NCBI RefSeq assembly: GCF_000012745.1
Contig: NC_007404.1
Coordinates: 2,790,001 to 2,854,000, forward strand
DNA length: 64,000 nucleotides
Reading direction: 5' to 3'
Origin: Thiobacillus denitrificans ATCC 25259
GTDB lineage: Bacteria > Pseudomonadota > Gammaproteobacteria > Burkholderiales > Thiobacillaceae
This document shows positions 1 to 64,000 of the stretch, piece by piece; within the stretch, counting starts at the first letter, position 1; every line of letters begins with the position of its first letter. A program made the translations under genes and the position numbers. The notes under the pieces are model-generated. The model did no database searches and was not told the DNA's origin. It saw nothing but the letters and a program-made list of their open reading frames with translations.

Positions 1-529
1 CGTCGAGCAGGCTGATCACCAGTTCGCGCCCGAGCGGACCCATGCCGGCGACCAGTTGATCGGCGTCGCGCTCGCCGTTGACCAGCCGGCGCATGCGCCC
101 GCCGAGGAGCGCCATGTCGCCGCCCGCCTTCATCATCTGCTCGGCCATGTTGGCGAGCACCGACATCGCCTGGGCGTCGCCGCGCGCCGAGGCGTCGATC
201 AGCGCCGCGAGCCCGGGCGCGGCGGCGCTGCCGTCGGGCTGTGCATCCAGCGGCGGAAGCGTCGCGGGATTGTCGAGACCGCGCAGGATGGCGTCGAGCA
301 GAATCGTGTCCTCCTCGTCGAGCCCGAGCTTGATTGAGGGGTCGCGCCGGCCGTTGATCACGTGGCGCAATGCGGCGACCAGGCGCGCCCACCCCGCCTG
401 CTCGGCGACGTCGAACTGTTTCATGAGCTCGGGCAGCTGGCTGCGATCGCGCAGCGCGTTGACGACGGTATGGATGAACGCGGCGTGGACGCGCAGGACT
501 TGCTCGACGGCAGAGGGAAGCTGGGCCAT
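1..529 (-). CDS. Unknown protein, 3' end cut by window edge
   Basis: An open frame runs from an ATG at 529 to the left edge without a stop, giving 176 residues of an unfinished protein. It is soluble, probably helical and Ala/Leu-rich, with no signal peptide or membrane segment in the visible part. I recognise no family. It lies 36 bases downstream of gluQ on the same strand and is probably the last or next-to-last gene of the B12 operon, though nothing in its sequence ties it to cobalamin. The reading frame is convincing because it continues the strand and codon style of its neighbours; function is unassigned. Confidence 0.7.
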   Translation of the reverse strand, partial: MAQLPSAVEQVLRVHAAFIHTVVNALRDRSQLPELMKQFDVAEQAGWARLVAALRHVINGRRDPSIKLGLDEEDTILLDAILRGLDNPATLPPLDAQPDGSAAAPGLAALIDASARGDAQAMSVLANMAEQMMKAGGDMALLGGRMRRLVNGERDADQLVAGMGPLGRELVISLLD

Positions 530-565
530 GTTGGGTGAGGCGTTAGGGGTGAGGGGATTGTCCGG

Positions 566-1471
566 TCAGGGGGCAGGCTTGGCAACCACGGGGTGGGTCG
601 GCACGTTTTCGATGTGCCAGTGAGTGCTCGCCCACGTGAGCAGTTCCGCCGGGGCGGCGCCCGCGAGTTCGCCCGGCGGCGGATGGCCGAGGGTGACGAG
701 GGCCTGCGCCAGCGTGGCGTCCCGCCCGCGCTCCGGCAGAGCGGGGGCACGGGTCTGCTTCGAGAGCTTCTGCCCGGCGACGTTAGTGATGAGCGGAACG
801 TGCGCATAAGTCGGCGTCGGCACGCCGAGCAGGCCTTGCAGATAGATCTGGCGCGGGGTGTTCCACAAAAGATCGGCGCCGCGCACGACGTGGGTGATGC
901 CCTGGAAGGCGTCGTCGACCACCACCGCCAGCTGATAGGCGAACAGGCCGTCGGCGCGCTTGACGATGAAATCGCCGACCTCGCGGGCGAGATTCTGCTG
1001 CAGGTCGCCGTGGATGCGGTCGTGTAAGCGGATGCTCGCATCCGGCGCCCTTACCCGCCACGCACGCGCAACCGTGTCTGCGGGCAGGCCGTTGCGGCAG
1101 GTGCCGGGGTAGAGCATCTCGCCCTCGCGGTTGCGCGGCGCCTGCACGAGCTGGGCGCGCGTGCAGGCGCAGGGATAGGCCGCACCTTGCGCTTTCAGCA
1201 TGTCGAGCGCCGCGGCGTAGGCGTGGTCGCGCTGCGATTGCACCAGCACGTCGCCATCCCAGACGAGACCGTAGGCTTCCAGCTGGCGCAGGATGATCCC
1301 GGCCGCGCCGGGTTCGCAGCGCGGGCGGTCGAGGTCTTCCATGCGCACAAGCCAGCGCCCGCCGGCCGCGCGGGCGTCGAGAAAGCTGGCGACGGCGGCG
1401 ACCAGCGAGCCGAGATGCAGGGGACCGGTGGGCGACGGCGCAAAACGCCCGACGCAGGCTGCGGGATTCAC
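566..1471 (-). CDS. gluQ: Glutamyl-Q tRNA(Asp) synthetase
   Basis: This 301-residue protein charges glutamate onto the queuosine base of tRNA(Asp) and is a paralog of the GluRS catalytic core lacking the anticodon-binding domain. The class I signature reads APSPTGPLHLGS (residues 11-22), the KMSKS-like loop is KLSKQ (235-239), and the zinc ligands fit C101-x-C103, Y121 and C125. Length matches the family. The GTG at 1471 is chosen because residues 6-10 already lead into the signature and the GTG overlaps the cobS stop as GTGA. Upstream extension would run through cobS out of frame. Its place behind cobS suggests co-transcription with B12 genes. Confidence 0.93.
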   Translation of the reverse strand: MNPAACVGRFAPSPTGPLHLGSLVAAVASFLDARAAGGRWLVRMEDLDRPRCEPGAAGIILRQLEAYGLVWDGDVLVQSQRDHAYAAALDMLKAQGAAYPCACTRAQLVQAPRNREGEMLYPGTCRNGLPADTVARAWRVRAPDASIRLHDRIHGDLQQNLAREVGDFIVKRADGLFAYQLAVVVDDAFQGITHVVRGADLLWNTPRQIYLQGLLGVPTPTYAHVPLITNVAGQKLSKQTRAPALPERGRDATLAQALVTLGHPPPGELAGAAPAELLTWASTHWHIENVPTHPVVAKPAP

Positions 1472-2211
1472 CCCGCGATTATGCCGCGCGCCAGCGCCAA
1501 CGAGACCCCCGCCAGCAGCAGGGCCGCGGATTCGCTCCATTCGATCCCCGCGCCCAGGATATCGCCGGTTTGTCCGCCGAGTTTGAGCCACATCCAGACG
1601 CCCCACAGCACGGCGGGAATCAAGGCGACGAAGGCGATCGGCGTGATGGCGCTGACGGCGGCCAGCGCCAGCCCGCCCGCGCCCCAGCCCGCGCGGTTGC
1701 CCTGCCAGGCGAAGCGTTCGCCCAAACCGGGTTTCAGCGGCGGCAGCAGCAGGGTCCAGCCCGCGGCCGCCCAGCGCGTCCAGGCCGGGATCAGCACGAG
1801 CGCCGGCCACGGCAGGTCGAGCGTCAGCAGCCAATGCAGCAGCACCAGCTTGGCGGCCAACTGCAGCACCAGCACGATGACGCCGAAGCTGCCGACATGC
1901 GGATCGGCCAGCACCGTCAGGAAGCGCGCGGGATCGCGGTGCGCCGCACCGAGCGCGTCCGCGGTGTCGGCCAGGCCGTCGAGATGCAGGCCGCCGGTGA
2001 TCCAGGCCCACATCACGACGCCGGCCAGCGCGCCCAGCCACGGATCGAGCACTGTCCCCAGCGCGGCGGCCAGCGCCACCGCCGCACCCACGACCAGTCC
2101 CGCTGCCGGAAACCACACCACCGCGCGCACGAGCTCGGCGCACTGAAAGTCGCGCAGGACCGGCAGTGGGAGCCGCGTCAAGAACCCGAGGGCGAGGATC
2201 AGTCCGCGCAT
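1468..2211 (-). CDS. cobS: Adenosylcobinamide-GDP ribazoletransferase
   Basis: CobS joins adenosylcobinamide-GDP to alpha-ribazole (or its phosphate), the last assembly step, in the inner membrane. The 247-residue protein is strongly hydrophobic with about six or seven membrane spans. The acidic family motif GLHLDGLADTADAL lies at about residues 74-87 (D78, D82, D85). The ATG at 2211 gives the usual family length; a longer frame continues upstream but lies inside cobC. It overlaps the end of cobC by 13 bases and the start of gluQ by 4. Confidence 0.95.
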   Translation of the reverse strand: MRGLILALGFLTRLPLPVLRDFQCAELVRAVVWFPAAGLVVGAAVALAAALGTVLDPWLGALAGVVMWAWITGGLHLDGLADTADALGAAHRDPARFLTVLADPHVGSFGVIVLVLQLAAKLVLLHWLLTLDLPWPALVLIPAWTRWAAAGWTLLLPPLKPGLGERFAWQGNRAGWGAGGLALAAVSAITPIAFVALIPAVLWGVWMWLKLGGQTGDILGAGIEWSESAALLLAGVSLALARGIIAG

Positions 2212-2807
2212 CGCAAGGCCGTCAACAGCGGCGGCGCCCCGGCCAGCCACGATACGACGAAACTGGAGCCAGGGGTCAGTGCCACGCGCGCGCGGTAGGG
2301 AACGCTCAGCCCCAGCACCTGCACCAGCACCGCGCGCATCGCACCGGCATGGGTCACGACGAGCGTCGGCACGCGGGCGGTCTCGCCGAGCCGGGCCAGC
2401 GCTGCCTCCACACGCGCGTCGAGGGCGTCCAGCGATTCGCCGCCGGGCGGCGCATGGCGGCGCGGATCGCACAGGAAGGCCGCATGCGCGGCGGCGTCGC
2501 GCGCGGCGGCTTCGTCCGGACGCAGGCCTTCCCAGGTGCCGAAATCGAGTTCCTGCCAGTCCGCATCGACGCGGCAATCGATCCCGCGCGCCGCGGCCAT
2601 CTCGGACGCAAAATCGAGGCAGCGCCGCGCGGGACTGCTCACGACCGCGCCCCAAGGCGGCAGGACGGCCAGCGCGGCGTGCATCTGCTCGCGGCCGCGC
2701 GGGGTGAGCGGCGCATCGCTGCGTCCGCGGTACACGTGCGCCGGCCCCGCCACCTCGCCGTGGCGCAGAAAACCGAGCAGCACCGGCTCGGCGGCGGGCT
2801 TAAGCAT
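2199..2807 (-). CDS. cobC: Alpha-ribazole phosphatase, histidine phosphatase family
   Basis: The 202-residue protein has the phosphoglycerate-mutase-like RHGE motif at residues 15-18 (phospho-acceptor H16) and the second-half motif [12 protein letters not shown] that supplies the other catalytic histidine. In this setting it should dephosphorylate alpha-ribazole-5'-phosphate or adenosylcobalamin-5'-phosphate. The ATG at 2807 overlaps the cobT stop by 8 bases and puts RHGE at the normal distance from the N-terminus. The functional call depends on position between cobT and cobS, because the fold alone covers many phosphatases. Confidence 0.9.
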
Positions 2808-3846
2808 TATTGGCCACCCCGGCTTCGGCAAACGTCGCCATGCCGGCATGCAGCGCGCACGCCAGCCGCAGCAGCGGAATGGCGGCCGCCGCCCCGCTGG
2901 CTTCGCCCAGCCGCATGTCGAGCGCAAGCAGCGGCTGCGCGTCGAGCGCGCGCAGCAGGGCGGCGTGGCCGGACTCGGCGGAGGCGTGGGCGAACAGCAT
3001 CCAGTCGCGCGCGCCGGGATTCAGGCGCACCGCCAGCAGCGCCGCCGCGCCGCAGATGAAGCCGTCGACCAGTACCGGCATCCCGGCTTGCGCCGCCGCC
3101 AGATAGGCGCCCGCCAGCGCGCCGATCTCGAAGCCGCCGACCGCGCACAGCGCGTGCAGCGAATCGGTCGGCGCCGACGCCAGGCCATGCAGCGCCAGCG
3201 CGCGGTCGATGAGGGCCGCCTTGCGCGCCACCCCGGCATGGTCGACGCCGGTGCCCGCGCCGGCCAGCGCCGCGCCGGGCAGCCCCAGCAGCGCGCAGGC
3301 CAGCGCGGCGGCGGCCGTGGTGTTGGCGATGCCCATTTCACCGCCGATGAAGAGGTCCGCGCCCGCGGTCCGGGCGCGCGCGCAGGCGGTCGCCCCGGCA
3401 TCGAGTGCGGCCTGCGCCTGCGCCGCGCTCATTGCGGGCTGCCGGCAGAAATTGGCGGTGCTGCGCCTCACCTGCGCCTGCACCACCCCCGCCACCGGCG
3501 AGGGGGCGAGCGTGCCGACGTCGATCACTTCCAGCGTCGCGCCGGTTTCGCGCGCGAGCACGCTGATGGCCGCGCCGCCGCCGACGAAATTGGCGAGCAT
3601 CTGCTGGGTGACCGCCTGCGGAAACGCCGATACGCCTTCGTCCGCGACGCCGTGATCGGCCGCGAAAATGCTGATCCACGGGTGGTGGATGCGCGGCAGC
3701 AGCGTGCCCTGCATCGCGGCCAATTGAATCGCGATCTCTTCCAGCCGTCCCAGACTGCCGGCCGGCTTGGTGAGCTGGGCCTGGCGCGCCAGCGCGGCGG
3801 CGCGCGCGGCTTCGTCCAGCGGCTTGACGGCGGCGTGGGGGTTCAT
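2800..3846 (-). CDS. cobT: Nicotinate-nucleotide--dimethylbenzimidazole phosphoribosyltransferase
   Basis: CobT activates the lower ligand: nicotinate mononucleotide plus 5,6-dimethylbenzimidazole gives alpha-ribazole-5'-phosphate. The 348-residue length is typical. The conserved [10 protein letters not shown] segment is at 27-36, [16 protein letters not shown] at 61-76, and the catalytic glutamate fits E315 in MRLGEASGA. The ATG overlaps the cobU stop as ATGA. With bluB in the same operon, the in-house base is most likely dimethylbenzimidazole. Confidence 0.96.
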
Positions 3847-4361
3847 GGCGGCGTTCCTTTCAGGGTGAGCGGCAGTCCGGCGGCGACGAAGATCACCTCG
3901 TCGGCCAGCCGGGCGAGGTCCTGGTTCAGCCAGCCGGCTTCATCGACGAAACGGCGCGTGAGTTCGCCCAGCGGGACGATGCCGAGCCCGGTTTCGTTGC
4001 TGACCAGGATCAGGTCGTCGTCGCGGCGCGCGGCCAACGCAGCGAGCAGCGCGGCGCGCGCGTCGTCGAACGCGGCGGGGTCCGGCCGGCACAGGCAGTT
4101 GGTCAGCCACAGCGTGAGGCAATCGACGACGATGCAGCCCGCCCCCGCCGCGCGAATCGCGCCGGCGAGGTCGAGCGGCGCCTCGATCGTGGCCCAATGC
4201 GGCGGGCGCTCGGCCTGGTGGCGCGCGATGCGGGCAGCCATTTCGGCGTCGTGCGCCTGGGCGGTGGCGATGAAGGAAACGGGCTGGCCGGCCGCTTCGG
4301 CGCGCTGCAGGGCGAGGCGGCTTTTGCCGCTGCGCGCGCCGCCGAGGATCAGCGTCAGCAT
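3843..4361 (-). CDS. cobU: Adenosylcobinamide kinase / adenosylcobinamide-phosphate guanylyltransferase
   Basis: This bifunctional enzyme phosphorylates adenosylcobinamide and then transfers GMP from GTP. The 172-residue protein starts directly into its P-loop, GGARSGKS at 7-14, and has a histidine at 48 in IARHQAERP at the place of the guanylylated histidine. [11 protein letters not shown] is a further family signature. The ATG at 4361 overlaps the cobQ end by 7 bases. Its length equals the usual family length. Confidence 0.95.
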
Positions 4362-5857
4362 GGCGTGAGCCCCAGCAAGTCGCGCAAAGCCTTGGTATCG
4401 AGATGGGCCTCCACCGCGTCGGCCAGGCGGTCGATGGCGGCATCGCGCAGCGCGGCGATGTCGGGGCTGGCGGCGGCGCGCAGGCCCGCCCACGCCAAGA
4501 GCGCATCGGCGGCGGCGGGCGTGTCGAACAGGCCATGCAGATAGGTTCCGCGCAGCTGGCCGTCGTCCGACATGACGCCGTCGGGGCGGCCGTCGAGCCG
4601 GCACATCGGCTGCGCGAGCGCCGCGCCGCGGCTCACCCCGGCATGGATTTCGTAGCCCGCCACCGGTGTCGTGCCGTCGGCCAGCGTGCCCGCGACATTG
4701 CGCAGTTGCTTGCCGTCGGCAAGCGTGGTGTCGAAGTCGAGCCAGCCGAAGCCGGCGCAGCTGCCTGCTTCGCCTTCGATGCCCGCCGGATCGTGCAGCG
4801 CGCGCCCCAGCATCTGGAAGCCGCCGCAAATGCCGAGCAGTTTGCCGCCGTAGCGCAGGTGCCGCGCCAGTGCGGCGTCCCAGCCGTGGGCGGCCAGCGC
4901 GGCGCGGTCGGCGCGCACGGTTTTCGAGCCCGGCAGGATGACCAGATCGGCGGGCGGCAGCGGCCGGTCCAGCGCGACGAAGCGCAGGTCCACCTGCGGA
5001 TGGGCGCGCAGCGGGTCGAAGTCGGTGTGATTGGAAATGTGCGGCAGCACCGGCACCGCCACGCGCAGCGCATCGGCCGAGGCCGGCGCAGCCGCTGCGG
5101 CGGGCAGCGCGTCCTCGGCTTCGAGGTACAGGCCGTGCAGATAGGGCAGCACGCCGAGCACCGGCTTGCCGGTTTTCGCTTCGAGCCAGTCGAGCCCGGA
5201 TTGCAGCAGCGCCAGGTCGCCGCGAAAGCGGTTGATGACGAAGCCCTTGACGCGCGCCTGCTCGGTCTCGGACAGCAGGGCCAGGGTGCCGACCAGGTGC
5301 GCGAACACGCCGCCGCGGTCGATGTCGGCGACCAGGATCACCGGGCAGTCGGCGGCCTCGGCAAACCCCATGTTGGCGATGTCGTTGGCGCGCAGGTTGA
5401 TTTCCGCCGGGCTGCCCGCGCCTTCGACGACGACGGCCTGGTATTGCGCGGCAAGCCGGTTATACGAGTCGAACACTGCCGCGCGCGCGGTCGCTTTGTA
5501 GGCGTGGTAATCGAGCGCGCGCATGTTGCCGATGGCATGCCCCTGGATGATGACCTGCGCGCCGGTGTCGGAATTGGGCTTCAGCAGCACCGGGTTCATG
5601 TCGGTATGCGCTGGCAGCCCGCATGCCTGCGCCTGCGCCGCCTGCGCCCGCCCGATCTCGCCGCCGTCGGCGGTCACCGCGCTGTTCAGCGCCATGTTCT
5701 GCGGCTTGAACGGCGCCACGCTCACGCCCTGCCGCACTAGCCAGCGGCACAGCGCCGTCACCAGCGCGCTCTTGCCGGCGTCGGAGGTGCAGCCTTGCAC
5801 CATGAGCGTGGCGCAGCCCTGCGCCATCAGCGTGTTGATGCCCTTCAGGGTACTCAT
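4355..5857 (-). CDS. cobQ: Cobyric acid synthase, glutamine-hydrolysing
   Basis: CobQ amidates four side chains of adenosylcobyrinic acid a,c-diamide. The 500-residue protein has an N-terminal synthetase domain ([13 protein letters not shown]-loop near 19-30, KPQNMALNS at 51-59) and a C-terminal class I glutaminase domain with nucleophile C344 in [12 protein letters not shown]. The start is odd: TLMAQGC and TLMVQGC follow each other within residues 9-23, like a short duplication, so ATGs at residues 11 or 19 are alternatives. The first ATG overlaps the cobD stop as ATGA. CobQ is needed for de novo synthesis, not for simple cobinamide salvage, which hints at corrin-ring genes elsewhere. Confidence 0.95.
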
Positions 5858-6819
5858 GTCGTCAATGCCACGGCGAGCCGCGCCCAGTCGGTTTCGTGGT
5901 GCGGCAGCCCGAAGCGCAGGCTGGGCGGATCGGCGAACAGGCGGGTCAGGATGCCCTGCCGCGCCAGCCTTTCGTGCCAGGCGGCGGCGTCTGCGGTACG
6001 CACCCACTGGAACAGCGCGGTGCCGCCCGCGGGCGCCAGCCCGTGGCGGCGCAGCAGGTCGGCCAGCCGCGCACCCGCCGCCAGCAGGGCCGGACGCGCG
6101 GCCTGCTGCCAGGCGGTGTCGGCCAGCGCGGCGCGCGCCACCCAGCGCGACGGCGCGCTCACCGCCCACGGCCCCAGCCGGGCCTCCAGCACGTCGAGCA
6201 GGGCAGGCTCGGCCAACACGAAACCGACGCGCGCGCCCGCCAGGCCGAAAAACTTGCCCAGCCCGCGCAGCACGATCAGTCCTTCGCGTGGACAGTCGGC
6301 GGACAGACTCGCCTCGGGCGTGGCGTCGATGAAGGCCTCGTCCACCAGCAGCCAGCCGCCGCGCGCCGCCAGTTCGGCGTGCCAGGCGAGCAGATCGGCG
6401 CGGTGATAGGTCTGTCCGCCTGGATTGTTGGGATGCACCAGCACCAGCACGTCGAGCGTCGCCACCCCCTGCTCCGGCTGCCAGGCCGTCACCGCGTGTC
6501 CGGCGGCGCGCCAGGCGTGGGCGTGCTCGGCATAGGCCGGATGCGGCACGCCCACCCGGCTGACCGCACGCAACCGCGGCAGCGTCTGGATCGCCGCCTG
6601 CGAACCGGCTACCGGCAATACGCACGCGCTGCCGTAATACGCGGCGGCGGCCGATACCAGACCGTCCTCGGCTTCCGGCAACCGCTGCCAGACGGCGGGC
6701 GGAACGGGCGGCACCGGCCAGCCGACCGGGTTGATTCCGGTAGACAAATCCAGCCAGTCGGCCGGCTCGATGCCGTAGCACGCGGCCGCGGCGAGCAATC
6801 TGCCGCCGTGTTCAAGCAT
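5854..6819 (-). CDS. cobD: Threonine-phosphate decarboxylase (PLP enzyme)
   Basis: The 321-residue class I/II aminotransferase-fold protein should decarboxylate L-threonine-O-3-phosphate to (R)-1-amino-2-propanol phosphate, the linker of the nucleotide loop. It starts [11 protein letters not shown] as in CobD/CobC proteins, has HPNNPGG at about 129-135, the aspartate in LLVDEAFID, and the PLP lysine at about K189 in [12 protein letters not shown]. The ATG at 6819 lies 8 bases inside cbiB. Named cobD in Salmonella and cobC in Pseudomonas nomenclature. Confidence 0.93.
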
Positions 6820-7744
6820 GACCGACGCCCCACCCAAGCAGCGCGGCCGCGGCGAGCGCCGCCAGCCACAGCAGCACACCGTGACGCACCAGTTTGAGGG
6901 CGCGCGCGATGTCGCCGCCCGCTGGCGCCGCGCCCTGCCCCAGCGCGGGGCGGAATTCGCTCTGCCCGTGATAGACCGCCGCGCCGCCCAGGCGCACCTC
7001 CAATGCGCCCGCGCCCGCGGCCATTACCGGGCCGGCGTTGGGGCTGTCCCACGCCGGCGCCTGGGTGCGCCAGCACGCAAGCGCGAGGCGGGTACGGCCC
7101 AGCAGCGCATAGCTCAACGCGGTCAGCCGCGCCGGCAGAAAATTGAGGACGTCGTCGAGCCGCGCCGCCGCCCAGCCGAAGCTGAGATAGCGCGGCGTCT
7201 TGTAGCCCCACATGGCGTCCAGCGTATTGACCAGCCGATAACCCAGCGCGCCTGCGGCGCCGGCAACGAGGAACCAGAACAGCGCGCCGAACACAGCGTC
7301 GTTGCCGTTTTCCAGCACCGACTCGACGGTCGCGCGCGATACCTCTTCGGCATCGAGCGCAGTAGTGTCGCGGCTCACCATCATCGAGACGCCCGCGCGC
7401 GCGGCGTCGAGGTCGTCGCGCGCCAGCGCAGTCGCCACCGGTTCGGCATGCTGATGCAGGCTTTTCAGGCCAATCGCGGCGTACAGCACGAGCGCGCTGA
7501 ACAGCGCGCCTACGACCGGCTGCTGTTGCAGCCACCCGGCGAGCGCGACACCCGGCACCAGCAGCAGCGCCAGCGCCGCCACGCCGTGCAGTCGATGCCC
7601 GCGCCCATCGGGGTTATACCGGGCTTCCAGCCAAGCCGCCAGCCGCCCGAATCCCGCCAGCGGGTGGAGCCGGCGCGGCTCGCCGAGAAGCCGGTCGAGC
7701 AGCAGCGCTGCTGCGACCAGAAGCGCGCTCAGCTCGATCCCCAC
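6812..7744 (-). CDS. cbiB: Adenosylcobinamide-phosphate synthase (membrane)
   Basis: CbiB attaches the aminopropanol (phosphate) arm to adenosylcobyric acid. The 310-residue protein begins [20 protein letters not shown], a typical CbiB start with an acidic pair near the first span, and carries [23 protein letters not shown] and the [10 protein letters not shown] segment. About four or five membrane spans are visible. The GTG at 7744 overlaps the bluB stop region by 16 bases and gives the family length. Confidence 0.94.
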
Positions 7745-8376
7745 TGGTTCTCGAACAGGCAGTCGGCGACGGCACGGCGGCGGTCCCAGCCTTCGCTTTC
7801 CAGCATCGGCGCGTCGTAAAACGCATCGACCTGCCCGAGGCAGAGGATCGCCACCGGCTGCCCGCCGGGCGGGATGTCCAGCAGCTGCGCGACCGCCTGC
7901 GGATCGAACAGCGACACCCAGCCCAGCCCCAGCCCCTCGGCGCGCGCTGCCAGCCACAGGTTCTGGATCGCGCAGGCGACCGAGGCGAGGTCCACCTCGG
8001 GCAGGGTGCGGCGGCCCAGGATATAGGGTTCGCGCGCGTCCATCAGCGCCGCCACCCACAGTTCGCCGCAGTCCAGGATGCCTTCGACCTTGAGCCGCAT
8101 GAAGGCATCGCCGCGCTCGCCCAGCGCCTCGGCGGTGCGGATGCGTTCGGCCTCGACCAGGGCGTGCAGGCGCTGGCGCAAATCGGCCTGGGTGATGCGG
8201 ATGAAGCGCCACGGCTGCATCAGACCGACGCTGGGCGCCTGATGCGCCGCCGCCAGCAGCCGCTGCCGCACCTCGGGGGCGACCGGGCCGGGGCGGAAGT
8301 GGCGCATGTCGCGCCGCTCGCGGATGACGCGATAGACCGCGTCGCGCTCGGCCGGGCTGTAGGCGTGGGCGCTCAT
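7729..8376 (-). CDS. bluB: 5,6-dimethylbenzimidazole synthase
   Basis: BluB cleaves reduced FMN with oxygen to make the B12 lower ligand dimethylbenzimidazole. The 215-residue nitroreductase-fold protein carries [15 protein letters not shown] near residue 16, [13 protein letters not shown] near 47, and the [10 protein letters not shown] segment typical of BluB rather than of ordinary nitroreductases. The location between cobO and cbiB supports the assignment. Its presence implies aerobic or microaerobic production of the base. Confidence 0.94.
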
Positions 8377-8389
8377 CGGGCGCGGCGGC

Positions 8390-8998
8390 TCACAGGTCGA
8401 TGCCGCGCTGCGCCTTGACGCCGGTGCGGTAGGCGTGCTTTTCGTCGGCGATGACCGACACGGTGTCGGCCAGTTCGATCAGCGCCTCGCTGGCGCCGCG
8501 CCCGGTGACGATGACATGCTGCATCGGCGGGCGGTTCGCCAGCGCGTCGAGCACCTCGTCGGCGTCGAGGTAGCCGTAGCTCAGCAGATAGGTCAGCTCG
8601 TCCAGGATCACCAGCTGGTACGACGCATCGCCCAGCATCCGCCTGGCCACGTCCCAGCCGCGCTGCGCGGTGGCGATGTCCTGCTCGCGGTTTTGCGTGT
8701 CCCAGGTGAAGCCGTCGCCGAGCACATGCCACTCCACCCCGTGCTGCTTGCCGAAGAAGGCTTCTTCGCCGGTGTCGGTGCGGCTCTTGATGAACTGGCA
8801 GACGCCGGCTTTCATGCCGTAGCCGAGCGAACGCGCCAACGTGCCGAAGGCCGAGGTGGACTTGCCCTTGCCGTTTCCGGTAACGACGATGAGCAGGCCG
8901 CGTTCGATCGTGGCGGCGGCGATCGTGGCGTCGATGACAGCCTTTTTGCGCGCCATGCGCGCCGCGTGGCGTGCGTTTTTCGCCGGCTCAGCGCTCAC
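8390..8998 (-). CDS. cobO: Corrinoid adenosyltransferase, CobO/BtuR type
   Basis: The 202-residue protein transfers the 5'-deoxyadenosyl group from ATP to cob(I)alamin or corrinoid precursors. The P-loop GNGKGKS is at 41-47, ILDELTYLLSYGYLD carries the Walker B-like part, and VTGRGASEALIELAD is a C-terminal family signature. Start is a GTG at 8998 overlapping the btuM end by 11 bases; an internal ATG at residue 15 is an alternative. It lies between import (btuM) and bluB, so imported B12 can be adenosylated at once. Confidence 0.95.
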   Translation of the reverse strand: MSAEPAKNARHAARMARKKAVIDATIAAATIERGLLIVVTGNGKGKSTSAFGTLARSLGYGMKAGVCQFIKSRTDTGEEAFFGKQHGVEWHVLGDGFTWDTQNREQDIATAQRGWDVARRMLGDASYQLVILDELTYLLSYGYLDADEVLDALANRPPMQHVIVTGRGASEALIELADTVSVIADEKHAYRTGVKAQRGIDL

Positions 8999-9584
8999 GA
9001 CGCGTTCCCATCAGCGTGCGCGGATCGCCGTCGCGCCGGAAGACCGCCGCCAGCGCCACATGCACGGTCGCCGCCAGACCCACGTACAGCGCGAACGTAC
9101 CCAGCATGGGCGGGAAATATTTCTCGAGACGCAGGACGAGGCCGGCCAGCGTCGGGTCGGCGAAGCGTCCCGAGTAGAAATAAAATCCGCCGGTGGTGAG
9201 CAACTGAGCCACCGCCACGACCGCCAGCGCGACGCCGGCCAGCCTGAACAGGCCAAGCAGGGACAGGCTGTGCCCGCGGGCATAGAAGCGCCCACCGGCA
9301 AACAGCGCCAGATAGGCCGGGATCAGCAGCCAGTAGGCCGGCGACACGCAGAAATCCGACACCCCGCCCCAGGTGATGGCGACGTAGTCGATGACCACGC
9401 TGGCGGCGATCAGCGCGGGCACCACCCACAGCGCCCGCACGTACACGCCGAGCAGGAAAAAGATCGCCCACGAGGCGTCGGGCAGCGAATGGATGCTGGC
9501 CCAGTGATGGCTGCGGGTGAGGAGCATCATCAGGACCAGCACGAAGCCGATCGCGATTTGTTGACGGCGGGTGAGATTCAACAT
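8988..9584 (-). CDS. btuM: BtuM-type cobalamin transporter
   Basis: This 198-residue inner-membrane protein has about six hydrophobic spans and matches BtuM, a small solitary ECF-S-like vitamin B12 transporter. Established knowledge, from memory: the Thiobacillus denitrificans homolog binds and decyanates cobalamin through a cysteine, Cys80. Here Cys79 in SDFCVSPAYW, with H27, D66 and Y84, sits one position lower than the residues I recall for that protein. The ATG at 9584 has a good ribosome site (AAGGAG, 5 bases upstream). It lies between btuB and cobO with a 65-base gap to btuB, so outer- and inner-membrane uptake are paired. No ECF ATPase or EcfT gene is nearby. Confidence 0.85.
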   Translation of the reverse strand: MLNLTRRQQIAIGFVLVLMMLLTRSHHWASIHSLPDASWAIFFLLGVYVRALWVVPALIAASVVIDYVAITWGGVSDFCVSPAYWLLIPAYLALFAGGRFYARGHSLSLLGLFRLAGVALAVVAVAQLLTTGGFYFYSGRFADPTLAGLVLRLEKYFPPMLGTFALYVGLAATVHVALAAVFRRDGDPRTLMGTRRER

Positions 9585-9623
9585 GGGGCTCCTTCATCAG
9601 CGCTGGGGTCATTGTATCTGGGC

Positions 9624-9643
9624 GGGGCGGAATCGCCCGCCCC
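9624..9643 (-). terminator. GC hairpin between btuB and btuM, possible attenuator
   Basis: A 7-base stem (GGGGCGG/CCGCCCC, 6-base loop) starts a few bases after the btuB stop. No U-run follows, so it is not a proper intrinsic terminator. It may stabilise the btuB message or lower transcription into btuM. Confidence 0.35.
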
Positions 9644-9649
9644 TTAGGT

Positions 9650-11545
9650 TTACTTGCCCGGCTGGTAACGCAAGCTCACGAACACGCTACGCCCCGGCGT
9701 CTCGTAGAAGCGCGTATTGGTTCGCGCCAGCGCGTAGTCCTTGTCGAGCAGGTTGTCGATGCGGACCCCGAGCCGGGTGTCCTTGTTCAGCGTGTATTCG
9801 TAGGCGACGTTGACCAGGCCGTAGCCGGCCAGTTGTTTCGCTCCGTTCACGTCCAGACGCCGTGAATAGGCGCTGCCTTCGATGCGCAGGCCATGGCGGC
9901 CAAACGTACGCGCGGCGCTGAGCGTGAGACTGTTTTCCGGACGCCGGTCGAGCTGGCGGCCGGTATCGAGGTTGACCGCCAGCACGCGTGCCAGATCAGC
10001 GCGCCAGGCCCACTCCAGCCAGCGCGCATGCCCACCGAGTTCCAGGCCGCGCATCCGCGCCGAACTGACGTTTTCCGGCTGCCAGTCGTAGGTCGTCAGG
10101 ATTTCCCCGCCCGGCCCCGTGCCGCCGGGAACGACAGTCGGCTTCCACTCGATCAGGTCATCCACCCGCGTTTCATACAGGTGCACTTCTGCACCCCAGC
10201 CAGCCTGCAGGTAACTCAGGCCCAGTTCGGTGGTGCGCGAGGTTTCCGGCCTAAGGTCCGGGTTGCCGCCCGAATTGTAGGTGTCGCTGTAAGTGACGCC
10301 GTCAACGGTGTAAGTGTAGGGGCCGTTGCTGCTGGCGGGCCAGTACAGGTCGTTGACGGTGGGCGCCTTGAAGGCGGTGCCATGCCCGGCCGTGATACGC
10401 AGACCCGGCGCCAGTTCGCGGCCCCAGCGCAGGTTCCAGGTGTCCTGGCTGCCGAAAGCCTCGTGCTTGTCGCGGCGCGCACCCGCCTGCGCTTCGCCGC
10501 CCAGGGCGGCAAAACGGTATTGCGCGAACAGCCCGGTGTTTTCGAGGCGCTCGTCGATCTGGCCGCTATTGTCCTTGCTGGCGTGATCCTTCCAGTAGTC
10601 GAGACCCAGGCTGAGCTGTCCCGGCTCGAACGAGAGATCGTGTTGCCAGGACAGGCTGTTGCGGCGGGTCTCGATGCGAGCAGGCACGTAGGGGCTGTAT
10701 GACGTGTAGCTGTCCAGCGCGTTGCCGAGGGTCAGGCTCTGCCGCCATTGCGCGCCGGCCTGGTGGTCGAACTTGAGGCTGGCGGTGCGGTTCTTGTAAT
10801 CGTTGTCGCCGGTGGCGATATCAAGCTCGTTGCGCCCCCAGGACTGGGCAAGCCTGGCGACAAGCGCCAGATCGGGCGTCAGGCGGCCGTCGACGCCCAT
10901 CGACAGATGATTGCGATTGAAGCCATAAGCCGTGCTGCTGTCGGAAAAGGTGGGCAGGCCGTCCGTGCTTTCGCGCCCGGCTTCCACGCTGTAGCGCCAG
11001 GCATCGCCGCCGCCGAGGCTGAAACCGAGGGCGCGGGTGCCGCGACTGCCCGCCGTCAGCTTGACGCCGGGACCGGCGGCGCGACGGGTGAAAATCTGGA
11101 TCACCCCACCAACGGCGTCGGAACCGTACAGACTGGAGAAAGGGCCGCGCACGATTTCGATGCGTTCGATCTGTTCCGGCGCAAGGGCATTCCAGTCGTA
11201 CGTGCCGGTGGTCGCGGAAGCGGCACGCACCCCGTCCACCAGCACGAGAACATGCTTGGCGGCGGTGCCGCGCACATAGACGGCGGTATTCTTGCCCTCC
11301 CCCCCGGTGCGGGCAACATTGATGCCTGCCTGCTGACCGAGCAACGTCATCAGATCGCTGGCCTGGCTGCGTTCGATGTCGCTGCGCGTAATCACCGTGG
11401 TTGCGGCCAGCGTTTCATCCGTTGTACACGCCGTGCGCGTCGGCGTAACGACAATGGTTTCGCCGACGAATTCAGGCAGGGCTTCGGCATACGCGAACGA
11501 TGAAAAAACGACGCCCAGGGCGAGCGCAAGGGGGGATTGACGCAT
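9650..11545 (-). CDS. btuB: TonB-dependent vitamin B12 outer-membrane receptor
   Basis: The 631-residue protein has a signal peptide (residues 1-20, cut after SSFAYA), a TonB box at about 29-34 (ETIVVT), a plug domain with LVDGVRA and ERIEIVRGP, and a 22-strand-type barrel ending in a C-terminal aromatic-rich strand (VFVSLRYQPGK). Length fits BtuB. The ATG at 11545 lies about 60 bases after a cobalamin riboswitch, which makes the B12 call firm. It is the first gene of the B12 operon. A cysteine pair in the plug start (TRTACTTDE) is not discussed further. Confidence 0.94.
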   Translation of the reverse strand: MRQSPLALALGVVFSSFAYAEALPEFVGETIVVTPTRTACTTDETLAATTVITRSDIERSQASDLMTLLGQQAGINVARTGGEGKNTAVYVRGTAAKHVLVLVDGVRAASATTGTYDWNALAPEQIERIEIVRGPFSSLYGSDAVGGVIQIFTRRAAGPGVKLTAGSRGTRALGFSLGGGDAWRYSVEAGRESTDGLPTFSDSSTAYGFNRNHLSMGVDGRLTPDLALVARLAQSWGRNELDIATGDNDYKNRTASLKFDHQAGAQWRQSLTLGNALDSYTSYSPYVPARIETRRNSLSWQHDLSFEPGQLSLGLDYWKDHASKDNSGQIDERLENTGLFAQYRFAALGGEAQAGARRDKHEAFGSQDTWNLRWGRELAPGLRITAGHGTAFKAPTVNDLYWPASSNGPYTYTVDGVTYSDTYNSGGNPDLRPETSRTTELGLSYLQAGWGAEVHLYETRVDDLIEWKPTVVPGGTGPGGEILTTYDWQPENVSSARMRGLELGGHARWLEWAWRADLARVLAVNLDTGRQLDRRPENSLTLSAARTFGRHGLRIEGSAYSRRLDVNGAKQLAGYGLVNVAYEYTLNKDTRLGVRIDNLLDKDYALARTNTRFYETPGRSVFVSLRYQPGK

Positions 11546-11563
11546 GATGGAGTTCCGAATTGG

Positions 11564-11585
11564 GCGCCCGCTTCCCCGCAGGCGC
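11564..11585 (-). promoter_or_regulatory. Hairpin in btuB leader, possible riboswitch expression platform
   Basis: An 8-base stem (GCGCCTGC/GCGGGCGC with a 6-base loop) lies between the B12 box and the btuB ribosome site, ending 19 bases upstream of the ATG. It has no U-run, so control of translation start is more likely than termination. Confidence 0.45.
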
Positions 11586-11599
11586 GTTGCACGATCCGC

Positions 11600-11800
11600 T
11601 GCCGTATTCACGACAGGGCCCAGGCCGGTATCCGGGCTCGCGCTTGTAAGACCATCGCCTTCCCGGGCGAACCCAGTGGCGGTGTGATGGACCGTTTAGC
11701 GCTTACCGTTGCGGGGGCAGCACAGGCATGATGGCTTGCAGCCACGCACCTGTTTCCCGTTTATCCTCGGCGGCGGAAAGCCGCGTCGGCACCTGAAGCC
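11600..11800 (-). promoter_or_regulatory. Cobalamin riboswitch
   Basis: Read on the minus strand, the leader holds the conserved series AAACGGGAA, GGTG, GCCCCCGCAACGGTAA, GCCACTG and the B12 box GAGCCCGGATACCGGCC (complement of about 11622-11639) in the right order and spacing. These are the core elements of the adenosylcobalamin riboswitch. It precedes btuB and should switch off the whole minus-strand B12 operon when adenosylcobalamin is plentiful. Confidence 0.95.
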
Positions 11801-11804
11801 GCGC

Positions 11805-11810
11805 ATTATA
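11805..11810 (-). promoter_or_regulatory. -10 box of the btuB/B12 operon
   Basis: A perfect TATAAT on the minus strand lies just upstream of the riboswitch. No good -35 hexamer is visible 17 bases further up. Confidence 0.6.
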
Positions 11811-11901
11811 ACCATGCAGGCGCCGCCTGCGCGCGCCTTTGTGCCGACTGATTGACCGTCCGCACATCGCCCCCTGCGGAAGGGTCGCTGCGCGGCAGCG
11901 G

Positions 11902-11936
11902 GCACCCGCCAGCATACCCCTTGCGGGTGCTATAGT
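11902..11936 (+). promoter_or_regulatory. Inverted repeat and -10 box before zapB
   Basis: An 8-base inverted repeat (GCACCCGC at 11902-11909, GCGGGTGC at 11923-11930) is followed at once by TATAGT (11931-11936). The zapB ATG at 11943 is only 6 bases further, so a transcript from this promoter would have almost no leader. Confidence 0.45.
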
Positions 11937-11942
11937 CGCGCC

Positions 11943-12140
11943 ATGCACGCCGAACTCGATACGCTCGAAGCGAAAATCCGCCAGGTAGCCGAACTGTGCC
12001 AGACGCTGCGCAACGAAAACATTGCACTGCGCCAGCAGCTGCTGGCCGCGCAGCAGGACAACAAGCAGCTGGCGACCCGGCTGGATACCGCCAAGGCGCG
12101 GCTGCAGGCCCTGCTCGAAACCCTGCCGGAGGATGTCTGA
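11943..12140 (+). CDS. zapB: ZapB-like coiled-coil cell-division protein
   Basis: The 65-residue protein is one continuous coiled coil with heptad leucines and a mid-part LRNENIALRQQLL, as in the short ZapB-like (TIGR02449) proteins that sit next to zapA. It probably links ZapA-FtsZ to the divisome or nucleoid. The stop overlaps the zapA start (TGATG). No ribosome site is visible because the promoter-like TATAGT sits right before the ATG. Confidence 0.8.
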   Translation: MHAELDTLEAKIRQVAELCQTLRNENIALRQQLLAAQQDNKQLATRLDTAKARLQALLETLPEDV

Positions 12141-12442
12141 TGGCCGGTCCGCGCTCGATCGAAATCCACATCCTGGGCCGCGCCTACAAGGTCGCGTGCT
12201 CGCGCGAGGAGGAATCGGCGCTGATCGCCGCCGCCGACTATCTCGACGAGAAGATGCGCGACATCCGCGACAAGAGCACGGTGATCGGCGCCGAGCGCAT
12301 CGCGATCATGGCCGGGCTCAACCTCGCCCACGAGATGCTGACCCAAGGAGGCGCCGGCGTCGCCGACGACGCACGCGATCGGGTCGCGCACTGCAACGCG
12401 CTGCTCGATTCCGTACTGGAAGATCAGGACAAACTCTTCTAA
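12140..12442 (+). CDS. zapA: Cell division protein ZapA
   Basis: ZapA bundles FtsZ filaments at the division ring. The 100-residue protein has the N-terminal IEIHILGRAYKVACSREEE segment (split here: IEIHILGR then YKVACS), the LIAAADYLDEKM helix, RIAIMAGLNLAHE, and a C-terminal coil. The ATG overlaps the zapB stop. The next element is 6S RNA and then fthC, the classical gammaproteobacterial and betaproteobacterial order. Confidence 0.93.
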   Translation: MAGPRSIEIHILGRAYKVACSREEESALIAAADYLDEKMRDIRDKSTVIGAERIAIMAGLNLAHEMLTQGGAGVADDARDRVAHCNALLDSVLEDQDKLF

Positions 12443-12448
12443 ACTGTT

Positions 12449-12634
12449 CTGACTCCCTGCAGTGTTCGAGGCTGGCTGCAATTTCTCTGAACCAATGCAC
12501 TCGTGCACGGCTGCCGTCTATTCCGATGCGGGTGTGCGCGTGACACGTCTCATGTGCCCGAAGCATCTTTGATGGCGGCCATCTTGAACCCAGGTTCAAG
12601 AGTCCGCGGCCAGTCACGGCACAGGCGGGGAGCC
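12449..12634 (+). ncRNA. ssrS: 6S RNA
   Basis: The 200-base gap between zapA and fthC holds a 6S RNA. Closing-stem strands CTCCCTGC (12453-12460) and GCGGGGAG (12625-12632) pair, and the 3' half has CTTGAACCCAGGTTCAAG, a hairpin also found in Escherichia coli 6S RNA. The length of about 185 nt is right. 6S RNA binds sigma-70 RNA polymerase in stationary phase. Ends are approximate. Confidence 0.9.
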
Positions 12635-12644
12635 TTATTCCCAG

Positions 12645-13244
12645 ATGGACAAATACGCGCTTAGGCGTCAGTTGAAGGCGGCGCGCAACGCGCTTCGCCC
12701 GACGGCGCGGCGCCATGCGGCGCGCGGCGCGCTGCGTCTGGCCCTGCGCCACGGCCTGTTGCTGCGGGCACAACGAATCGGCTTCTACCTGCCGCAGGGC
12801 GGCGAATTCGACGCCCATCCCCTGCTCGATCATGCCCTCGCCATGCGCCGCGCGTGCTATCTGCCCGTGGTGCCGCGGCGCGGCCGCGTCATGCGCTTCG
12901 GACGCTTGCATCGCGCGACGCGGATGAGTCCGAACCGCTACGGCATTCCCGAGCCGCTCGACCCGCGCCCGCTGCGCGCGCGCGAGCTCGATCTGCTGCT
13001 GATGCCGCTCGTCGGCTTCGACACCGACGGCTATCGGCTCGGCATGGGCGGCGGCTACTACGACGCCACCCTCGCCTTCATGCAACACCGGCGCCACTGG
13101 CGCAAGCCGCGTCTGGTCGGCGTCGCCTACGAATGCCAGCGCGTCGACACGCTGCCGCACGACCCCTGGGACATGCCGCTCGACGCCGTGCTGACCGAGC
13201 GCCGGCTGTACCGTTTCGATTCGAGCCGGCCGCTGCGGACCTAG
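12645..13244 (+). CDS. fthC: 5-formyltetrahydrofolate cyclo-ligase
   Basis: The 199-residue enzyme converts 5-formyl-THF to 5,10-methenyl-THF using ATP. It has the N-terminal basic DKYALRRQLKAARNAL helix, the YLPQGGEFD segment, and the ATP/Mg signature GYRLGMGGGYYDATLA. It begins 10 bases after the 6S RNA end, so the two can share one transcript from which 6S is processed. It ends 3 bases before the convergent AGCS symporter gene, with no terminator between. Confidence 0.93.
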   Translation: MDKYALRRQLKAARNALRPTARRHAARGALRLALRHGLLLRAQRIGFYLPQGGEFDAHPLLDHALAMRRACYLPVVPRRGRVMRFGRLHRATRMSPNRYGIPEPLDPRPLRARELDLLLMPLVGFDTDGYRLGMGGGYYDATLAFMQHRRHWRKPRLVGVAYECQRVDTLPHDPWDMPLDAVLTERRLYRFDSSRPLRT

Positions 13245-13247
13245 CCT

Positions 13248-14756
13248 TCAGCGCGGCGCGATCTCGCGGTCGAGCTCGCCGCTTTTGAGCCGCGCCTGGT
13301 AGTCGGACAGCATCGCGCGCACCTTGCCGCTCAGCAGATAGAGCCCGAGCAGGTTGGGAAACGCCATCGCGAGCACCAGAAGATCGGTGAAGTCGACCAT
13401 GTTTCCGGCACTCGCGATCGAGGCGACGACGATGAAGGCGAGAAACAGGACGCGGTAGACGATCGACGTGCGCTCACCGAAGAGATACGCCCAGCAGCGT
13501 TCGCCGTAGTAGGACCAGGAGATCATCGTGCTGTAGGCAAACAGCACGACCGAGACCGTGAGGATGATCGGGAACCAGGCGGACACCGTGCCGAACGCGA
13601 CCGAGGTCAGCGCCGCGCCCTTGCTCGCCTCGCGCAGTTCGAGTGTCGACGGATCGTTATAGACGCCGGTGATGACGATCACGAGCGCGGTCATCGTGCA
13701 GATGATGATCGTGTCGATGAAGGGCTCGTAGAGCGCGACCATGCCCTGGCGGATCGGATACTTGACCGACGCGGTCGAGTGCACGATCGCGGCCGAGCCG
13801 AGGCCGGCTTCGCTCGAGAACACCGCGCGCTTGAAGCCCTGCACGAGCACGCCCACCATGCCGCCGGCGACCGCGATCGGTGCGAACGCCTCGGTGACGA
13901 TCTTCGACAGCGCTTCCGGGATCTGCGCCGCATTGGTGATCAGGATCCACAGGCAGGCGGCGAGATAGATCAGGATCATCGCCGGCACGACGGCTTCGGC
14001 CGTGTGCGCGATTCGACGCAGGCCGCCGATGATGACGACGCCCACGGCGAACGCGACGATGAGGCCGTAGGCGATCGGCGCGTCGTTGAAGAACGGCAGT
14101 TGCTCCTGCACCGCACCGAGCGACTGGCTGACCTGAAAGGCACTGCCCGCACCGAAGGAGCCGAGCACGGTGAAGACGGCGAACACTGCGGCCAGCAACT
14201 TGCCGGTCCGCGGCAGATTGAACTCGGCGAAGCCCTTCGACAGATATTCCATCGGCCCGCCCATGATGCGGCCGTCGGGGCGCACTTCGCGGTAGCGCTG
14301 CGCGAGCGTCGCCTCGGTGAATTTGGTCGTCATGCCGAGAAAGCCGGCGACGATCATCCAGAAGGTCGCGCCCGGTCCGCCGATCGAGATCGCGATCGCG
14401 ACCCCGGCGATGTTGCCGAGGCCGACCGTCGCCGATAGCGCGGTCGTCAGCGCCTGAAACGAACTGACCTCGCCGCGGTCGTCGGCGGTGTGGTACTTGC
14501 CGGTCAGAATCCGGAAGCCGTGACGCATCATCCGCAGGTTCACGAAGCTGAAGCGCAAGGTCAGGAACACCGCGCCGACAATGAGCCAGGCCACGATGAA
14601 AGGCACGGCGGCCTCGCCCGGGAAGACGTCGTAGAAGATCACACTCGCGAGGTAGCCGTTGAGCGTACCGAAGAAGGCGTCGACACGGGCCGGTTCGGCT
14701 GCGTGCGCGATCTGCGGAAACAGCACGGCCGTTGCGATGAAGAAATAATGGAACAC
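13248..14756 (-). CDS. Sodium:alanine (AGCS family) symporter
   Basis: The 502-residue membrane protein belongs to the alanine/glycine:cation symporters (AlsT/AgcS). It has about 11 spans and family motifs ATVGLGNIAGVAIAI, GGPGATFWM, FGAGSAFQV and the VFSSEAGLGSAAI loop. The N-terminus (FFIATAVLFPQIAHAAEPA) looks like a cleavable signal before the first span, as in several proteobacterial members. Start is GTG at 14756, with a strong GAGGGGAG ribosome site; no ATG fits. Substrate is probably alanine or glycine, inferred from family only. Confidence 0.9.
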   Translation of the reverse strand: MFHYFFIATAVLFPQIAHAAEPARVDAFFGTLNGYLASVIFYDVFPGEAAVPFIVAWLIVGAVFLTLRFSFVNLRMMRHGFRILTGKYHTADDRGEVSSFQALTTALSATVGLGNIAGVAIAISIGGPGATFWMIVAGFLGMTTKFTEATLAQRYREVRPDGRIMGGPMEYLSKGFAEFNLPRTGKLLAAVFAVFTVLGSFGAGSAFQVSQSLGAVQEQLPFFNDAPIAYGLIVAFAVGVVIIGGLRRIAHTAEAVVPAMILIYLAACLWILITNAAQIPEALSKIVTEAFAPIAVAGGMVGVLVQGFKRAVFSSEAGLGSAAIVHSTASVKYPIRQGMVALYEPFIDTIIICTMTALVIVITGVYNDPSTLELREASKGAALTSVAFGTVSAWFPIILTVSVVLFAYSTMISWSYYGERCWAYLFGERTSIVYRVLFLAFIVVASIASAGNMVDFTDLLVLAMAFPNLLGLYLLSGKVRAMLSDYQARLKSGELDREIAPR

Positions 14757-14821
14757 CGGCAGACTCCCCTCGAATTCTTGTTGGCCGCAACGATAGCAAA
14801 CTTGGCGCGGGAACGTGCCGC

Positions 14822-14853
14822 AAAAACGACAAAGCCGGCGCGAGGCCGGCTTT
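14822..14853 (-). terminator. Rho-independent terminator after cytochrome c gene
   Basis: A perfect 9-base stem (AAAGCCGGC/GCCGGCTTT, 5-base loop, 14831-14853) lies 19 bases past the cytochrome stop. On the minus strand it is followed by GTCGTTTTTG, so it works for the minus-strand gene. Confidence 0.85.
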
Positions 14854-14871
14854 GCTGGAGAGCGCTTCAGG

Positions 14872-15192
14872 TCACTTCAGGCTGAGAACCCAGGCGACGA
14901 TCTTGTGCGCGTCTTCGTCCTTGACCTGCGGGTTCGGCGGCATCGGGATCTGCCCCCAGACGCCCTTGCCACCGGCCTTGACCTTGGCAACGAGCTTGTC
15001 TTCGGCGCCCTTGTCACCCGCGTATTTCTTCGCGACTTCCTTGAACGCCGGGCCGACGATTTTCTTGTCGACGCCGTGGCAGGACATACAGGCGTTCTTC
15101 TGGGCCAGTGCCATTTCATCGGCAGCCGTGGCTCCGGCGGACATCGCCAGCAGGGCGGCAGTCGCGGCAGTCATCATCAACTTGTTCATCAT
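14872..15192 (-). CDS. Small periplasmic monoheme cytochrome c
   Basis: The 106-residue protein has a signal peptide (about 1-23, ending AGATAADE), one heme site CMSCH near residue 36, and a methionine axial ligand in a PMPPN segment near the C-terminus, as in cytochrome c-551/c-552 and c8 proteins. It should carry electrons in the periplasm to a terminal oxidase, peroxidase or nitrite reductase; the partner cannot be read from here. Two ATGs in a row (15192 and 15189) are possible; GGAG lies 8 bases before the first. It stands alone with its own terminator. Confidence 0.9.
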   Translation of the reverse strand: MMNKLMMTAATAALLAMSAGATAADEMALAQKNACMSCHGVDKKIVGPAFKEVAKKYAGDKGAEDKLVAKVKAGGKGVWGQIPMPPNPQVKDEDAHKIVAWVLSLK

Positions 15193-15407
15193 TACAGTCT
15201 CCGTAGAGGTCGGGTTGGATCGCAAGGGTACGCCTTGATTCGCGCTTACATCTTTCAGTAAAAACCAGCGTCGCGCAAGACAGGAACTTGGTTATTTGCT
15301 ACCAAATTCCATAGAAGATAATTATCCCCTTATATCTTAATTGATCAAGAGGCGGCCCCCCTAGAGCGGCGCCATGCCCGACGCTCGCCACCTTCTCGAT
15401 CCCGCGC
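15193..15407 (-). promoter_or_regulatory. AT-rich upstream region of the cytochrome c gene
   Basis: This 215-base gap has an AT-rich island unlike the surrounding DNA. It contains the perfect palindrome GATAATTATC (15317-15326) and, close by, TTGATCAATTAAG. The latter resembles half of an FNR-type box (TTGAT) but has no proper second half. A promoter for the cytochrome gene is likely here; I cannot fix the -10 and -35. Confidence 0.4.
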
Positions 15408-17429
15408 TCAGGCAAGCACCGCCGCAAGCTCGGTGATCGGCGGCTGGCAGGCGGTGCCACTGCAGATCCACGCCGTCGGCTGCGGCGCTTCGGGCTTGGC
15501 GAGCGCGCCCGGAGCGCCCTCGCCGTTGGGCAGGGCCAGCAGCATGTCGCGCGCACCGAGTCGCGGCGCGAGGTTCGCGGCCCATTCCTGCACGGGCGTG
15601 TCGGGGCCACGCAGCACGATCACACGCGGCGGCCGGAGCGCCTCGTCGAGCACGGCGAGCAGCGTCGGATGGGCGATCGGCTGCTGCACGACCTGCGGCA
15701 GAAACAGACGCAGACAGCGTGCGCTGGCGTCGAGATAACGCGTCTCGCCGAGCAGATGGCCGAGACGCTGCAGCGCGAACGCGGCGACGCCGTTGCCGGA
15801 AGGCGTCGCGTTGTCGTACCCGGGCTTGGGCCGTGTCAGCAGGGCCTCGTGGTCGTGGCTCGTGAAGAAGAAGCCGCCCGCCTCGCGGTCTTCGAAGTGC
15901 GCGAGCAGCGCGTCGGCGAGTTCCTGCGCCCACGCCATGTCCGCCTCGCGGTAAGCCGCCTGCATCGTTTCGAGCAAGGCGTCGACGAGGAAGGCGTAGT
16001 CGTCGAGATAGGCGTTGAGGCGCGCTTCGCCCCGCTTGAAGGTCGCGCGCAGGCGGCCGTCGCGCCACAGGTTGCGGCGCAGGAAGTCGATCGCGGCGTG
16101 CGCTTCCGCGACCCACTCGGGGCGCGCCATGACACGCCCGGCGTGGGCAAGGCCGCCGATCATCAGCGCGTTCCAGCTCGTGAGCTGCTTGTCGTCGCGG
16201 CCGGGACGGATGCGCGACTCGCGTGCCGCGAACAGCTTGCGCCGCGCCGCGGCGACGCGCGCCTCTGCGTCCGTGGGAAAAAGGCCGAGCGCGGCGGCGA
16301 TCTCCTCGAGCGGACGCGCGCGGAGCGGATTCCAGGAGGTGTTCTCGAAATTCGGCGGCGCGTCGAAGCCATAGAACGGCGCCGCGACCGCGTACTCGTC
16401 GGGCGTCAGCAGACTTTTCACTTCTTCGCGCGACCAGACGTAGAACTTGCCTTCATGGCCTTCGCTGTCGGCGTCGAGCGCGGAGTAGAAGCCGCCTTCA
16501 GGTGCGCGCATCTCGCGCAGCAGCCAGGCGACGATGCCCTCCGCGGTTTCGCGGAACAGCGTCTCGCCCCTCAGCGCCCACGCGTCGGCGTAGAGATGCA
16601 GCAACGGGCCGTTGTCGTAGAGCATCTTCTCGAAGTGGGGGATCGCCCATTCTTCATCGACCGAATAGCGGCAGAAGCCGCCGCCGAGCTGGTCGACGAC
16701 GCCGCCGGAGGCCATCTTGCGTAGCGTGAATAGCGCCATCTCGCGGGCCTTCGCATCGCCGCCCTGCGCACGGCGCAGCAGGAAGAACAGCTCGCCCGGG
16801 CGCGGAAATTTCGGCGCGCGCGAGAAGCCGCCCCACACCGGATCGAAAGCCTGCGCGAGATCGCGCACACCTTGCTCGAGCGGCGCGGCGGTGAGCGGTG
16901 TCGACGCCGACGCCGCGGGTTGCGACTGCGACTGCGCCAAGGCCGCCCGCACCGCATCGTTCTGCGCGAGCACTTCGCCGCGGCGTGCGTGCCAGGCGTG
17001 GGCGACGTTCTCCATCAGTTCGGGAAAGCCAGGCAGCTGATAGCGCGCGGTCTTGGGGAAGTAGGTGCCGGCGAAGAACGGTGTCTGGTCCGGCGTCAGA
17101 AACACGGTCAGCGGCCAGCCGCCGCCCCGCTGGGCGAGCAGCTGGTGGGCGGTCTGATAGATCTGGTCGAGGTCGGGGCGCTCCTCGCGATCGACCTTGA
17201 TGTTGACGAAGAGGCGGTTCATGACCGCCCCGACCTCGGCGTCCTCGAAGCAGTCGTGGGCCATGACGTGGCACCAGTGACACGCGGAATAGCCGATCGA
17301 CAGCAGGATGGGCTTGTCCTCGCGTCGCGCCTTCTCGAGCGCCTCGTCGCCCCAGGGGTACCAGTCGACCGGGTTGTCGGCGTGTTGCAGCAGATAGGGG
17401 CTCTGTTCGCTGGCGAGTCGATTGGGCAT
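15408..17429 (-). CDS. YyaL-type thioredoxin/six-hairpin protein (DUF255)
   Basis: The 673-residue protein has an N-terminal thioredoxin-like DUF255 domain with C50-H-W-C53 in [17 protein letters not shown], followed by a long alpha/alpha-barrel six-hairpin-glycosidase-like region ([51 protein letters not shown] cut here as shorter motifs). These spermatogenesis-associated-20/YyaL proteins are widespread but have no settled function. No signal peptide is seen, so it is cytosolic. The ATG at 17429 starts the conserved [19 protein letters not shown] segment. It is a single gene. Confidence 0.85.
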
Positions 17430-17608
17430 AGGGTTTGCTGGCTCCGCTAGAGAGGAAAGCGCCGCCGAACTGGCCTCGCGACGGGCAAGAGGCGGGTTGG
17501 ACCGGCACAGCCGGGCCGCGTTCACGCCGCGCGGCCGGCCCTTAATAGTTGATTAAATCGGTCAACAATTGTACGCTCGCAGCGAGATTTCGAAACAAAG
17601 GAGCCGTC

Positions 17609-18187
17609 ATGTTGCAGGAATTGTTTGTTGCCGCGAGTTCGGGCGATGTCGCCCGGATCGAGGCCCTTCTCGCCGCCGGCGCCGATCACGCGGCGGCCGA
17701 CGAGGCCGGTGAAACGGCGCTCATGCACGCCGCTCACAACGGCCATGTCGCCGCGGTCGCGGCGCTGATCGCGGCAGGCGCCGACGTCAACGCGAAGTCG
17801 CCGCAGGGCTGGACCGCGCTCGCCAAGGCGGCCTACAACGGCGACACCGAACGCGGCTACGTCGAAGTGCTCGAGGTCCTGCACGAGGCCGGTGCCTCGC
17901 TCGACGAGCGGATCTTCTTCGGCATCACGCCGCTCATGCTGGCCGCGGGCGGCGGCGACGCGGCGGTCGTCGAATGGCTGATCAACGCCGGCGCCGACGT
18001 GCTCGCGACCAACGAAGGCGGCCGCACCGCGCGCCTGATGGCCAACGACAAGTTCTACGTCGACGTGATCAATCTGCTGACCGAGGCCGAGCGCCAACTC
18101 GGCGTGTCGGAGGACGGCTCGTGCTCGTCGACCAAGAGTGTGGTCAAGCCGCAGGTCGTCAACCTCATGAAGCCGACCACGCACTGA
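17609..18187 (+). CDS. Ankyrin-repeat protein
   Basis: The 192-residue protein consists of about five ankyrin repeats (for example GETALMHAAHNGHVAAVAAL, then GWTALAKAAYNGD, GITPLMLAAGGGDAAVVEWL, GRTARLMA) with no signal peptide, and a polar C-terminal tail. Ankyrin repeats bind proteins; the partner is unknown. Start is the ATG at 17609, with AAAGGAG 5 bases upstream; a longer frame to 17549 lacks a site. Upstream is an AT-rich stretch suited to a promoter. Neighbour genes face away or converge, so it is probably a single unit. Confidence 0.85.
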   Translation: MLQELFVAASSGDVARIEALLAAGADHAAADEAGETALMHAAHNGHVAAVAALIAAGADVNAKSPQGWTALAKAAYNGDTERGYVEVLEVLHEAGASLDERIFFGITPLMLAAGGGDAAVVEWLINAGADVLATNEGGRTARLMANDKFYVDVINLLTEAERQLGVSEDGSCSSTKSVVKPQVVNLMKPTTH

Positions 18188-18223
18188 GCGGGTAGAGGCG
18201 AGGTTTCCGCCGCAATGCCGCGC

Positions 18224-18829
18224 TCAGCGCCCGAGCCAGTCGGCCAGGCCGGGCCAGTCCTCCAGGTCGCGCTCGGCGACGTGAGGCGGCAGGTCGAAGA
18301 GGCTCTTGCCCTCGAACGCCGCGTTGACATACTGCTGCGTATTGCGCAGGCACGCGAGCACGGGCAGACCCTGCTGCGCCATGAACTGCTCGAGCGTGAC
18401 GCCGGCGCGCGTGCGCGGATCGAGCCGCATGCCGACGACGCCCGCGTAGGCGCTCCCGCGGCGTGCGGTCTTTTCCGCGTTCAACGCCGCAAGAAAATCC
18501 TGACTCGCACGAATATCGAAAAGCGAAGGCGCGATCGGCACCGCGACCTTGTGCGCGAGCTTCAAGGCGCGCTCGAGCGTCCTTCCGTGCAGGGCCGCGG
18601 GCGTGTCGACCACGAGCCAGTCGCTGCCGCCCTTCTGGCCCTCGCGTAGCAGTGCGATCTCGGGCAAGGCCGCGCTGCGCGCCGCAAGCCAGTGCGTCGC
18701 CGACTTCTGCCGGTCCATGTCGAGCAGCGCCACGCGCTCGCCCTGCGCCGCCAGATAGCCCGCGAGGTTGATCGACAGCGTCGTCTTGCCGCTGCCGCCC
18801 TTGGGGTTGGCCACCACGATCACGCGCAT
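18224..18829 (-). CDS. Orphan ParA-family ATPase
   Basis: The 201-residue protein has the deviant Walker A motif PKGGSGKTT at about 9-17, Walker A' region [13 protein letters not shown], and Walker B in [10 protein letters not shown]. It is short, like plasmid ParA/ParF and MinD-like orphan ATPases. There is no parB partner beside it and no centromere-like repeats. It may place a protein complex or cargo on the nucleoid, as orphan ParAs do for chemoreceptors or carboxysomes. The ATG at 18829 starts directly at [12 protein letters not shown]. Confidence 0.85.
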
Positions 18830-18897
18830 TCTCGTCCCCTCATCACAGCGCCGTCGGCGCGAGCCTGCGCCGGCTGCGCGCCTCGGCGGATGTCGGC

Positions 18898-21675
18898 CTA
18901 GAGCGCCTCGACGCTGTAGGTCACCGCGAGCGTGTGACTCGCGCCGGGCGCGACCGTGACAACATTGTCCATCGCATTGCCCGACTCGACGCAGACCATC
19001 TCGCGCCAGCCCGTGCCGGATTTGCCTTGCCCGAGGTCGCCCATCTGTTCGGCCTTGGCGGTCCAGGGCGACCACACGACGGTCGAGTGCGAGCCGCTCT
19101 TGGCGATACGGATGCGCCGCGCGAGACCCGGATCGACGATGACGCATTCGGCCGGCGTATCGACGTAGACGCGGTCGACTTCACCGGCAAAGGTCACGGC
19201 GCCGCGCTGTGTCTTGCGCGCGAAGTTCTCGACCTTGTCGTGATAGTCGCCGCCCTCGAGCCCCTCGACACTGACCGCGCCGATGTCGCTGATCTGGAAA
19301 TAGGTGTGCAGGGCCTCGCCGACCTCGATCGGCGCATCGCCCGCGTTGGTCGTCGTCAGGCGCATTTCGAGGCGCTCGCCGACGACGATCGTCAGCGTGA
19401 GCCGCGTGGGGTGCGGCCATTGCGCGCGCGTCTGCGCGTTGTCGAGCAGTTCGAGCGTGATCTCGGTGCGCGCGTCGTTGCGCTTGCGGCTGCCGACGAC
19501 CTGCCACTCGACCGTGCGCGCGAAACCGTGGGCGGGAAACGACGCCTCGCTCGGATGCGCGCCGAACCACGGCCAGCACACCGGTGCACCGCCGCGTATC
19601 GACTTGCCGGGCGCGAACTTCGCCGCGTCCGACACCCAGATCACCGGTGTGTGCTGCGACTTCGGACGGAAGCTCACGACGTGGGCACCCTGCAGGCAGA
19701 TCGTCGCGCGTCCGCCGGCGTTGTCTATGTCGGCGTAGACGAGGCCGCCGGCGCCGGTGCGGAAACTCAACTGGCCCGGGATCGCGAAGCGCGCGCGCGG
19801 ATCGGCGTGTTCCTGCGCCTCGGTCGGATGCTCGACCTGGGAGACGTCGCGCACCGCGCCGAACGCGGCCGAGGTCGTCATCGCGGCATACGCACGCAGG
19901 GCCGCGGAGACCTGGCGCGTGCGGTTGACCGGCTTCCAGGCCTGGGCGCCCCTGGCGTCCATTTCGGCCCGGCGCCGTGCGAGCTCGGCGTCGCTGACCG
20001 CGAGACGAATGCTGCGATTGGGGATGTCGATCTCGATCGTGTCGCCTTCCTCGACCAGCCCGATGGTGCCGCCTTCCGCCGCCTCGGGCGAGGCGTGGCC
20101 GATCGACAGGCCCGAGGTGCCGCCCGAGAAGCGGCCGTCGGTGATCAGTGCGCACGCCTTGCCGAGGTCTTTCGACTTGAGGTAGCTGGTCGGGTAGAGC
20201 ATTTCCTGCATGCCGGGCCCGCCGCGCGGGCCTTCGTAGCGGATCACGACGACGTCGCCAGCAACGATGCGGTCGCCGAGGATCGCCTCGACCGCCGCGT
20301 CCTGCGATTCGAACACGCGCGCGGGACCCGAGAACTTCCAGATGCTCTCGTCGACACCCGCGGTCTTGACGATGCAGCCGTCGAGCGCGATGTTGCCGTA
20401 GAGCACAGCCAGCCCGCCGTCCTTCGAATACGCGTGCTCGACGTCGTGGATGCAGCCGTTGACGCGATCGTCGTCGAGCGTGGCGAAACGGCGCGCCTGC
20501 GAGAACGCGGTCTGCGTCGGCACGCCGCCGGGCGCCGCGCGGAAGTAGTCCTTGACGTCGGGGTCGCTCGTGCGTCGAATGTCGTAGACGTCGATCTGCT
20601 CGCCGAGCGTCTTCATGAGCACGGTCGGCACGTCGCGGTGGACGAGGCCGGCGCGCTCGAGTTCGCCGAGGATCGCCATGACGCCGCCGGCGCGATGCAC
20701 GTCTTCCATGTGGTAGGTCTGGATCGACGGCGCCACTTTGGACAGGTGGGGCACGCGCCGGCTCATGCGGTCGATGTCGGCCATCGTGAAGTCGACGCCG
20801 GCCTCGTGCGCCGCGGCGAGCAGGTGCAGCACGGTGTTGGTCGAGCCGCCCATCGCGATATCGAGCGCGATCGCATTCTCGAAGGCGTCGAAGCTCGCGA
20901 TCGAACGCGGCAATACGCGCGTGTCGCCGTCGTCGTAATAGCGGCGCGCGTTCTTCACGATCAGGCGCGCGGCGGCGAGGAACAGGCTCTTGCGGTCGGC
21001 GTGCGTTGCGAGCAGCGAGCCATTGCCGGGCAGCGAGAGCCCGAGCGCCTCGGTCAGGCAGTTCATTGAGTTGGCGGTGAACATGCCCGAGCACGAACCA
21101 CAGGTCGGGCACGCCGAGCGCTCGAGCTCGTCAACCTTGGCGTCGCTGAATTTCGCGTCGGCCGCCGAGACCATCGCGTCGACGAGGTCGAGCTTGATGG
21201 TCTTCGCTTCCCACACGACCTTGCCGGCTTCCATCGGCCCGCCCGAAACGAACACGGTCGGGATGTTGAGGCGCAGCGCCGCGTTCAGCATGCCGGGCGT
21301 GATCTTGTCGCAGTTCGAGATGCAGACGAGGGCGTCGGCGCAGTGCGCGTTGACCATGTATTCGACCGAATCGGCGATGAGGTCGCGCGAAGGCAGCGAA
21401 TAGAGCATGCCGCCGTGACCCATCGCGATGCCGTCGTCGACCGCGATGGTGTTGAACTCCTTCGCCACGCCGCCCATCGCCTCGACCTCGCGGGCGACGA
21501 GCTGGCCCATGTCCTTGAGGTGGACGTGGCCGGGGACGAATTGCGTGAACGAGTTGGCGATCGCGATGATCGGCTTGTTGAAATCGCCATCCTTCATGCC
21601 GGTCGCGCGCCAGAGCGCGCGGGCGCCGGCCATGTTGCGGCCGCGGGTGGTGGTCCAGGAACGGTAGTCGGGCAT
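18898..21675 (-). CDS. ilvD: Dihydroxy-acid dehydratase fused to D-hexose-6-phosphate mutarotase
   Basis: One uninterrupted frame encodes 925 residues, far more than the about 615 of IlvD. Residues 1 to about 620 are a full IlvD (Fe-S dehydratase of valine and isoleucine synthesis): start [17 protein letters not shown], Fe-S cysteines in SNCDKITPG and [12 protein letters not shown]-terminal [12 protein letters not shown] and [11 protein letters not shown]. After a linker of about 15 residues comes a complete YeaD-like aldose-1-epimerase domain ([42 protein letters not shown]). I find no stop and no credible internal start at the join. Start is the ATG at 21675; a GTG three codons earlier is less likely. 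Either a true bifunctional protein or a lost stop codon. Confidence 0.88.
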
Positions 21676-21694
21676 GGTGGTCACTCAGGCAATC

Positions 21695-21700
21695 TATAAT
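21695..21700 (+). promoter_or_regulatory. -10 box for lgt
   Basis: A perfect TATAAT in the 60-base gap between divergent ilvD and lgt, 37 bases before the lgt ATG. No convincing -35 hexamer. Confidence 0.5.
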
Positions 21701-21736
21701 CAGCCAGCAATTTTACCCGCCCAGGCCCTGCATCAC

Positions 21737-22528
21737 ATGCTCGTTCACCCGCAATTCGACCCCGTCGCCCTGCAGCTCGGGCCCGTCGCCATCCACTGGT
21801 ACGGCCTCATGTATCTGCTCGCCTTCGTCCAGGTCATCCTGCTCGGGCGCTGGGCGATTCGCCACCGCGCGTGGACCGGCTGGGACGCGAAGATGCTCGA
21901 CGACGTGCTGTTCTACGGCGTGCTCGGCGTCGTGCTCGGCGGCCGCCTCGGCTATGTGCTTTTCTACAAGCCCGCCGACTACCTCGCCGCCCCGCTCGAC
22001 CTCTTCAAGGTGTGGGAAGGCGGCATGAGCTTCCATGGCGGCTTCCTCGGCGTCATCGTCGCGATGGCGCTGTTCGCCCGGCGCCACAAGCTCCGCTGGC
22101 TCGCCGTCACCGACTTCATCGCGCCGCTCGTGCCGCTGGGGCTGGCCGCCGGGCGGCTCGGCAACTTCATCAACGGCGAACTCTGGGGGCGCCCGGCCGA
22201 CCCGAACCTGCCATGGGCGATGGTCTTTCCCCAGGCCGGGGACGACATCGCGCGCCACCCCTCGCAGCTCTACCAGTTCGCCGGCGAAGGCCTGCTGCTG
22301 TTCGCGCTGCTGTGGCTCTATTCAGCCAAACCGCGCCCGGTCGGCGCGGTCTCGGGCGTCTTCCTGATCGGCTACGGCAGCCTGCGCTTCCTCGCCGAAT
22401 TCGCGCGCGAGCCCGACGCCTATCTCGGCCTGCTCGGGCTCGGCCTGTCGATGGGCCAGTGGCTGTCGCTGCCGATGGTCGTCGCCGGCGTTCTGATGCT
22501 GCGCTGGGCGCAGCGCCGCGCACCATGA
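21737..22528 (+). CDS. lgt: Prolipoprotein diacylglyceryl transferase
   Basis: Lgt moves a diacylglyceryl group from phosphatidylglycerol to the lipobox cysteine of preprolipoproteins in the inner membrane. The 263-residue protein has seven spans, the early [14 protein letters not shown] segment, [16 protein letters not shown], the Lgt signature [15 protein letters not shown] and HPSQLYQ. The ATG at 21737 gives [15 protein letters not shown], the usual N-terminus; a longer frame upstream has no ribosome site. The stop overlaps the VanZ-like gene as ATGA. Confidence 0.96.
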
Positions 22529-22929
22529 ACACCTTGCTGCAGCGCGTTGATCTCATGCGCCTCTGGCGCGCGGCCGGCTGGTTCGGCGTCGCCCTCGCAC
22601 TCGCCCTCTCCCTGCTGCCACCAGCGCTCGACACCGCTGGCGGCCCGAGCGACAAGCTCGTCCACTTCCTCGGCTACGCCCTGCTCACCCTGTGGTGGGC
22701 GCAACTCACGCGCCGGCGCCGGACGCTCGCGCTCGCCATCGTGCTCTTCAGCGGTGCGATCGAACTGCTCCAGGGTCTCACGCCCCAGCGTCAACCCGAA
22801 TTGCTCGACCTCGCCGCCAACAGCGGCGGCGTCATGCTCGGCTGGCTCGCCGCGCGCCTCCTCGATCGCTCGCCGGCGTGCGGCTGCCTGCCGCGTTATC
22901 TCGCGGCGCTTCCCGCAACGCGCCGCTGA
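22525..22929 (+). CDS. VanZ-like membrane protein
   Basis: The 134-residue protein has four membrane spans and the VanZ-family pattern: a [12 protein letters not shown] segment near 40-52 and an acidic/arginine-rich loop [21 protein letters not shown]. Family members include teicoplanin-resistance VanZ, but most chromosomal ones have no known role. It is coupled to lgt by a 4-base overlap, suggesting an envelope function. The gene ends just before the tRNA promoter. Confidence 0.85.
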
Positions 22930-22932
22930 GGC

Positions 22933-22938
22933 TATAAT
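22933..22938 (+). promoter_or_regulatory. -10 box for tRNA-Ala
   Basis: A perfect TATAAT 11 bases before the first base of the tRNA. Confidence 0.65.
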
Positions 22939-22949
22939 CCCGCCGCACT

Positions 22950-23025
<76 letters not shown>

Positions 23026-23070
23026 AGACAACACCCAAGCCAATCCGGCAAGAAGAGGATTGCGCTTGCA

Positions 23071-23106
23071 AGCCGAACCCGCCGGAAGGCAGGGTTCGGC
23101 TTTTTT
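23071..23106 (+). terminator. Rho-independent terminator after tRNA-Ala
   Basis: A 10-base perfect stem (AGCCGAACCC/GGGTTCGGCT) closes a short loop and is followed by a run of T (23101-23106). It lies 45 bases after the tRNA. Confidence 0.92.
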
Positions 23107-23333
23107 AATCTCGGCAATTGCGCGCCTGCCAGGCCAGCAGCGCACCCAACCGATTCAGCGTCAACAGCCGAACGGGTGTGTAGCGCCAACGACGGCAACC
23201 GCCCATCAACCCTCGGGGCTGGCTCTTTACAGGCTCTAGACAAACCTCGGGACGTCGACGCCGTGCCGCTTTTGGCGGAAGCAGCGTGCTCCCACCGCTG
23301 CGCGCCCCCGGCAACACAAGCGAGCACCTCGAT
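23107..23333. other. Intergenic, no gene seen
   Basis: Between the tRNA terminator and the convergent PilJ-domain gene I see no supported coding frame, no repeat and no clear terminator for the minus-strand gene. Short frames here lack ribosome sites and family signatures. Confidence 0.5.
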
Positions 23334-24245
23334 CTAGCTTGGCGCACGCAGGGCCATGAGCTGCACGACGAGTTCCGCGGTCGTCGAGGATACCCGCTCG
23401 CTCAACTCGGCCACCCGGGAGGCATCTCCGCGCATCTTTGCGGGGTCCCGGTTCGCGAACAGCGCCCGCTGATACGGTTCCCACTCGCGCCGAATTTGCG
23501 CCACGCCTGCCTTCATCCTCGCCGAGGCCAGCGGCGAATTTTCGATCTGGTTCAGTTCGGCGGTGAAACGCGCACGGCTGAGGTGCAATTCCAACTCGGC
23601 CGAGGCGTCGTACAGCCCCCAGGTACGATAGAAATAGAATTTGGCCATGCGCTGCAACAGCATGTGCTGGCGCCCGGCCATTCCGATCAAATGGTCGAAT
23701 GGCGCACCGGTGACATGCTCGTAGGCCAATGTCGCGCTGTGCGCTGCCTCCTGTAGCGCCTCGTTGGCATCGTAGAATTCGACTGCATTCGCCTTGCTCG
23801 GTGCAGCCGCCAGCAGCGGCTTGCATTTCGTCCACACGCCTTCCAGCTTAGCGAGTGCGCTCCGCACGCTCGGGGTCGGCTGCTGAAACGCTTTCAGCCT
23901 TGCGAGATTGGATTCGAACTCCGTGATCGATTCCCGCAGGATCGTGCGGGCGTCGTCGGCCGCGACGCCCTGGCCCAGCATGAGATATGCCTTGGCCATG
24001 CGCTGCGAGAGCATGCGTTGACGTCCCGCCACATTCACAGCCGAGGTAGTTTCTACTCTGGTCGTCGCCGGCGTCGGCGCTTCGGCGTGGGCAGGCGATA
24101 GCGGTCCCGCAACGGTCAGCCGTATCGAGGGCGGTCCGGATTCGTCAGAACGACCGCCGACCATGAACAACAGGAGAAAAGCAGCTGCGCCGGTCAACAC
24201 CCTTCCACCAAGGATTCCAGGGCGATCTTGTCGAGCGAATTCCAT
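23334..24245 (-). CDS. Exported protein with two PilJ-type (type IV pili MCP N-terminal) domains
   Basis: The 303-residue protein has an N-terminal membrane anchor or uncleaved signal (about residues 14-30) and two copies of a PilJ/NarX-type sensor helix motif: NVAGRQRMLSQRMAKAY near 83-99 and GMAGRQHMLLQRMAKFY near 200-216. There is no methyl-accepting, kinase or HAMP part after them. In PilJ and NarX the same motif belongs to ligand-sensing four-helix bundles. It could be a stand-alone periplasmic sensor or binding partner. The ATG at 24245 has a strong GGGGAG ribosome site; the longer frame upstream has none. Confidence 0.8.
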   Translation of the reverse strand: MEFARQDRPGILGGRVLTGAAAFLLLFMVGGRSDESGPPSIRLTVAGPLSPAHAEAPTPATTRVETTSAVNVAGRQRMLSQRMAKAYLMLGQGVAADDARTILRESITEFESNLARLKAFQQPTPSVRSALAKLEGVWTKCKPLLAAAPSKANAVEFYDANEALQEAAHSATLAYEHVTGAPFDHLIGMAGRQHMLLQRMAKFYFYRTWGLYDASAELELHLSRARFTAELNQIENSPLASARMKAGVAQIRREWEPYQRALFANRDPAKMRGDASRVAELSERVSSTTAELVVQLMALRAPS

Positions 24246-24618
24246 GGCTCTCCCCTGCAAAGGACGCGCGGGTGCGTGGGTGATTTCAAAGTAAGGACGT
24301 CGGATTAAGTGCTTCTTACGCAGCATCGACCGCGGCAAGCAGCGCCCGACCTCGAAGGCCAGCCGATTGGCAGCGCTTGGCCAAAGCAGCACTGAATACG
24401 TGTCTGGCTAAAAGATAGCAAAACACCATAGCGATATGAATCATGGGCCGCTGATCGTGCAAAAAAATCATCGGCTGCACGGGCCGTCCGACGGCCTCCC
24501 GAAACGGATTGATGGCCGCTCCCCCGGACGTAATGGATCACCGCGCCGCCCTCGTTTCTTCGTCACGCCTATCGCGCGAGCACTCAGACGCGCCGCCAAC
24601 GGGTGCAGTGCGGGCTAT
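24246..24618. other. Intergenic, mostly decayed sequence
   Basis: A 373-base gap upstream of the PilJ-domain gene, less GC-rich than its surroundings. Its right-hand part may be decayed continuation of the methyltransferase remnant next to it. I see no intact gene. A promoter for the PilJ-domain gene should lie near 24260-24430 but I cannot place it. Confidence 0.4.
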
Positions 24619-24840
24619 TCAACCGCCGGTCAGCGTGCAGACGGGGTTCGGATCGACGCCGGCGACGACAGACCGTCGGCGGCCGCGCGGCGGCTGAAGC
24701 CGGCCGGTGCCGCAACCGACGTCGAGCAGGATTTGGCCGAGGTTCACATCGAGACCACGGACCGCGAGACGGTATGCGGCTGCCGGTCCAGCGCCCCGTG
24801 CGGCGTGGCGAATCAGGCGTCGAGTCGGCCGGGGCGACGA
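24619..24840 (-). pseudogene. Remnant of a class I SAM-dependent methyltransferase
   Basis: Reading the minus strand from 24840 to a TGA at 24619 gives a frame with ILLDVGCGTGRL, then SVVAGVDPNP: methyltransferase motif I and the acidic end of strand 2, which bind S-adenosylmethionine. The frame then stops, without motifs II and III, and no start codon or ribosome site precedes it. Loose similarity to the next part of such enzymes (VIHYVRGSG) appears in another frame further down. I read this as a truncated, frame-shifted gene. Alternatively it is chance, but two motifs at the right spacing are unlikely. Confidence 0.45.
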
Positions 24841-24862
24841 CGTCAGCGAACTCGGCTGCCGG

Positions 24863-26047
24863 TCAGGTGGCGAGGGCCGCGCGCCGGAACTGCCGCTCGA
24901 TCGCGATCGCCGCGAGCAAGGCCGCGAGCAGAAGCGGAATCACCGCGACGTTGAGCACGGCCCAGCCGAAGCGGTCGTAGAGCCAGCCCGCCGAGAGTGT
25001 CGCCAGCGCGGCGAAGCCGAAGACCGCGAACTCGTTGACCGCCTGCACCTTGAGCCGCTCGGCCGGGCGATAGCTCTGGGTCAGCAGCGTGGTGCCGCCG
25101 ATGAACGCGAAATTCCAGCCGACGCCGAGCAGGACCAAGCCCGACAGGAAGTGCAGGAACTCGACCCCCGAGAGGACCAGGGCGACGTGGCCGAGCAGCA
25201 GGACGAAGCCCGCCTGCATGACGCGCGGTGCGCCGAAGCGCGCGATCAGCGCGCCGGTGAAGAAGGACGGCGCGAACATGCCGACGACGTGCCACTGGAT
25301 CACCGGCGCGACGTCCGACTCGGGCAGGCCGCAGCCCAGGATCGCGAGCGGCGTCGCGGTCATCACCATGATCATGACCGCGTAGCCGATCGCCGCGCCG
25401 AAGATCGCGACGCCGAGCACGGGCTGGCGCAGGATGTCGGCGAGCGGGCGCGCGTGGCCGGTGTCCTGCTGCGCCTCCGGGGGCAGGCGCAGCAGCAGCA
25501 GCAGCGCGAAGGCGACGAGACTTAAGCCTGCCTGCGCCAGATACGAACCGACGAAGATCTGCCCCGCGACCCAGTCGCGCCCCCACACACCGAGCTGGGG
25601 GCCGAGGAAGGCCGCGACGACGCCGCCCGCGACGACCATGGAAATCGCCTTGCCGGCCCGCGCGGGCCCCGCGGCCTCGACGGCGGCGAAGCGGTAGTAG
25701 TTGGCGAAGCCCTGGTAGCTGCCGAGCAGGAAATTGCCGCCGACGAACACGGCGAAGTCGCTCTCGTAAAGCCCAAGCGCGCAGAGCAGGCTGCCGCCAA
25801 TGCCGAGCAGCGCGCCGATCAGGAACCCGGGCCGGCGGCCCATGCGGCGCATGAGCATCGACGCCGGCATCGACGCGAACGCGGTGCCGACGACCATCGC
25901 TGCGACCGGCAGCGTCGCGAGCCCCCTGTCGGGCGCGAGCATGGCACCGAGCACCGCCGCGAGCGTCATCGACAGAACGATGGCCGACAGCATCAAGGCC
26001 TGGCTCGACGCGAGGATCAGGAGGTTGGCGCGGGAGGGGGTCTGCAT
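24863..26047 (-). CDS. MFS transporter
   Basis: The 394-residue protein has 12 predicted spans and the MFS loop 2-3 motif MLMRRMGRRPGFLIG near 62-76. The overall pattern (ANYYRFAAVEAA, NFAFIGGTTLLTQSY) fits the YceL/BcfL-like subgroup of uncharacterised MFS permeases. Substrate unknown. The ATG at 26047 begins MQTPSRANLLILASSQALML. It is separated by 34 bases from the end of the next upstream gene, so it may be the last gene of the tauE unit, which would suggest a sulfur-compound or metal substrate, though this is only inference. Confidence 0.85.
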   Translation of the reverse strand: MQTPSRANLLILASSQALMLSAIVLSMTLAAVLGAMLAPDRGLATLPVAAMVVGTAFASMPASMLMRRMGRRPGFLIGALLGIGGSLLCALGLYESDFAVFVGGNFLLGSYQGFANYYRFAAVEAAGPARAGKAISMVVAGGVVAAFLGPQLGVWGRDWVAGQIFVGSYLAQAGLSLVAFALLLLLRLPPEAQQDTGHARPLADILRQPVLGVAIFGAAIGYAVMIMVMTATPLAILGCGLPESDVAPVIQWHVVGMFAPSFFTGALIARFGAPRVMQAGFVLLLGHVALVLSGVEFLHFLSGLVLLGVGWNFAFIGGTTLLTQSYRPAERLKVQAVNEFAVFGFAALATLSAGWLYDRFGWAVLNVAVIPLLLAALLAAIAIERQFRRAALAT

Positions 26048-26081
26048 GGGGCGACGGGGGTTCGAGGTGGACGGGCGGAGC

Positions 26082-26402
26082 TTACGCGCCCGCCAGCATG
26101 CGTTCCAGCGGCGCGTCGAGCGCATCGGCCAGTCGATCGAGGATCGCGTCGTCGACCCCGAGCGCTGTCAAGCGTGCGCATAGATCGGCGGGCATCAGGA
26201 TGACCCCGTCGGCCGGCTGCACGGCCTGTCCGTTCATGAGCAGCGAAGGAAAACCCGCACCGTGGGCATCGCGGCGGGTGCTGAAGACCACTTCGGTGCG
26301 CGCCGCCAGATGCGTGGCAAGAACCTCCGCGTAGTCGGCGTAGAGCGCGCAGCGTCCGCCCGCCGGCCGCTGTGAGATGACACGCACGTCGAGATCCATC
26401 AT
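26082..26402 (-). CDS. Unknown small protein coupled to tauE
   Basis: The 106-residue soluble protein overlaps the tauE stop by 4 bases (ATGA), so it is translated with it. Visible segments are GRCALYADYAEVLATHL and GFPSLLMNGQAVQPADGVILMP. The middle part (a beta-strand followed by a short loop with proline and NG) is reminiscent of thioredoxin-like SelW/Rdx proteins, but the CxxC is missing and I cannot assign a family. Linkage to a sulfite/sulfur permease and to ArsR-rhodanese genes suggests a role in sulfur handling. Confidence 0.7.
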   Translation of the reverse strand: MMDLDVRVISQRPAGGRCALYADYAEVLATHLAARTEVVFSTRRDAHGAGFPSLLMNGQAVQPADGVILMPADLCARLTALGVDDAILDRLADALDAPLERMLAGA

Positions 26403-27199
26403 TGAGCTCCGATCACGCTTTTCAGCAGGATATACGTGGCGACGAACAGCAGGAACACCGAGAAGGTGCGCTTGAGCATGTCCTGCGAAAAGCGGTGAGC
26501 GAGTCGCGTGCCGGCAAAGCTCGCGACGACGGTGACCGCGGTAAACCCGGCCATCAAGCCCCAGTTGATCGGAACAGCGCCGGTATAGCCGGCAAAGCCC
26601 GCGTAGGACTTCGCGGCGACGATGGCGAGCGAGGTGCCGACCGCGGTCTTCATCGGGATGCGCGAGAGCAGCACCAGCGCCGGAACGATCAGGAAACCGC
26701 CGCCGACACCGACCAGGCCGGTGAGTACGCCGACCCCGATGCCGTGCAGGGCCATATGCCCCATACAGGGAGAAAACAGCCCGCTGCAGGGCAGCGCCGC
26801 CGCACCGGCCGAGACGGAAAGATCGCCCGACGCGACGGCCGGGAGTCGGGCCGGCTTGAGCATGCGCCAGGCCGCGGCGTACATCACCAGAGCGAACACC
26901 GCGAGCTGGATCGCCACCGGCGTGACGACGCCGATCCGCGCCCCGGCATAGGTGCCGAGGACGCCGAACAAACCGAATACGGCGGCGACCGATACGTCCA
27001 CATTGCCGCGCCGCCAGTTGTCGAGCGCGGCGATCGTCGCGGTCACGGCGACGATGCCGAGGCTCATGGCGATCGCCGACTTCGGTTCGACGTCGAGCAG
27101 GTAGAGAAGCGCCGGAGTCGCGATGATCGACCCGCCGCTGCCGAAGAGACCCAATACGATGCCGGTGGCCGCCCCGGCGACGCCCGCGAGGAAGTCCAT
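26399..27199 (-). CDS. TauE/SafE-family anion permease
   Basis: The 266-residue inner-membrane protein has about eight spans and the duplicated TauE/SafE pattern: [18 protein letters not shown] near 9-26 and [19 protein letters not shown] near 157-175, both with the GxGGG core. The family exports sulfite, sulfoacetate or related sulfur compounds. [12 protein letters not shown] loop with two cysteines between halves is noteworthy. An AAAAAGGGGG ribosome site precedes the ATG. A palindromic operator lies 17 bases upstream and an ArsR-rhodanese gene lies just before it, so repression relieved by sulfide or persulfide is likely. Confidence 0.85.
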
Positions 27200-27215
27200 A
27201 CCCGCCCCCTTTTTA

Positions 27216-27241
27216 ACTATTCAAACGACTATTTGAATAGT
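27216..27241 (-). promoter_or_regulatory. Palindromic operator before the TauE gene
   Basis: A perfect 10-base inverted repeat with a 6-base spacer: ACTATTCAAA (27216-27225), CGACTA, TTTGAATAGT (27232-27241). It sits 17-42 bases upstream of the tauE start. Perfect dyads of this size are typical ArsR-family sites. It resembles the site before the second ArsR-rhodanese gene at 30912-30929 (16 of 22 positions identical when aligned). Confidence 0.75.
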
Positions 27242-27288
27242 GCCGGCAACCCGGCGTCGCGTCAACCCGATGCGCGATGCCGGGGCGA

Positions 27289-27972
27289 TCAGGGCTCCGC
27301 GTCGGGCGTTCCGGTGTCGACGGGGAAGCTCTCGGCCTTCCACTCGGGGAAACCGTCTTCGAGGCGGCGCGCCTGATAGCCGGCCTGACGCAGGGTCGCC
27401 ACGGCGTCGAAGGCGAGCATGCAATAGGGGCCGCGGCAGTAGGCGACGATTTCCTGGCCCTGCGGCAGGGCCTCGAGGTGATGCGGCAACTCGTCGATCG
27501 GGATGTTGACCGCGCCGGGAATGTGTCCCGCCTGGTATTCGGCGGCAGGGCGTACGTCGATGACCATAGCCCCCCCGTCCTTGACCCGCGCCAGCAGTTC
27601 GCTGCGTCCGACGGGCGTGAGTGTGTCGCGCACGTCGAAATGCTCGCGCACGATACGGTCCACCTCGGCGAGGTGTTTCTCGGCGATGCGGCTGATGCTG
27701 CCCAGCAAGACCGGAATCTGATCGTCCGACAGGCGATAGATCACCTGCAAGCCTTCCTTGCGCGATTCCGCCAAGCCCGAATCGCGCAGGATCTGGAGGT
27801 GATGCGAGGTATTGGCGACCGACATGCCGGTCGCCTGCGCGAGGGCATCGACGCTCCGCTCGCCTTGGGCGAGTGCCTCGAGCAGTTCCAGTCGATTCGA
27901 ACTCGCCAGCGACTTCGCGACGCGAGCGAACTGCTCGAAGAGTTTCTTCTTGGGGGTCATGGATGGAGACAT
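27289..27972 (-). CDS. ArsR-family regulator fused to a rhodanese domain (copy 1)
   Basis: The 227-residue protein has an N-terminal ArsR winged helix (about 8-100; RLELLEALAQGERSVDAL, NTSHHLQILRDSGL) and a C-terminal rhodanese domain (about 125-215) with a six-residue active loop C-R-G-P-Y-C starting AYCRGPYC. The rhodanese cysteine can form a persulfide, so the fusion probably senses or relays sulfane sulfur. Two ATGs are possible (27972 and 27960); neither has a clear ribosome site. It lies upstream of and in line with the TauE gene and most likely controls its operator. Confidence 0.9.
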   Translation of the reverse strand: MSPSMTPKKKLFEQFARVAKSLASSNRLELLEALAQGERSVDALAQATGMSVANTSHHLQILRDSGLAESRKEGLQVIYRLSDDQIPVLLGSISRIAEKHLAEVDRIVREHFDVRDTLTPVGRSELLARVKDGGAMVIDVRPAAEYQAGHIPGAVNIPIDELPHHLEALPQGQEIVAYCRGPYCMLAFDAVATLRQAGYQARRLEDGFPEWKAESFPVDTGTPDAEP

Positions 27973-28157
27973 TGGCGCGTGGCGGTAGCCGCGGAGCGGC
28001 CAGTGTACTGAACAAGCCGGCGCGGCGGGTCGAAGTTGGAACTGGCCGAACAAGGCGCCGACTCCGCGGGGATTAGCCTGCGTAGAGGCGCCGCCCGCAG
28101 CGACCAGACGGGGCGAGCGCGTCGAGGCTTCGTTTCATGGGGTTTCGCCCAGAGGCG
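27973..28157. other. Intergenic between MFS and ArsR-rhodanese copy 1
   Basis: A 185-base gap. Minus-strand frame 28073-28138 could encode a 21-residue basic peptide (MKRSLDALAPSGRCGRRLYAG) but has no ribosome site I trust. No operator like the two listed is present here, so copy 1 may not regulate itself in the same way. Confidence 0.35.
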
Positions 28158-29465
28158 TCAGTCAGCAGCAGGATTGAGCCTCGGATGAGTCTCCTCGCAC
28201 GCCAGCAAGACGATGGCGCCCGAAACGAACATCGCGGCCGCGGTGAACCAGAAGCCCGCCTCGATCCCGCCCGCGAGGGCTGCAACCGCGCCGAGCAGCA
28301 GCGCGCCGATGCCGTAGCCGAGGTCGCGCCAGAAGCGGTAGATGCCGATCGCCGAGCCGCGCCAGTTGGGGTGGGCGATGTCGGACACCGCGGCCGAGAG
28401 CGTCGGATACAGCAGCGCCATGCCGAAGCCCATGACCGCGGCAGCGAAGGACCACCACAGCTCGCCCTCGCCCAGCAGAACGAGCGCGACGCCCGCGCCG
28501 CACAGCCACATGCCGGCGACGATCGGCTTCTTGCGGCCGATGCGGTCGGAGAGATGACCGGTGAGGAATTGCGCAATGCCCCAGACGAAGCCGTAAACGC
28601 CGACGACCCAGCCGATGCCGGCGAGCGAAAGGCCCTGCTGGTAGAGATAAACCGGAAAGAACACCCACACCAGCGCGTCGACGAATTTCTCGACCAGGCC
28701 GGCCTGGCTCACCGACGCGAGACGCGCGTCGCGCCACGACATCAGCGTGAACACCTCCCAGGTGCCGGGCTTGTCGGAGATGTTGGCCGGATAGCGCGGC
28801 TTCGGCCCATTCATCAAGCCGGCCGCGTGCTTCTTGCCTTCGGCCTGCGCCCAGGGCAGTGTGTCCTTGACCCACAAGAGCGTCAGCAGGCCGGCGAGCG
28901 CGACCACCGTCAGGCCGAAGAGCATCAGACCGTCGCGCGGTCCGTAGGCAGTCGCGAGGTAGCCGGTGACGATGCCGGCCACCGCGACGCCGAAGTAGCC
29001 GGAGAATTCGTTGAGGCCGATCGTCAGACCGCGCTGGTCGGCGCTCGTGAGGTCGAGCTTGGACGTCTGCGTCATCGACCAGGCCAGGCCCTGGTTGACG
29101 CCGAGCAGCACGGTCGCCGCGACGATCCAGCTCCACGACGGCGCGTAGAGGATCATGAACGGGATCGGCACCGCAGCGAGCCAGCCGAGGACCAGGACCT
29201 TTTTCCGCCCGATGCGCTCGGACAGCCGACCGGCGACGAAATTGAGCGTGCCCTTGACGAAGCCGAAGGCGGTGACGAAGGCCATCAGCATCATGAACGA
29301 GCCGCGGGCGACGCCGAACTCGGTCTCGGCGAGCGCCGGCACGACGGTGCGGAACATGCCGATCGTGAGCCCCACGAAGAACACCTGCACCAGCTGGTGG
29401 GCGAACTGGGCAAGGTTGTCGCGGATGCCGTAGCGGTAGTCCACGGCGTCGTGAACGGCCAGCAT
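28158..29465 (-). CDS. MFS transporter downstream of persulfide dioxygenase
   Basis: The 435-residue protein has 12 spans and two MFS signature loops, GRLSERIGRKKVLVLG near 77-92 and GHLSDRIGRKKPIVAG near 310-325. It starts one base after the stop of the ETHE1-like gene and thus belongs to the same operon. Relatives are often annotated as possible nitrate or sulfite permeases, but the substrate is open; with this neighbour, export or import of a sulfur oxyanion is a reasonable guess. Confidence 0.85.
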   Translation of the reverse strand: MLAVHDAVDYRYGIRDNLAQFAHQLVQVFFVGLTIGMFRTVVPALAETEFGVARGSFMMLMAFVTAFGFVKGTLNFVAGRLSERIGRKKVLVLGWLAAVPIPFMILYAPSWSWIVAATVLLGVNQGLAWSMTQTSKLDLTSADQRGLTIGLNEFSGYFGVAVAGIVTGYLATAYGPRDGLMLFGLTVVALAGLLTLLWVKDTLPWAQAEGKKHAAGLMNGPKPRYPANISDKPGTWEVFTLMSWRDARLASVSQAGLVEKFVDALVWVFFPVYLYQQGLSLAGIGWVVGVYGFVWGIAQFLTGHLSDRIGRKKPIVAGMWLCGAGVALVLLGEGELWWSFAAAVMGFGMALLYPTLSAAVSDIAHPNWRGSAIGIYRFWRDLGYGIGALLLGAVAALAGGIEAGFWFTAAAMFVSGAIVLLACEETHPRLNPAAD

Positions 29466-29466
29466 C

Positions 29467-30198
29467 TCAGCGGCCGAGGTTGAAGGCGACCATGCGATCC
29501 ATTTCCGCCGGGCGCGGCGGGATCGATTCGGTCAGTGCGGCGACGAAGGCCGCGCGGTCCAGCGCGAGCATCGGATTCCAGCGCTTCTCGAAGCCGATCG
29601 TCGACATGGGCTTGCCCGACATGCCGGCGCCGCAGGCGCTGCCCGAGGTGTGACCCGGATAGAGCTCGACTTCGGCAGGCAGGCTCAGCAGGCGTTCGTG
29701 CACGGTGTCGTGGATCTGGCCGGCCATCTCGGCTTCCTTGCCGGCGAGGTCCGGACGGCCGGCGCTACCGACGAAGAGCGTGTCGCCGGTGAGCACGAAC
29801 CACGGCGTTTCGGTACGCCGCTTGTCGGTCACGAGCAGGCAGACCGAGTCGGGCGTGTGGCCTGGGGTGTGGAGCACGTCGACGTAGACGTTGCCGACGT
29901 CGATGCGCTGGCCGTCCTTCAGGGGCGTGAACGGATAGGCGACCCGACCGGCATTCGACGCGTGCAGGCAGTAGGACGCGCCGCTCAGTTCGGCGAGCTT
30001 GCGGCCGCCCGAGAAATGATCGGCGTGCACGTGGGTGTCGATGACGTGGCTGATCTTCACGTCCTGCTTGGCGGCTTCGTCGAGGAACCACTGCTCGTCG
30101 CCGAGCACGGGGTCGACCGCGACGCCGACGTGGCAGGAGCCGCAGCCGAAGAGATACGAGAGCGTGGCGTCCTTGGCCAGCAGTTGACGGAAAAACAT
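29467..30198 (-). CDS. ETHE1-like persulfide dioxygenase
   Basis: The 243-residue metallo-beta-lactamase-fold protein has the metal motif THVHADHFSGG near 55-65, LHTPGHTPDSV near 109, and LTGDTLFVGSAGRPDL near 138, all hallmarks of ETHE1/persulfide dioxygenases, which oxidise glutathione persulfide to sulfite with mononuclear iron. The CGSC start and ELYPGHTSGSACGAGMSGKP segment fit the bacterial subgroup often linked to ArsR and rhodanese genes. A GGAG site precedes the ATG. It follows the ArsR-rhodanese copy 2 by 40 bases. Confidence 0.9.
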   Translation of the reverse strand: MFFRQLLAKDATLSYLFGCGSCHVGVAVDPVLGDEQWFLDEAAKQDVKISHVIDTHVHADHFSGGRKLAELSGASYCLHASNAGRVAYPFTPLKDGQRIDVGNVYVDVLHTPGHTPDSVCLLVTDKRRTETPWFVLTGDTLFVGSAGRPDLAGKEAEMAGQIHDTVHERLLSLPAEVELYPGHTSGSACGAGMSGKPMSTIGFEKRWNPMLALDRAAFVAALTESIPPRPAEMDRMVAFNLGR

Positions 30199-30238
30199 GG
30201 AGGTCTCCTTGGAATCGGTCTTGGGGACGGGCGAAGGC

Positions 30239-30901
30239 TCAGGATTCCGCGAGCGGCAGCCCCGCGGCCTGCCATTCGGGAACGCCGTCGGCGATCTTGT
30301 GTGCGCGGTAGCCGTGCTCCTTGAGCAAGGCCACGGCCTCCGCCGACATCATGCAGAACGGCCCGCGGCAGTAGGCGACGATGTCGCGGTCGGCGGGCAA
30401 TTCCTTCAGGCGCTGGCGGATTTCCTCGAGCGGCATCGAACGCGCGAAGGGGAGATGGCCGGTGGCGTATTCGGCCGCGGGGCGCACGTCGATGACGACG
30501 ACGTCGCCGCGCCGCGCCTTGGCGAGTAGCGAACGCCGCGTCTCGACGTCGAGTTTTTCCGGTGCGGCAAAGATGCGCTCCATCTCGACCTTGAGCTCGA
30601 CCAGATGCTCCTCGGCGACCGTGCGCAGATCGACCCAGAGCGCGCTGACGTCGTCGCCGCTCAGCCGGTAGGCGACGAAGCGGCCTTCGCGCCGCGTCTC
30701 GACCAGGCGCGCTTCCTTGAGCACCTTGAGGTGGGCGCTCGCGAGCTTGACGTCGATCGCGGCCTCGCTCGCGAGCACTTCCACGGTCTTCTCGCCCTGC
30801 GCGAGGATTTCGAGCAGCTCGAGGCGCTTCGGGCTCGACACGGCGCGGCCGATGCGGGCCACCTGTTCGTAGAGCAGGTTCTTGAGTTCGCGTTTTTGCA
30901 T
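30239..30901 (-). CDS. ArsR-family regulator fused to a rhodanese domain (copy 2)
   Basis: The 220-residue protein has an ArsR winged helix (RLELLEILAQGEKTVEVLA, KLASAHLKVLKEARL) and a C-terminal rhodanese domain with active loop YCRGPFC. It is about half identical by eye to copy 1. It is the first gene of a unit with the persulfide dioxygenase and MFS genes. The only good start, ATG at 30901, lies 10 bases from a palindromic operator inside the promoter, so it very probably represses itself and the dioxygenase until persulfide or a related signal is present. Confidence 0.9.
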   Translation of the reverse strand: MQKRELKNLLYEQVARIGRAVSSPKRLELLEILAQGEKTVEVLASEAAIDVKLASAHLKVLKEARLVETRREGRFVAYRLSGDDVSALWVDLRTVAEEHLVELKVEMERIFAAPEKLDVETRRSLLAKARRGDVVVIDVRPAAEYATGHLPFARSMPLEEIRQRLKELPADRDIVAYCRGPFCMMSAEAVALLKEHGYRAHKIADGVPEWQAAGLPLAES

Positions 30902-30911
30902 GAATCGGATG

Positions 30912-30937
30912 TTCTAACGAACATTAGAATGTGTCAA
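30912..30937 (-). promoter_or_regulatory. Operator and promoter of ArsR-rhodanese copy 2 operon
   Basis: On the minus strand TTGACA (complement of 30932-30937) is a perfect -35 box. The inverted repeat TTCTAA-N6-TTAGAA (30912-30929) lies between it and the start codon and covers the -10 area, the classic repressor position. Any transcript would start within a few bases of the ATG. Confidence 0.7.
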
Positions 30938-31010
30938 GCAGCGGCTGCGGATCACCCCAACCGAGGTTCCGGCGCCCAGGGCGGAAGCCTTGCGAGCGGC
31001 TGTCGGCCCC

Positions 31011-33080
31011 TCAGGGCCGTAGTAACTTGGCGTTGATCGCGACGATCACGGTGCTCGCCGACATGAACACGGCCCCGACCGCAGGCGTGAGCAGCAGGCC
31101 CCAGGCGGCGCCGACCCCGGCCGCGAGCGGAATCGCGAAGCTGTTGTAGCCGGTCGCCCAGAGCAGGTTCTGGATCATCTTCGCGTAGGTCTTGCGCGAC
31201 AGGCCAAGGATCGCGGCGACGTCGCGCGGGTCGTTGCTCACGAGCACGATGTCCGCGGCCTCGATCGCCACGTCGGTGCCGGCGCCGATCGCGACGCCGA
31301 GATCCGATTCGACGAGCGCCGGCGCGTCGTTGACACCATCGCCGACCATCGCGACGGTGAGTCCACGGGCCTTCACCTCGCGGATCTTTTCGGCTTTCTG
31401 CTCGGGCAGCACTTCGGCGAAATAGTCGTCGAGGCCGAGCTGCGCGGCGACGGTCTGCGCGACCGCACGCGAGTCGCCGGTCAGCATCATGCATTGCATG
31501 CCCATCGCCTTGAGCCGCGCGACCGCCGCCTTCGACTCGGCGCGGACGACGTCGGCGAGTCCGAACGCCGCGACCGCGCTTCCGTCGACGACGAGGAAGA
31601 CCGTGGTCTTGCCCGCTGCGGCGAGCGCATCGAGCCGCGCATCGCGCGCCGCGATGCCGTGTTCGCGGAGGTAGCCCGGACTCACGACCTTGACGTCGCG
31701 GCCCTCGACCGTGGCCTGCGCACCGCGGCCGGTGAGGTTGCGGAAAGCGTCGGCCGGCGGCCATGCGAGCCCGCGCTCCTTCGCCGCGCGCACGATGCCC
31801 GCCGCGATCGGGTGCTCGGACTGGCTCTCGAGCGCCGCGGCCAGACGCAGCGCGGCGGCTTCGTCGAGGTCCGCCAGCAGCACTATGTCGGCGACGCCGA
31901 AGCGGCCTTCGGTCAGCGTGCCGGTCTTGTCGAAGACGACTGCGTCGAGCTTGCGCGCGCGCTCGAACGCCGCACGGTCCCGGACGAGCAGGCCGTGCGA
32001 GGCCGACATGCTCGTGCTCACCGCGACGACGAGCGGCACGGCCAGGCCGAGCGCGTGCGGACAGGCGATCACCATCACCGTGACTGCGCGCTCCATCGCG
32101 AAGGCGAAGTCACGGCCGAGCGCGAGCCACGCGAACAGCGTCGCGAGGCCGCCGCCGAGCGCGATCGCGGTCAGCCACTGCGCAGCGCGGTTGGCCAGGT
32201 CCTGGGTGCGCGAGCGCGATTCCTGCGCGCGGCGCACCAGGTCCATGACCTGCGACAGATAGGTCTGGCCGCCGGTTTTGCGGACCTCGAGCGTGATCGC
32301 ACCGGCGCCGTTGACCGAGCCGCCGATCGCTTCGGCGCCATCGCCTTTCTCGACCGGCTTCGACTCGCCCGTCAGCATCGATTCGTCGAGGCTCGTCTCG
32401 CCCGCGACGATGATGCCGTCGGTCGGCACGCGTTCGCCGGGCTTGACCAGGATGCGGTCGCCGGGCGCGATGTCGCCGACCGGGATGTCCTCGCTTTGCC
32501 CTTCCGGCCCGAGGCGGTGCGCCTGGGCGGGCAGCAACCGCACCAGCGCCTCGAGCGCCCCCGACGCGCCGAGCACCGACTTCATTTCGATCCAGTGGCC
32601 GAGCAGCATGATGTCGATCAGGGTCGCGAGCTCCCAATAGAAGCCCATGCCCGGCAGGCCGAAGGTCACCGCGCTCGAATAGAAGTAGGCCGCGCTGATC
32701 GCCACCGCGATCAGCGTCATCATGCCGGGCCTGCGTTGCCGCAGTTCGTCGCCGAAGCCGCGGAGGAACGGCCAGCCGCCGTAGAAGTAGACGACGCTGG
32801 AAAACAGGAACAGAACGTAGCGATCGCCGCGAAAGCGCAGCGGGGCGGCAAGGCCGAGCATGTCCCAGAGGTCGGCCGACAAGGCCAGAATGGGCAGCGT
32901 CAGCACGAGCGCGACCCAGAAGCGGGTCCTGAAGTCGCTGACCATGCGCGCGTGATCGGCGTGGCCGCCATGCGCGACGCCGTGCCCGGCGTGCGCGCCG
33001 CCCCCATGCGGCGACGGGTGCACGTGACTCGCGGCCGCGTGCGTGGCAACCGCCCTTGCGTCGTTGGCGTGTTCGTCCAT
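31011..33080 (-). CDS. copB: CPH-type heavy-metal P-type ATPase (CopB-like)
   Basis: The 689-residue P1B ATPase exports copper-type ions. It has a histidine-rich N-terminus (10 His in residues 4-43) instead of CxxC metal domains, eight spans, TGES at 237-240, the transmembrane metal motif CPH at 340-342 (P1B-3, CopB class, rather than CPC), phosphorylation site DKTGTLT (D384), SEHPIA, and GDGVNDAPAL. The last span has FMSASTVIVAINA, also typical of P1B-3. The ATG at 33080 is used; upstream reading has no site. It is followed by hairpin CGGCCC-CTCA-GGGCCG across its stop. The SHOCT gene precedes it. Confidence 0.92.
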   Translation of the reverse strand: MDEHANDARAVATHAAASHVHPSPHGGGAHAGHGVAHGGHADHARMVSDFRTRFWVALVLTLPILALSADLWDMLGLAAPLRFRGDRYVLFLFSSVVYFYGGWPFLRGFGDELRQRRPGMMTLIAVAISAAYFYSSAVTFGLPGMGFYWELATLIDIMLLGHWIEMKSVLGASGALEALVRLLPAQAHRLGPEGQSEDIPVGDIAPGDRILVKPGERVPTDGIIVAGETSLDESMLTGESKPVEKGDGAEAIGGSVNGAGAITLEVRKTGGQTYLSQVMDLVRRAQESRSRTQDLANRAAQWLTAIALGGGLATLFAWLALGRDFAFAMERAVTVMVIACPHALGLAVPLVVAVSTSMSASHGLLVRDRAAFERARKLDAVVFDKTGTLTEGRFGVADIVLLADLDEAAALRLAAALESQSEHPIAAGIVRAAKERGLAWPPADAFRNLTGRGAQATVEGRDVKVVSPGYLREHGIAARDARLDALAAAGKTTVFLVVDGSAVAAFGLADVVRAESKAAVARLKAMGMQCMMLTGDSRAVAQTVAAQLGLDDYFAEVLPEQKAEKIREVKARGLTVAMVGDGVNDAPALVESDLGVAIGAGTDVAIEAADIVLVSNDPRDVAAILGLSRKTYAKMIQNLLWATGYNSFAIPLAAGVGAAWGLLLTPAVGAVFMSASTVIVAINAKLLRP

Positions 33081-33112
33081 CTGCTTCTCCGGCCGTCGAC
33101 CGAGGTCGCGCG

Positions 33113-33349
33113 CTATGCCGTCAGGTCGCGCTTCTTCTTCTCGAATTCCTGCTCGTCGATCTCGCCGCGCGCATAGCGCTCCCGGAGGATGTCGAGCGCG
33201 GGATCGCGGCCCGTACTCGAGCCGCGCTGGGGTGCTTTCGTCAACCACAGCACGAGCACGACGATCCCGGCCACCACCAGTACCCACCACAAGATCATGA
33301 AGATCCCCCCGAATCCGTAGCCGTGCATGAACCCATAATCGCCCCACAT
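33113..33349 (-). CDS. Small membrane protein with SHOCT domain
   Basis: The 78-residue protein has a Gly/Tyr/Phe-rich start (WGDYGFMHGYGFGG), one span (about 15-37), and a C-terminal SHOCT motif (DILRERYARGEIDEQEFEKK). Such proteins commonly sit beside copper or heavy-metal ATPases; their role is unknown but they may anchor or oligomerise partners. ATG at 33349 has GGAGACGC just upstream. It is 32 bases from the copB start, so the two form one unit. Confidence 0.85.
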   Translation of the reverse strand: MWGDYGFMHGYGFGGIFMILWWVLVVAGIVVLVLWLTKAPQRGSSTGRDPALDILRERYARGEIDEQEFEKKKRDLTA

Positions 33350-33622
33350 GAGCGTCTCCCGCCGCCGTTTCCTTCGTTCTAGCACCGGGAGCGCGTGACG
33401 TGGCTAGCGGTGCAAAAAGCACAGGGCAGCCGTGTAGAACTTGCACGCGTGCGATTCGCACGCGGTCTGCGCGAACGATTCCTGTCGCGCCGGGATCGCG
33501 GTGGCGCGCTGCGAGAGCGGTATCGCGGCGAAAGGCGGTCGGTTCGTTGATGCGGCGCGACGAGCCGGAACGCGATTTGCGGTGCGGAAACTCGGCGTCT
33601 CGCCGAGCCTCAGGGGAATCCC
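33350..33622. promoter_or_regulatory. Divergent control region between SHOCT/copB and csp
   Basis: A 273-base gap between two divergent copper genes. It has a strong inverted repeat, CGCGTGCG-ATT-CGCACGCG (33446-33464). I see no CueR-type site. The dyad could be an operator for both sides or an RNA hairpin. Confidence 0.4.
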
Positions 33623-33949
33623 ATGCATACCGAGTTTGCAAGCTGTATCAAGGCCTGTGACGAATGCGCCGCCGCCTGCGACCACTGCGCGACGGCCTGC
33701 CTCCAGGAAGCCGACCCCAAACCGATGGCGCGCTGCATCGCGCTCGACATCGACTGCGCCGCGATCTGCCGGCTCGCGTCGGGCTACATGGCGCGCGGCA
33801 GCGAATTCGCCCGCCGCATGTGCGCGATCTGCGCCGAGGTCTGCGAGGCCTGCGGCGCCGAATGCGCGAAGCATCAGCACGACCATTGCCAGGAATGCGC
33901 GCAGGCCTGCCGGCGCTGCGCCGAGGAGTGCCGCCGGATGGCCGCCTAG
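33623..33949 (+). CDS. Csp3-like copper-storage protein (DUF326, four-helix bundle)
   Basis: The 108-residue protein has 19 cysteines arranged as CxxC/CxxxC pairs on helices (SCIKACDECAAACDHC..., MCAICAEVCEACGAEC, CQECAQACRRCAEEC). This is the pattern of Csp proteins, whose four-helix bundle holds many Cu(I) ions inside. No signal peptide is present, so it matches cytosolic Csp3 rather than exported Csp1. It is divergent to the copB ATPase and so fits a store-and-export pair for copper. Ribosome site is weak (CAGGGGAATCCC). Confidence 0.9.
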   Translation: MHTEFASCIKACDECAAACDHCATACLQEADPKPMARCIALDIDCAAICRLASGYMARGSEFARRMCAICAEVCEACGAECAKHQHDHCQECAQACRRCAEECRRMAA

Positions 33950-34033
33950 GCTGTCGGAAGCGGGCCCCGCAGGTCGCTCGCTTGCCGCGAGCGCGGCCTC
34001 CCCCTACCATGGCGCCCTCAAGGGAGGTAAACC

Positions 34034-34642
34034 ATGAAAAAAATCGATACGCTCGTCTCGAGCGTTGCGCTCGCTGCTGCGCTCGCGACCCCGCATGCCC
34101 AAGCCTTCGACCTCTTCGGTCGCAAGGACGAAGCGCCGTTGCGCGAAGGCTATACCTGCTGCAACTTCCACTACGAGGACGACTGGATCAGCGACTCGAA
34201 CTACGGTTCGCTGCCCTTCATCCCCGCGGGCACGCCGGTCAAGCTCAAGAGCTACGGCCGCTACCGCATGCACGTCGACATGGATGGCAAAGCCATGCGC
34301 ATCGGCCAGGACTACGGCCGCGCCCAGGAGACGCTCGAGCAGTTCGCCGAAAAGATGATCGTCACCGCGGACCCGAAGGCCAAGATCGCCAAATATCCGG
34401 CGAACGTCCGCGCGGCGATCCGCCAAGGACAGATTGTGCCGGGCATGACCAAGGAACAGACGATCATCGCAGTCGGCTATCCGCAGACCGACGAGACGGT
34501 GTCGCTCGACGCGCCGATCTGGAACTACTGGGCGTCGAGCTTCGCCCCCTACCGCGTCGTCTGGGGCAAGGACGGCCGCATCAAGGCCATCCACACCGAC
34601 CCGGTCACCGAATCGCGCATGGTCTACGCCAAGCCTGAATAA
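34034..34642 (+). CDS. Exported protein with a BamE/SmpA-like C-terminal segment
   Basis: The 202-residue protein has a signal peptide (1-24, cut after PHAQA) and a strong ribosome site (GGGAGGT, 6 bases upstream). The C-terminal part has IVPGMTKEQTIIAVGYPQTDE and IWNYWASSFAPYRVVW, the usual helix-helix-strand layout of SmpA/OmlA (BamE) domains. Here there is no lipobox, and the N-terminal part with an odd YTCCNFHYEDDW segment is unfamiliar. It is periplasmic or loosely membrane-linked. It stands alone between csp and the aryl polyene operon. Confidence 0.75.
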   Translation: MKKIDTLVSSVALAAALATPHAQAFDLFGRKDEAPLREGYTCCNFHYEDDWISDSNYGSLPFIPAGTPVKLKSYGRYRMHVDMDGKAMRIGQDYGRAQETLEQFAEKMIVTADPKAKIAKYPANVRAAIRQGQIVPGMTKEQTIIAVGYPQTDETVSLDAPIWNYWASSFAPYRVVWGKDGRIKAIHTDPVTESRMVYAKPE

Positions 34643-34668
34643 GGGGACGGGTATGGATGCGCAGCGAA

Positions 34669-34674
34669 TATAAT
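34669..34674 (+). promoter_or_regulatory. -10 box of the aryl polyene operon
   Basis: A perfect TATAAT lies 52 bases upstream of the ACP gene, the first gene of the tightly packed plus-strand operon. No clear -35. Confidence 0.55.
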
Positions 34675-34726
34675 CGGGGGGCGCCCGACCCGTGCGGGCC
34701 CTCCCCAAGCAAACCGATGTCCAGTC

Positions 34727-34996
34727 ATGTCTGAAGTCAACCAGGAATTGCAGAACGAGGTAGCCGAGCTGATCGTCTCGGCCCTCAACCTCGACACCCG
34801 TCCCGACGAAATCGCAGCCGACGCGCCGCTCTACGGCGAGGGCCTGGGGCTCGATTCGATCGACATCCTGGAAGTGGCGCTGGTCGTTTCCAAACGCTAC
34901 GGCTTCCAGTTGCGCGCGGACAACGCGGACAACGTCCGCATCTTCAGTTCGCTCGCCAACCTGACCCGGCACATCGCGGCGAATCGCAGCAAATGA
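34727..34996 (+). CDS. Acyl carrier protein of aryl polyene synthesis
   Basis: The 89-residue ACP carries the phosphopantetheine serine at S44 in GLGLDSIDILEVAL. It resembles the second-type ACP of aryl polyene clusters (GLGLDSIDILE instead of the fatty-acid DSLD). It should hold the hydroxybenzoyl starter or the growing polyene. It is the first gene after the TATAAT box, and its stop overlaps the next gene as ATGA. It is the only ACP in the cluster. Confidence 0.9.
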   Translation: MSEVNQELQNEVAELIVSALNLDTRPDEIAADAPLYGEGLGLDSIDILEVALVVSKRYGFQLRADNADNVRIFSSLANLTRHIAANRSK

Positions 34997-35652
34997 GGAT
35001 CACGCCGGCCCGCGCCGCGCGCGGCGTCGCCATCGCGGGCGCGGTGATCGGCTACCCGGTGGCCGCGCACTACAGCACGACCGTGCCGGCCGCGCCGGCC
35101 GCGCTAGGCGTCGCGGTGTCGCTGCTGCCGTCGCTGCTGATTCTCGTGGCCCTCGCGTGGCGTTCGCCGCGGCGCGGTGCGGCGCTGCTCGTCTGCGGAG
35201 CGGTCGCGGCGCTGCTGTGGGGCTTCTGGGGCGCGCTCGAGCGCAATTTCAACTGGGTCTATTTCCTGCAGCACGCGGGCACCAACGTCATGCTTGCGCT
35301 GGCCTTCGGCGCGACGCTCGCGCGCGGGCGAAAGGCCTTGTGCACCCACTTCGCCGAAGCCGTGCACGGCGGCGCGCTCACGCCCGAGGTGCTGCGCTAT
35401 ACCCGCCAGGTCACCGCGGCCTGGACGCTGTTCTTCGTCGCGCTGAGCGTCGTTTCGAGCGTGCTTTTCTTCTTTTTCAGCATCGAGGCCTGGTCGGTCT
35501 TCGCCAACTTCCTGACCCTGCCGCTGGTGTTGCTGATGTTCGCGGCCGAATACGGCGTGCGGGTGCTCAAGCTGCCGAAGGTCGAACGCCACGGCATCCT
35601 GGACGGCATCCTCGCTTTCTGGAAAACGCCGCCGGGCACGTCCCCGCGCTGA
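34993..35652 (+). CDS. Predicted membrane protein of aryl polyene clusters (COG4648-like)
   Basis: The 219-residue protein has six or so spans and the segment ALERNFNWVYFLQHAGTNV near 80-98, typical of the conserved membrane protein found in aryl polyene clusters between ACP and ligase genes. No enzymatic motif is known. It may support assembly or anchoring of the polyene complex in the inner membrane. It is translationally coupled to the ACP. Confidence 0.8.
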   Translation: MRITPARAARGVAIAGAVIGYPVAAHYSTTVPAAPAALGVAVSLLPSLLILVALAWRSPRRGAALLVCGAVAALLWGFWGALERNFNWVYFLQHAGTNVMLALAFGATLARGRKALCTHFAEAVHGGALTPEVLRYTRQVTAAWTLFFVALSVVSSVLFFFFSIEAWSVFANFLTLPLVLLMFAAEYGVRVLKLPKVERHGILDGILAFWKTPPGTSPR

Positions 35653-35665
35653 GCGCCCCGACGCG

Positions 35666-36997
35666 ATGCCGAGCCTGCCGCTTGTCGCCCACCGCCCCGA
35701 CGCCGTTGTGGCATGGCGCGGCGCCACGCCGGTCACGGCCGCGCAGTTTGCCGGCGAGGTCGCCGCGCTCGCTGCGGCGCTGCCGCCCGGACGGCACGTC
35801 CTCAACCTCTGTCGCGACCGCTACCGTTTCGCCGTCGCCTTCGCGGCGTCGATCGTGAGCGCGCGCGTCAGCCTGCTGCCGCCGACCCATACGCCAGAGA
35901 TGGTGCGCCAGATGCACGCGCGGGCGTCGGACTGCTTCTGCATCGTCGACCACGACGCGGACGTCGGCGCGATGCCGGTCTTCCGCTACCCCGAACTCGC
36001 TGCCGCCCCACCCGCCCAGGTTCCCGAAATCGACGTCACACAGGTCGTCGCCGAGGTCTTTACCTCGGGGTCGACCGGCACGCCGCTGCCGCACCCGAAA
36101 CGCTGGGGCCCCCTCGTCGAGAACGTGCGCGCGGAGGCTGCGCGGCTCGGTGTCGGCCCCGGCCACGCGCTCGTCGGCACGGTCCCGCCGCAGCACATGT
36201 ACGGGCTCGAGTCGACCGTGCTGATGCCGCTGCAGAGCGGGGCCGCCTTCCACGCCGGCCACCCGTTCTATCCGGCCGACGTCGCTGCCGCGCTCGCCGA
36301 ATTGCCGCGGCCGCGCGCGCTCGTCACGACGCCTTATCACCTGCGCGCCCTGCTCGCAGCCGACGAGGTACTGCCCGCCGCCGATCTGCTCGTCTCCGCG
36401 ACCGCGCCGCTGTCGGCGACGGTCGCGGCCGAGGCCGAGGCGCGTTTCGGCGCGCCGCTGTTCGAGATCTACGGCTGCACCGAGACCGGCCAGCTCGCGT
36501 CGCGCCGCCCCGCACTCGACGCGGCGTGGCAGACCCTCGGCGCGGTGCGCCTGCGGCGAGACGGCGAGTCGGCGTGGGCCGAGGGCGGTCACGTCGAACG
36601 CCCGACCCGTCTCGGCGACGTCGTCGAACTCGCGGACGAAGACGGGCGCCGTTTCCTGCTCCACGGCCGCCACGCCGACCTCGTCAACATCGCCGGCAAG
36701 CGCACGTCGCTCGCCTACCTGAATCACCAGCTTCACGCGATTCCGGGCGTGCGCGACGGCGCCTTCGTGCTGCCGCCGGACGACGCCGAGGCCAACCCCG
36801 AACGCGTACGACGCCTGAGCGCGCTCGTCGTCGCCCCCGACCTCACCCCGGCGGCGCTGATGCAAGCCTTGCGCGCGCGCATCGACCCGCTCTTTCTGCC
36901 GCGCCCGCTCGTCTTCGTCGACGCGCTGCCGCGCAACACCACGGGCAAGCTCGCGGCCGCCGCCGCACAAGCCCTGGTCGCGGAGGCCGGCGCGTGA
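35666..36997 (+). CDS. AMP-dependent acyl/aryl ligase for aryl polyene starter
   Basis: The 443-residue ANL-superfamily enzyme has the phosphate loop FTSGSTGTPLPHPKRW near 132-147, the EIYGCTETG adenylate motif near 269-277, and the C-terminal lysine in LPRNTTGKLA. It is short, as are ligases of aryl polyene clusters. It should activate hydroxybenzoate (made by the chorismatase at 50478) and load it on the ACP. It starts 13 bases after the previous stop and ends overlapping the dehydratase. Confidence 0.88.
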   Translation: MPSLPLVAHRPDAVVAWRGATPVTAAQFAGEVAALAAALPPGRHVLNLCRDRYRFAVAFAASIVSARVSLLPPTHTPEMVRQMHARASDCFCIVDHDADVGAMPVFRYPELAAAPPAQVPEIDVTQVVAEVFTSGSTGTPLPHPKRWGPLVENVRAEAARLGVGPGHALVGTVPPQHMYGLESTVLMPLQSGAAFHAGHPFYPADVAAALAELPRPRALVTTPYHLRALLAADEVLPAADLLVSATAPLSATVAAEAEARFGAPLFEIYGCTETGQLASRRPALDAAWQTLGAVRLRRDGESAWAEGGHVERPTRLGDVVELADEDGRRFLLHGRHADLVNIAGKRTSLAYLNHQLHAIPGVRDGAFVLPPDDAEANPERVRRLSALVVAPDLTPAALMQALRARIDPLFLPRPLVFVDALPRNTTGKLAAAAAQALVAEAGA

Positions 36998-37311
36998 GCG
37001 AGCACTCACTACCGCTGGCGATCGCGGCCGACCACGCGGCCTACGCCGGGCATTTCCCGGGCCGTCCGATCCTGCCCGGCGTCGTGCTGCTCGACGAGGC
37101 GCTGCACGCGCTCGCCGTGGCCGACGGGCGCAAGGCTGCGACCGGCCAGATCCGTGCGGCCAAATTCCTCAGCCCGGTCACGCCGGGCGAGGGCTTGCGT
37201 CTCGATTACGCCGAGACCGCGCCGGGCGTTTTCCGCTTCACGGTCGCGGCCGGCACGCGCACGGTCGCGAGCGGCGTCTTCGCGTTCGACGACCCCGGGA
37301 GCGCGGCATGA
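36994..37311 (+). CDS. FabZ-like 3-hydroxyacyl-ACP dehydratase
   Basis: The 105-residue hot-dog-fold protein has the catalytic segment HFPGRPILPGVVLLDEAL near 21-38 (His at 21, acidic residue in DEA). It forms the double bonds of the polyene after ketoreduction. Length is that of aryl polyene dehydratases, shorter than FabZ. Start is GTG at 36994, overlapping the ligase stop as GTGA. It works together with the second dehydratase at 44736. Confidence 0.88.
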   Translation: MSEHSLPLAIAADHAAYAGHFPGRPILPGVVLLDEALHALAVADGRKAATGQIRAAKFLSPVTPGEGLRLDYAETAPGVFRFTVAAGTRTVASGVFAFDDPGSAA

Positions 37312-38240
37312 GCACGCCGGATCTGGCCGCTCGCGTCGAGTGGGCGCGACGTGGCGAGCGCAGCAACATGGCGATGCTGCGGATCATGACGTGGATTTCG
37401 CTGCGCCTCGGGCGACGCGTCGCGCGCGTCGTGCTGCGCGGCATCAGCGTTTATTTTCTGCTCTTCGCGCACGCCGCGCGGCGCGCGTCGCGCATCTATC
37501 TGGCACGCGCGCTCGGCCGGCCGCCGACGCTGCGTGACGTGTTCCGCCATTTCCACAGCTTTGCCGCGTGCATCCACGACCGCGTCTACCTCCTCAACGA
37601 CCGCTTCGATCTGTTCGAGATCGAAATCCACGGCCGCGAGGCGATCGACGCCGTGCTCGCGCAGGGGCGCGGCGCCTTCCTGATGGGTGCACACCTCGGC
37701 AGCTTCGAGGTCCTGCGCGCGGCCGGCCGCCACCAGGCCGGGCTGCGCGTCGCGATGGTCATGTACGAAGACAACGCCCGCAAGATCAACCGCGCGCTCG
37801 CGGCGATCAACCCGGCCGCAGTGCGGGATGTGATCCCGCTCGGCCGGCTCGACTCGATGTTGCAGGTCGAAGCCGCGCTCGACGCCGGTGGCGTGCTCGG
37901 CATGCTCGGCGACCGCTCGCTCGACGCCGGCGCGACGCTCGCGCTGCCGTTTCTCGGACACAGCGCCGAATTCCCGCTCGGCGCGATGCGGCTCGCCGCG
38001 GTGCTCAAGCGTCCGGTCCTGCTCATGGCCGGGCTTTATCTGGGCGGCAACCGCTACGCGATCCATTTCGAGCCGCTCGCCGATTTCACCGCGCTCGCAC
38101 GCGCCGACCGCGAGCGCGCCGTGAACCGGGCGGTCGCCGACTACGCCGCCTGCCTCGAGCGGCACTGCCGCGCGGCGCCCTACAACTGGTTCAATTTCTT
38201 CGATTTCTGGCGGCCGCCCGCCGAGCGAGGCCGCGCATGA
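37308..38240 (+). CDS. LpxL/HtrB-like lysophospholipid acyltransferase
   Basis: The 310-residue protein belongs to the lipid A late-acyltransferase family. It has a membrane anchor near 40-55, the catalytic-type segment GAHLGSFEVLRAAG near 126-139 (H-x4-E form), MLGDRSLD near 203-210 and a C-terminal YNWFNFFDFW. In aryl polyene clusters this enzyme is thought to attach the polyene to, or elongate, a membrane lipid. Both ends overlap neighbours by 4 bases. Confidence 0.87.
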   Translation: MSTPDLAARVEWARRGERSNMAMLRIMTWISLRLGRRVARVVLRGISVYFLLFAHAARRASRIYLARALGRPPTLRDVFRHFHSFAACIHDRVYLLNDRFDLFEIEIHGREAIDAVLAQGRGAFLMGAHLGSFEVLRAAGRHQAGLRVAMVMYEDNARKINRALAAINPAAVRDVIPLGRLDSMLQVEAALDAGGVLGMLGDRSLDAGATLALPFLGHSAEFPLGAMRLAAVLKRPVLLMAGLYLGGNRYAIHFEPLADFTALARADRERAVNRAVADYAACLERHCRAAPYNWFNFFDFWRPPAERGRA

Positions 38241-38821
38241 AACTTTCCCGCCAGGCCCGGCGTCTGCTCGCCGCGGCCGTACTGGCCCTCGGCTGCGTCG
38301 GCGAGGTCGCGGCGCTCGACGTCGGCGAGCTCATGACGACGCTCGCGCACAGCACGCACGGCGCAGCGACCTTCACGGAAAAGAAATATCTCGCGATCCT
38401 CGACGCCCCGGTCGAGTCGTCGGGCGAACTGCGGTTCGTTCCGCCGGCGCGCCTCGAAAAGCTGACGTTGAAACCGAGCCGCGAACGCCTCGTGCTCGAC
38501 GGCGACGTGCTTACGGTCGAACGCGGGCGGCGCACGCACGTGCTCGCGCTCAAGGACTACCCCGAGGTCGCGGGCATGATCGAAAGCATCCGCGCGACGC
38601 TCGCCGGCGACCGCAGCGCGCTCGAGCGCGTCTACCGGCTGAGCGTCTCCGGCAGCCGTGCGCGCTGGTCGCTCGCGCTCGTTCCGCTCGACGTCCGGAT
38701 AGCCCGCGTCGTCGCGCGTATCCGCATCGACGGCGCCGAGGGTGAGGTCCGCACGGTCGAGATCGTGCAGGCCGACGGCGACCGCTCGGTCATGACGGTC
38801 GAGAAGGCGGCCGCCCCTTGA
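38237..38821 (+). CDS. LolA-like periplasmic lipid carrier
   Basis: The 194-residue protein has a signal peptide (about 1-25, ending EVAALD) followed by a LolA-type fold: FTEKKYLAILDAPVESSGEL and RLEKLTLKPS segments. In aryl polyene clusters it probably carries the lipidated polyene across the periplasm to the outer membrane, paired with the RND exporter that follows. Translationally coupled on both sides (ATGA and TTGA). Confidence 0.85.
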   Translation: MKLSRQARRLLAAAVLALGCVGEVAALDVGELMTTLAHSTHGAATFTEKKYLAILDAPVESSGELRFVPPARLEKLTLKPSRERLVLDGDVLTVERGRRTHVLALKDYPEVAGMIESIRATLAGDRSALERVYRLSVSGSRARWSLALVPLDVRIARVVARIRIDGAEGEVRTVEIVQADGDRSVMTVEKAAAP

Positions 38822-41139
38822 GCCGCAGCGGGCGACTCGCGCTTGCCGTGTGGCTCGTTTTCCTCGCGGCCTGCGGCTGGCTCGCGACCCGCGCCGACTA
38901 CACGGCCGACCTCTCGGCCTTCCTGCCGCGCGCGCCGACGCCCGAACAGCAATTGCTCGTCGACCAGCTGAAGTCGGGCGTCGCCTCGCGCCTGATCCTG
39001 ATCGGCATCGAAGGCGGCGACAGCACCGCGCGCGCGCGCGCCTCGCGCGAACTCGCGGCGAGGCTGCGCGCCGACCCGCGTTTCCTGCACATCGCGAACG
39101 GCGAGACGCCGGCACTGCAACGCGATCGCGAAATCCTGTTCGCGCATCGCTACGTGCTGAGCCCGGCGGTGGACGCCGGGCGCTTCACGGCCGAAGGGCT
39201 GCGCGCCGGCGTCGAGGACAGCCTCGGCCTGCTCGCAACCTCGACCGGGCTCGTCAGCAAGGCCTTGTTGCCGCGCGACCCGACCGGCGAATTCCTCCAG
39301 GTGCTCGACGCGCTCGAAGACGGACAGCAGCCCCGCCTTGTCGACGGGACGTGGGCCTCGCGCGACGGCACGCGCGCGCTGCTCCTCGCACGCACCCGCG
39401 CCGAAGGCGCCGACACCGATGGACAGGAGCAGGCTGTCGACGCCATCCGCAGCGCATTCGCGGCCGTAGGCGCGCCGCCGCTGCGCCTCGCGATGACCGG
39501 CCCCGGACCGTTCTCGGTAACCGCGCGCGCGACGATCAAGGACGAGGTCACGCTGCTCTCGGGCCTCGGCGCCCTTGCGATCGTCAGCCTGCTGCTCGCG
39601 GTGTATCGCTCGCCGCACGCGCTGCTGCTGAGTCTCGTGCCCGTGGTCTCGGGGGCGCTCGCCGGGGTCGCCGCGGTGAGCCTCGGCTTCGGCGTCGTGC
39701 ACGGCGTCACGCTCGGCTTCGGCACGGCGCTGATCGGCGAAGCGGTCGACTATGCGATCTACCTGCTCATGCAATCGCGGCAGGCAGCGGCAGACCCGCG
39801 CGCGTCGACGAAGGCATTCTGGCCGACGGTGCGGATCGGCGTGCTGACCTCGGTCTTCGGCTTCGCCTCGCTGCTTTTCTCCGGCTTTCCCGGCCTCGCC
39901 CAGCTCGGCCTTTACGCGATCGCAGGGCTCGCCGCGGCCGCACTCGTCACGCGCTTCGTGCTGCCTCATCTGGTACCGGCGACGCTCGAGCCGCCCGCCG
40001 TCGATCGGCTCGGGCAGCGCCTGCTCGGCTGGAGCGAACGGGCACCACGGCTGCGCGGCATCGTGCTCGCTCTCTTCGTCGCCGCCTGTGGCGTCATCGC
40101 ATTCGAGCACGGCGGTATGTGGAACCGCGAGCTCGCGGCCCTGAGCCCGGTTCCGGCCGCCGACCAGGCGCTCGATGCAGCGATGCGGGCCGACCTCGGT
40201 GCCCCCGACGTCGCCCACCTCGTGATCGTGAGCGCGCCGAGCGCGGAGGCCGCGCTCGCGGCGAGCGAACGCGCGGCGCGCGCGCTCGACGCGCTCGTCG
40301 CCGCCGGCACGATCGCGGGCTACGAAAGCCCGGCGCGCTACCTGCCGAGCGCGGCGACGCAGCGCGCGCGGCTGGCCGCGCTGCCGGACGACGCACAATT
40401 GCGCCAGCGCTTCGCCGCCGCGGCGGCCGGCCTGCCGCTGCGCGCCGAGCGTTTCGAGCCTTTCTTCGCGGACGTCGCGGCTGCGCGGCACGCGGCGTCC
40501 TTGACCCGTAGCGATCTCGAAGGCAGCGCGCTGGCCGCAGGCGTCGACGCCCTCCTGGTGCGCTCGTCCGGCGGCTGGACCGCCCTCATGCCCCTGCGCG
40601 CCGCGAACGGCGCGCTCGACGCAGCCGCGGTCAAGGCCGCGCTCGCCGCGGCCGGCGCCCACGACGCCCATTTCGTCGATCTCAAGCGCGAGTCCGATCG
40701 CCTGCACAGCGGCTATCTGCGCGAAGCGAGCCTGCTGTCGCTCGCTGGCCTCGCGGCGATCCTCGCGCTGCTCGGGGTCGTCACGCGTTCGCCGCGCCGC
40801 GTGTTCCATATCGTCGCGCCGCTCGCGGCGGCCGTCGCCGTCGTCGTCGCCGGCCTCGTGCTTGCCGGGCGGCCGCTCATCATCCTGCACCTGGTCGGCA
40901 TGCTGCTGGTGGTCGCGGTCGGCTCGAACTACGCCCTGTTCTTCGACCAGGGTGCCGCCGCGGGCGGTGTCCAGGCGCGCACGCTGGTTTCGCTCTTGCT
41001 CGCCAGCGCGACGACGGTCGCGGGCTTCGGCGTGCTGGCGTTTTCGAGCGTGCCGGTGCTCAACGCGATCGGCACGACGGTCGGCCCCGGGGTGGTCCTC
41101 GCCCTGGTCTTTTCCGCGATCCTCGCGCGCCGCCCATGA
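38818..41139 (+). CDS. RND/MMPL-type exporter of aryl polyene lipid
   Basis: The 773-residue protein has two MMPL-like halves, each with a periplasmic domain followed by a cluster of spans (about 250-400 and 640-770). Segments include LGFGTALIGEAVDYAIYLLM and LVVAVGSNYALFF, typical of the RND exporters in aryl polyene clusters. It should move the polyene lipid from the inner membrane to the LolA-like protein. Start is TTG at 38818, overlapping the previous stop (TTGA); no ATG or GTG lies near. Confidence 0.87.
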   Translation: MSRSGRLALAVWLVFLAACGWLATRADYTADLSAFLPRAPTPEQQLLVDQLKSGVASRLILIGIEGGDSTARARASRELAARLRADPRFLHIANGETPALQRDREILFAHRYVLSPAVDAGRFTAEGLRAGVEDSLGLLATSTGLVSKALLPRDPTGEFLQVLDALEDGQQPRLVDGTWASRDGTRALLLARTRAEGADTDGQEQAVDAIRSAFAAVGAPPLRLAMTGPGPFSVTARATIKDEVTLLSGLGALAIVSLLLAVYRSPHALLLSLVPVVSGALAGVAAVSLGFGVVHGVTLGFGTALIGEAVDYAIYLLMQSRQAAADPRASTKAFWPTVRIGVLTSVFGFASLLFSGFPGLAQLGLYAIAGLAAAALVTRFVLPHLVPATLEPPAVDRLGQRLLGWSERAPRLRGIVLALFVAACGVIAFEHGGMWNRELAALSPVPAADQALDAAMRADLGAPDVAHLVIVSAPSAEAALAASERAARALDALVAAGTIAGYESPARYLPSAATQRARLAALPDDAQLRQRFAAAAAGLPLRAERFEPFFADVAAARHAASLTRSDLEGSALAAGVDALLVRSSGGWTALMPLRAANGALDAAAVKAALAAAGAHDAHFVDLKRESDRLHSGYLREASLLSLAGLAAILALLGVVTRSPRRVFHIVAPLAAAVAVVVAGLVLAGRPLIILHLVGMLLVVAVGSNYALFFDQGAAAGGVQARTLVSLLLASATTVAGFGVLAFSSVPVLNAIGTTVGPGVVLALVFSAILARRP

Positions 41140-41987
41140 ACCCGCCGCCGCTCCATGCTCCACGTTCCTGGCGCCCGGCGCCGCTTCTGTGGACGACTTT
41201 CATGCTGCACGGCGGCGTCATCGGCTGGCTGCTCGCGGCGCCGCAGCATTGGCCCTGGGCGCTCGGTACGCTCGCGGTCAACCATCTGGCCTTGACCCTC
41301 GCCGGGTTGCTGCCGCGCAACGGCGCGCTCGGCCTCAACTGGTGGCGCCTGCCGCGCGCCGCATCCGCCGGACACGTCGCACTCACGATCGACGACGGTC
41401 CCGATCCCGAGGTCACCCCGCAGATCCTCGACCTGCTCGACCGCTACGCGGCGCGCGCGAGCTTTTTCTGCATCGGCGAAAAGGCGCTGCGCCACCCGGA
41501 GCTGTGCCGCGAGATCGTGCGCCGCGGCCACGCGATCGAGAACCACAGCCAGCACCACCGTCATCATTTTTCGCTGTTCGGCCCGCGGCGCATGGCGCGT
41601 GAAGTCGACGACGGCCAGGAGACCCTCGCCGCGCTGACCGGCGAGCGCCCGCTGTTCTTCCGTCCGACCGCCGGCCTGCGCAACCCCTTCCTCGAGCCCA
41701 TCCTCGCGCGCTTGGGCCTGCGCCTCGCAAGCTGGACGCGCCGCGGCTACGACACGCGCAACCGCGACGCCGACGACGTGGCCCGCCGGCTGACCGCGAC
41801 GCTCGCGGCGGGCGACATACTCCTGCTGCACGACGGCAACGCCGCGCGCACCGCAGCCGGAGAGCCCGTCATCCTCGCCGTGCTGCCGTGCGTCCTCGAC
41901 GCGATCGCGGCCGCCGGCCTGCATTCCATCACCCTGCGCGCCGCGCTCGAACTCACCACTCGCCATGCCGACCGACATTCTGCGTAA
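41136..41987 (+). CDS. Polysaccharide deacetylase-family (NodB) protein
   Basis: The 283-residue protein has two N-terminal spans followed by a NodB carbohydrate-esterase-4 domain: LTIDDGPDPEVTP near 83-95 (metal and catalytic Asp), HAIENHSQHHRHHFSLF near 131 (HxxxH metal pair), FFRPTAGLRN near 167. Such enzymes remove acetyl groups from GlcNAc-type sugars. A deacetylase within an aryl polyene operon may process a sugar on the polyene lipid or on the glycosyltransferase product. Both ends overlap neighbours (4 and 23 bases). Confidence 0.85.
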   Translation: MNPPPLHAPRSWRPAPLLWTTFMLHGGVIGWLLAAPQHWPWALGTLAVNHLALTLAGLLPRNGALGLNWWRLPRAASAGHVALTIDDGPDPEVTPQILDLLDRYAARASFFCIGEKALRHPELCREIVRRGHAIENHSQHHRHHFSLFGPRRMAREVDDGQETLAALTGERPLFFRPTAGLRNPFLEPILARLGLRLASWTRRGYDTRNRDADDVARRLTATLAAGDILLLHDGNAARTAAGEPVILAVLPCVLDAIAAAGLHSITLRAALELTTRHADRHSA

Positions 41988-42699
41988 ACAGCTGATCGAC
42001 CACGCCAGCGAACCCTACCGCCGCGCCGGCCGGTTCGCCTACCACTTCGCCCGCGGCAAGCTCGGCGGCGACCCGATGTTCTTCGCCTTGCTGCAGCGCA
42101 ACCTGATTCCCGACCAGGCCCGCATCCTCGACCTAGGCTGCGGCCAGGGCCTGCTCGCCGCCTGGCTGTTCGCCGCGCGGACGCTGTTCGCGATGGGCAA
42201 ATGGCCGCGCAACTGGTCGACGCCGCCGCAACCCGGCGAGATCCGCGGCATCGACCTGCTCGCCGCCGACGTCAGGCGCGCGCAGACCGCGCTCCCGGCG
42301 CCGGCGCGCTTCGAGCAGGGCGACATGCGCTACGCCGACTTCGGCCAGGCCGACGTCGTCGTCATCATGGACGTCCTGCACTACGTCGACCCCGCCGCCC
42401 AGGACGACGTATTGCGCCGCGTTCGCGCCGCGCTCGCGCCCGGCGGCCTGCTGCTGACGCGGGTCGGCGACGCCAGCGCGGGGCTCGCGTTCCGCCTCAG
42501 CAACTGGGTCGACCGCACGGTCGCCTTCTTCCGCGGGACCCGGCTGCCGCCGCTGCACTGCCGGCCGCTGCACGAGTGGGTGGCGGCGCTCGAAGCGCTC
42601 GGCTTCGCGGTCGAAACGGCGTCGATGAACGGCGACCTGCCCTTCGCTAACGTCATGCTGGTCGCCCGCCTGGGCGCGGCGGACGGGCCCGCGATCTAA
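41965..42699 (+). CDS. SAM-dependent methyltransferase, class I
   Basis: The 244-residue protein has motif I ILDLGCGQGLLAAWLFA near 53-69, an acidic residue in GEIRGIDLLAADV near 91, and FGQADVVVIMDVLHYVDP near 126-143. Homologs occur in aryl polyene clusters (candidate for methylating the aryl head group). It overlaps the deacetylase gene by 23 bases, and a 32-base gap follows before the ketosynthase, the longest in this arm. Confidence 0.85.
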   Translation: MPTDILRKQLIDHASEPYRRAGRFAYHFARGKLGGDPMFFALLQRNLIPDQARILDLGCGQGLLAAWLFAARTLFAMGKWPRNWSTPPQPGEIRGIDLLAADVRRAQTALPAPARFEQGDMRYADFGQADVVVIMDVLHYVDPAAQDDVLRRVRAALAPGGLLLTRVGDASAGLAFRLSNWVDRTVAFFRGTRLPPLHCRPLHEWVAALEALGFAVETASMNGDLPFANVMLVARLGAADGPAI

Positions 42700-42731
42700 G
42701 TTAGAATTTGCGCCCCGATCGAAGGCCGGCC

Positions 42732-43928
42732 GTGATTCCCCTCCATCTGTCCCACTTCACCGCGAGCAGTTGCCTCGGCGCCGGGCTCGACCCGACGCTC
42801 GCCGCGCTGCGCGCGGGACGCAGCGGCCTGGCGCCGTGCCGCTTCGAGACCGTGCACGACCTCGATACGCACATCGGCGAAGTCGCCGGCGTCGACGAAA
42901 CGCCGCTGCCGGCGGACTTCGCCGAGCACGACTGCCGCAACAACCGCCTCGCCTGGCTCGGCCTGCAACAGGACGGCTTCGACGCTGCCGTGCGCGCCGC
43001 AATCGCGCGCCACGGCCGGCGCCGCGTCGGCGTCTTCCTCGGCACGAGCACGGCCGGCATCCTGCAGACCGAGCAGGCCTACCGCCGGCGCGACGCGGCG
43101 AGCGGCGCGCTGCCCGCGGACTTCGTCTACCGCACGACCCACAACACCTATTCGCTCGCCGGTTTCGTGCGCGCGCTCTACGGCATCGAAGGCCCGGCCG
43201 CCGTCGCCTCGACCGCGTGCTCGTCGGGCGCCAAGGTGTTCGCGAGCGCGCAACGCATGATCGCGACGGGCCTCATCGACGCGGCGATCGTCGGCGGCGT
43301 CGATTCGCTCTGCCTGACGACGCTCTACGGCTTCAATTCGCTCGAGCTGCTCTCGCCCGAGCCGTGCCGGCCCTTCGACGCCGGCCGCCGCGGCCTGTCG
43401 ATCGGCGAGGCTGCTGCCTTCGCGCTGCTGGAAGCCGTGCCGGCGAGCCTCGACGCCGACGCCGTGCTGCTGCTCGGCGCGGGCGAAAGCTCGGACGCGC
43501 ATCACATGTCCTCGCCGCATCCCGAAGGCGCGGGGGCGCGCCAGGCGATGGCGGCCACGCTGGCGGCAGCCGGCCTTGCCCCCGACCAGATCGACTACGT
43601 CAATCTCCACGGTACCGCAACGCCGAGCAACGACGCGGCCGAAGGCCGCGCGGTCGCTGCCTTGTTCGGCGACCGGGTCGCCTGCAGTTCGACCAAGGGC
43701 GCGACCGGCCACACGCTCGGCGCGGCTGGCGGCCTCGAGGCCGTGATCGCGGCGCTCGCGCTGCAGCACGGCTTCATGCCCGGCGGCGTCAATACCCGCA
43801 CGCCCGACCCCGCGATTCCGGTCCGCTATCTGCGCACCAACACCGACGTCGCCCCGCGCCGCGTGCTGAGCAATTCCTTCGGCTTCGGCGGCACCAATTG
43901 CAGCCTCGTTCTGGGGCGGGCAGGCTGA
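42732..43928 (+). CDS. Beta-ketoacyl-ACP synthase (elongating ketosynthase)
   Basis: The 398-residue KAS II-like enzyme has the full catalytic triad: C163 in VASTACSSGAKV, H293 in VNLHGTATPSND and H327 in KGATGHTLGAAGG (with K322). It performs each condensation of the polyene with malonyl-ACP. Start is GTG at 42732 (a TTG 24 bases earlier is possible). With the neighbouring inactive partner it forms a KS-CLF pair, and it is the only full ketosynthase in the cluster. Confidence 0.93.
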   Translation: MIPLHLSHFTASSCLGAGLDPTLAALRAGRSGLAPCRFETVHDLDTHIGEVAGVDETPLPADFAEHDCRNNRLAWLGLQQDGFDAAVRAAIARHGRRRVGVFLGTSTAGILQTEQAYRRRDAASGALPADFVYRTTHNTYSLAGFVRALYGIEGPAAVASTACSSGAKVFASAQRMIATGLIDAAIVGGVDSLCLTTLYGFNSLELLSPEPCRPFDAGRRGLSIGEAAAFALLEAVPASLDADAVLLLGAGESSDAHHMSSPHPEGAGARQAMAATLAAAGLAPDQIDYVNLHGTATPSNDAAEGRAVAALFGDRVACSSTKGATGHTLGAAGGLEAVIAALALQHGFMPGGVNTRTPDPAIPVRYLRTNTDVAPRRVLSNSFGFGGTNCSLVLGRAG

Positions 43929-43929
43929 G

Positions 43930-44739
43930 ATGGCGGCGAGACTCAGCGTCTGGATCGAGGGCGTCGGCCTGCTCGGCCCCGGATTCGAGGACTGGGCCGG
44001 CGCACTGCCGGTTCTCGACGGGTCCTCGCCGTATGTCGCGCGCCCATTGAGCGCGCCTGTGCCGGCGTCCCTGCCGCCCGCCGAGCGCCGGCGTGTCGGC
44101 TTGAGCGTCAAGGTCGCGCTTGGCGTCGCCCACGCCGCGCTCGCCGCGGCCGACACGCCCGCCGCAGCAGTCGCAAGCGTATTCACCTCGTCGGGGGCCG
44201 ACGGCGACAACTGCGACGCGATCTGCCAAGTCCTTGCCTCCGACGACCGGCACATTTCGCCGACCCGTTTCCACAATTCGGTCCACAACGCAGCGGCGGG
44301 CTACTGGGGCATCGCCTCGGGCGCGATGACACCGGCGTCGGTGCTCTGTGCCTACGACGCGAGCTTCGGCGCGGGCCTCATCGAGGCGCTCACGCTCGTC
44401 GCGAACGACGGCGCCGGCGTGCTGCTCGTCGCCTACGACGCGCCCTATCCCGAGCCGCTCAACGCCGCACGGCCGCTCCCTGCTGCCTTCGGCGTCGCAC
44501 TCGCGCTCGCGCCGCAGCCCAGCGAACGTTCGCTCGCGCGGATCGAACTCGAACTGACCGACGCGCCCGCCGACATGCTGGCCGATCCCGCGCTCGAGGC
44601 GCTGCGCCGCGCGATCCCGGCCGCGCGCAGCCTGCCGCTGCTGCAAGCGCTCGCGGCGCGCCGGCGTGCCCGCGTCGTGCTCGACTATCTCGCGCCCCTA
44701 AGCCTCGCGCTTTCGCTCGAACCGGGGCCGCGCGCTTGA
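43930..44739 (+). CDS. Ketosynthase-like chain-length-factor partner, inactive
   Basis: The 269-residue protein resembles the N-terminal thiolase-fold half of a ketosynthase, but the catalytic cysteine and both histidine motifs are absent. The segment FHNSVHNAAAGYWGIASG near 115-132 is characteristic of this class in aryl polyene clusters. It should form a heterodimer with the ketosynthase and set chain length. It starts one base after the ketosynthase stop and overlaps the next gene by 4 bases. Confidence 0.85.
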   Translation: MAARLSVWIEGVGLLGPGFEDWAGALPVLDGSSPYVARPLSAPVPASLPPAERRRVGLSVKVALGVAHAALAAADTPAAAVASVFTSSGADGDNCDAICQVLASDDRHISPTRFHNSVHNAAAGYWGIASGAMTPASVLCAYDASFGAGLIEALTLVANDGAGVLLVAYDAPYPEPLNAARPLPAAFGVALALAPQPSERSLARIELELTDAPADMLADPALEALRRAIPAARSLPLLQALAARRRARVVLDYLAPLSLALSLEPGPRA

Positions 44740-45203
44740 GCACGGCAGACGACACGGTCCTCGACCGCGGCTGGTTGCTGGCGCATATCCCGCACCAGGG
44801 CAGCATGTGTCTGCTCGAGCGCATCGACGCCTGGGACGCGACAAGCATCCGCTGCAGCGCGGGGAGCCACCGCGCGCCGGACAATCCCCTGCGCGCCCAT
44901 GGCCGCCTCGGCGCGGCGAGCGGGATCGAGTACGCCGCGCAGGCAATGGCCGCGCACGGCGCGCTGCTCGCCGCGGCCGAGGCGGCGCCGCGCGCCGGCT
45001 ATCTGGCGAGCGTGCGCGAAGTCGAGCTCAAGGTCGCGCGGCTCGACGACGTCGCAGGCGATCTCACGGTCCAGGCCGGGCGTGTCTCCGGCGACGACAA
45101 CACGATCCTTTACCGTTTCAGCGTCGCCGGGCCGACCGGCCTGCTCGTGAGCGGACGCGCGATCGTCATGCTCGACGCTGAAAAAACCCGGAGTCCCCTA
45201 TGA
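44736..45203 (+). CDS. Second aryl polyene dehydratase, ApeP-like hot-dog protein
   Basis: The 155-residue hot-dog protein has IPHQGSMCLLERID near 17-30 and HGRLGAASGIEYAAQAMAAHG near 55 (His and Glu in the active cleft), as in the larger dehydratase of aryl polyene clusters. It probably forms a heterodimer with the 105-residue dehydratase at 36994. Start is TTG at 44736 (TTGA overlap with the previous stop); the next gene starts inside its stop (ATGA). Confidence 0.85.
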   Translation: MSTADDTVLDRGWLLAHIPHQGSMCLLERIDAWDATSIRCSAGSHRAPDNPLRAHGRLGAASGIEYAAQAMAAHGALLAAAEAAPRAGYLASVREVELKVARLDDVAGDLTVQAGRVSGDDNTILYRFSVAGPTGLLVSGRAIVMLDAEKTRSPL

Positions 45204-45919
45204 AACGCGCACTCGTGACCGGCGGCAGCGGCGGCATCGGCGCCGCGATCTGCCGGCGACTCGCCGCCGACAGCTGCCACGTCTACGTCCACGCCAACCG
45301 GAATCTCGCCAGGGCGAGCGCGCTCGCCGACGAAATCCGCGCGGCCGGCGGCGCGGCCGAAGCCGTCAGTTTCGACGTCACCGATGTCGCGGCATGCCGC
45401 GCGACGCTCGAGGCGCTGGTCGAGAGCGAGCCGATCCAGATCCTCGTCAACAATGCCGGCATCCACGACGACGCGGTATTCCCGGGGATGCGCGCCGAAC
45501 AGTGGCATCGCGTGCTCGACGTCTCGCTCAACGGCTTCTTCAACGTGACCCAGCCGCTGACGCTGCCGATGATCCGCAGCCGCTGGGGGCGCATCGTCAA
45601 CATCACCTCGGTCGCCGGGCTCACCGGCAACCGCGGGCAGGCCAACTACGCCGCGGCCAAGGGCGCGCTGCACGCCGCGACCAAATCGCTTTCGCTCGAA
45701 CTCGCGAGCCGCGGCGTGACCGTCAACGCGGTCGCGCCGGGCGTGATCCGCACCGCGATGAGCGACGGCGTCTTCGACGACGCGTCCATCGCGGCGCTGG
45801 TGCCGATGAAGCGCGCCGGGCAGCCCGAAGACGTCGCCAGCGCCGTCGCATTCCTCGCCTCGGACCAGGCGAGCTACATCAGCGGGCAGGTGCTGTCGGT
45901 CAACGGAGGCATGATCTGA
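45200..45919 (+). CDS. 3-ketoacyl-ACP reductase (FabG-like)
   Basis: The 239-residue SDR has the NAD(P) loop TGGSGGIGAA near 7-16, NNAG near 83-86, and the catalytic S-Y-K in ITSVAGL...NYAAAKGAL. It reduces the beta-keto group in each elongation cycle. Its final residues SGQVLSVNGGMI are those of FabG. It is the last of the coupled biosynthetic genes; a 23-base gap separates it from the antiporter. Confidence 0.92.
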   Translation: MKRALVTGGSGGIGAAICRRLAADSCHVYVHANRNLARASALADEIRAAGGAAEAVSFDVTDVAACRATLEALVESEPIQILVNNAGIHDDAVFPGMRAEQWHRVLDVSLNGFFNVTQPLTLPMIRSRWGRIVNITSVAGLTGNRGQANYAAAKGALHAATKSLSLELASRGVTVNAVAPGVIRTAMSDGVFDDASIAALVPMKRAGQPEDVASAVAFLASDQASYISGQVLSVNGGMI

Positions 45920-45942
45920 ACGACGCCACCCGCGCGCTCGCC

Positions 45943-47271
45943 GTGCATCAGAGCGAAGCGCTGCTGTTCTTCACCCTGCTTCAACTGACCGTAATCGTGC
46001 TCGCCGCGCGCGCCGGCGGCGCGCTCGCACGGCGCGTCGGCCAATCGCCGGCGGTCGGCGAAATCATCGTCGGCATCCTGCTCGGACCCTCGCTGTTCGG
46101 CTGGCTCGCGCCGGATCTCTTCCGCACCGTCTTTCAGGCGTCGTCGCCTGAGCCGATGCAGGTCGTGTCGCAGATCGGTCTGGTGCTGCTGATGTTCCAG
46201 ATCGGCCTCGAATTCGATTTCGCGCATCTCGCCGCGCGCAACAACCGGCGCGCCGTGCGCTACGTCGCGACGGCGAGCATGATCGCGCCCTTCGCGCTCG
46301 GCTTCGGTTTCGGCTACCTCAGCGCGCCGCTGCTGTCGCCGGGCGCCGACGTCCTCGGCTCGGCGCTGTTCGTCGGCACGGCATTTTCGATCACGGCGCT
46401 GCCGATCCTTGGCCGCATCATGATCGAGCTCGAGATCACGCGGCACCCGCTCGCGGTGATCGCGATCAGCGCGGCGGCGATCAACGACGTCGTCGGCTGG
46501 CTGCTGCTCGCCTTGGTCACCGCACTGACGCTCGCGCAGTTCAGCGCGGCGGGCTTCGCCCTCAAGCTGCTGCTCGTCGTCGGCTTCTTCGCCTGCTGGT
46601 GGTTCGTCGTCCGCCCGCTCATGAAACGCGTGATCCACGCGAGCCAGCGGGCGTCGGCAACGGTCAGCAAGGATAAAGGGCGCGACGGACTCAGCCACAA
46701 TCTGCTGGGGGTCCTGTTCGCGGCGATCTTCCTGTCGGCGATCGCGACCTACCAGCTCGGCATTTTCGCGATCTTCGGCGGTTTCATGATGGGCGTCGTG
46801 CTCCACGACGAGCATGAACTCATCGCGGCGTGGCGCGAGCGCGTCGGCCATTTCGTGACGGTGTTCTTCCTGCCGGTGTTCTTCACCTACACCGGGCTGC
46901 GCACCGACATCGTCGGCCTCGATTCGGCCGAAGCCTGGGGCTGGTGCGCGCTGCTGATCGCGCTCGCCAGCCTCGGCAAGTTCGGCGCGAGCTATCTCGC
47001 CGCGCGCTGGGCGGGCCTGTCGCGCGACGAGAGCAAGGTGATCGGCATCATGATGAACACGCGGGCGCTGATGGAGCTCATCGTCATCAACGTCGGCTAC
47101 GACCTCGGCGTGATTTCGCAGCAGCTCTTCACGATGCTCGTGCTGATGGCGATCTTCAGCACCGTCATCACGATGCCCGGCCTGCGGCGCTGGTTGCCGC
47201 GCATTGGCGTCGGCCTGCCCGCCGGCGCGTCGCCGCTGCCGCAGGCGGCCGCCCAGTCTTCGACGTCCTGA
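45943..47271 (+). CDS. Cation:proton antiporter (CPA2, Kef/NhaS-type membrane part)
   Basis: The 442-residue protein has 12 or 13 spans and CPA2 motifs GEIIVGILLGPSLFG near 30-44 and AAINDVVGW near 181-189 (ND pair of the ion site). There is no TrkA-N cytosolic domain, so it is a short CPA2 member. Start is taken as the GTG at 45943; a CTG at 45916 overlapping the fabG-like stop is also possible. Its role in pigment synthesis is unclear; it may only be co-transcribed. It converges with the methyltransferase gene, 15 bases apart, without a clear terminator. Confidence 0.87.
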   Translation: MHQSEALLFFTLLQLTVIVLAARAGGALARRVGQSPAVGEIIVGILLGPSLFGWLAPDLFRTVFQASSPEPMQVVSQIGLVLLMFQIGLEFDFAHLAARNNRRAVRYVATASMIAPFALGFGFGYLSAPLLSPGADVLGSALFVGTAFSITALPILGRIMIELEITRHPLAVIAISAAAINDVVGWLLLALVTALTLAQFSAAGFALKLLLVVGFFACWWFVVRPLMKRVIHASQRASATVSKDKGRDGLSHNLLGVLFAAIFLSAIATYQLGIFAIFGGFMMGVVLHDEHELIAAWRERVGHFVTVFFLPVFFTYTGLRTDIVGLDSAEAWGWCALLIALASLGKFGASYLAARWAGLSRDESKVIGIMMNTRALMELIVINVGYDLGVISQQLFTMLVLMAIFSTVITMPGLRRWLPRIGVGLPAGASPLPQAAAQSSTS

Positions 47272-47286
47272 GCGCCGGCGGCCGGT

Positions 47287-48057
47287 TCAACCCGGCTTCA
47301 CCGCCTGATATTCGGCGAGTATGGAAAGCGCGCGCGTCTCGACGTGCCGGCGCACGGCGAGGAAACCCGCGTCCTCGAGCGTCGCGATGACCCCGGCGGG
47401 CGGCACGCAGGCCTCGATCGTGTCCCAGTAGTAACGCCACAGCCGGGCCGATTCGGCGCTGCCGCCGACCAGGCGCGCGAGTACCGGCACGGCGCCCCGC
47501 ATATAGGCCTTGAGCAGCGCGCGGCTCCAGGCGCGCTCGGGCTTGGTGATCTCGAGCAGGCACAGTCGGCCGCCCGGCCGGAGGACGCGGTGGAATTCGG
47601 CGAAGGCAGCCGACAGATCGCCGATGTGGCGCAGCGCGTAGCCCATGCTGAGGAAATCGAAGCTCGCGTCGGGAAACGGTATCGACTCGGCCCGGCCTTC
47701 GACCAGGCGGACGCCAGGCAGGTCCGCGGCCGCCATCATGCCGAGGCTCGGGTCGACGCCGACGACGAGCGCGGCATCGCCGACGCGCTTCACGGCTTCG
47801 CGCGCGACCAGACCGGTGCCGACGCCGACGTCGACGACGCGCATGCCCGGGGCGAGACCGGCGCGCTGCAGCGCCTGGCCGCGGTACCACGGCCCGCTGC
47901 CGAGGGCGAGCAGGCGGTCGATGCGGTCGTAGTCGGACGCCGTGCGATCGAACAGCGCGCCGACGAAACGTCGTCGCGCGTCTTCGTCGGCGTAGTAGTC
48001 GGTAAGCGGCGGGTGTGGCGCGCGCACGGGGGGGGCGGGATCGGACGGAGCGTTCAT
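47287..48057 (-). CDS. UbiE-like SAM-dependent methyltransferase
   Basis: The 256-residue protein looks like UbiE/MenG: RVVDVGVGTGLVAREA near 74-89, VVGVDPSLGMM near 99-109, FDFLSMGYALRHIGDL near 134-149 and RVLRPGGRLCLLEITKP. It differs from true UbiE in having a glycine-valine change in motif I (DVGVGTG) and lies in the aryl polyene cluster, so it most likely methylates the aryl head or ring rather than ubiquinone. It overlaps the glycosyltransferase by 4 bases. Confidence 0.85.
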   Translation of the reverse strand: MNAPSDPAPPVRAPHPPLTDYYADEDARRRFVGALFDRTASDYDRIDRLLALGSGPWYRGQALQRAGLAPGMRVVDVGVGTGLVAREAVKRVGDAALVVGVDPSLGMMAAADLPGVRLVEGRAESIPFPDASFDFLSMGYALRHIGDLSAAFAEFHRVLRPGGRLCLLEITKPERAWSRALLKAYMRGAVPVLARLVGGSAESARLWRYYWDTIEACVPPAGVIATLEDAGFLAVRRHVETRALSILAEYQAVKPG

Positions 48058-48836
48058 CGGGGGGCGGGACCTCGCGCCGTGAGGCGGCGCAACACGAGCA
48101 GCGGAAGACGCATGACGAAGCCTGCCATCAGGCGGATGTGCATCCACGTCAGCAAGGCGTTGTCGCGCAGGTAGTTGAAATGCGAGACGCCGCCTTCGGC
48201 GGCCGCGGGATACTTGACCGGGGCGGCCAGGTTGACCGGGCGTACGCCGCGCCAGCACAGCCGCACGACGGCTTCCGGGTCGAAATCGAAGCGCCGCATC
48301 CAGCGCTGCCCGCGCATGACGCGGCGCAGGGGTTCGATCGGATAGACGCGAAAGCCGTAGAGCGAGTCGCCGATTCCCATCCACAGCGTCTCGAGATTCG
48401 CCCACCCGTTCGAGACCTTGCGCCCGTGCACGCGCAGGGCCGGCGCGTCCGCGTCGAACACGGGAACGCCGAGCACCATGACGTCGGGCGCGGCCGCCGA
48501 GGCCGCCATGAAGGCCGGAATCAGTTGCGCGGGATGCTGGCCGTCCGAATCCATCGTCAGCACGTGGGTGTAGCCCGCCGCAGCGGCGCGATCGAGGCCG
48601 TGGAGCACGGCCGCGCCTTTGCCCTGATTACGCGACAGCCGCAGTACGTTCAAGCCCGGGTCGGCCGCGGCCATCTCCTGCAGTCGCTCGGCGCTGCCGT
48701 CGGTGCTGCCGTCGACGACGACCCACACCGGCGACCAGACCGCGCGCGCCGCGCGCACCGTTTCGTAGACGCGCGGGCCCGGGTTGTAGCTCGGGATGAG
48801 GACGAGATGGCTGGCCGAAGCCGCGGGCGGCGTCAC
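48054..48836 (-). CDS. Family 2 glycosyltransferase
   Basis: The 260-residue protein has the GT2 layout: LIPSYNPG near 13-20, VVDGSTDGS near 41-49, TMDSDGQHP near 93-101 (DxD), and a QRWMRRFDFDPEAVVRL acceptor part near 175-191. No membrane-spanning tail is obvious. In aryl polyene clusters such enzymes glycosylate the polyene or the lipid. Start is GTG at 48836, overlapping the acyltransferase stop as GTGA. It may act with the deacetylase in the other arm. Confidence 0.88.
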   Translation of the reverse strand: MTPPAASASHLVLIPSYNPGPRVYETVRAARAVWSPVWVVVDGSTDGSAERLQEMAAADPGLNVLRLSRNQGKGAAVLHGLDRAAAAGYTHVLTMDSDGQHPAQLIPAFMAASAAAPDVMVLGVPVFDADAPALRVHGRKVSNGWANLETLWMGIGDSLYGFRVYPIEPLRRVMRGQRWMRRFDFDPEAVVRLCWRGVRPVNLAAPVKYPAAAEGGVSHFNYLRDNALLTWMHIRLMAGFVMRLPLLVLRRLTARGPAPR

Positions 48837-49663
48837 GTCAGACGCGGACGCACGGGTTCGCTCGCCGGCGGCGCGTCGGGCAACAGGAAATGCGGCGCTT
48901 CGCGCAGCGCGTCGACGAAATAGCGCTCGAGCTCTTCGGTGAACGGCCCGGCTTTCTCCGGTGGCTCGAAGCGGCGGCCGAGGCGGACGCGATAGGTGAT
49001 CGGCATGGCCGGCCGCCGGAACAGCGGCCAGCCTTTGCTAAGGTAGGCGGAGTCGGTCTCGATCAGCACGGTCTGGACCGGCACCCGGGCGCGCGCGGCG
49101 ATCAACCCGGTCGTGCCGGTGCAAGGGTTGACCGGCCAGCGCCGCGTGCGCGTGCCTTCGGGGAAGAGCAGCAGATGACTGCCGTTCTGCAGCTCGGCGA
49201 CGGCCTGACGGATCATGCTGAGCTGGGCGTCGTTGCGGATGTAGCCGGCGAGCCGCGCGCCCGCGCCGAGAAAGACGTTGTCGACGATGTCGGCCTTCAT
49301 GATGCACGCCATCCTGGGCAAACGCGACAGCACCATCAGCGCGTCGAGCAGACAGGGATGGTTCGGCGCGATGATGAGCGGCCCTTCGTCGCGCAGCGCG
49401 TCGAGCGCGGAGAGATCGAAGCGGCAGGCGCCGATCGCCGACAAGGCGCCGAGGTAGATACGGAAACCGCTCGCGATCGCCCAGCGCCCGAGCGGGGTGG
49501 CCCAGCGCCGGGGCAGGACGTGGTAAAGCGGCACCGACAGCGTCGACCAGGTCAGCGAGATCGCACCGAGCAGCGCGAGACCGAACCACAGCGCGAAGTA
49601 TTCGTAGAGCCGGTGCAGCACCGACTTCAACAGTCCCAACAGGGATGCCGCACCTGTCCTCAC
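48833..49663 (-). CDS. PlsC-like 1-acyl-glycerol-phosphate acyltransferase family protein
   Basis: The 276-residue protein has one or two N-terminal spans (about 18-48) and the acyltransferase motifs NHPCLLDALMVLSR near 101-114 (a variant of HxxxxD), LLLFPEGTRTRRW near 164-176. It probably adds an acyl chain to the polyene or its glycerol or sugar carrier. The N-terminal histidine box reads NHPCLLD, close to NHxxxxD and compatible with activity. Start is GTG at 49663. Confidence 0.87.
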   Translation of the reverse strand: MRTGAASLLGLLKSVLHRLYEYFALWFGLALLGAISLTWSTLSVPLYHVLPRRWATPLGRWAIASGFRIYLGALSAIGACRFDLSALDALRDEGPLIIAPNHPCLLDALMVLSRLPRMACIMKADIVDNVFLGAGARLAGYIRNDAQLSMIRQAVAELQNGSHLLLFPEGTRTRRWPVNPCTGTTGLIAARARVPVQTVLIETDSAYLSKGWPLFRRPAMPITYRVRLGRRFEPPEKAGPFTEELERYFVDALREAPHFLLPDAPPASEPVRPRLT

Positions 49664-50499
49664 TCGTCCGCCTCGACCCGCGTCGACGATTCGCCGAGTA
49701 TGAAGGCGACGCCGACGCCGGCGGCGAAATAGCTGTCGCGGCGCACCAGCGGGCTGTCGATGAAACCCGCGCCCTTGAGACTATCCCAGCGCGCGAACGC
49801 GCCGACCCAGTATTTCGGGTAACGCTTCGACAGCGCGGCGAGAAACTGCGTGCCGGCGTAGCCGCCCTCGGCGTCGAAGGCCGGGCGGTCGGCGGTCGCA
49901 TACTGCGGCGCGACCGAATAGAAATAGTCGTGGTTGCGCTCGGAGCCGAACATCGGCCCTGCGAGGAGGCCGAGTTTCCAGCCGGCAAGCCCGGCCGGAT
50001 CGGCGAGGTCGAGATTGACGCGCGGCGAGAACACCCAGCCGACGTCGTCCACGCCGCCCGCCACCGTGAGCGCCGCACGCAGCGGCAGCCGCAGGTCGAG
50101 CCGCCTGCGGCGGTCGGCACTGCGCCACAGCTTGAATTCGAGCGAAGGCCCGAGTTCGACCGTCGGCTGCAGATCGGGCATGCCCGCGCGCGCCTCGCTG
50201 TCGTCGCTGTTGACCGGCAGCGACGCGCCGACGCTGACGTTGAGCTCGACGTGTTCGCTGTCGAAAAAGGTACCGCGGATGCCGTCCCGGTCGGCCTTGA
50301 GAAAGGTGCCGCGATAGACGAAATACGGAAACGGAATCCCGTACAGGCTCGATTCGTCCGAACCCCGATAATCGGGGAAGGCCAGCGCGCTCATTCCGAC
50401 ACCGGCTTCCCAGAGCGGCTTGTCCGCCGCCCACGCGAAACCCGGTACGGCGGCCGCGACCAGGGCGGCCGCGGCGATCAAACGGATACGGCAGCGCAC
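49660..50499 (-). CDS. MipA/OmpV-family outer-membrane protein
   Basis: The 279-residue protein has a signal peptide (about 1-25, ending PGFAWAA) and the beta-rich MipA/OmpV pattern: FPDYRGSDES near 43, FVYRGTFLKADRDGIRG near 61, and many amphipathic strands to the end. Inside the aryl polyene cluster it may help place the pigment in the outer membrane or bind murein enzymes. GTG at 50499 with a GAGGAG site fixes the start. It overlaps the end of the chorismatase gene by 22 bases. Confidence 0.87.
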   Translation of the reverse strand: MRCRIRLIAAAALVAAAVPGFAWAADKPLWEAGVGMSALAFPDYRGSDESSLYGIPFPYFVYRGTFLKADRDGIRGTFFDSEHVELNVSVGASLPVNSDDSEARAGMPDLQPTVELGPSLEFKLWRSADRRRRLDLRLPLRAALTVAGGVDDVGWVFSPRVNLDLADPAGLAGWKLGLLAGPMFGSERNHDYFYSVAPQYATADRPAFDAEGGYAGTQFLAALSKRYPKYWVGAFARWDSLKGAGFIDSPLVRRDSYFAAGVGVAFILGESSTRVEADE

Positions 50500-51539
50500 G
50501 GCGGTCTCCTCGTCAAAAATGCCTGCGCCCCGGGACCGAGCGCGTGGCCACCCGAGGCCTCGATCTCGACCAGAAGGTCGGCCCGGCAGACGTCGGCGAG
50601 CAGGAACACCGCGGTCACATCGGCGCCGACCGTACGGGCGAAGACGTCGCGCACGGTCGCGAGGTCTTCCACGCGGCGCACGTAGACCTTGTACGCGAGC
50701 GCATCGAGGCCGAAGCGCGCGGACGGCGTCCGGCGCGCGGCCTCGGCGGCCACGGCCGCGATGTTGCACAGCGATTCGCGCGTCTGCGCCGCGACGTCGC
50801 CGCGGTGCAGCGTCTCGTGGCCGACGATGCTCGCGGTGCCGGAAACGAACAGCATGTCCTGTCCGTCGAGCCGGACCAGACCGGCCCGCGAGAAGGTCGG
50901 GCTGCGCGGGCCGTAGGCGTCCGGATAATGATAGGCGCTGACCTGGCGCGGATTCTCGACGCTGGCGAGCGGCGCGCGCGCGGCGAGAAACGCGAGATGC
51001 AGCGGCCCGCCCGCCGAGCCGAGCGCGCAGGCGGCAGGCACCGTGCCGATGACCGCATGGCCGTGGGCGAGGAAGGCGTCCTGCCGGCCGACGTTGAACT
51101 GGCGATAGCGTTCGCTCGCGTGGTGCTCGGCATTGATCGCTGGGAAGTAGTTCCAGAAGCGCAACACGTCTCGGTAGCCCCGCGCTTCGAGCAGCGCGAA
51201 CACCGACCCGTAGGCGGCCTCGGTCGCGGCCTGCAGCGGCGTCTTGCCGTCGTCGCCGGCGGCTTCGTCGAGTTCGACGCAGCCGAACAGCAGATTCGCG
51301 CCTTCGCGGTAGCGTATCGCCCCCGCGCGGCCCGGCTCGAGCGGCTCGCTGCAGCGCCAGATCTCGCATACCGGCGCCTGCCCGGGCGGCGACGCGATGT
51401 CGACGGCGAGTAGCGGCAGGTCCGGCAGCACGGGTGCGGCGGCGCGCGGCGCAAAGCAGATGCCACCGAGCACGTCCGCCAGCTCGCCGGGGCGGGCGTG
51501 CGCGAGACGCGAAGCCGGGAGGTAATCCAGTTGCAGCAT
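50478..51539 (-). CDS. Chorismatase (chorismate lyase/3-hydroxybenzoate synthase type), XanB2-like
   Basis: The 353-residue protein belongs to the chorismatases (FkbO/Hyg5/XanB2 group). The strongest signature is ENPRQVSAYHYPDAYGP near 184-200, followed by SPTFSRAGLVRL; NVGRQDAFLAHGHAVIGTVPAA is also typical. XanB2 of Xanthomonas makes 3- and 4-hydroxybenzoate, the starter of the xanthomonadin pigment. Its position next to halogenase and polyene genes makes 3-hydroxybenzoate starter supply the best assignment. The ATG at 51539 is 8 bases after the halogenase stop. Confidence 0.88.
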   Translation of the reverse strand: MLQLDYLPASRLAHARPGELADVLGGICFAPRAAAPVLPDLPLLAVDIASPPGQAPVCEIWRCSEPLEPGRAGAIRYREGANLLFGCVELDEAAGDDGKTPLQAATEAAYGSVFALLEARGYRDVLRFWNYFPAINAEHHASERYRQFNVGRQDAFLAHGHAVIGTVPAACALGSAGGPLHLAFLAARAPLASVENPRQVSAYHYPDAYGPRSPTFSRAGLVRLDGQDMLFVSGTASIVGHETLHRGDVAAQTRESLCNIAAVAAEAARRTPSARFGLDALAYKVYVRRVEDLATVRDVFARTVGADVTAVFLLADVCRADLLVEIEASGGHALGPGAQAFLTRRPPCAAVSV

Positions 51540-51547
51540 GGTCGCGG

Positions 51548-52885
51548 TCAGCGCGCGCCCTCGACGTCTTCGACGTAGCGGATGTTGAAGCGCCGGCGCT
51601 TCCACGCCGCGAGCGTGCGCTTCAGTTGCCGCAGCGACGCGAGGTAGTAGATCGCCTTGAACATCCACAGCGAGGGCCAGATCGGCGTCTTGCCGAAAAT
51701 GTCGCCCGCGAGCACCGAGAGCAGGGCTTCCTTAACGCGGAAAACGTTGTGCGGCGACATGAAGAGCTCGCGCATGGTCGGATTGGTCACGCGGTAGATG
51801 AACCACGAAAACTCGCGCGGCCCGTGCGTCATCACGCGGTCGAAACGCTTGAGCGCGCGGGCCGCACGGCGCGGTTCGCACAGGCACACGTCGATCGCGT
51901 CGGCGCCGGCGAAGGCGCTGTTCATCGCGAGCATCACGCCCGACGAAAACACCGGATCGACGAAGGCGTACGCGTCGCCGAGCAGCAGATAGGCCGCGCC
52001 GTGGCTGTGGTCGCAGGCGTAGGAAAAGTTACCGGTCGCCTCGACGTCGGAGACGAGCTCGGCGTCCTCGAGCCGCTCGGCGAGCGCCGGGCACAGCGCG
52101 ATCTGATCGAGGAAGAACTCGCGCACCGGTTTGTCGCGCGCCTTGACGCGGTGCGGCCAGGTCACCGCGCCGACGCTCGTCGTGCCGTCGGCGAGCGGAA
52201 TGAACCAGAACCAGCCGTGCTCGAACCAGAAGATCGTGATGTGGCCGGCCATCCTGCCGGGATTGCGCGTGGCGCCGCGGAAGTGCGCGTACAGGGCCGA
52301 ACTGTTGTGTTTCGGGTTGCGCTGTTTCGCCTTCAGGCGATTGCCGAGCACGGTGTCGCGGCCGGTCGCATCGACCAGGAAGCGGCAGCGCCAGGTCTCG
52401 CGGCGGCCGTCCTCGTGTTCGGCAGCGACGACCGCGCCGGCGGCGCCGGGCAGCAGTTCGACTTCGCGAACGCGACACGCCTCGACCACCTCGGCGCCCC
52501 GCCGTGCCGCGTTGCGGATCAGGATCTCGTCGAACTCCGAACGGCGCACCTGATACGCGCTCGGCATCGTCTTGTTCCACGCGTCGGCGAACTCGAACGC
52601 CTGCCGATGTGTATGCCAGGGTGAGACGAACTCGGCCCCGTACTTGACCATGCCGATGGCTTCGACCTCGTTGCGCACGCCGAGCCGGTCGAGCAGCGGG
52701 AGGTTGGCGGGCAGGAGCGATTCGCCGATATGGAAACGCGGGTGGCGCGCCTTTTCGAGCAGCGTGACGCGATGGCCTTTTTCTGCCAGCAGCGCGGCGG
52801 CGGTCGACCCTGCAGGGCCGCCGCCCATGACGAGCACGTCGCAATGATGATCGGCGGTGTCGGGCAAGCGGGGGCCGTGGGACAA
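51548..52885 (-). CDS. Flavin-dependent halogenase
   Basis: The 445-residue flavoprotein has the FAD loop GGGPAG at 21-26, the halogenase hallmark WxWxIP as W225-F-W227-F-I229-P230, a lysine at 81 in GMVKYGAEF at the place of the catalytic lysine, and GDAYAFVDPVFSSGV later. It should chlorinate or brominate the aryl head of the polyene; xanthomonadins of Xanthomonas carry bromine. Start is TTG at 52885 with a GGAG site 7-8 bases before. It is the first gene of the minus arm, and a TAAAAT box lies about 70 bases upstream. Confidence 0.88.
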   Translation of the reverse strand: MSHGPRLPDTADHHCDVLVMGGGPAGSTAAALLAEKGHRVTLLEKARHPRFHIGESLLPANLPLLDRLGVRNEVEAIGMVKYGAEFVSPWHTHRQAFEFADAWNKTMPSAYQVRRSEFDEILIRNAARRGAEVVEACRVREVELLPGAAGAVVAAEHEDGRRETWRCRFLVDATGRDTVLGNRLKAKQRNPKHNSSALYAHFRGATRNPGRMAGHITIFWFEHGWFWFIPLADGTTSVGAVTWPHRVKARDKPVREFFLDQIALCPALAERLEDAELVSDVEATGNFSYACDHSHGAAYLLLGDAYAFVDPVFSSGVMLAMNSAFAGADAIDVCLCEPRRAARALKRFDRVMTHGPREFSWFIYRVTNPTMRELFMSPHNVFRVKEALLSVLAGDIFGKTPIWPSLWMFKAIYYLASLRQLKRTLAAWKRRRFNIRYVEDVEGAR

Positions 52886-53002
52886 GAAGTTTCTCCGGTC
52901 GGCGACGGCTCCGGACGGCGGCCGCGGACGTTTTTATTTGAACGCGCGGATTTTACCGAAACGGGGTGACGAACGTTAGCCGGCGCCACCTCGCCGGCGC
53001 GG

Positions 53003-53521
53003 CTATGGTTCGGCGTCGCCGGACGCCCGCCGCGCGAGCGCGGCCTCGATGCGCGCTTCGAGCAGCGTCTCGATTTCGGGCTCGACGGGTATGACCGAGA
53101 TGCCGCCGCTCGTCTCGAGCACGGCGTACTTGATCTGGTCCATGCGCTCGATGCCTTGGTGCTGGCGTGCGCTCTGCAGGATGTCGTCGCGCGAGACGTG
53201 GGTCTTCGTCAGGTGTTCCTCGATGACCTTGCCGCGGTCGACGAGCATGACCGGCATGCCTTCCATGGCCTTTTCCACCGATTTGAAACGCTTCTTGAGA
53301 TACGACATCGCGACTTCGAGCATCACCAGCGTGAGGATGACCGCCATCCCGGTCGTCAGCGATTTGTCGTCGCCGACCAGCGCATTCTGCGTGGCCTCGC
53401 TGATGATCAGCAGGAGGATGAAGTCAAAGGTCGACAGCTCGCTCAGCATGCGCTTGCCGGTGAGTCGGAAAAGCACGAGCAGGAACAGGTAAATGACGAA
53501 GGCGCGGACGACGAATTCCAT
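53003..53521 (-). CDS. DUF421 (YcaP/YetF) membrane protein
   Basis: The 172-residue protein has three N-terminal spans (VRAFVIYLFLLVLFRLTGKR, then DFILLLIISEATQNAL) and a cytosolic C-terminal domain (MPVMLVDRGKVIEEHL, KTHVSRDDILQSAR) as in DUF421 proteins. The family function is not known, though links to spore and envelope processes exist in Bacillus. It is 9 bases from the next gene, so the two are likely an operon. Confidence 0.87.
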   Translation of the reverse strand: MEFVVRAFVIYLFLLVLFRLTGKRMLSELSTFDFILLLIISEATQNALVGDDKSLTTGMAVILTLVMLEVAMSYLKKRFKSVEKAMEGMPVMLVDRGKVIEEHLTKTHVSRDDILQSARQHQGIERMDQIKYAVLETSGGISVIPVEPEIETLLEARIEAALARRASGDAEP

Positions 53522-53530
53522 GGCGGCCCG

Positions 53531-54028
53531 CTACGGGTAGACAAACTGTCGGAACGCGACGCGCGCGCCGTCGCCCGCGGCGATCGAGCCACGCAGCGTG
53601 CCGACGCGTTCGGGCTGATAGTCGAAACTGAGCCGCAGCCGGGCGCCGCGACGCGCGTTGAAGACGAAGGTCGTCGCGCCGTCGGCGACGACCACGCGCT
53701 CGGGCTCGGGCGTGATCTCCTCGAGCCGGATGTCGCTCAGATAGGCACTGTCCAGGTGGATCTCGACCGTATCGGCGGCGGCCGTCGCGGCAACGCGCAA
53801 CTGGTCGGGCGCGTGGCGGCGCGCGAATTTTTCGTACTCGAGCTGCAGCGAGCCGTCGTCCGGCGCGACCGCGGTCGTGCTGACCGGCCCCCCGCCGAGC
53901 ACGCCGAAAAGGATCGCGGCCAGCGCGACGTAGAGCAGCGCCCAGGCGACACGCTTGACCCGCCACTCGCGCCGCTGGCGCTCGGGGTCGATGTCGATCT
54001 CGAGAGCGGGGTACTCCGTCCGTTCCAT
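53531..54028 (-). CDS. Unknown membrane-anchored protein
   Basis: The 165-residue protein has a charged N-terminus, one span (about 30-48), and a periplasmic beta-rich domain that ends in a proline-rich tail. I recognise no family. It lies just upstream of the DUF421 gene with a 9-base gap, so the two may act together. Confidence 0.7.
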   Translation of the reverse strand: MERTEYPALEIDIDPERQRREWRVKRVAWALLYVALAAILFGVLGGGPVSTTAVAPDDGSLQLEYEKFARRHAPDQLRVAATAAADTVEIHLDSAYLSDIRLEEITPEPERVVVADGATTFVFNARRGARLRLSFDYQPERVGTLRGSIAAGDGARVAFRQFVYP

Positions 54029-54090
54029 CGCGGATCCTCAAGACCAGGTTCCCGCAGTGACGCAAGCGCTGTGCCTGGCTTGGCATCCTT

Positions 54091-54126
54091 GCGGCCGGCG
54101 CGGCGGAACGAAAGCCCGCCGGCCGC
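54091..54126. repeat. Perfect 10-base inverted repeat, GC-rich hairpin
   Basis: GCGGCCGGCG (54091-54100) and CGCCGGCCGC (54117-54126) form a 10-base stem with a 16-base loop in the 182-base gap after the endonuclease gene. There is no T-run on either strand, so it may end transcription poorly or only protect a message end. Confidence 0.4.
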
Positions 54127-54210
54127 GGCGCGTCCGCTGTAATGCGGGGAAACGCTTTGTAAGGATTGCAAGCACGCGACGGCCGGGCTTGAAGCGGCGG
54201 CCAGCGGATG

Positions 54211-55056
54211 TCAGTCGAGCGCGACCCAGACCGGCTGATGATCCGACGCCTCGGTTTCGGCGTCGACGCCGTAGTCGCTGAGCGCCGCGCTTAGCCCTTC
54301 GGTCGCGAAGACGAAGTCGAAACATTCGGGATGGTCGACGAAGTCGACCGGATGGATGCCGACGCTCGGCGGGTGCGGCACGCCCGGATGCAGCGCCGTC
54401 CAGGCGTCGACCCAGGCCGGCGTCGCGTCGGCGAACGGAGCGAGCAGCCGCGCGCGCTCGGCTGCCGACGGGGAAAAATTCATGTCGCCGCAGAGGATCG
54501 CCTGCGCCGGCCGCCCCTGGCTCGCGAACGGCCCGCCGCGCTCCTCCTCGGGCGCCGCCCATCGCGTCATTGCGCAGGCCTCGGCGTGCAGGTTCCGGAT
54601 CGCCTCGATCTGCAGTTGGCGCTGGCCCTGCGAGTAGTACTCGAGGTGCGTCGTGAGCACGCGCAGCGGCCCCGCCTCGCGCAGGATCACCGCTTCGAGC
54701 AGCGCGCGCTGCATGCTCGGCACTCCGGCTTCGGGGCGCCAGGGCAGCGCGTGGCGCCACACCTGGCCGACCGGCAGGCGCGAGAAGATCGCGTTGCCGA
54801 ACCGGCTGCGGCCGGACGCGCCCGGCACGTCGGTTGCGGCGACGTAGAGCGCCGTGTAGCCCGGCAGCGCCGCCGCGAGTTGCGCGAACTGGTCCTCGCC
54901 ACGGCTGCCGGGCAGCGCCGGAAAGTTGACGGCGACCTCCTGCAGGCAGATGACGTCGAAGGCGCCCAGGTGTTCGATGGCCCGGACGAGGCGCGCGAGG
55001 TCGACCCGGCCGTCCATGCCCCGGCCCCACTGGATGTTCCAGCTCAGAAGCTTCAT
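54211..55056 (-). CDS. Endonuclease/exonuclease/phosphatase-family protein
   Basis: The 281-residue protein has the EEP-fold motifs: LLSWNIQWGRG near 3-13, VICLQEVAVN near 35-44 (catalytic Glu), ILCGDMNFSPS near 192-202, and the C-terminal SDHQPVWVALD. Such enzymes cut DNA, RNA or phospholipid headgroups, or act as phosphatases; the substrate is unknown. The ATG at 55056 is chosen because residue 3 onward is the first strand of the fold; a longer frame upstream has no site. It diverges from gltB. Confidence 0.85.
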   Translation of the reverse strand: MKLLSWNIQWGRGMDGRVDLARLVRAIEHLGAFDVICLQEVAVNFPALPGSRGEDQFAQLAAALPGYTALYVAATDVPGASGRSRFGNAIFSRLPVGQVWRHALPWRPEAGVPSMQRALLEAVILREAGPLRVLTTHLEYYSQGQRQLQIEAIRNLHAEACAMTRWAAPEEERGGPFASQGRPAQAILCGDMNFSPSAAERARLLAPFADATPAWVDAWTALHPGVPHPPSVGIHPVDFVDHPECFDFVFATEGLSAALSDYGVDAETEASDHQPVWVALD

Positions 55057-55298
55057 CGCACTTCGCCCCGCCCTGGGCGGTATGAGGACAGACGTTCTGA
55101 GCATAGGCATTCCGAGGCCGGGCTGGCCGACCGTGCCCGGCCGCGCCGAGGCCCTTGTTCGGGCAAGGTTTTCGGGGCCCGGCGCATTGCCCGGAGCGGC
55201 GGACAGGATTAAAATGTCGCACTTTTCGCCTGAATTTTTCGCGGCTTGCCCGATCCGATTGTGACGGGCAGGCCGCTGTTGCCTGAGCACACGGAACC
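55057..55298 (+). promoter_or_regulatory. Control region between endonuclease gene and gltB
   Basis: This 242-base gap should hold the gltBD promoter. A GGATTAAAATG stretch near 55205-55215 is a -10-like box. I see no clear NtrC or sigma-54 site. The leader before the gltB ATG has only a weak ribosome site (CGGAACC). Confidence 0.35.
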
Positions 55299-61228
<5,930 letters not shown>

Positions 61229-61236
61229 CATCGCCC

Positions 61237-61260
61237 GCGCGCCGGCGGCTGCCGGCGCGC
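61237..61260 (+). terminator. GC-rich hairpin after gltD
   Basis: A perfect 10-base stem (GCGCGCCGGC/GCCGGCGCGC) with a GGCT tetraloop starts 9 bases after the gltD stop. No T-run follows, so it may be a rho-dependent or leaky stop or a message-end stabiliser before the sensor-kinase gene. Confidence 0.5.
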
Positions 61261-61280
61261 GAACCGGGTATGCTGCGACA

Positions 61281-62735
61281 ATGTCCGCGCCTTCAGCCCG
61301 CATGCTTTCCGGTCCCTATTACCCGCGCTCGTTCACGATCCTCGTGATCGCCGCCATGGGCGTGCTCATCGTGCCGCTCGCGAGCGGGCTCATCAACGCA
61401 GTGCACGTGCTGCAGGGCGTGCTCGACACCCAGCGGCAGTTCACGCGCGACAGCCTCGCGGTCACGCGCGACGTGCGCCAGGTCGTCGACTCGGTCAGCC
61501 AGCTGCAGCGCGCGGCCGGGCAGTACCACCTGCTCCAGGACAAGGAGTTCGGTCCGGCGCTGCACGCGCGCTTCGACGCGCTGCAGAAGCAGCTCGCCGA
61601 ACTCGAGCCGCGCCTGAGCGACCCGCTCGCGCGCAGCACGCTGGCGACGCTGCGCACGCGCAGCCTCGCGCTCTACCGCACGCTGCAGCCCGGCCGCTTT
61701 CTCGACAGCGAGCGTTTCCACGCGCTCGACCCGGCCTTCGACGATCTGCACGTCGGCGCCGAAAACCTGCTGCACGAGGCCGACACCGCGGTCGAGGGAG
61801 AACTGCAAGTACTCGAGGCAACCGTGCAAGCGACGCAACAACGCCTGATTGCGCTCGGGCTCGCGCTGATCCCGCTGACGCTGCTCCTCGCGGCCGTGTT
61901 TTCCTGGCTCATCAACCGCCCGATCAAGCAGCTCAAGGCCTCGATCCAGCAGCTCGGACAGGCCGATCTCGGCCCGCTGCCCGCGATCAGCGGGCCGCAG
62001 GACATCGTCGAACTCGGGCGCGAGATGGACTGGCTGCGCCAGCGCCTGCAGGCGCTCGAGGAACAGAAACTGCAGTTCCTGCGCCAGGTCTCGCACGAAC
62101 TCAAGACCCCGCTGGCCTCGCTGCGCGAAGGCGTCGCCCTGCTCGGCGACGAACTCGCCGGCAGCCTCAATCCGCGTCAGCGCGCGATCGTGACGATCAT
62201 GGATACCGGCAGCCGCGACCTGCAGCAGCGCATCGAGGATCTGCTCCGCTACGGCAACCTCCAGGATGCGCGCCCGCCCGCGGTGCCGGTGGCGCTAGCC
62301 GAGGCGCTCGCGAGCGTGCTCGAACGCCAGCGCCTCGCGCTCGAGGCGCGCCGCATCGTGGTCGAGACCGAATTCGCGGCGCCCGCCGTGCTCGCCGATC
62401 GCGCACTGCTCGAAACCGTGCTCGACAACCTGCTCTCGAATGCGGTCAAATTCAGCCCGGACGAGGGACGCATCCTGGTCAGGAGCGAAGTCGCCGACGA
62501 CGCCGTCGTGCTCTGGTTCTGCGACCAGGGCGAAGGCATCCCCGAAGCCTTGCGCGCCCGCGTCTTCGAGCCCTTCTTCCAGGGTCCGCGCCAGCCCGCG
62601 AGCACGGTCAAGGGCAGCGGGCTCGGCCTGTCGATCGTGCGCGAATCGGTGCTCGCCGCCGGCGGCGCGATCGGCATCGTCGACGCACCGCCCTGGTCCA
62701 CCTGTTTCCGTCTAAGCCTGCCGCTCCCACCATGA
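61281..62735 (+). CDS. glrK: Sensor histidine kinase, GlrK/QseE-like
   Basis: The 484-residue kinase has two spans (about 19-40 and 190-210) around a periplasmic helical sensor domain, a HAMP segment after the second span, the HisKA motif [16 protein letters not shown] with the phospho-histidine near 272, and ATPase boxes [18 protein letters not shown] and GSGLGLSI. Order and neighbours (lipoprotein, sigma-54 regulator) are those of GlrK-QseG-GlrR. Its stop overlaps the lipoprotein start (ATGA). Specific signal is unknown. Confidence 0.87.
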
Positions 62736-63289
62736 AGCTGAAATTCCTCTCCATCGCCATGCTCTCGCTGCTGCTCGCGGCCTGCGCCGCGACCCGTCCG
62801 CCCGAACGTGCGCCCGCACGGGACTGTCCGCCGGCGAACGACTGGCTGATCGTCGACGACGCGGCGCGAAGCGCGGCGCGCACGACGCCGCCGGCCGACG
62901 CGGCCGCGCGGGTCGGCTCGCGCGGCGCCCAACTCCTCGACGAATTGTTCCGCGTCGCGAGCCTCTCGCCCGAACAACGCCGGCGCGACCTCGGTGCGCT
63001 CGAGGCGCAGCGGCGGCTCGACGACACCCGGCGCTTCCAGCTTGCCGCGCTGCTCGAGCGCGAGGACAGCATCGAGGCGCTCGACCGCAGCCTGAAGACG
63101 CTGAACTCGCTCGTGGAAATCGATGTCCATGCGCAAATCCTGGTCGAGCTGATGAAGAAATCCCTCAAGGCCCGCATCGAACTCAAGCAGCAGAACGCAC
63201 GCGTCCACGAACTGCAGGAGAAACTCGAGCAGATCAAGGCGCTCGAGAAATCGCTGCAGCAGCGCGGCGTCGTGCCGAAAGCGCCATGA
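62732..63289 (+). CDS. QseG-like outer-membrane lipoprotein
   Basis: The 185-residue protein has a signal peptide with lipobox LLLAACA (lipid cysteine near residue 18) and then an alpha-helical, coiled-coil-rich domain. In enterobacteria QseG activates the partner kinase and is encoded between kinase and regulator, as here. Sequence identity to QseG cannot be judged by eye, so the name rests on position and layout. Coupled to both neighbours by ATGA overlaps. Confidence 0.8.
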
Positions 63290-64000
63290 AGAAGCTGACC
63301 ATCCTCGTCGTCGACGATGACGCCGCGCTGCGCGAGCTGATCACGCTGCGGCTCGAAGCGAACGGGTTTCGCGTGGTCGCCGTCGACAGCGGCGAGGCCG
63401 CGCTCGCGCAGCTCGCGCTGGCGCGGCCGGACGCCGTGCTGACCGACCTGCAGATGGCCGGCATGGACGGCATGGCGCTGTTCCGCGCGATACAGGCGCG
63501 CGATCCTGCGCTGCCCGTCGTCGTGCTGACCGCGCACGGAACCATTCCCGACGCGGTCGCGGCGACCCAGCAAGGGCTGTTCGGCTATCTGACCAAGCCC
63601 TACGACGCGCCGACGCTGATCGAACTCCTGAAGCGCGCGACCCGCCTGGGCGTAAGCGCCGCGGAGGTCGCGGACGACTGGCGCGCCGAAATCATCACCG
63701 CCAGCCCGGCGATGGAAGCCTTGCTGGCCGAGGCGCGGCTCGCCGCGCAGAGCGAAGCCTCGCTGCTGATCCAGGGCGAATCCGGCACCGGCAAGGAGTT
63801 GCTCGCGCGGGCCATCCACCGCGCCAGCCCGCGCCGCGCCAAGCCATTCGTCGCGATCAACTGCGGCGCGATCCCGGCCGAACTGCTCGAATCCGAGCTC
63901 TTCGGCCACCTCAAGGGCGCCTTCACGGGCGCGGCGCGCGACAATCCGGGCCTCTTCATGAGCGCGCAGGGCGGCACGGTGTTTCTCGACGAGATCGGCG
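63286..64000 (+). CDS. glrR: Sigma-54-dependent response regulator, GlrR-like, 3' end cut by window
   Basis: The visible 238 residues start with a receiver domain (phospho-acceptor D54 in [13 protein letters not shown] at about 103 in LTKPYDAP) and enter an AAA+ domain with Walker [14 protein letters not shown] near 160 and the sigma-54 contact loop GAFTGA near 210. The C-terminal DNA-binding part lies outside the window. GlrR-type regulators activate sigma-54 promoters, in enterobacteria for a small RNA that controls glucosamine-6-phosphate synthase. The start codon overlaps the lipoprotein stop. Confidence 0.9.

Follow-up and report, generated by a model that had tools for sequence, protein, structure and literature searches.

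A xanthomonadin/arcuflavin-type aryl polyene gene cluster with a halogenase homologue in Thiobacillus denitrificans

The arc system of Azoarcus sp. BH72 is described in PMC3949708 as losing its pigment upon disruption of arcK or arcT; its chorismatase ArcB formed 3-hydroxybenzoate (3-HBA) and its ligase ArcT activated this acid. Arcuflavin, the pigment of this system, is presented there as nonbrominated though the cluster carries the halogenase gene arcA. The same source reports polyene clusters outside Xanthomonas, including that of the iron oxidiser Sideroxydans lithotrophicus. In Lysobacter, replacing Q166 of the chain-length-factor (CLF)-like protein by alanine abolished the pigment, this glutamine being described as common to all homologues (PMC3691225). 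Finally, chorismatases of the XanB2 type (CH-III) yield both 3-HBA and 4-HBA (PMC3949708, PMC5069965), and the reaction of a chorismatase is considered not to be accurately predictable from an alignment (PMC3949708).

Organisation of the locus

In the window, the stretch of 64,000 nucleotides of T. denitrificans ATCC 25259 analysed here, positions 34727 to 52885 comprise 20 genes that make up an aryl polyene cluster of the xanthomonadin/arcuflavin type; both positions coincide with gene ends (Table 1). The plus-strand genes (34727..47271) start with the acyl carrier protein and end with the CPA2 antiporter. The minus-strand genes are transcribed from 52885 to 47287 in the order halogenase, chorismatase, MipA, acyltransferase, GT2 and UbiE-like methyltransferase; the probable starts of the chorismatase (around 51539) and of MipA (around 50499) are internal to their open reading frames. 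Domains were called by Pfam and NCBIfam profile searches with curated cut-offs, and the genome searched has 2,909,809 bp. Promoter and terminator scans gave nothing exceeding shuffled sequence. With respect to expression, the main text of PMC3753534 does not contain the terms polyketide, oxoacyl, halogenase or acyl carrier.

Table 1. Genes of the aryl polyene locus, with window coordinates and the evidence for each assignment
Product	Position	Strand	Evidence
Acyl carrier protein (arcV-like)	34727..34996	+	Pfam PP-binding; NCBIfam PRK09184 139.8 bits (cut-off 70); serine in GLDSIDI, Ser44 in 13/13
Membrane protein (arcU position)	34993..35652	+	Weak IspA-like similarity, under curated cut-offs
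AMP-dependent ligase (arcT-like)	35666..36997	+	Pfam AMP-binding; TSGSTG and TGK motifs; predicted 3-hydroxybenzoate loading
Small hotdog dehydratase (arcS position)	36994..37311	+	Pfam FabA 29.4 bits (cut-off 23); ApeI-like 27.6 bits, slightly under cut-off 28.5; His20 in 12/12
Lipid A-type acyltransferase (arcR-like)	37308..38240	+	Pfam Lip_A_acyltrans; HX4E
LolA-like outer-membrane carrier (arcQ-like)	38237..38821	+	Pfam LolA_3 85.9 bits; NCBIfam LolA2_flexi under cut-off
MMPL/RND exporter (arcP-like)	38818..41139	+	Pfam MMPL
Polysaccharide deacetylase-family protein (arcN-like)	41136..41987	+	Pfam Polysacc_deac_1
SAM methyltransferase (arcM-like)	41965..42699	+	Pfam Methyltransf_23/25
Ketosynthase (arcK-like)	42708..43928	+	NCBIfam PRK09185 549.2 bits (cut-off 407); Cys171-His301-His335 triad in 34/34
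CLF-like half ketosynthase (arcJ-like)	43930..44739	+	Pfam Ketoacyl-synt_2; Leu156
3-hydroxyacyl-ACP dehydratase (arcI position)	44736..45203	+	Motif and position; His20 and Glu65 in 45/45; no Pfam or NCBIfam match in profile searches
3-ketoacyl-ACP reductase (arcH-like)	45200..45919	+	NCBIfam FabG NF004200 365.1 bits (cut-off 273); Ser-Tyr-Lys
CPA2 Na+/H+ antiporter (arcG-like)	45943..47271	+	Pfam Na_H_Exchanger
UbiE-like methyltransferase (arcF position)	47287..48057	-	126.6 bits (cut-off 158.35)
GT2 glycosyltransferase (arcE-like)	48054..48836	-	Pfam Glycos_transf_2
Phospholipid acyltransferase-like protein (arcD-like)	48833..49663	-	Pfam Acyltransferase; HX4D
MipA outer-membrane protein (arcC-like)	49660..50499	-	Pfam MipA; start estimated
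Chorismatase (arcB/XanB2-like)	50478..51539	-	Pfam FkbO_Hyg5-like_N 134.3 bits; predicted 3-hydroxybenzoate synthase
Flavin-dependent halogenase homologue (arcA-like)	51548..52885	-	Profile and structure matches; K81, WxWxIP

The PRK09185-type ketosynthase adjoins a CLF-like half ketosynthase, as in xanthomonadin/arc-type clusters, and the ketoreductase, two dehydratases, acyl carrier protein, AMP-ligase, acyltransferases, LolA and MMPL exporter are all present in the locus. Motif alignments showed the catalytic residues to be intact in all ten proteins tested, a count that does not comprise the CLF-like protein. The two methyltransferase genes and the GT2 gene announced in the original prediction were recovered with Pfam and NCBIfam. 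We rejected the UbiE-like gene of the cluster as the UbiE of the genome, a better candidate being found at genome positions 235919-236599 (285.7 against 95.7 bits).

We consider it likely that this is a near-complete arc/xan-type aryl polyene locus in working order, a reading grounded on the gene content, gene order, motifs and conservation of the locus that we observed. We infer each chemical step of the polyene path from homologues. The chorismatase would convert chorismate to 3-HBA, which the AMP-ligase would activate for the carrier protein. The ketosynthase/CLF pair, the reductase and the dehydratases would then lengthen it by malonyl units into a conjugated polyene, and one or both methyltransferases may methylate the head group. 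The acyltransferases, LolA, the MMPL exporter and MipA are predicted to join the polyene to a lipid and to place it in the outer membrane. As the halogenase probably uses O2 and halide, incorporation of a halogen, should it happen, would be expected only where oxygen and a suitable halide are available.

Priming and chain assembly

The chorismatase falls into the FkbO/Hyg5 family by Pfam and scores 248.1 bits with TIGR04444, short of the cut-off of 325; to this extent, the XanB2-type chorismatase that had been announced is indeed in the locus. In the alignment it carries the Hyg5-like Gly and Cys and the catalytic Glu. Among the CH-II residues associated with 3-HBA formation in PMC7170507 (Gly-164, Gly-231 and Cys-318 in Nat-hyg5 numbering), two of the three, Gly-231 and Cys-318, have equivalents in the window protein. 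At the place of Gly-164 it has Ala175, and alanine is found in 30/30 relatives. A main role in ubiquinone supply through 4-HBA, such as has been reported for XanB2, would agree with the formation of both acids by XanB2-type enzymes mentioned above. We judge this role very unlikely since the genome already has a UbiC homologue (genome positions 486955-487431; 96.5 bits, cut-off 23.6).

The CLF-like protein has Leu156 (codon CTC) at a column occupied by Gln in 32 of the 39 proteins compared. Gln is found there in three close Thiobacillaceae/Hydrogenophilales loci and in two genomes of the family. The column is without Gln in 7/39, and other loci show Leu, Arg, Met, Glu or Ser at it; Leu is shared by two Acidithiobacillus loci, and Arg and Met occur in two other genomes. 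By its spacing from a conserved Ser alone, the column is probably that of Lysobacter Q166. Loss of a required glutamine from the CLF-like protein could have left the cluster of this strain inactive or changed. Leu156 in place of the majority residue speaks for this, as does the loss of pigment in the Q166A variant of the Lysobacter homologue (PMC3691225). We nonetheless hold this to be improbable: every other catalytic motif tested is intact, other residues are found at this column elsewhere, and the equation of Leu156 with Q166 is one of spacing. A working cluster remains our preferred reading, held slightly less firmly on account of Leu156. The aryl polyene set had been called complete; its named parts are all there, but the description needs qualifying because Leu156 replaces the usual Gln.

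DarB carries a KAS-III C-terminal domain. Only one such domain was found in the genome, and it probably belongs to FabH because a FabG-like match lies nearby. An arcuflavin-like dialkylresorcinol ester of the polyene is therefore not expected, no DarB-like KAS-III having been found in the genome. Even though the polyene genes are the same as those listed for Azoarcus (PMC3949708), we regard such a product as extremely unlikely.

The halogenase homologue and its distribution

The active-site lysine and the WxWxIP motif have a role in flavin-dependent halogenases. Both are intact in the window protein, as had been stated (K81; W225-x-W227-x-I229-P230), together with the GESLLP and FSSG motifs. 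Lysine and WxWxIP are invariant in 30/30 proteins of the order-sample alignment, window protein included, and in 80/80 of a second set composed of the window protein and 79 of the 80 named loci (the best 80 of 575; L107 was left out for coverage and stops). By sequence, the nearest solved structures are halogenases (the first 5 of 23 in one search and the first 7 of 34 in another), several of which, PltA and others, presumably act on carrier-bound rings. The related matches also take in non-halogenases, dihydroxylase 7ctq and 3nix, and the score with the QhpG profile is 176 bits, under its cut-off of 240.

We regard the ArcA-type halogenase as an optional tailoring enzyme that probably works on a phenol bound to the carrier, using O2 and halide. 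It has been predicted that the locus makes a halogenated hydroxybenzoate-primed polyene. The hydroxybenzoate-primed, xanthomonadin-like nature of the cluster stands; that its genes predict the halogen does not, the pigment of Azoarcus BH72, whose cluster is the best studied to have these genes, arcA and arcB among them, being described as nonbrominated (PMC3949708). Indeed, the motifs do not separate makers of halogenated products from non-makers because they are invariant in the aligned sets, to which Azoarcus ArcA is related by description only. Whether the product is halogenated cannot be told from the genes alone.

That the cluster normally yields a xanthomonadin-like pigment bearing Br or Cl would be consistent with the four intact motifs. 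It would also fit with the pigments of Xanthomonas, described in PMC3691225 as having zero to two Br in the presence of a halogenase gene, and with that of Lysobacter, reported there to show no bromine pattern in the absence of such a gene. Moreover, some genomes lack the halogenase and yet have the ketosynthase and the chorismatase, as would be expected of a tailoring gene. On the other side, the mass of the pigment of arcA-bearing Azoarcus BH72 fits C41H52O4, without halogen (PMC3949708), and the Xanthomonas halogenase is likened to the ArcA clade by description and not placed in it by sequence. We give this possibility a little less than even weight.

It is also conceivable, if unlikely, that the ArcA-type enzyme is another flavin enzyme of polyene making whose product is never halogenated. 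Nonbrominated arcuflavin (PMC3949708) and the non-halogenases among the related profiles and structures (QhpG, 7ctq and 3nix) point in this direction. The invariant lysine and WxWxIP argue against it, as do the named halogenases at the top of the structure matches and, in our own reading, the four oxygens of arcuflavin, which leave no space for an extra hydroxyl. More speculatively, an ArcA-type halogenase might be conditional, the head group being halogenated only with oxygen and bromide; respiration would then decide whether a facultative denitrifier such as T. denitrificans makes a halogenated or a plain pigment, and the plain form of arcuflavin would reflect no more than the growth medium. 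We think this doubtful too.

Among the best 80 of 575 halogenase loci, relatives of the GT2 gene lie in the fetched flank in at least 71 and relatives of the acyltransferase gene in at least 67, both counts being lower bounds as contig ends cut many loci. The association of the halogenase with these neighbours is hence beyond chance. In the same 80, the halogenase recurs in such settings across many proteobacteria, sulfur and iron oxidisers among them, and is found with cluster neighbours in Acidithiobacillus, Sideroxydans, Gallionella and Thiobacillus records; one short Halothiobacillus contig has it without any. A cluster special to this strain was thus rejected. Distances between halogenases follow those between chorismatases, with a correlation of 0.88 (n=29). 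In the order sample, a strong chorismatase is missing in 11 of the 36 halogenase genomes; 6 of the 47 chorismatase genomes were dropped from this co-occurrence count, their E-values being weaker than 1e-50, and the Fisher value for it treats the genomes as if unrelated. Conversely, 14 chorismatase genomes gave no halogenase match, also at a laxer limit (an earlier search with the same query serving as control). They were drawn from 16 chorismatase-positive, halogenase-negative genomes, G159 and G221 being left out, and G221 gave no ketosynthase match. In one of the sampled genomes, which belongs to the genus of the window, the ketosynthase and the chorismatase were matched but the halogenase was not.

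Comparison with described polyene clusters

The pigment cluster type is already described in related bacteria, and the locus adds another member. Its occurrence outside Xanthomonas and in a chemolithotroph had been presented as unexpected. Neither surprise is supported: clusters outside Xanthomonas, that of Sideroxydans lithotrophicus included, are reported in PMC3949708, and the halogenase is found in Acidithiobacillus, Gallionella and Thiobacillus among the best 80 of 575. In the open-licence literature, we found no arylpolyene paper on Acidithiobacillus and no polyketide paper on the T. denitrificans ATCC 25259 genome; an earlier report or database listing is possible. The combination of aryl polyene and Thiobacillus is met there in a sponge survey.

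The host lives with or without oxygen as a facultative denitrifier. This, like the existence of same-genus genomes with and without the halogenase, would make the role of the enzyme directly testable. The question matters as many aryl polyene loci retain a halogenase with intact motifs, yet one betaproteobacterial pigment from such a cluster is described as nonbrominated (PMC3949708).

Judged from gene lists and not sequences, arcA-X of Azoarcus sp. BH72 agrees with the locus in both gene content and relative order, the match being gene for gene in arcV-arcM and arcK-arcA (Table 1 of PMC3949708). One common order runs through acyl carrier protein, hypothetical protein, AMP-ligase, dehydratase, acyltransferase, LolA, exporter, polysaccharide deacetylase and methyltransferase. 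The other comprises ketosynthase, CLF-like protein, dehydratase, ketoreductase, antiporter, one gene, glycosyltransferase, acyltransferase, MipA, chorismatase and halogenase. Whereas Azoarcus BH72 is described with two unlinked arc loci, the window has a single one. It also differs by the UbiE-like methyltransferase at the arcF position and, from the arcuflavin system, by a genome without DarB-like KAS-III. By description, the xan/pig cluster of Xanthomonas campestris shares the chorismatase, AMP-ligase, ketosynthase with unusual CLF, ketoreductase, dehydratase, acyltransferase and halogenase (PMC3949708, PMC3691225); its brominated products are known, while the window locus is known from its genes alone. 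Finally, the Lysobacter enzymogenes cluster, as presented in PMC3691225, shares the ketosynthase/CLF-like pair, a chorismatase homologue and type II PKS parts. It has no halogenase and its pigment no bromine pattern, whereas the window locus has a halogenase homologue, and the Gln of its CLF-like protein probably corresponds to Leu in the window.

Gene content and surroundings of the cluster

The T. denitrificans genome is a single contig of 2,909,809 bases, of which the window covers bases 2790001-2854000. The genes named in the original prediction were found in their expected place, as two runs spanning 34727-52885. Catalytic motifs are intact in all ten proteins checked for them: the ketosynthase Cys-His-His residues are conserved in 34/34 relatives, the reductase Ser-Tyr-Lys in 46/46 and the carrier serine of the acyl carrier protein (ACP) in 13/13. 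The ketosynthase motif reads CSSG here and CSSS in the other 33/34. We conclude that the cluster is a real, nearly complete and ordinary representative of an already known kind.

Coordinates of the cluster genes and of neighbouring features in the window
Feature	Position	Strand	Content
IlvD/epimerase ORF	18898-21684		dihydroxy-acid dehydratase (IlvD), aldose 1-epimerase domain
ArsR/rhodanese ORF	30239-30901	-	ArsR-type HTH, rhodanese domain
P-type ATPase	31011-33641
202-aa protein	34034-34642		signal-like N-terminus
Plus-strand run, first part	34727 onward	+	ACP, membrane protein, AMP-ligase, small dehydratase, acyltransferase, LolA
Plus-strand run, middle		+	MMPL exporter, polysaccharide deacetylase, methyltransferase
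Plus-strand run, end	to 45919	+	ketosynthase, chain-length factor (CLF)-like protein (43930-44739), dehydratase, ketoreductase
Antiporter	after ketoreductase, to 47271	+
Minus-strand run	52885-47287	-	halogenase, chorismatase, MipA, acyltransferase, glycosyltransferase, UbiE-like methyltransferase

The P-type ATPase fits Tbd_2740 of PMC3753534. Between it and the ACP lies the 202-aa protein, for which Pfam gave no match; from its position, it may be Tbd_2741, which adjoins Tbd_2740 and is reported among the 16 genes most upregulated during nitrate-dependent Fe(II)/U(IV) oxidation (PMC3753534). Elsewhere in the window, a single ORF fuses an ArsR-type HTH to a rhodanese domain, and the continuous IlvD/epimerase ORF is a candidate gene fusion or assembly effect.

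Halogenase distribution and pigment halogenation

By sequence, the closest solved structures to the cluster halogenase are halogenases (8zop, 7fco (ChlB4), 3e1t, 5buk and 5dbj (PltA)). Its lysine 81 and WxWxIP motif are intact as predicted, both being invariant in 30/30 order-sample proteins and, in a further set made up of the window protein and 79 of 80 named loci, in 80/80. Among 300 genomes of the host's order, its own counted, 50 have a hit with E no higher than 1e-40; near-full-length alignment at >=50% identity is seen in 34 of the 50, and a partial one in two more. A strong chorismatase occurs in 25 of these 36 genomes versus 16 of the remaining 264, and the two genes lie at most 3 kb apart in 21 of the 25 genomes having both.

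In the fetched flanks of the 80 named halogenase loci (best 80 of 575), relatives of the glycosyltransferase (71/80), acyltransferase (67/80), chorismatase (50/80), ketoreductase (46/80), ketosynthase (42/80), CLF (41/80), MipA (34/80) and UbiE-like methyltransferase (27/80) were found, these counts being lower bounds. Within the same best 80 of 575, 25 loci have a glycosyltransferase or acyltransferase near the halogenase and no chorismatase match in the flank, and five match none of the three. The acyltransferase follows the halogenase within 150 bases in several flanks without a chorismatase match (L054, L056, L064-L066, L069 and others). Pairwise halogenase distances correlate with those of seven other cluster proteins at 0.44 to 0.88, for which host relatedness alone could suffice. 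Seven large plasmid records (H1-H7) from Caballeronia, Variovorax, Azospirillum and Roseomonas, all predicted non-mobilizable, also carry halogenase relatives.

The most similar named loci (best 80 of 575) are titled Thiobacillaceae, Hydrogenophilales or Thiobacillus. The gene is absent at 1e-40 from all eight other sampled genomes of the family, while the named records L042-L046 and L109, which bear such titles, have it. One genome of the same genus, G167, encodes a ketosynthase (80% identity, on a separate contig), CLF (66%), chorismatase (67%), MipA (72%), and an acyltransferase, glycosyltransferase and UbiE-like methyltransferase (78-83%), with no halogenase match at 1e-10. Its chorismatase-MipA-acyltransferase-glycosyltransferase-UbiE-like methyltransferase stretch occupies L123 15657-19501, with a TrkH gene upstream of the chorismatase; the CLF is on the ketosynthase's contig. 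Sixteen order genomes had a chorismatase and no halogenase at first search; in the 14 re-searched at 1e-10, none had a halogenase match and all had the ketosynthase. Since polyene genes occur without a halogenase and its presence within the family is patchy, the halogenase gene is an optional decoration of the polyene cluster.

A halogenated product, as predicted from the gene set, does not necessarily follow. Arcuflavin from Azoarcus (C41H52O4) is termed nonbrominated although its cluster includes arcA (PMC3949708). A connection between gene and bromine was drawn in PMC3691225, the halogenase being absent in Lysobacter, whose pigment lacks bromine, and present in Xanthomonas, whose pigments are brominated.

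Chorismatase and CLF-like protein

The predicted chorismatase lies beside the halogenase and belongs to the FkbO/Hyg5 family. It scores under the TIGR04444 cut-off, as do all chorismatase matches in the 300 order genomes. Three residues are named for chorismatases of the Hyg5-type class (CH-II) forming 3-hydroxybenzoate (3-HBA) (PMC7170507); aligned with Hyg5 (5ag3; numbering by offset), the window protein retains two of them and the catalytic Glu. The third, Gly in Hyg5 and FkbO, is Ala175 here and Ala in 30/30 relatives. Purified Azoarcus ArcB yielded 3-HBA (PMC3949708). The T. denitrificans genome encodes UbiC, which makes a pigment role likelier for the window's chorismatase.

Leu156 of the CLF-like protein (codon CTC, 44395-44397) occupies a column with Gln in 32/39 proteins, 46 residues past a Ser common to 39/39. 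The Lysobacter homologue has the spacing S120-Q166, and its Q166A mutant is without pigment (PMC3691225). Judged solely by this shared spacing, Leu156 is probably the equivalent of Q166. Gln is found in three close Thiobacillaceae/Hydrogenophilales loci (L042, L044, L045), as it is in genomes G167 and G201 of the family; the residue is Leu in two Acidithiobacillus loci, Arg in G034 and Met in G061. Leu156 may be tolerated, or it may weaken the host's cluster.

Proposed pathway and relation to described clusters

UbiE is a C-methylase, and the second cluster methyltransferase resembles it in sequence. T. denitrificans is an obligate chemolithoautotroph and facultative denitrifier. With all chemical steps taken from homologues, chorismate would be converted to 3-HBA, loaded on the ACP and elongated into a polyene, which would be methylated, halogenated only where conditions permit, esterified to lipid and exported. 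Flavin halogenases depend on O2 and a halide as well as on reduced flavin (PMC11840605), so cells growing by denitrification would be expected to form the pigment without halogen.

The original prediction pointed to the cluster's place outside Xanthomonas and called such a pigment unexpected if the host is a chemolithotroph. Neither occurrence is new, since PMC3949708 had already reported a polyene cluster for Dechloromonas, for Variovorax and for Sideroxydans lithotrophicus, which oxidises iron. In Azoarcus, arcK-J-I-H-G-F encode a ketosynthase, CLF-like protein, dehydratase, reductase, Na/H antiporter and one further product, and arcE-D-C-B-A a glycosyltransferase, acyltransferase, MipA, XanB2-type chorismatase and halogenase (PMC3949708, Table 1). 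The arcK-A order is that of window 42708-52885, with the UbiE-like methyltransferase in the arcF position, and, compared over its genes other than arcO, the second Azoarcus locus, arcM-N-O-P-Q-R-S-T-U-V, corresponds to window 34727-42699 reversed.
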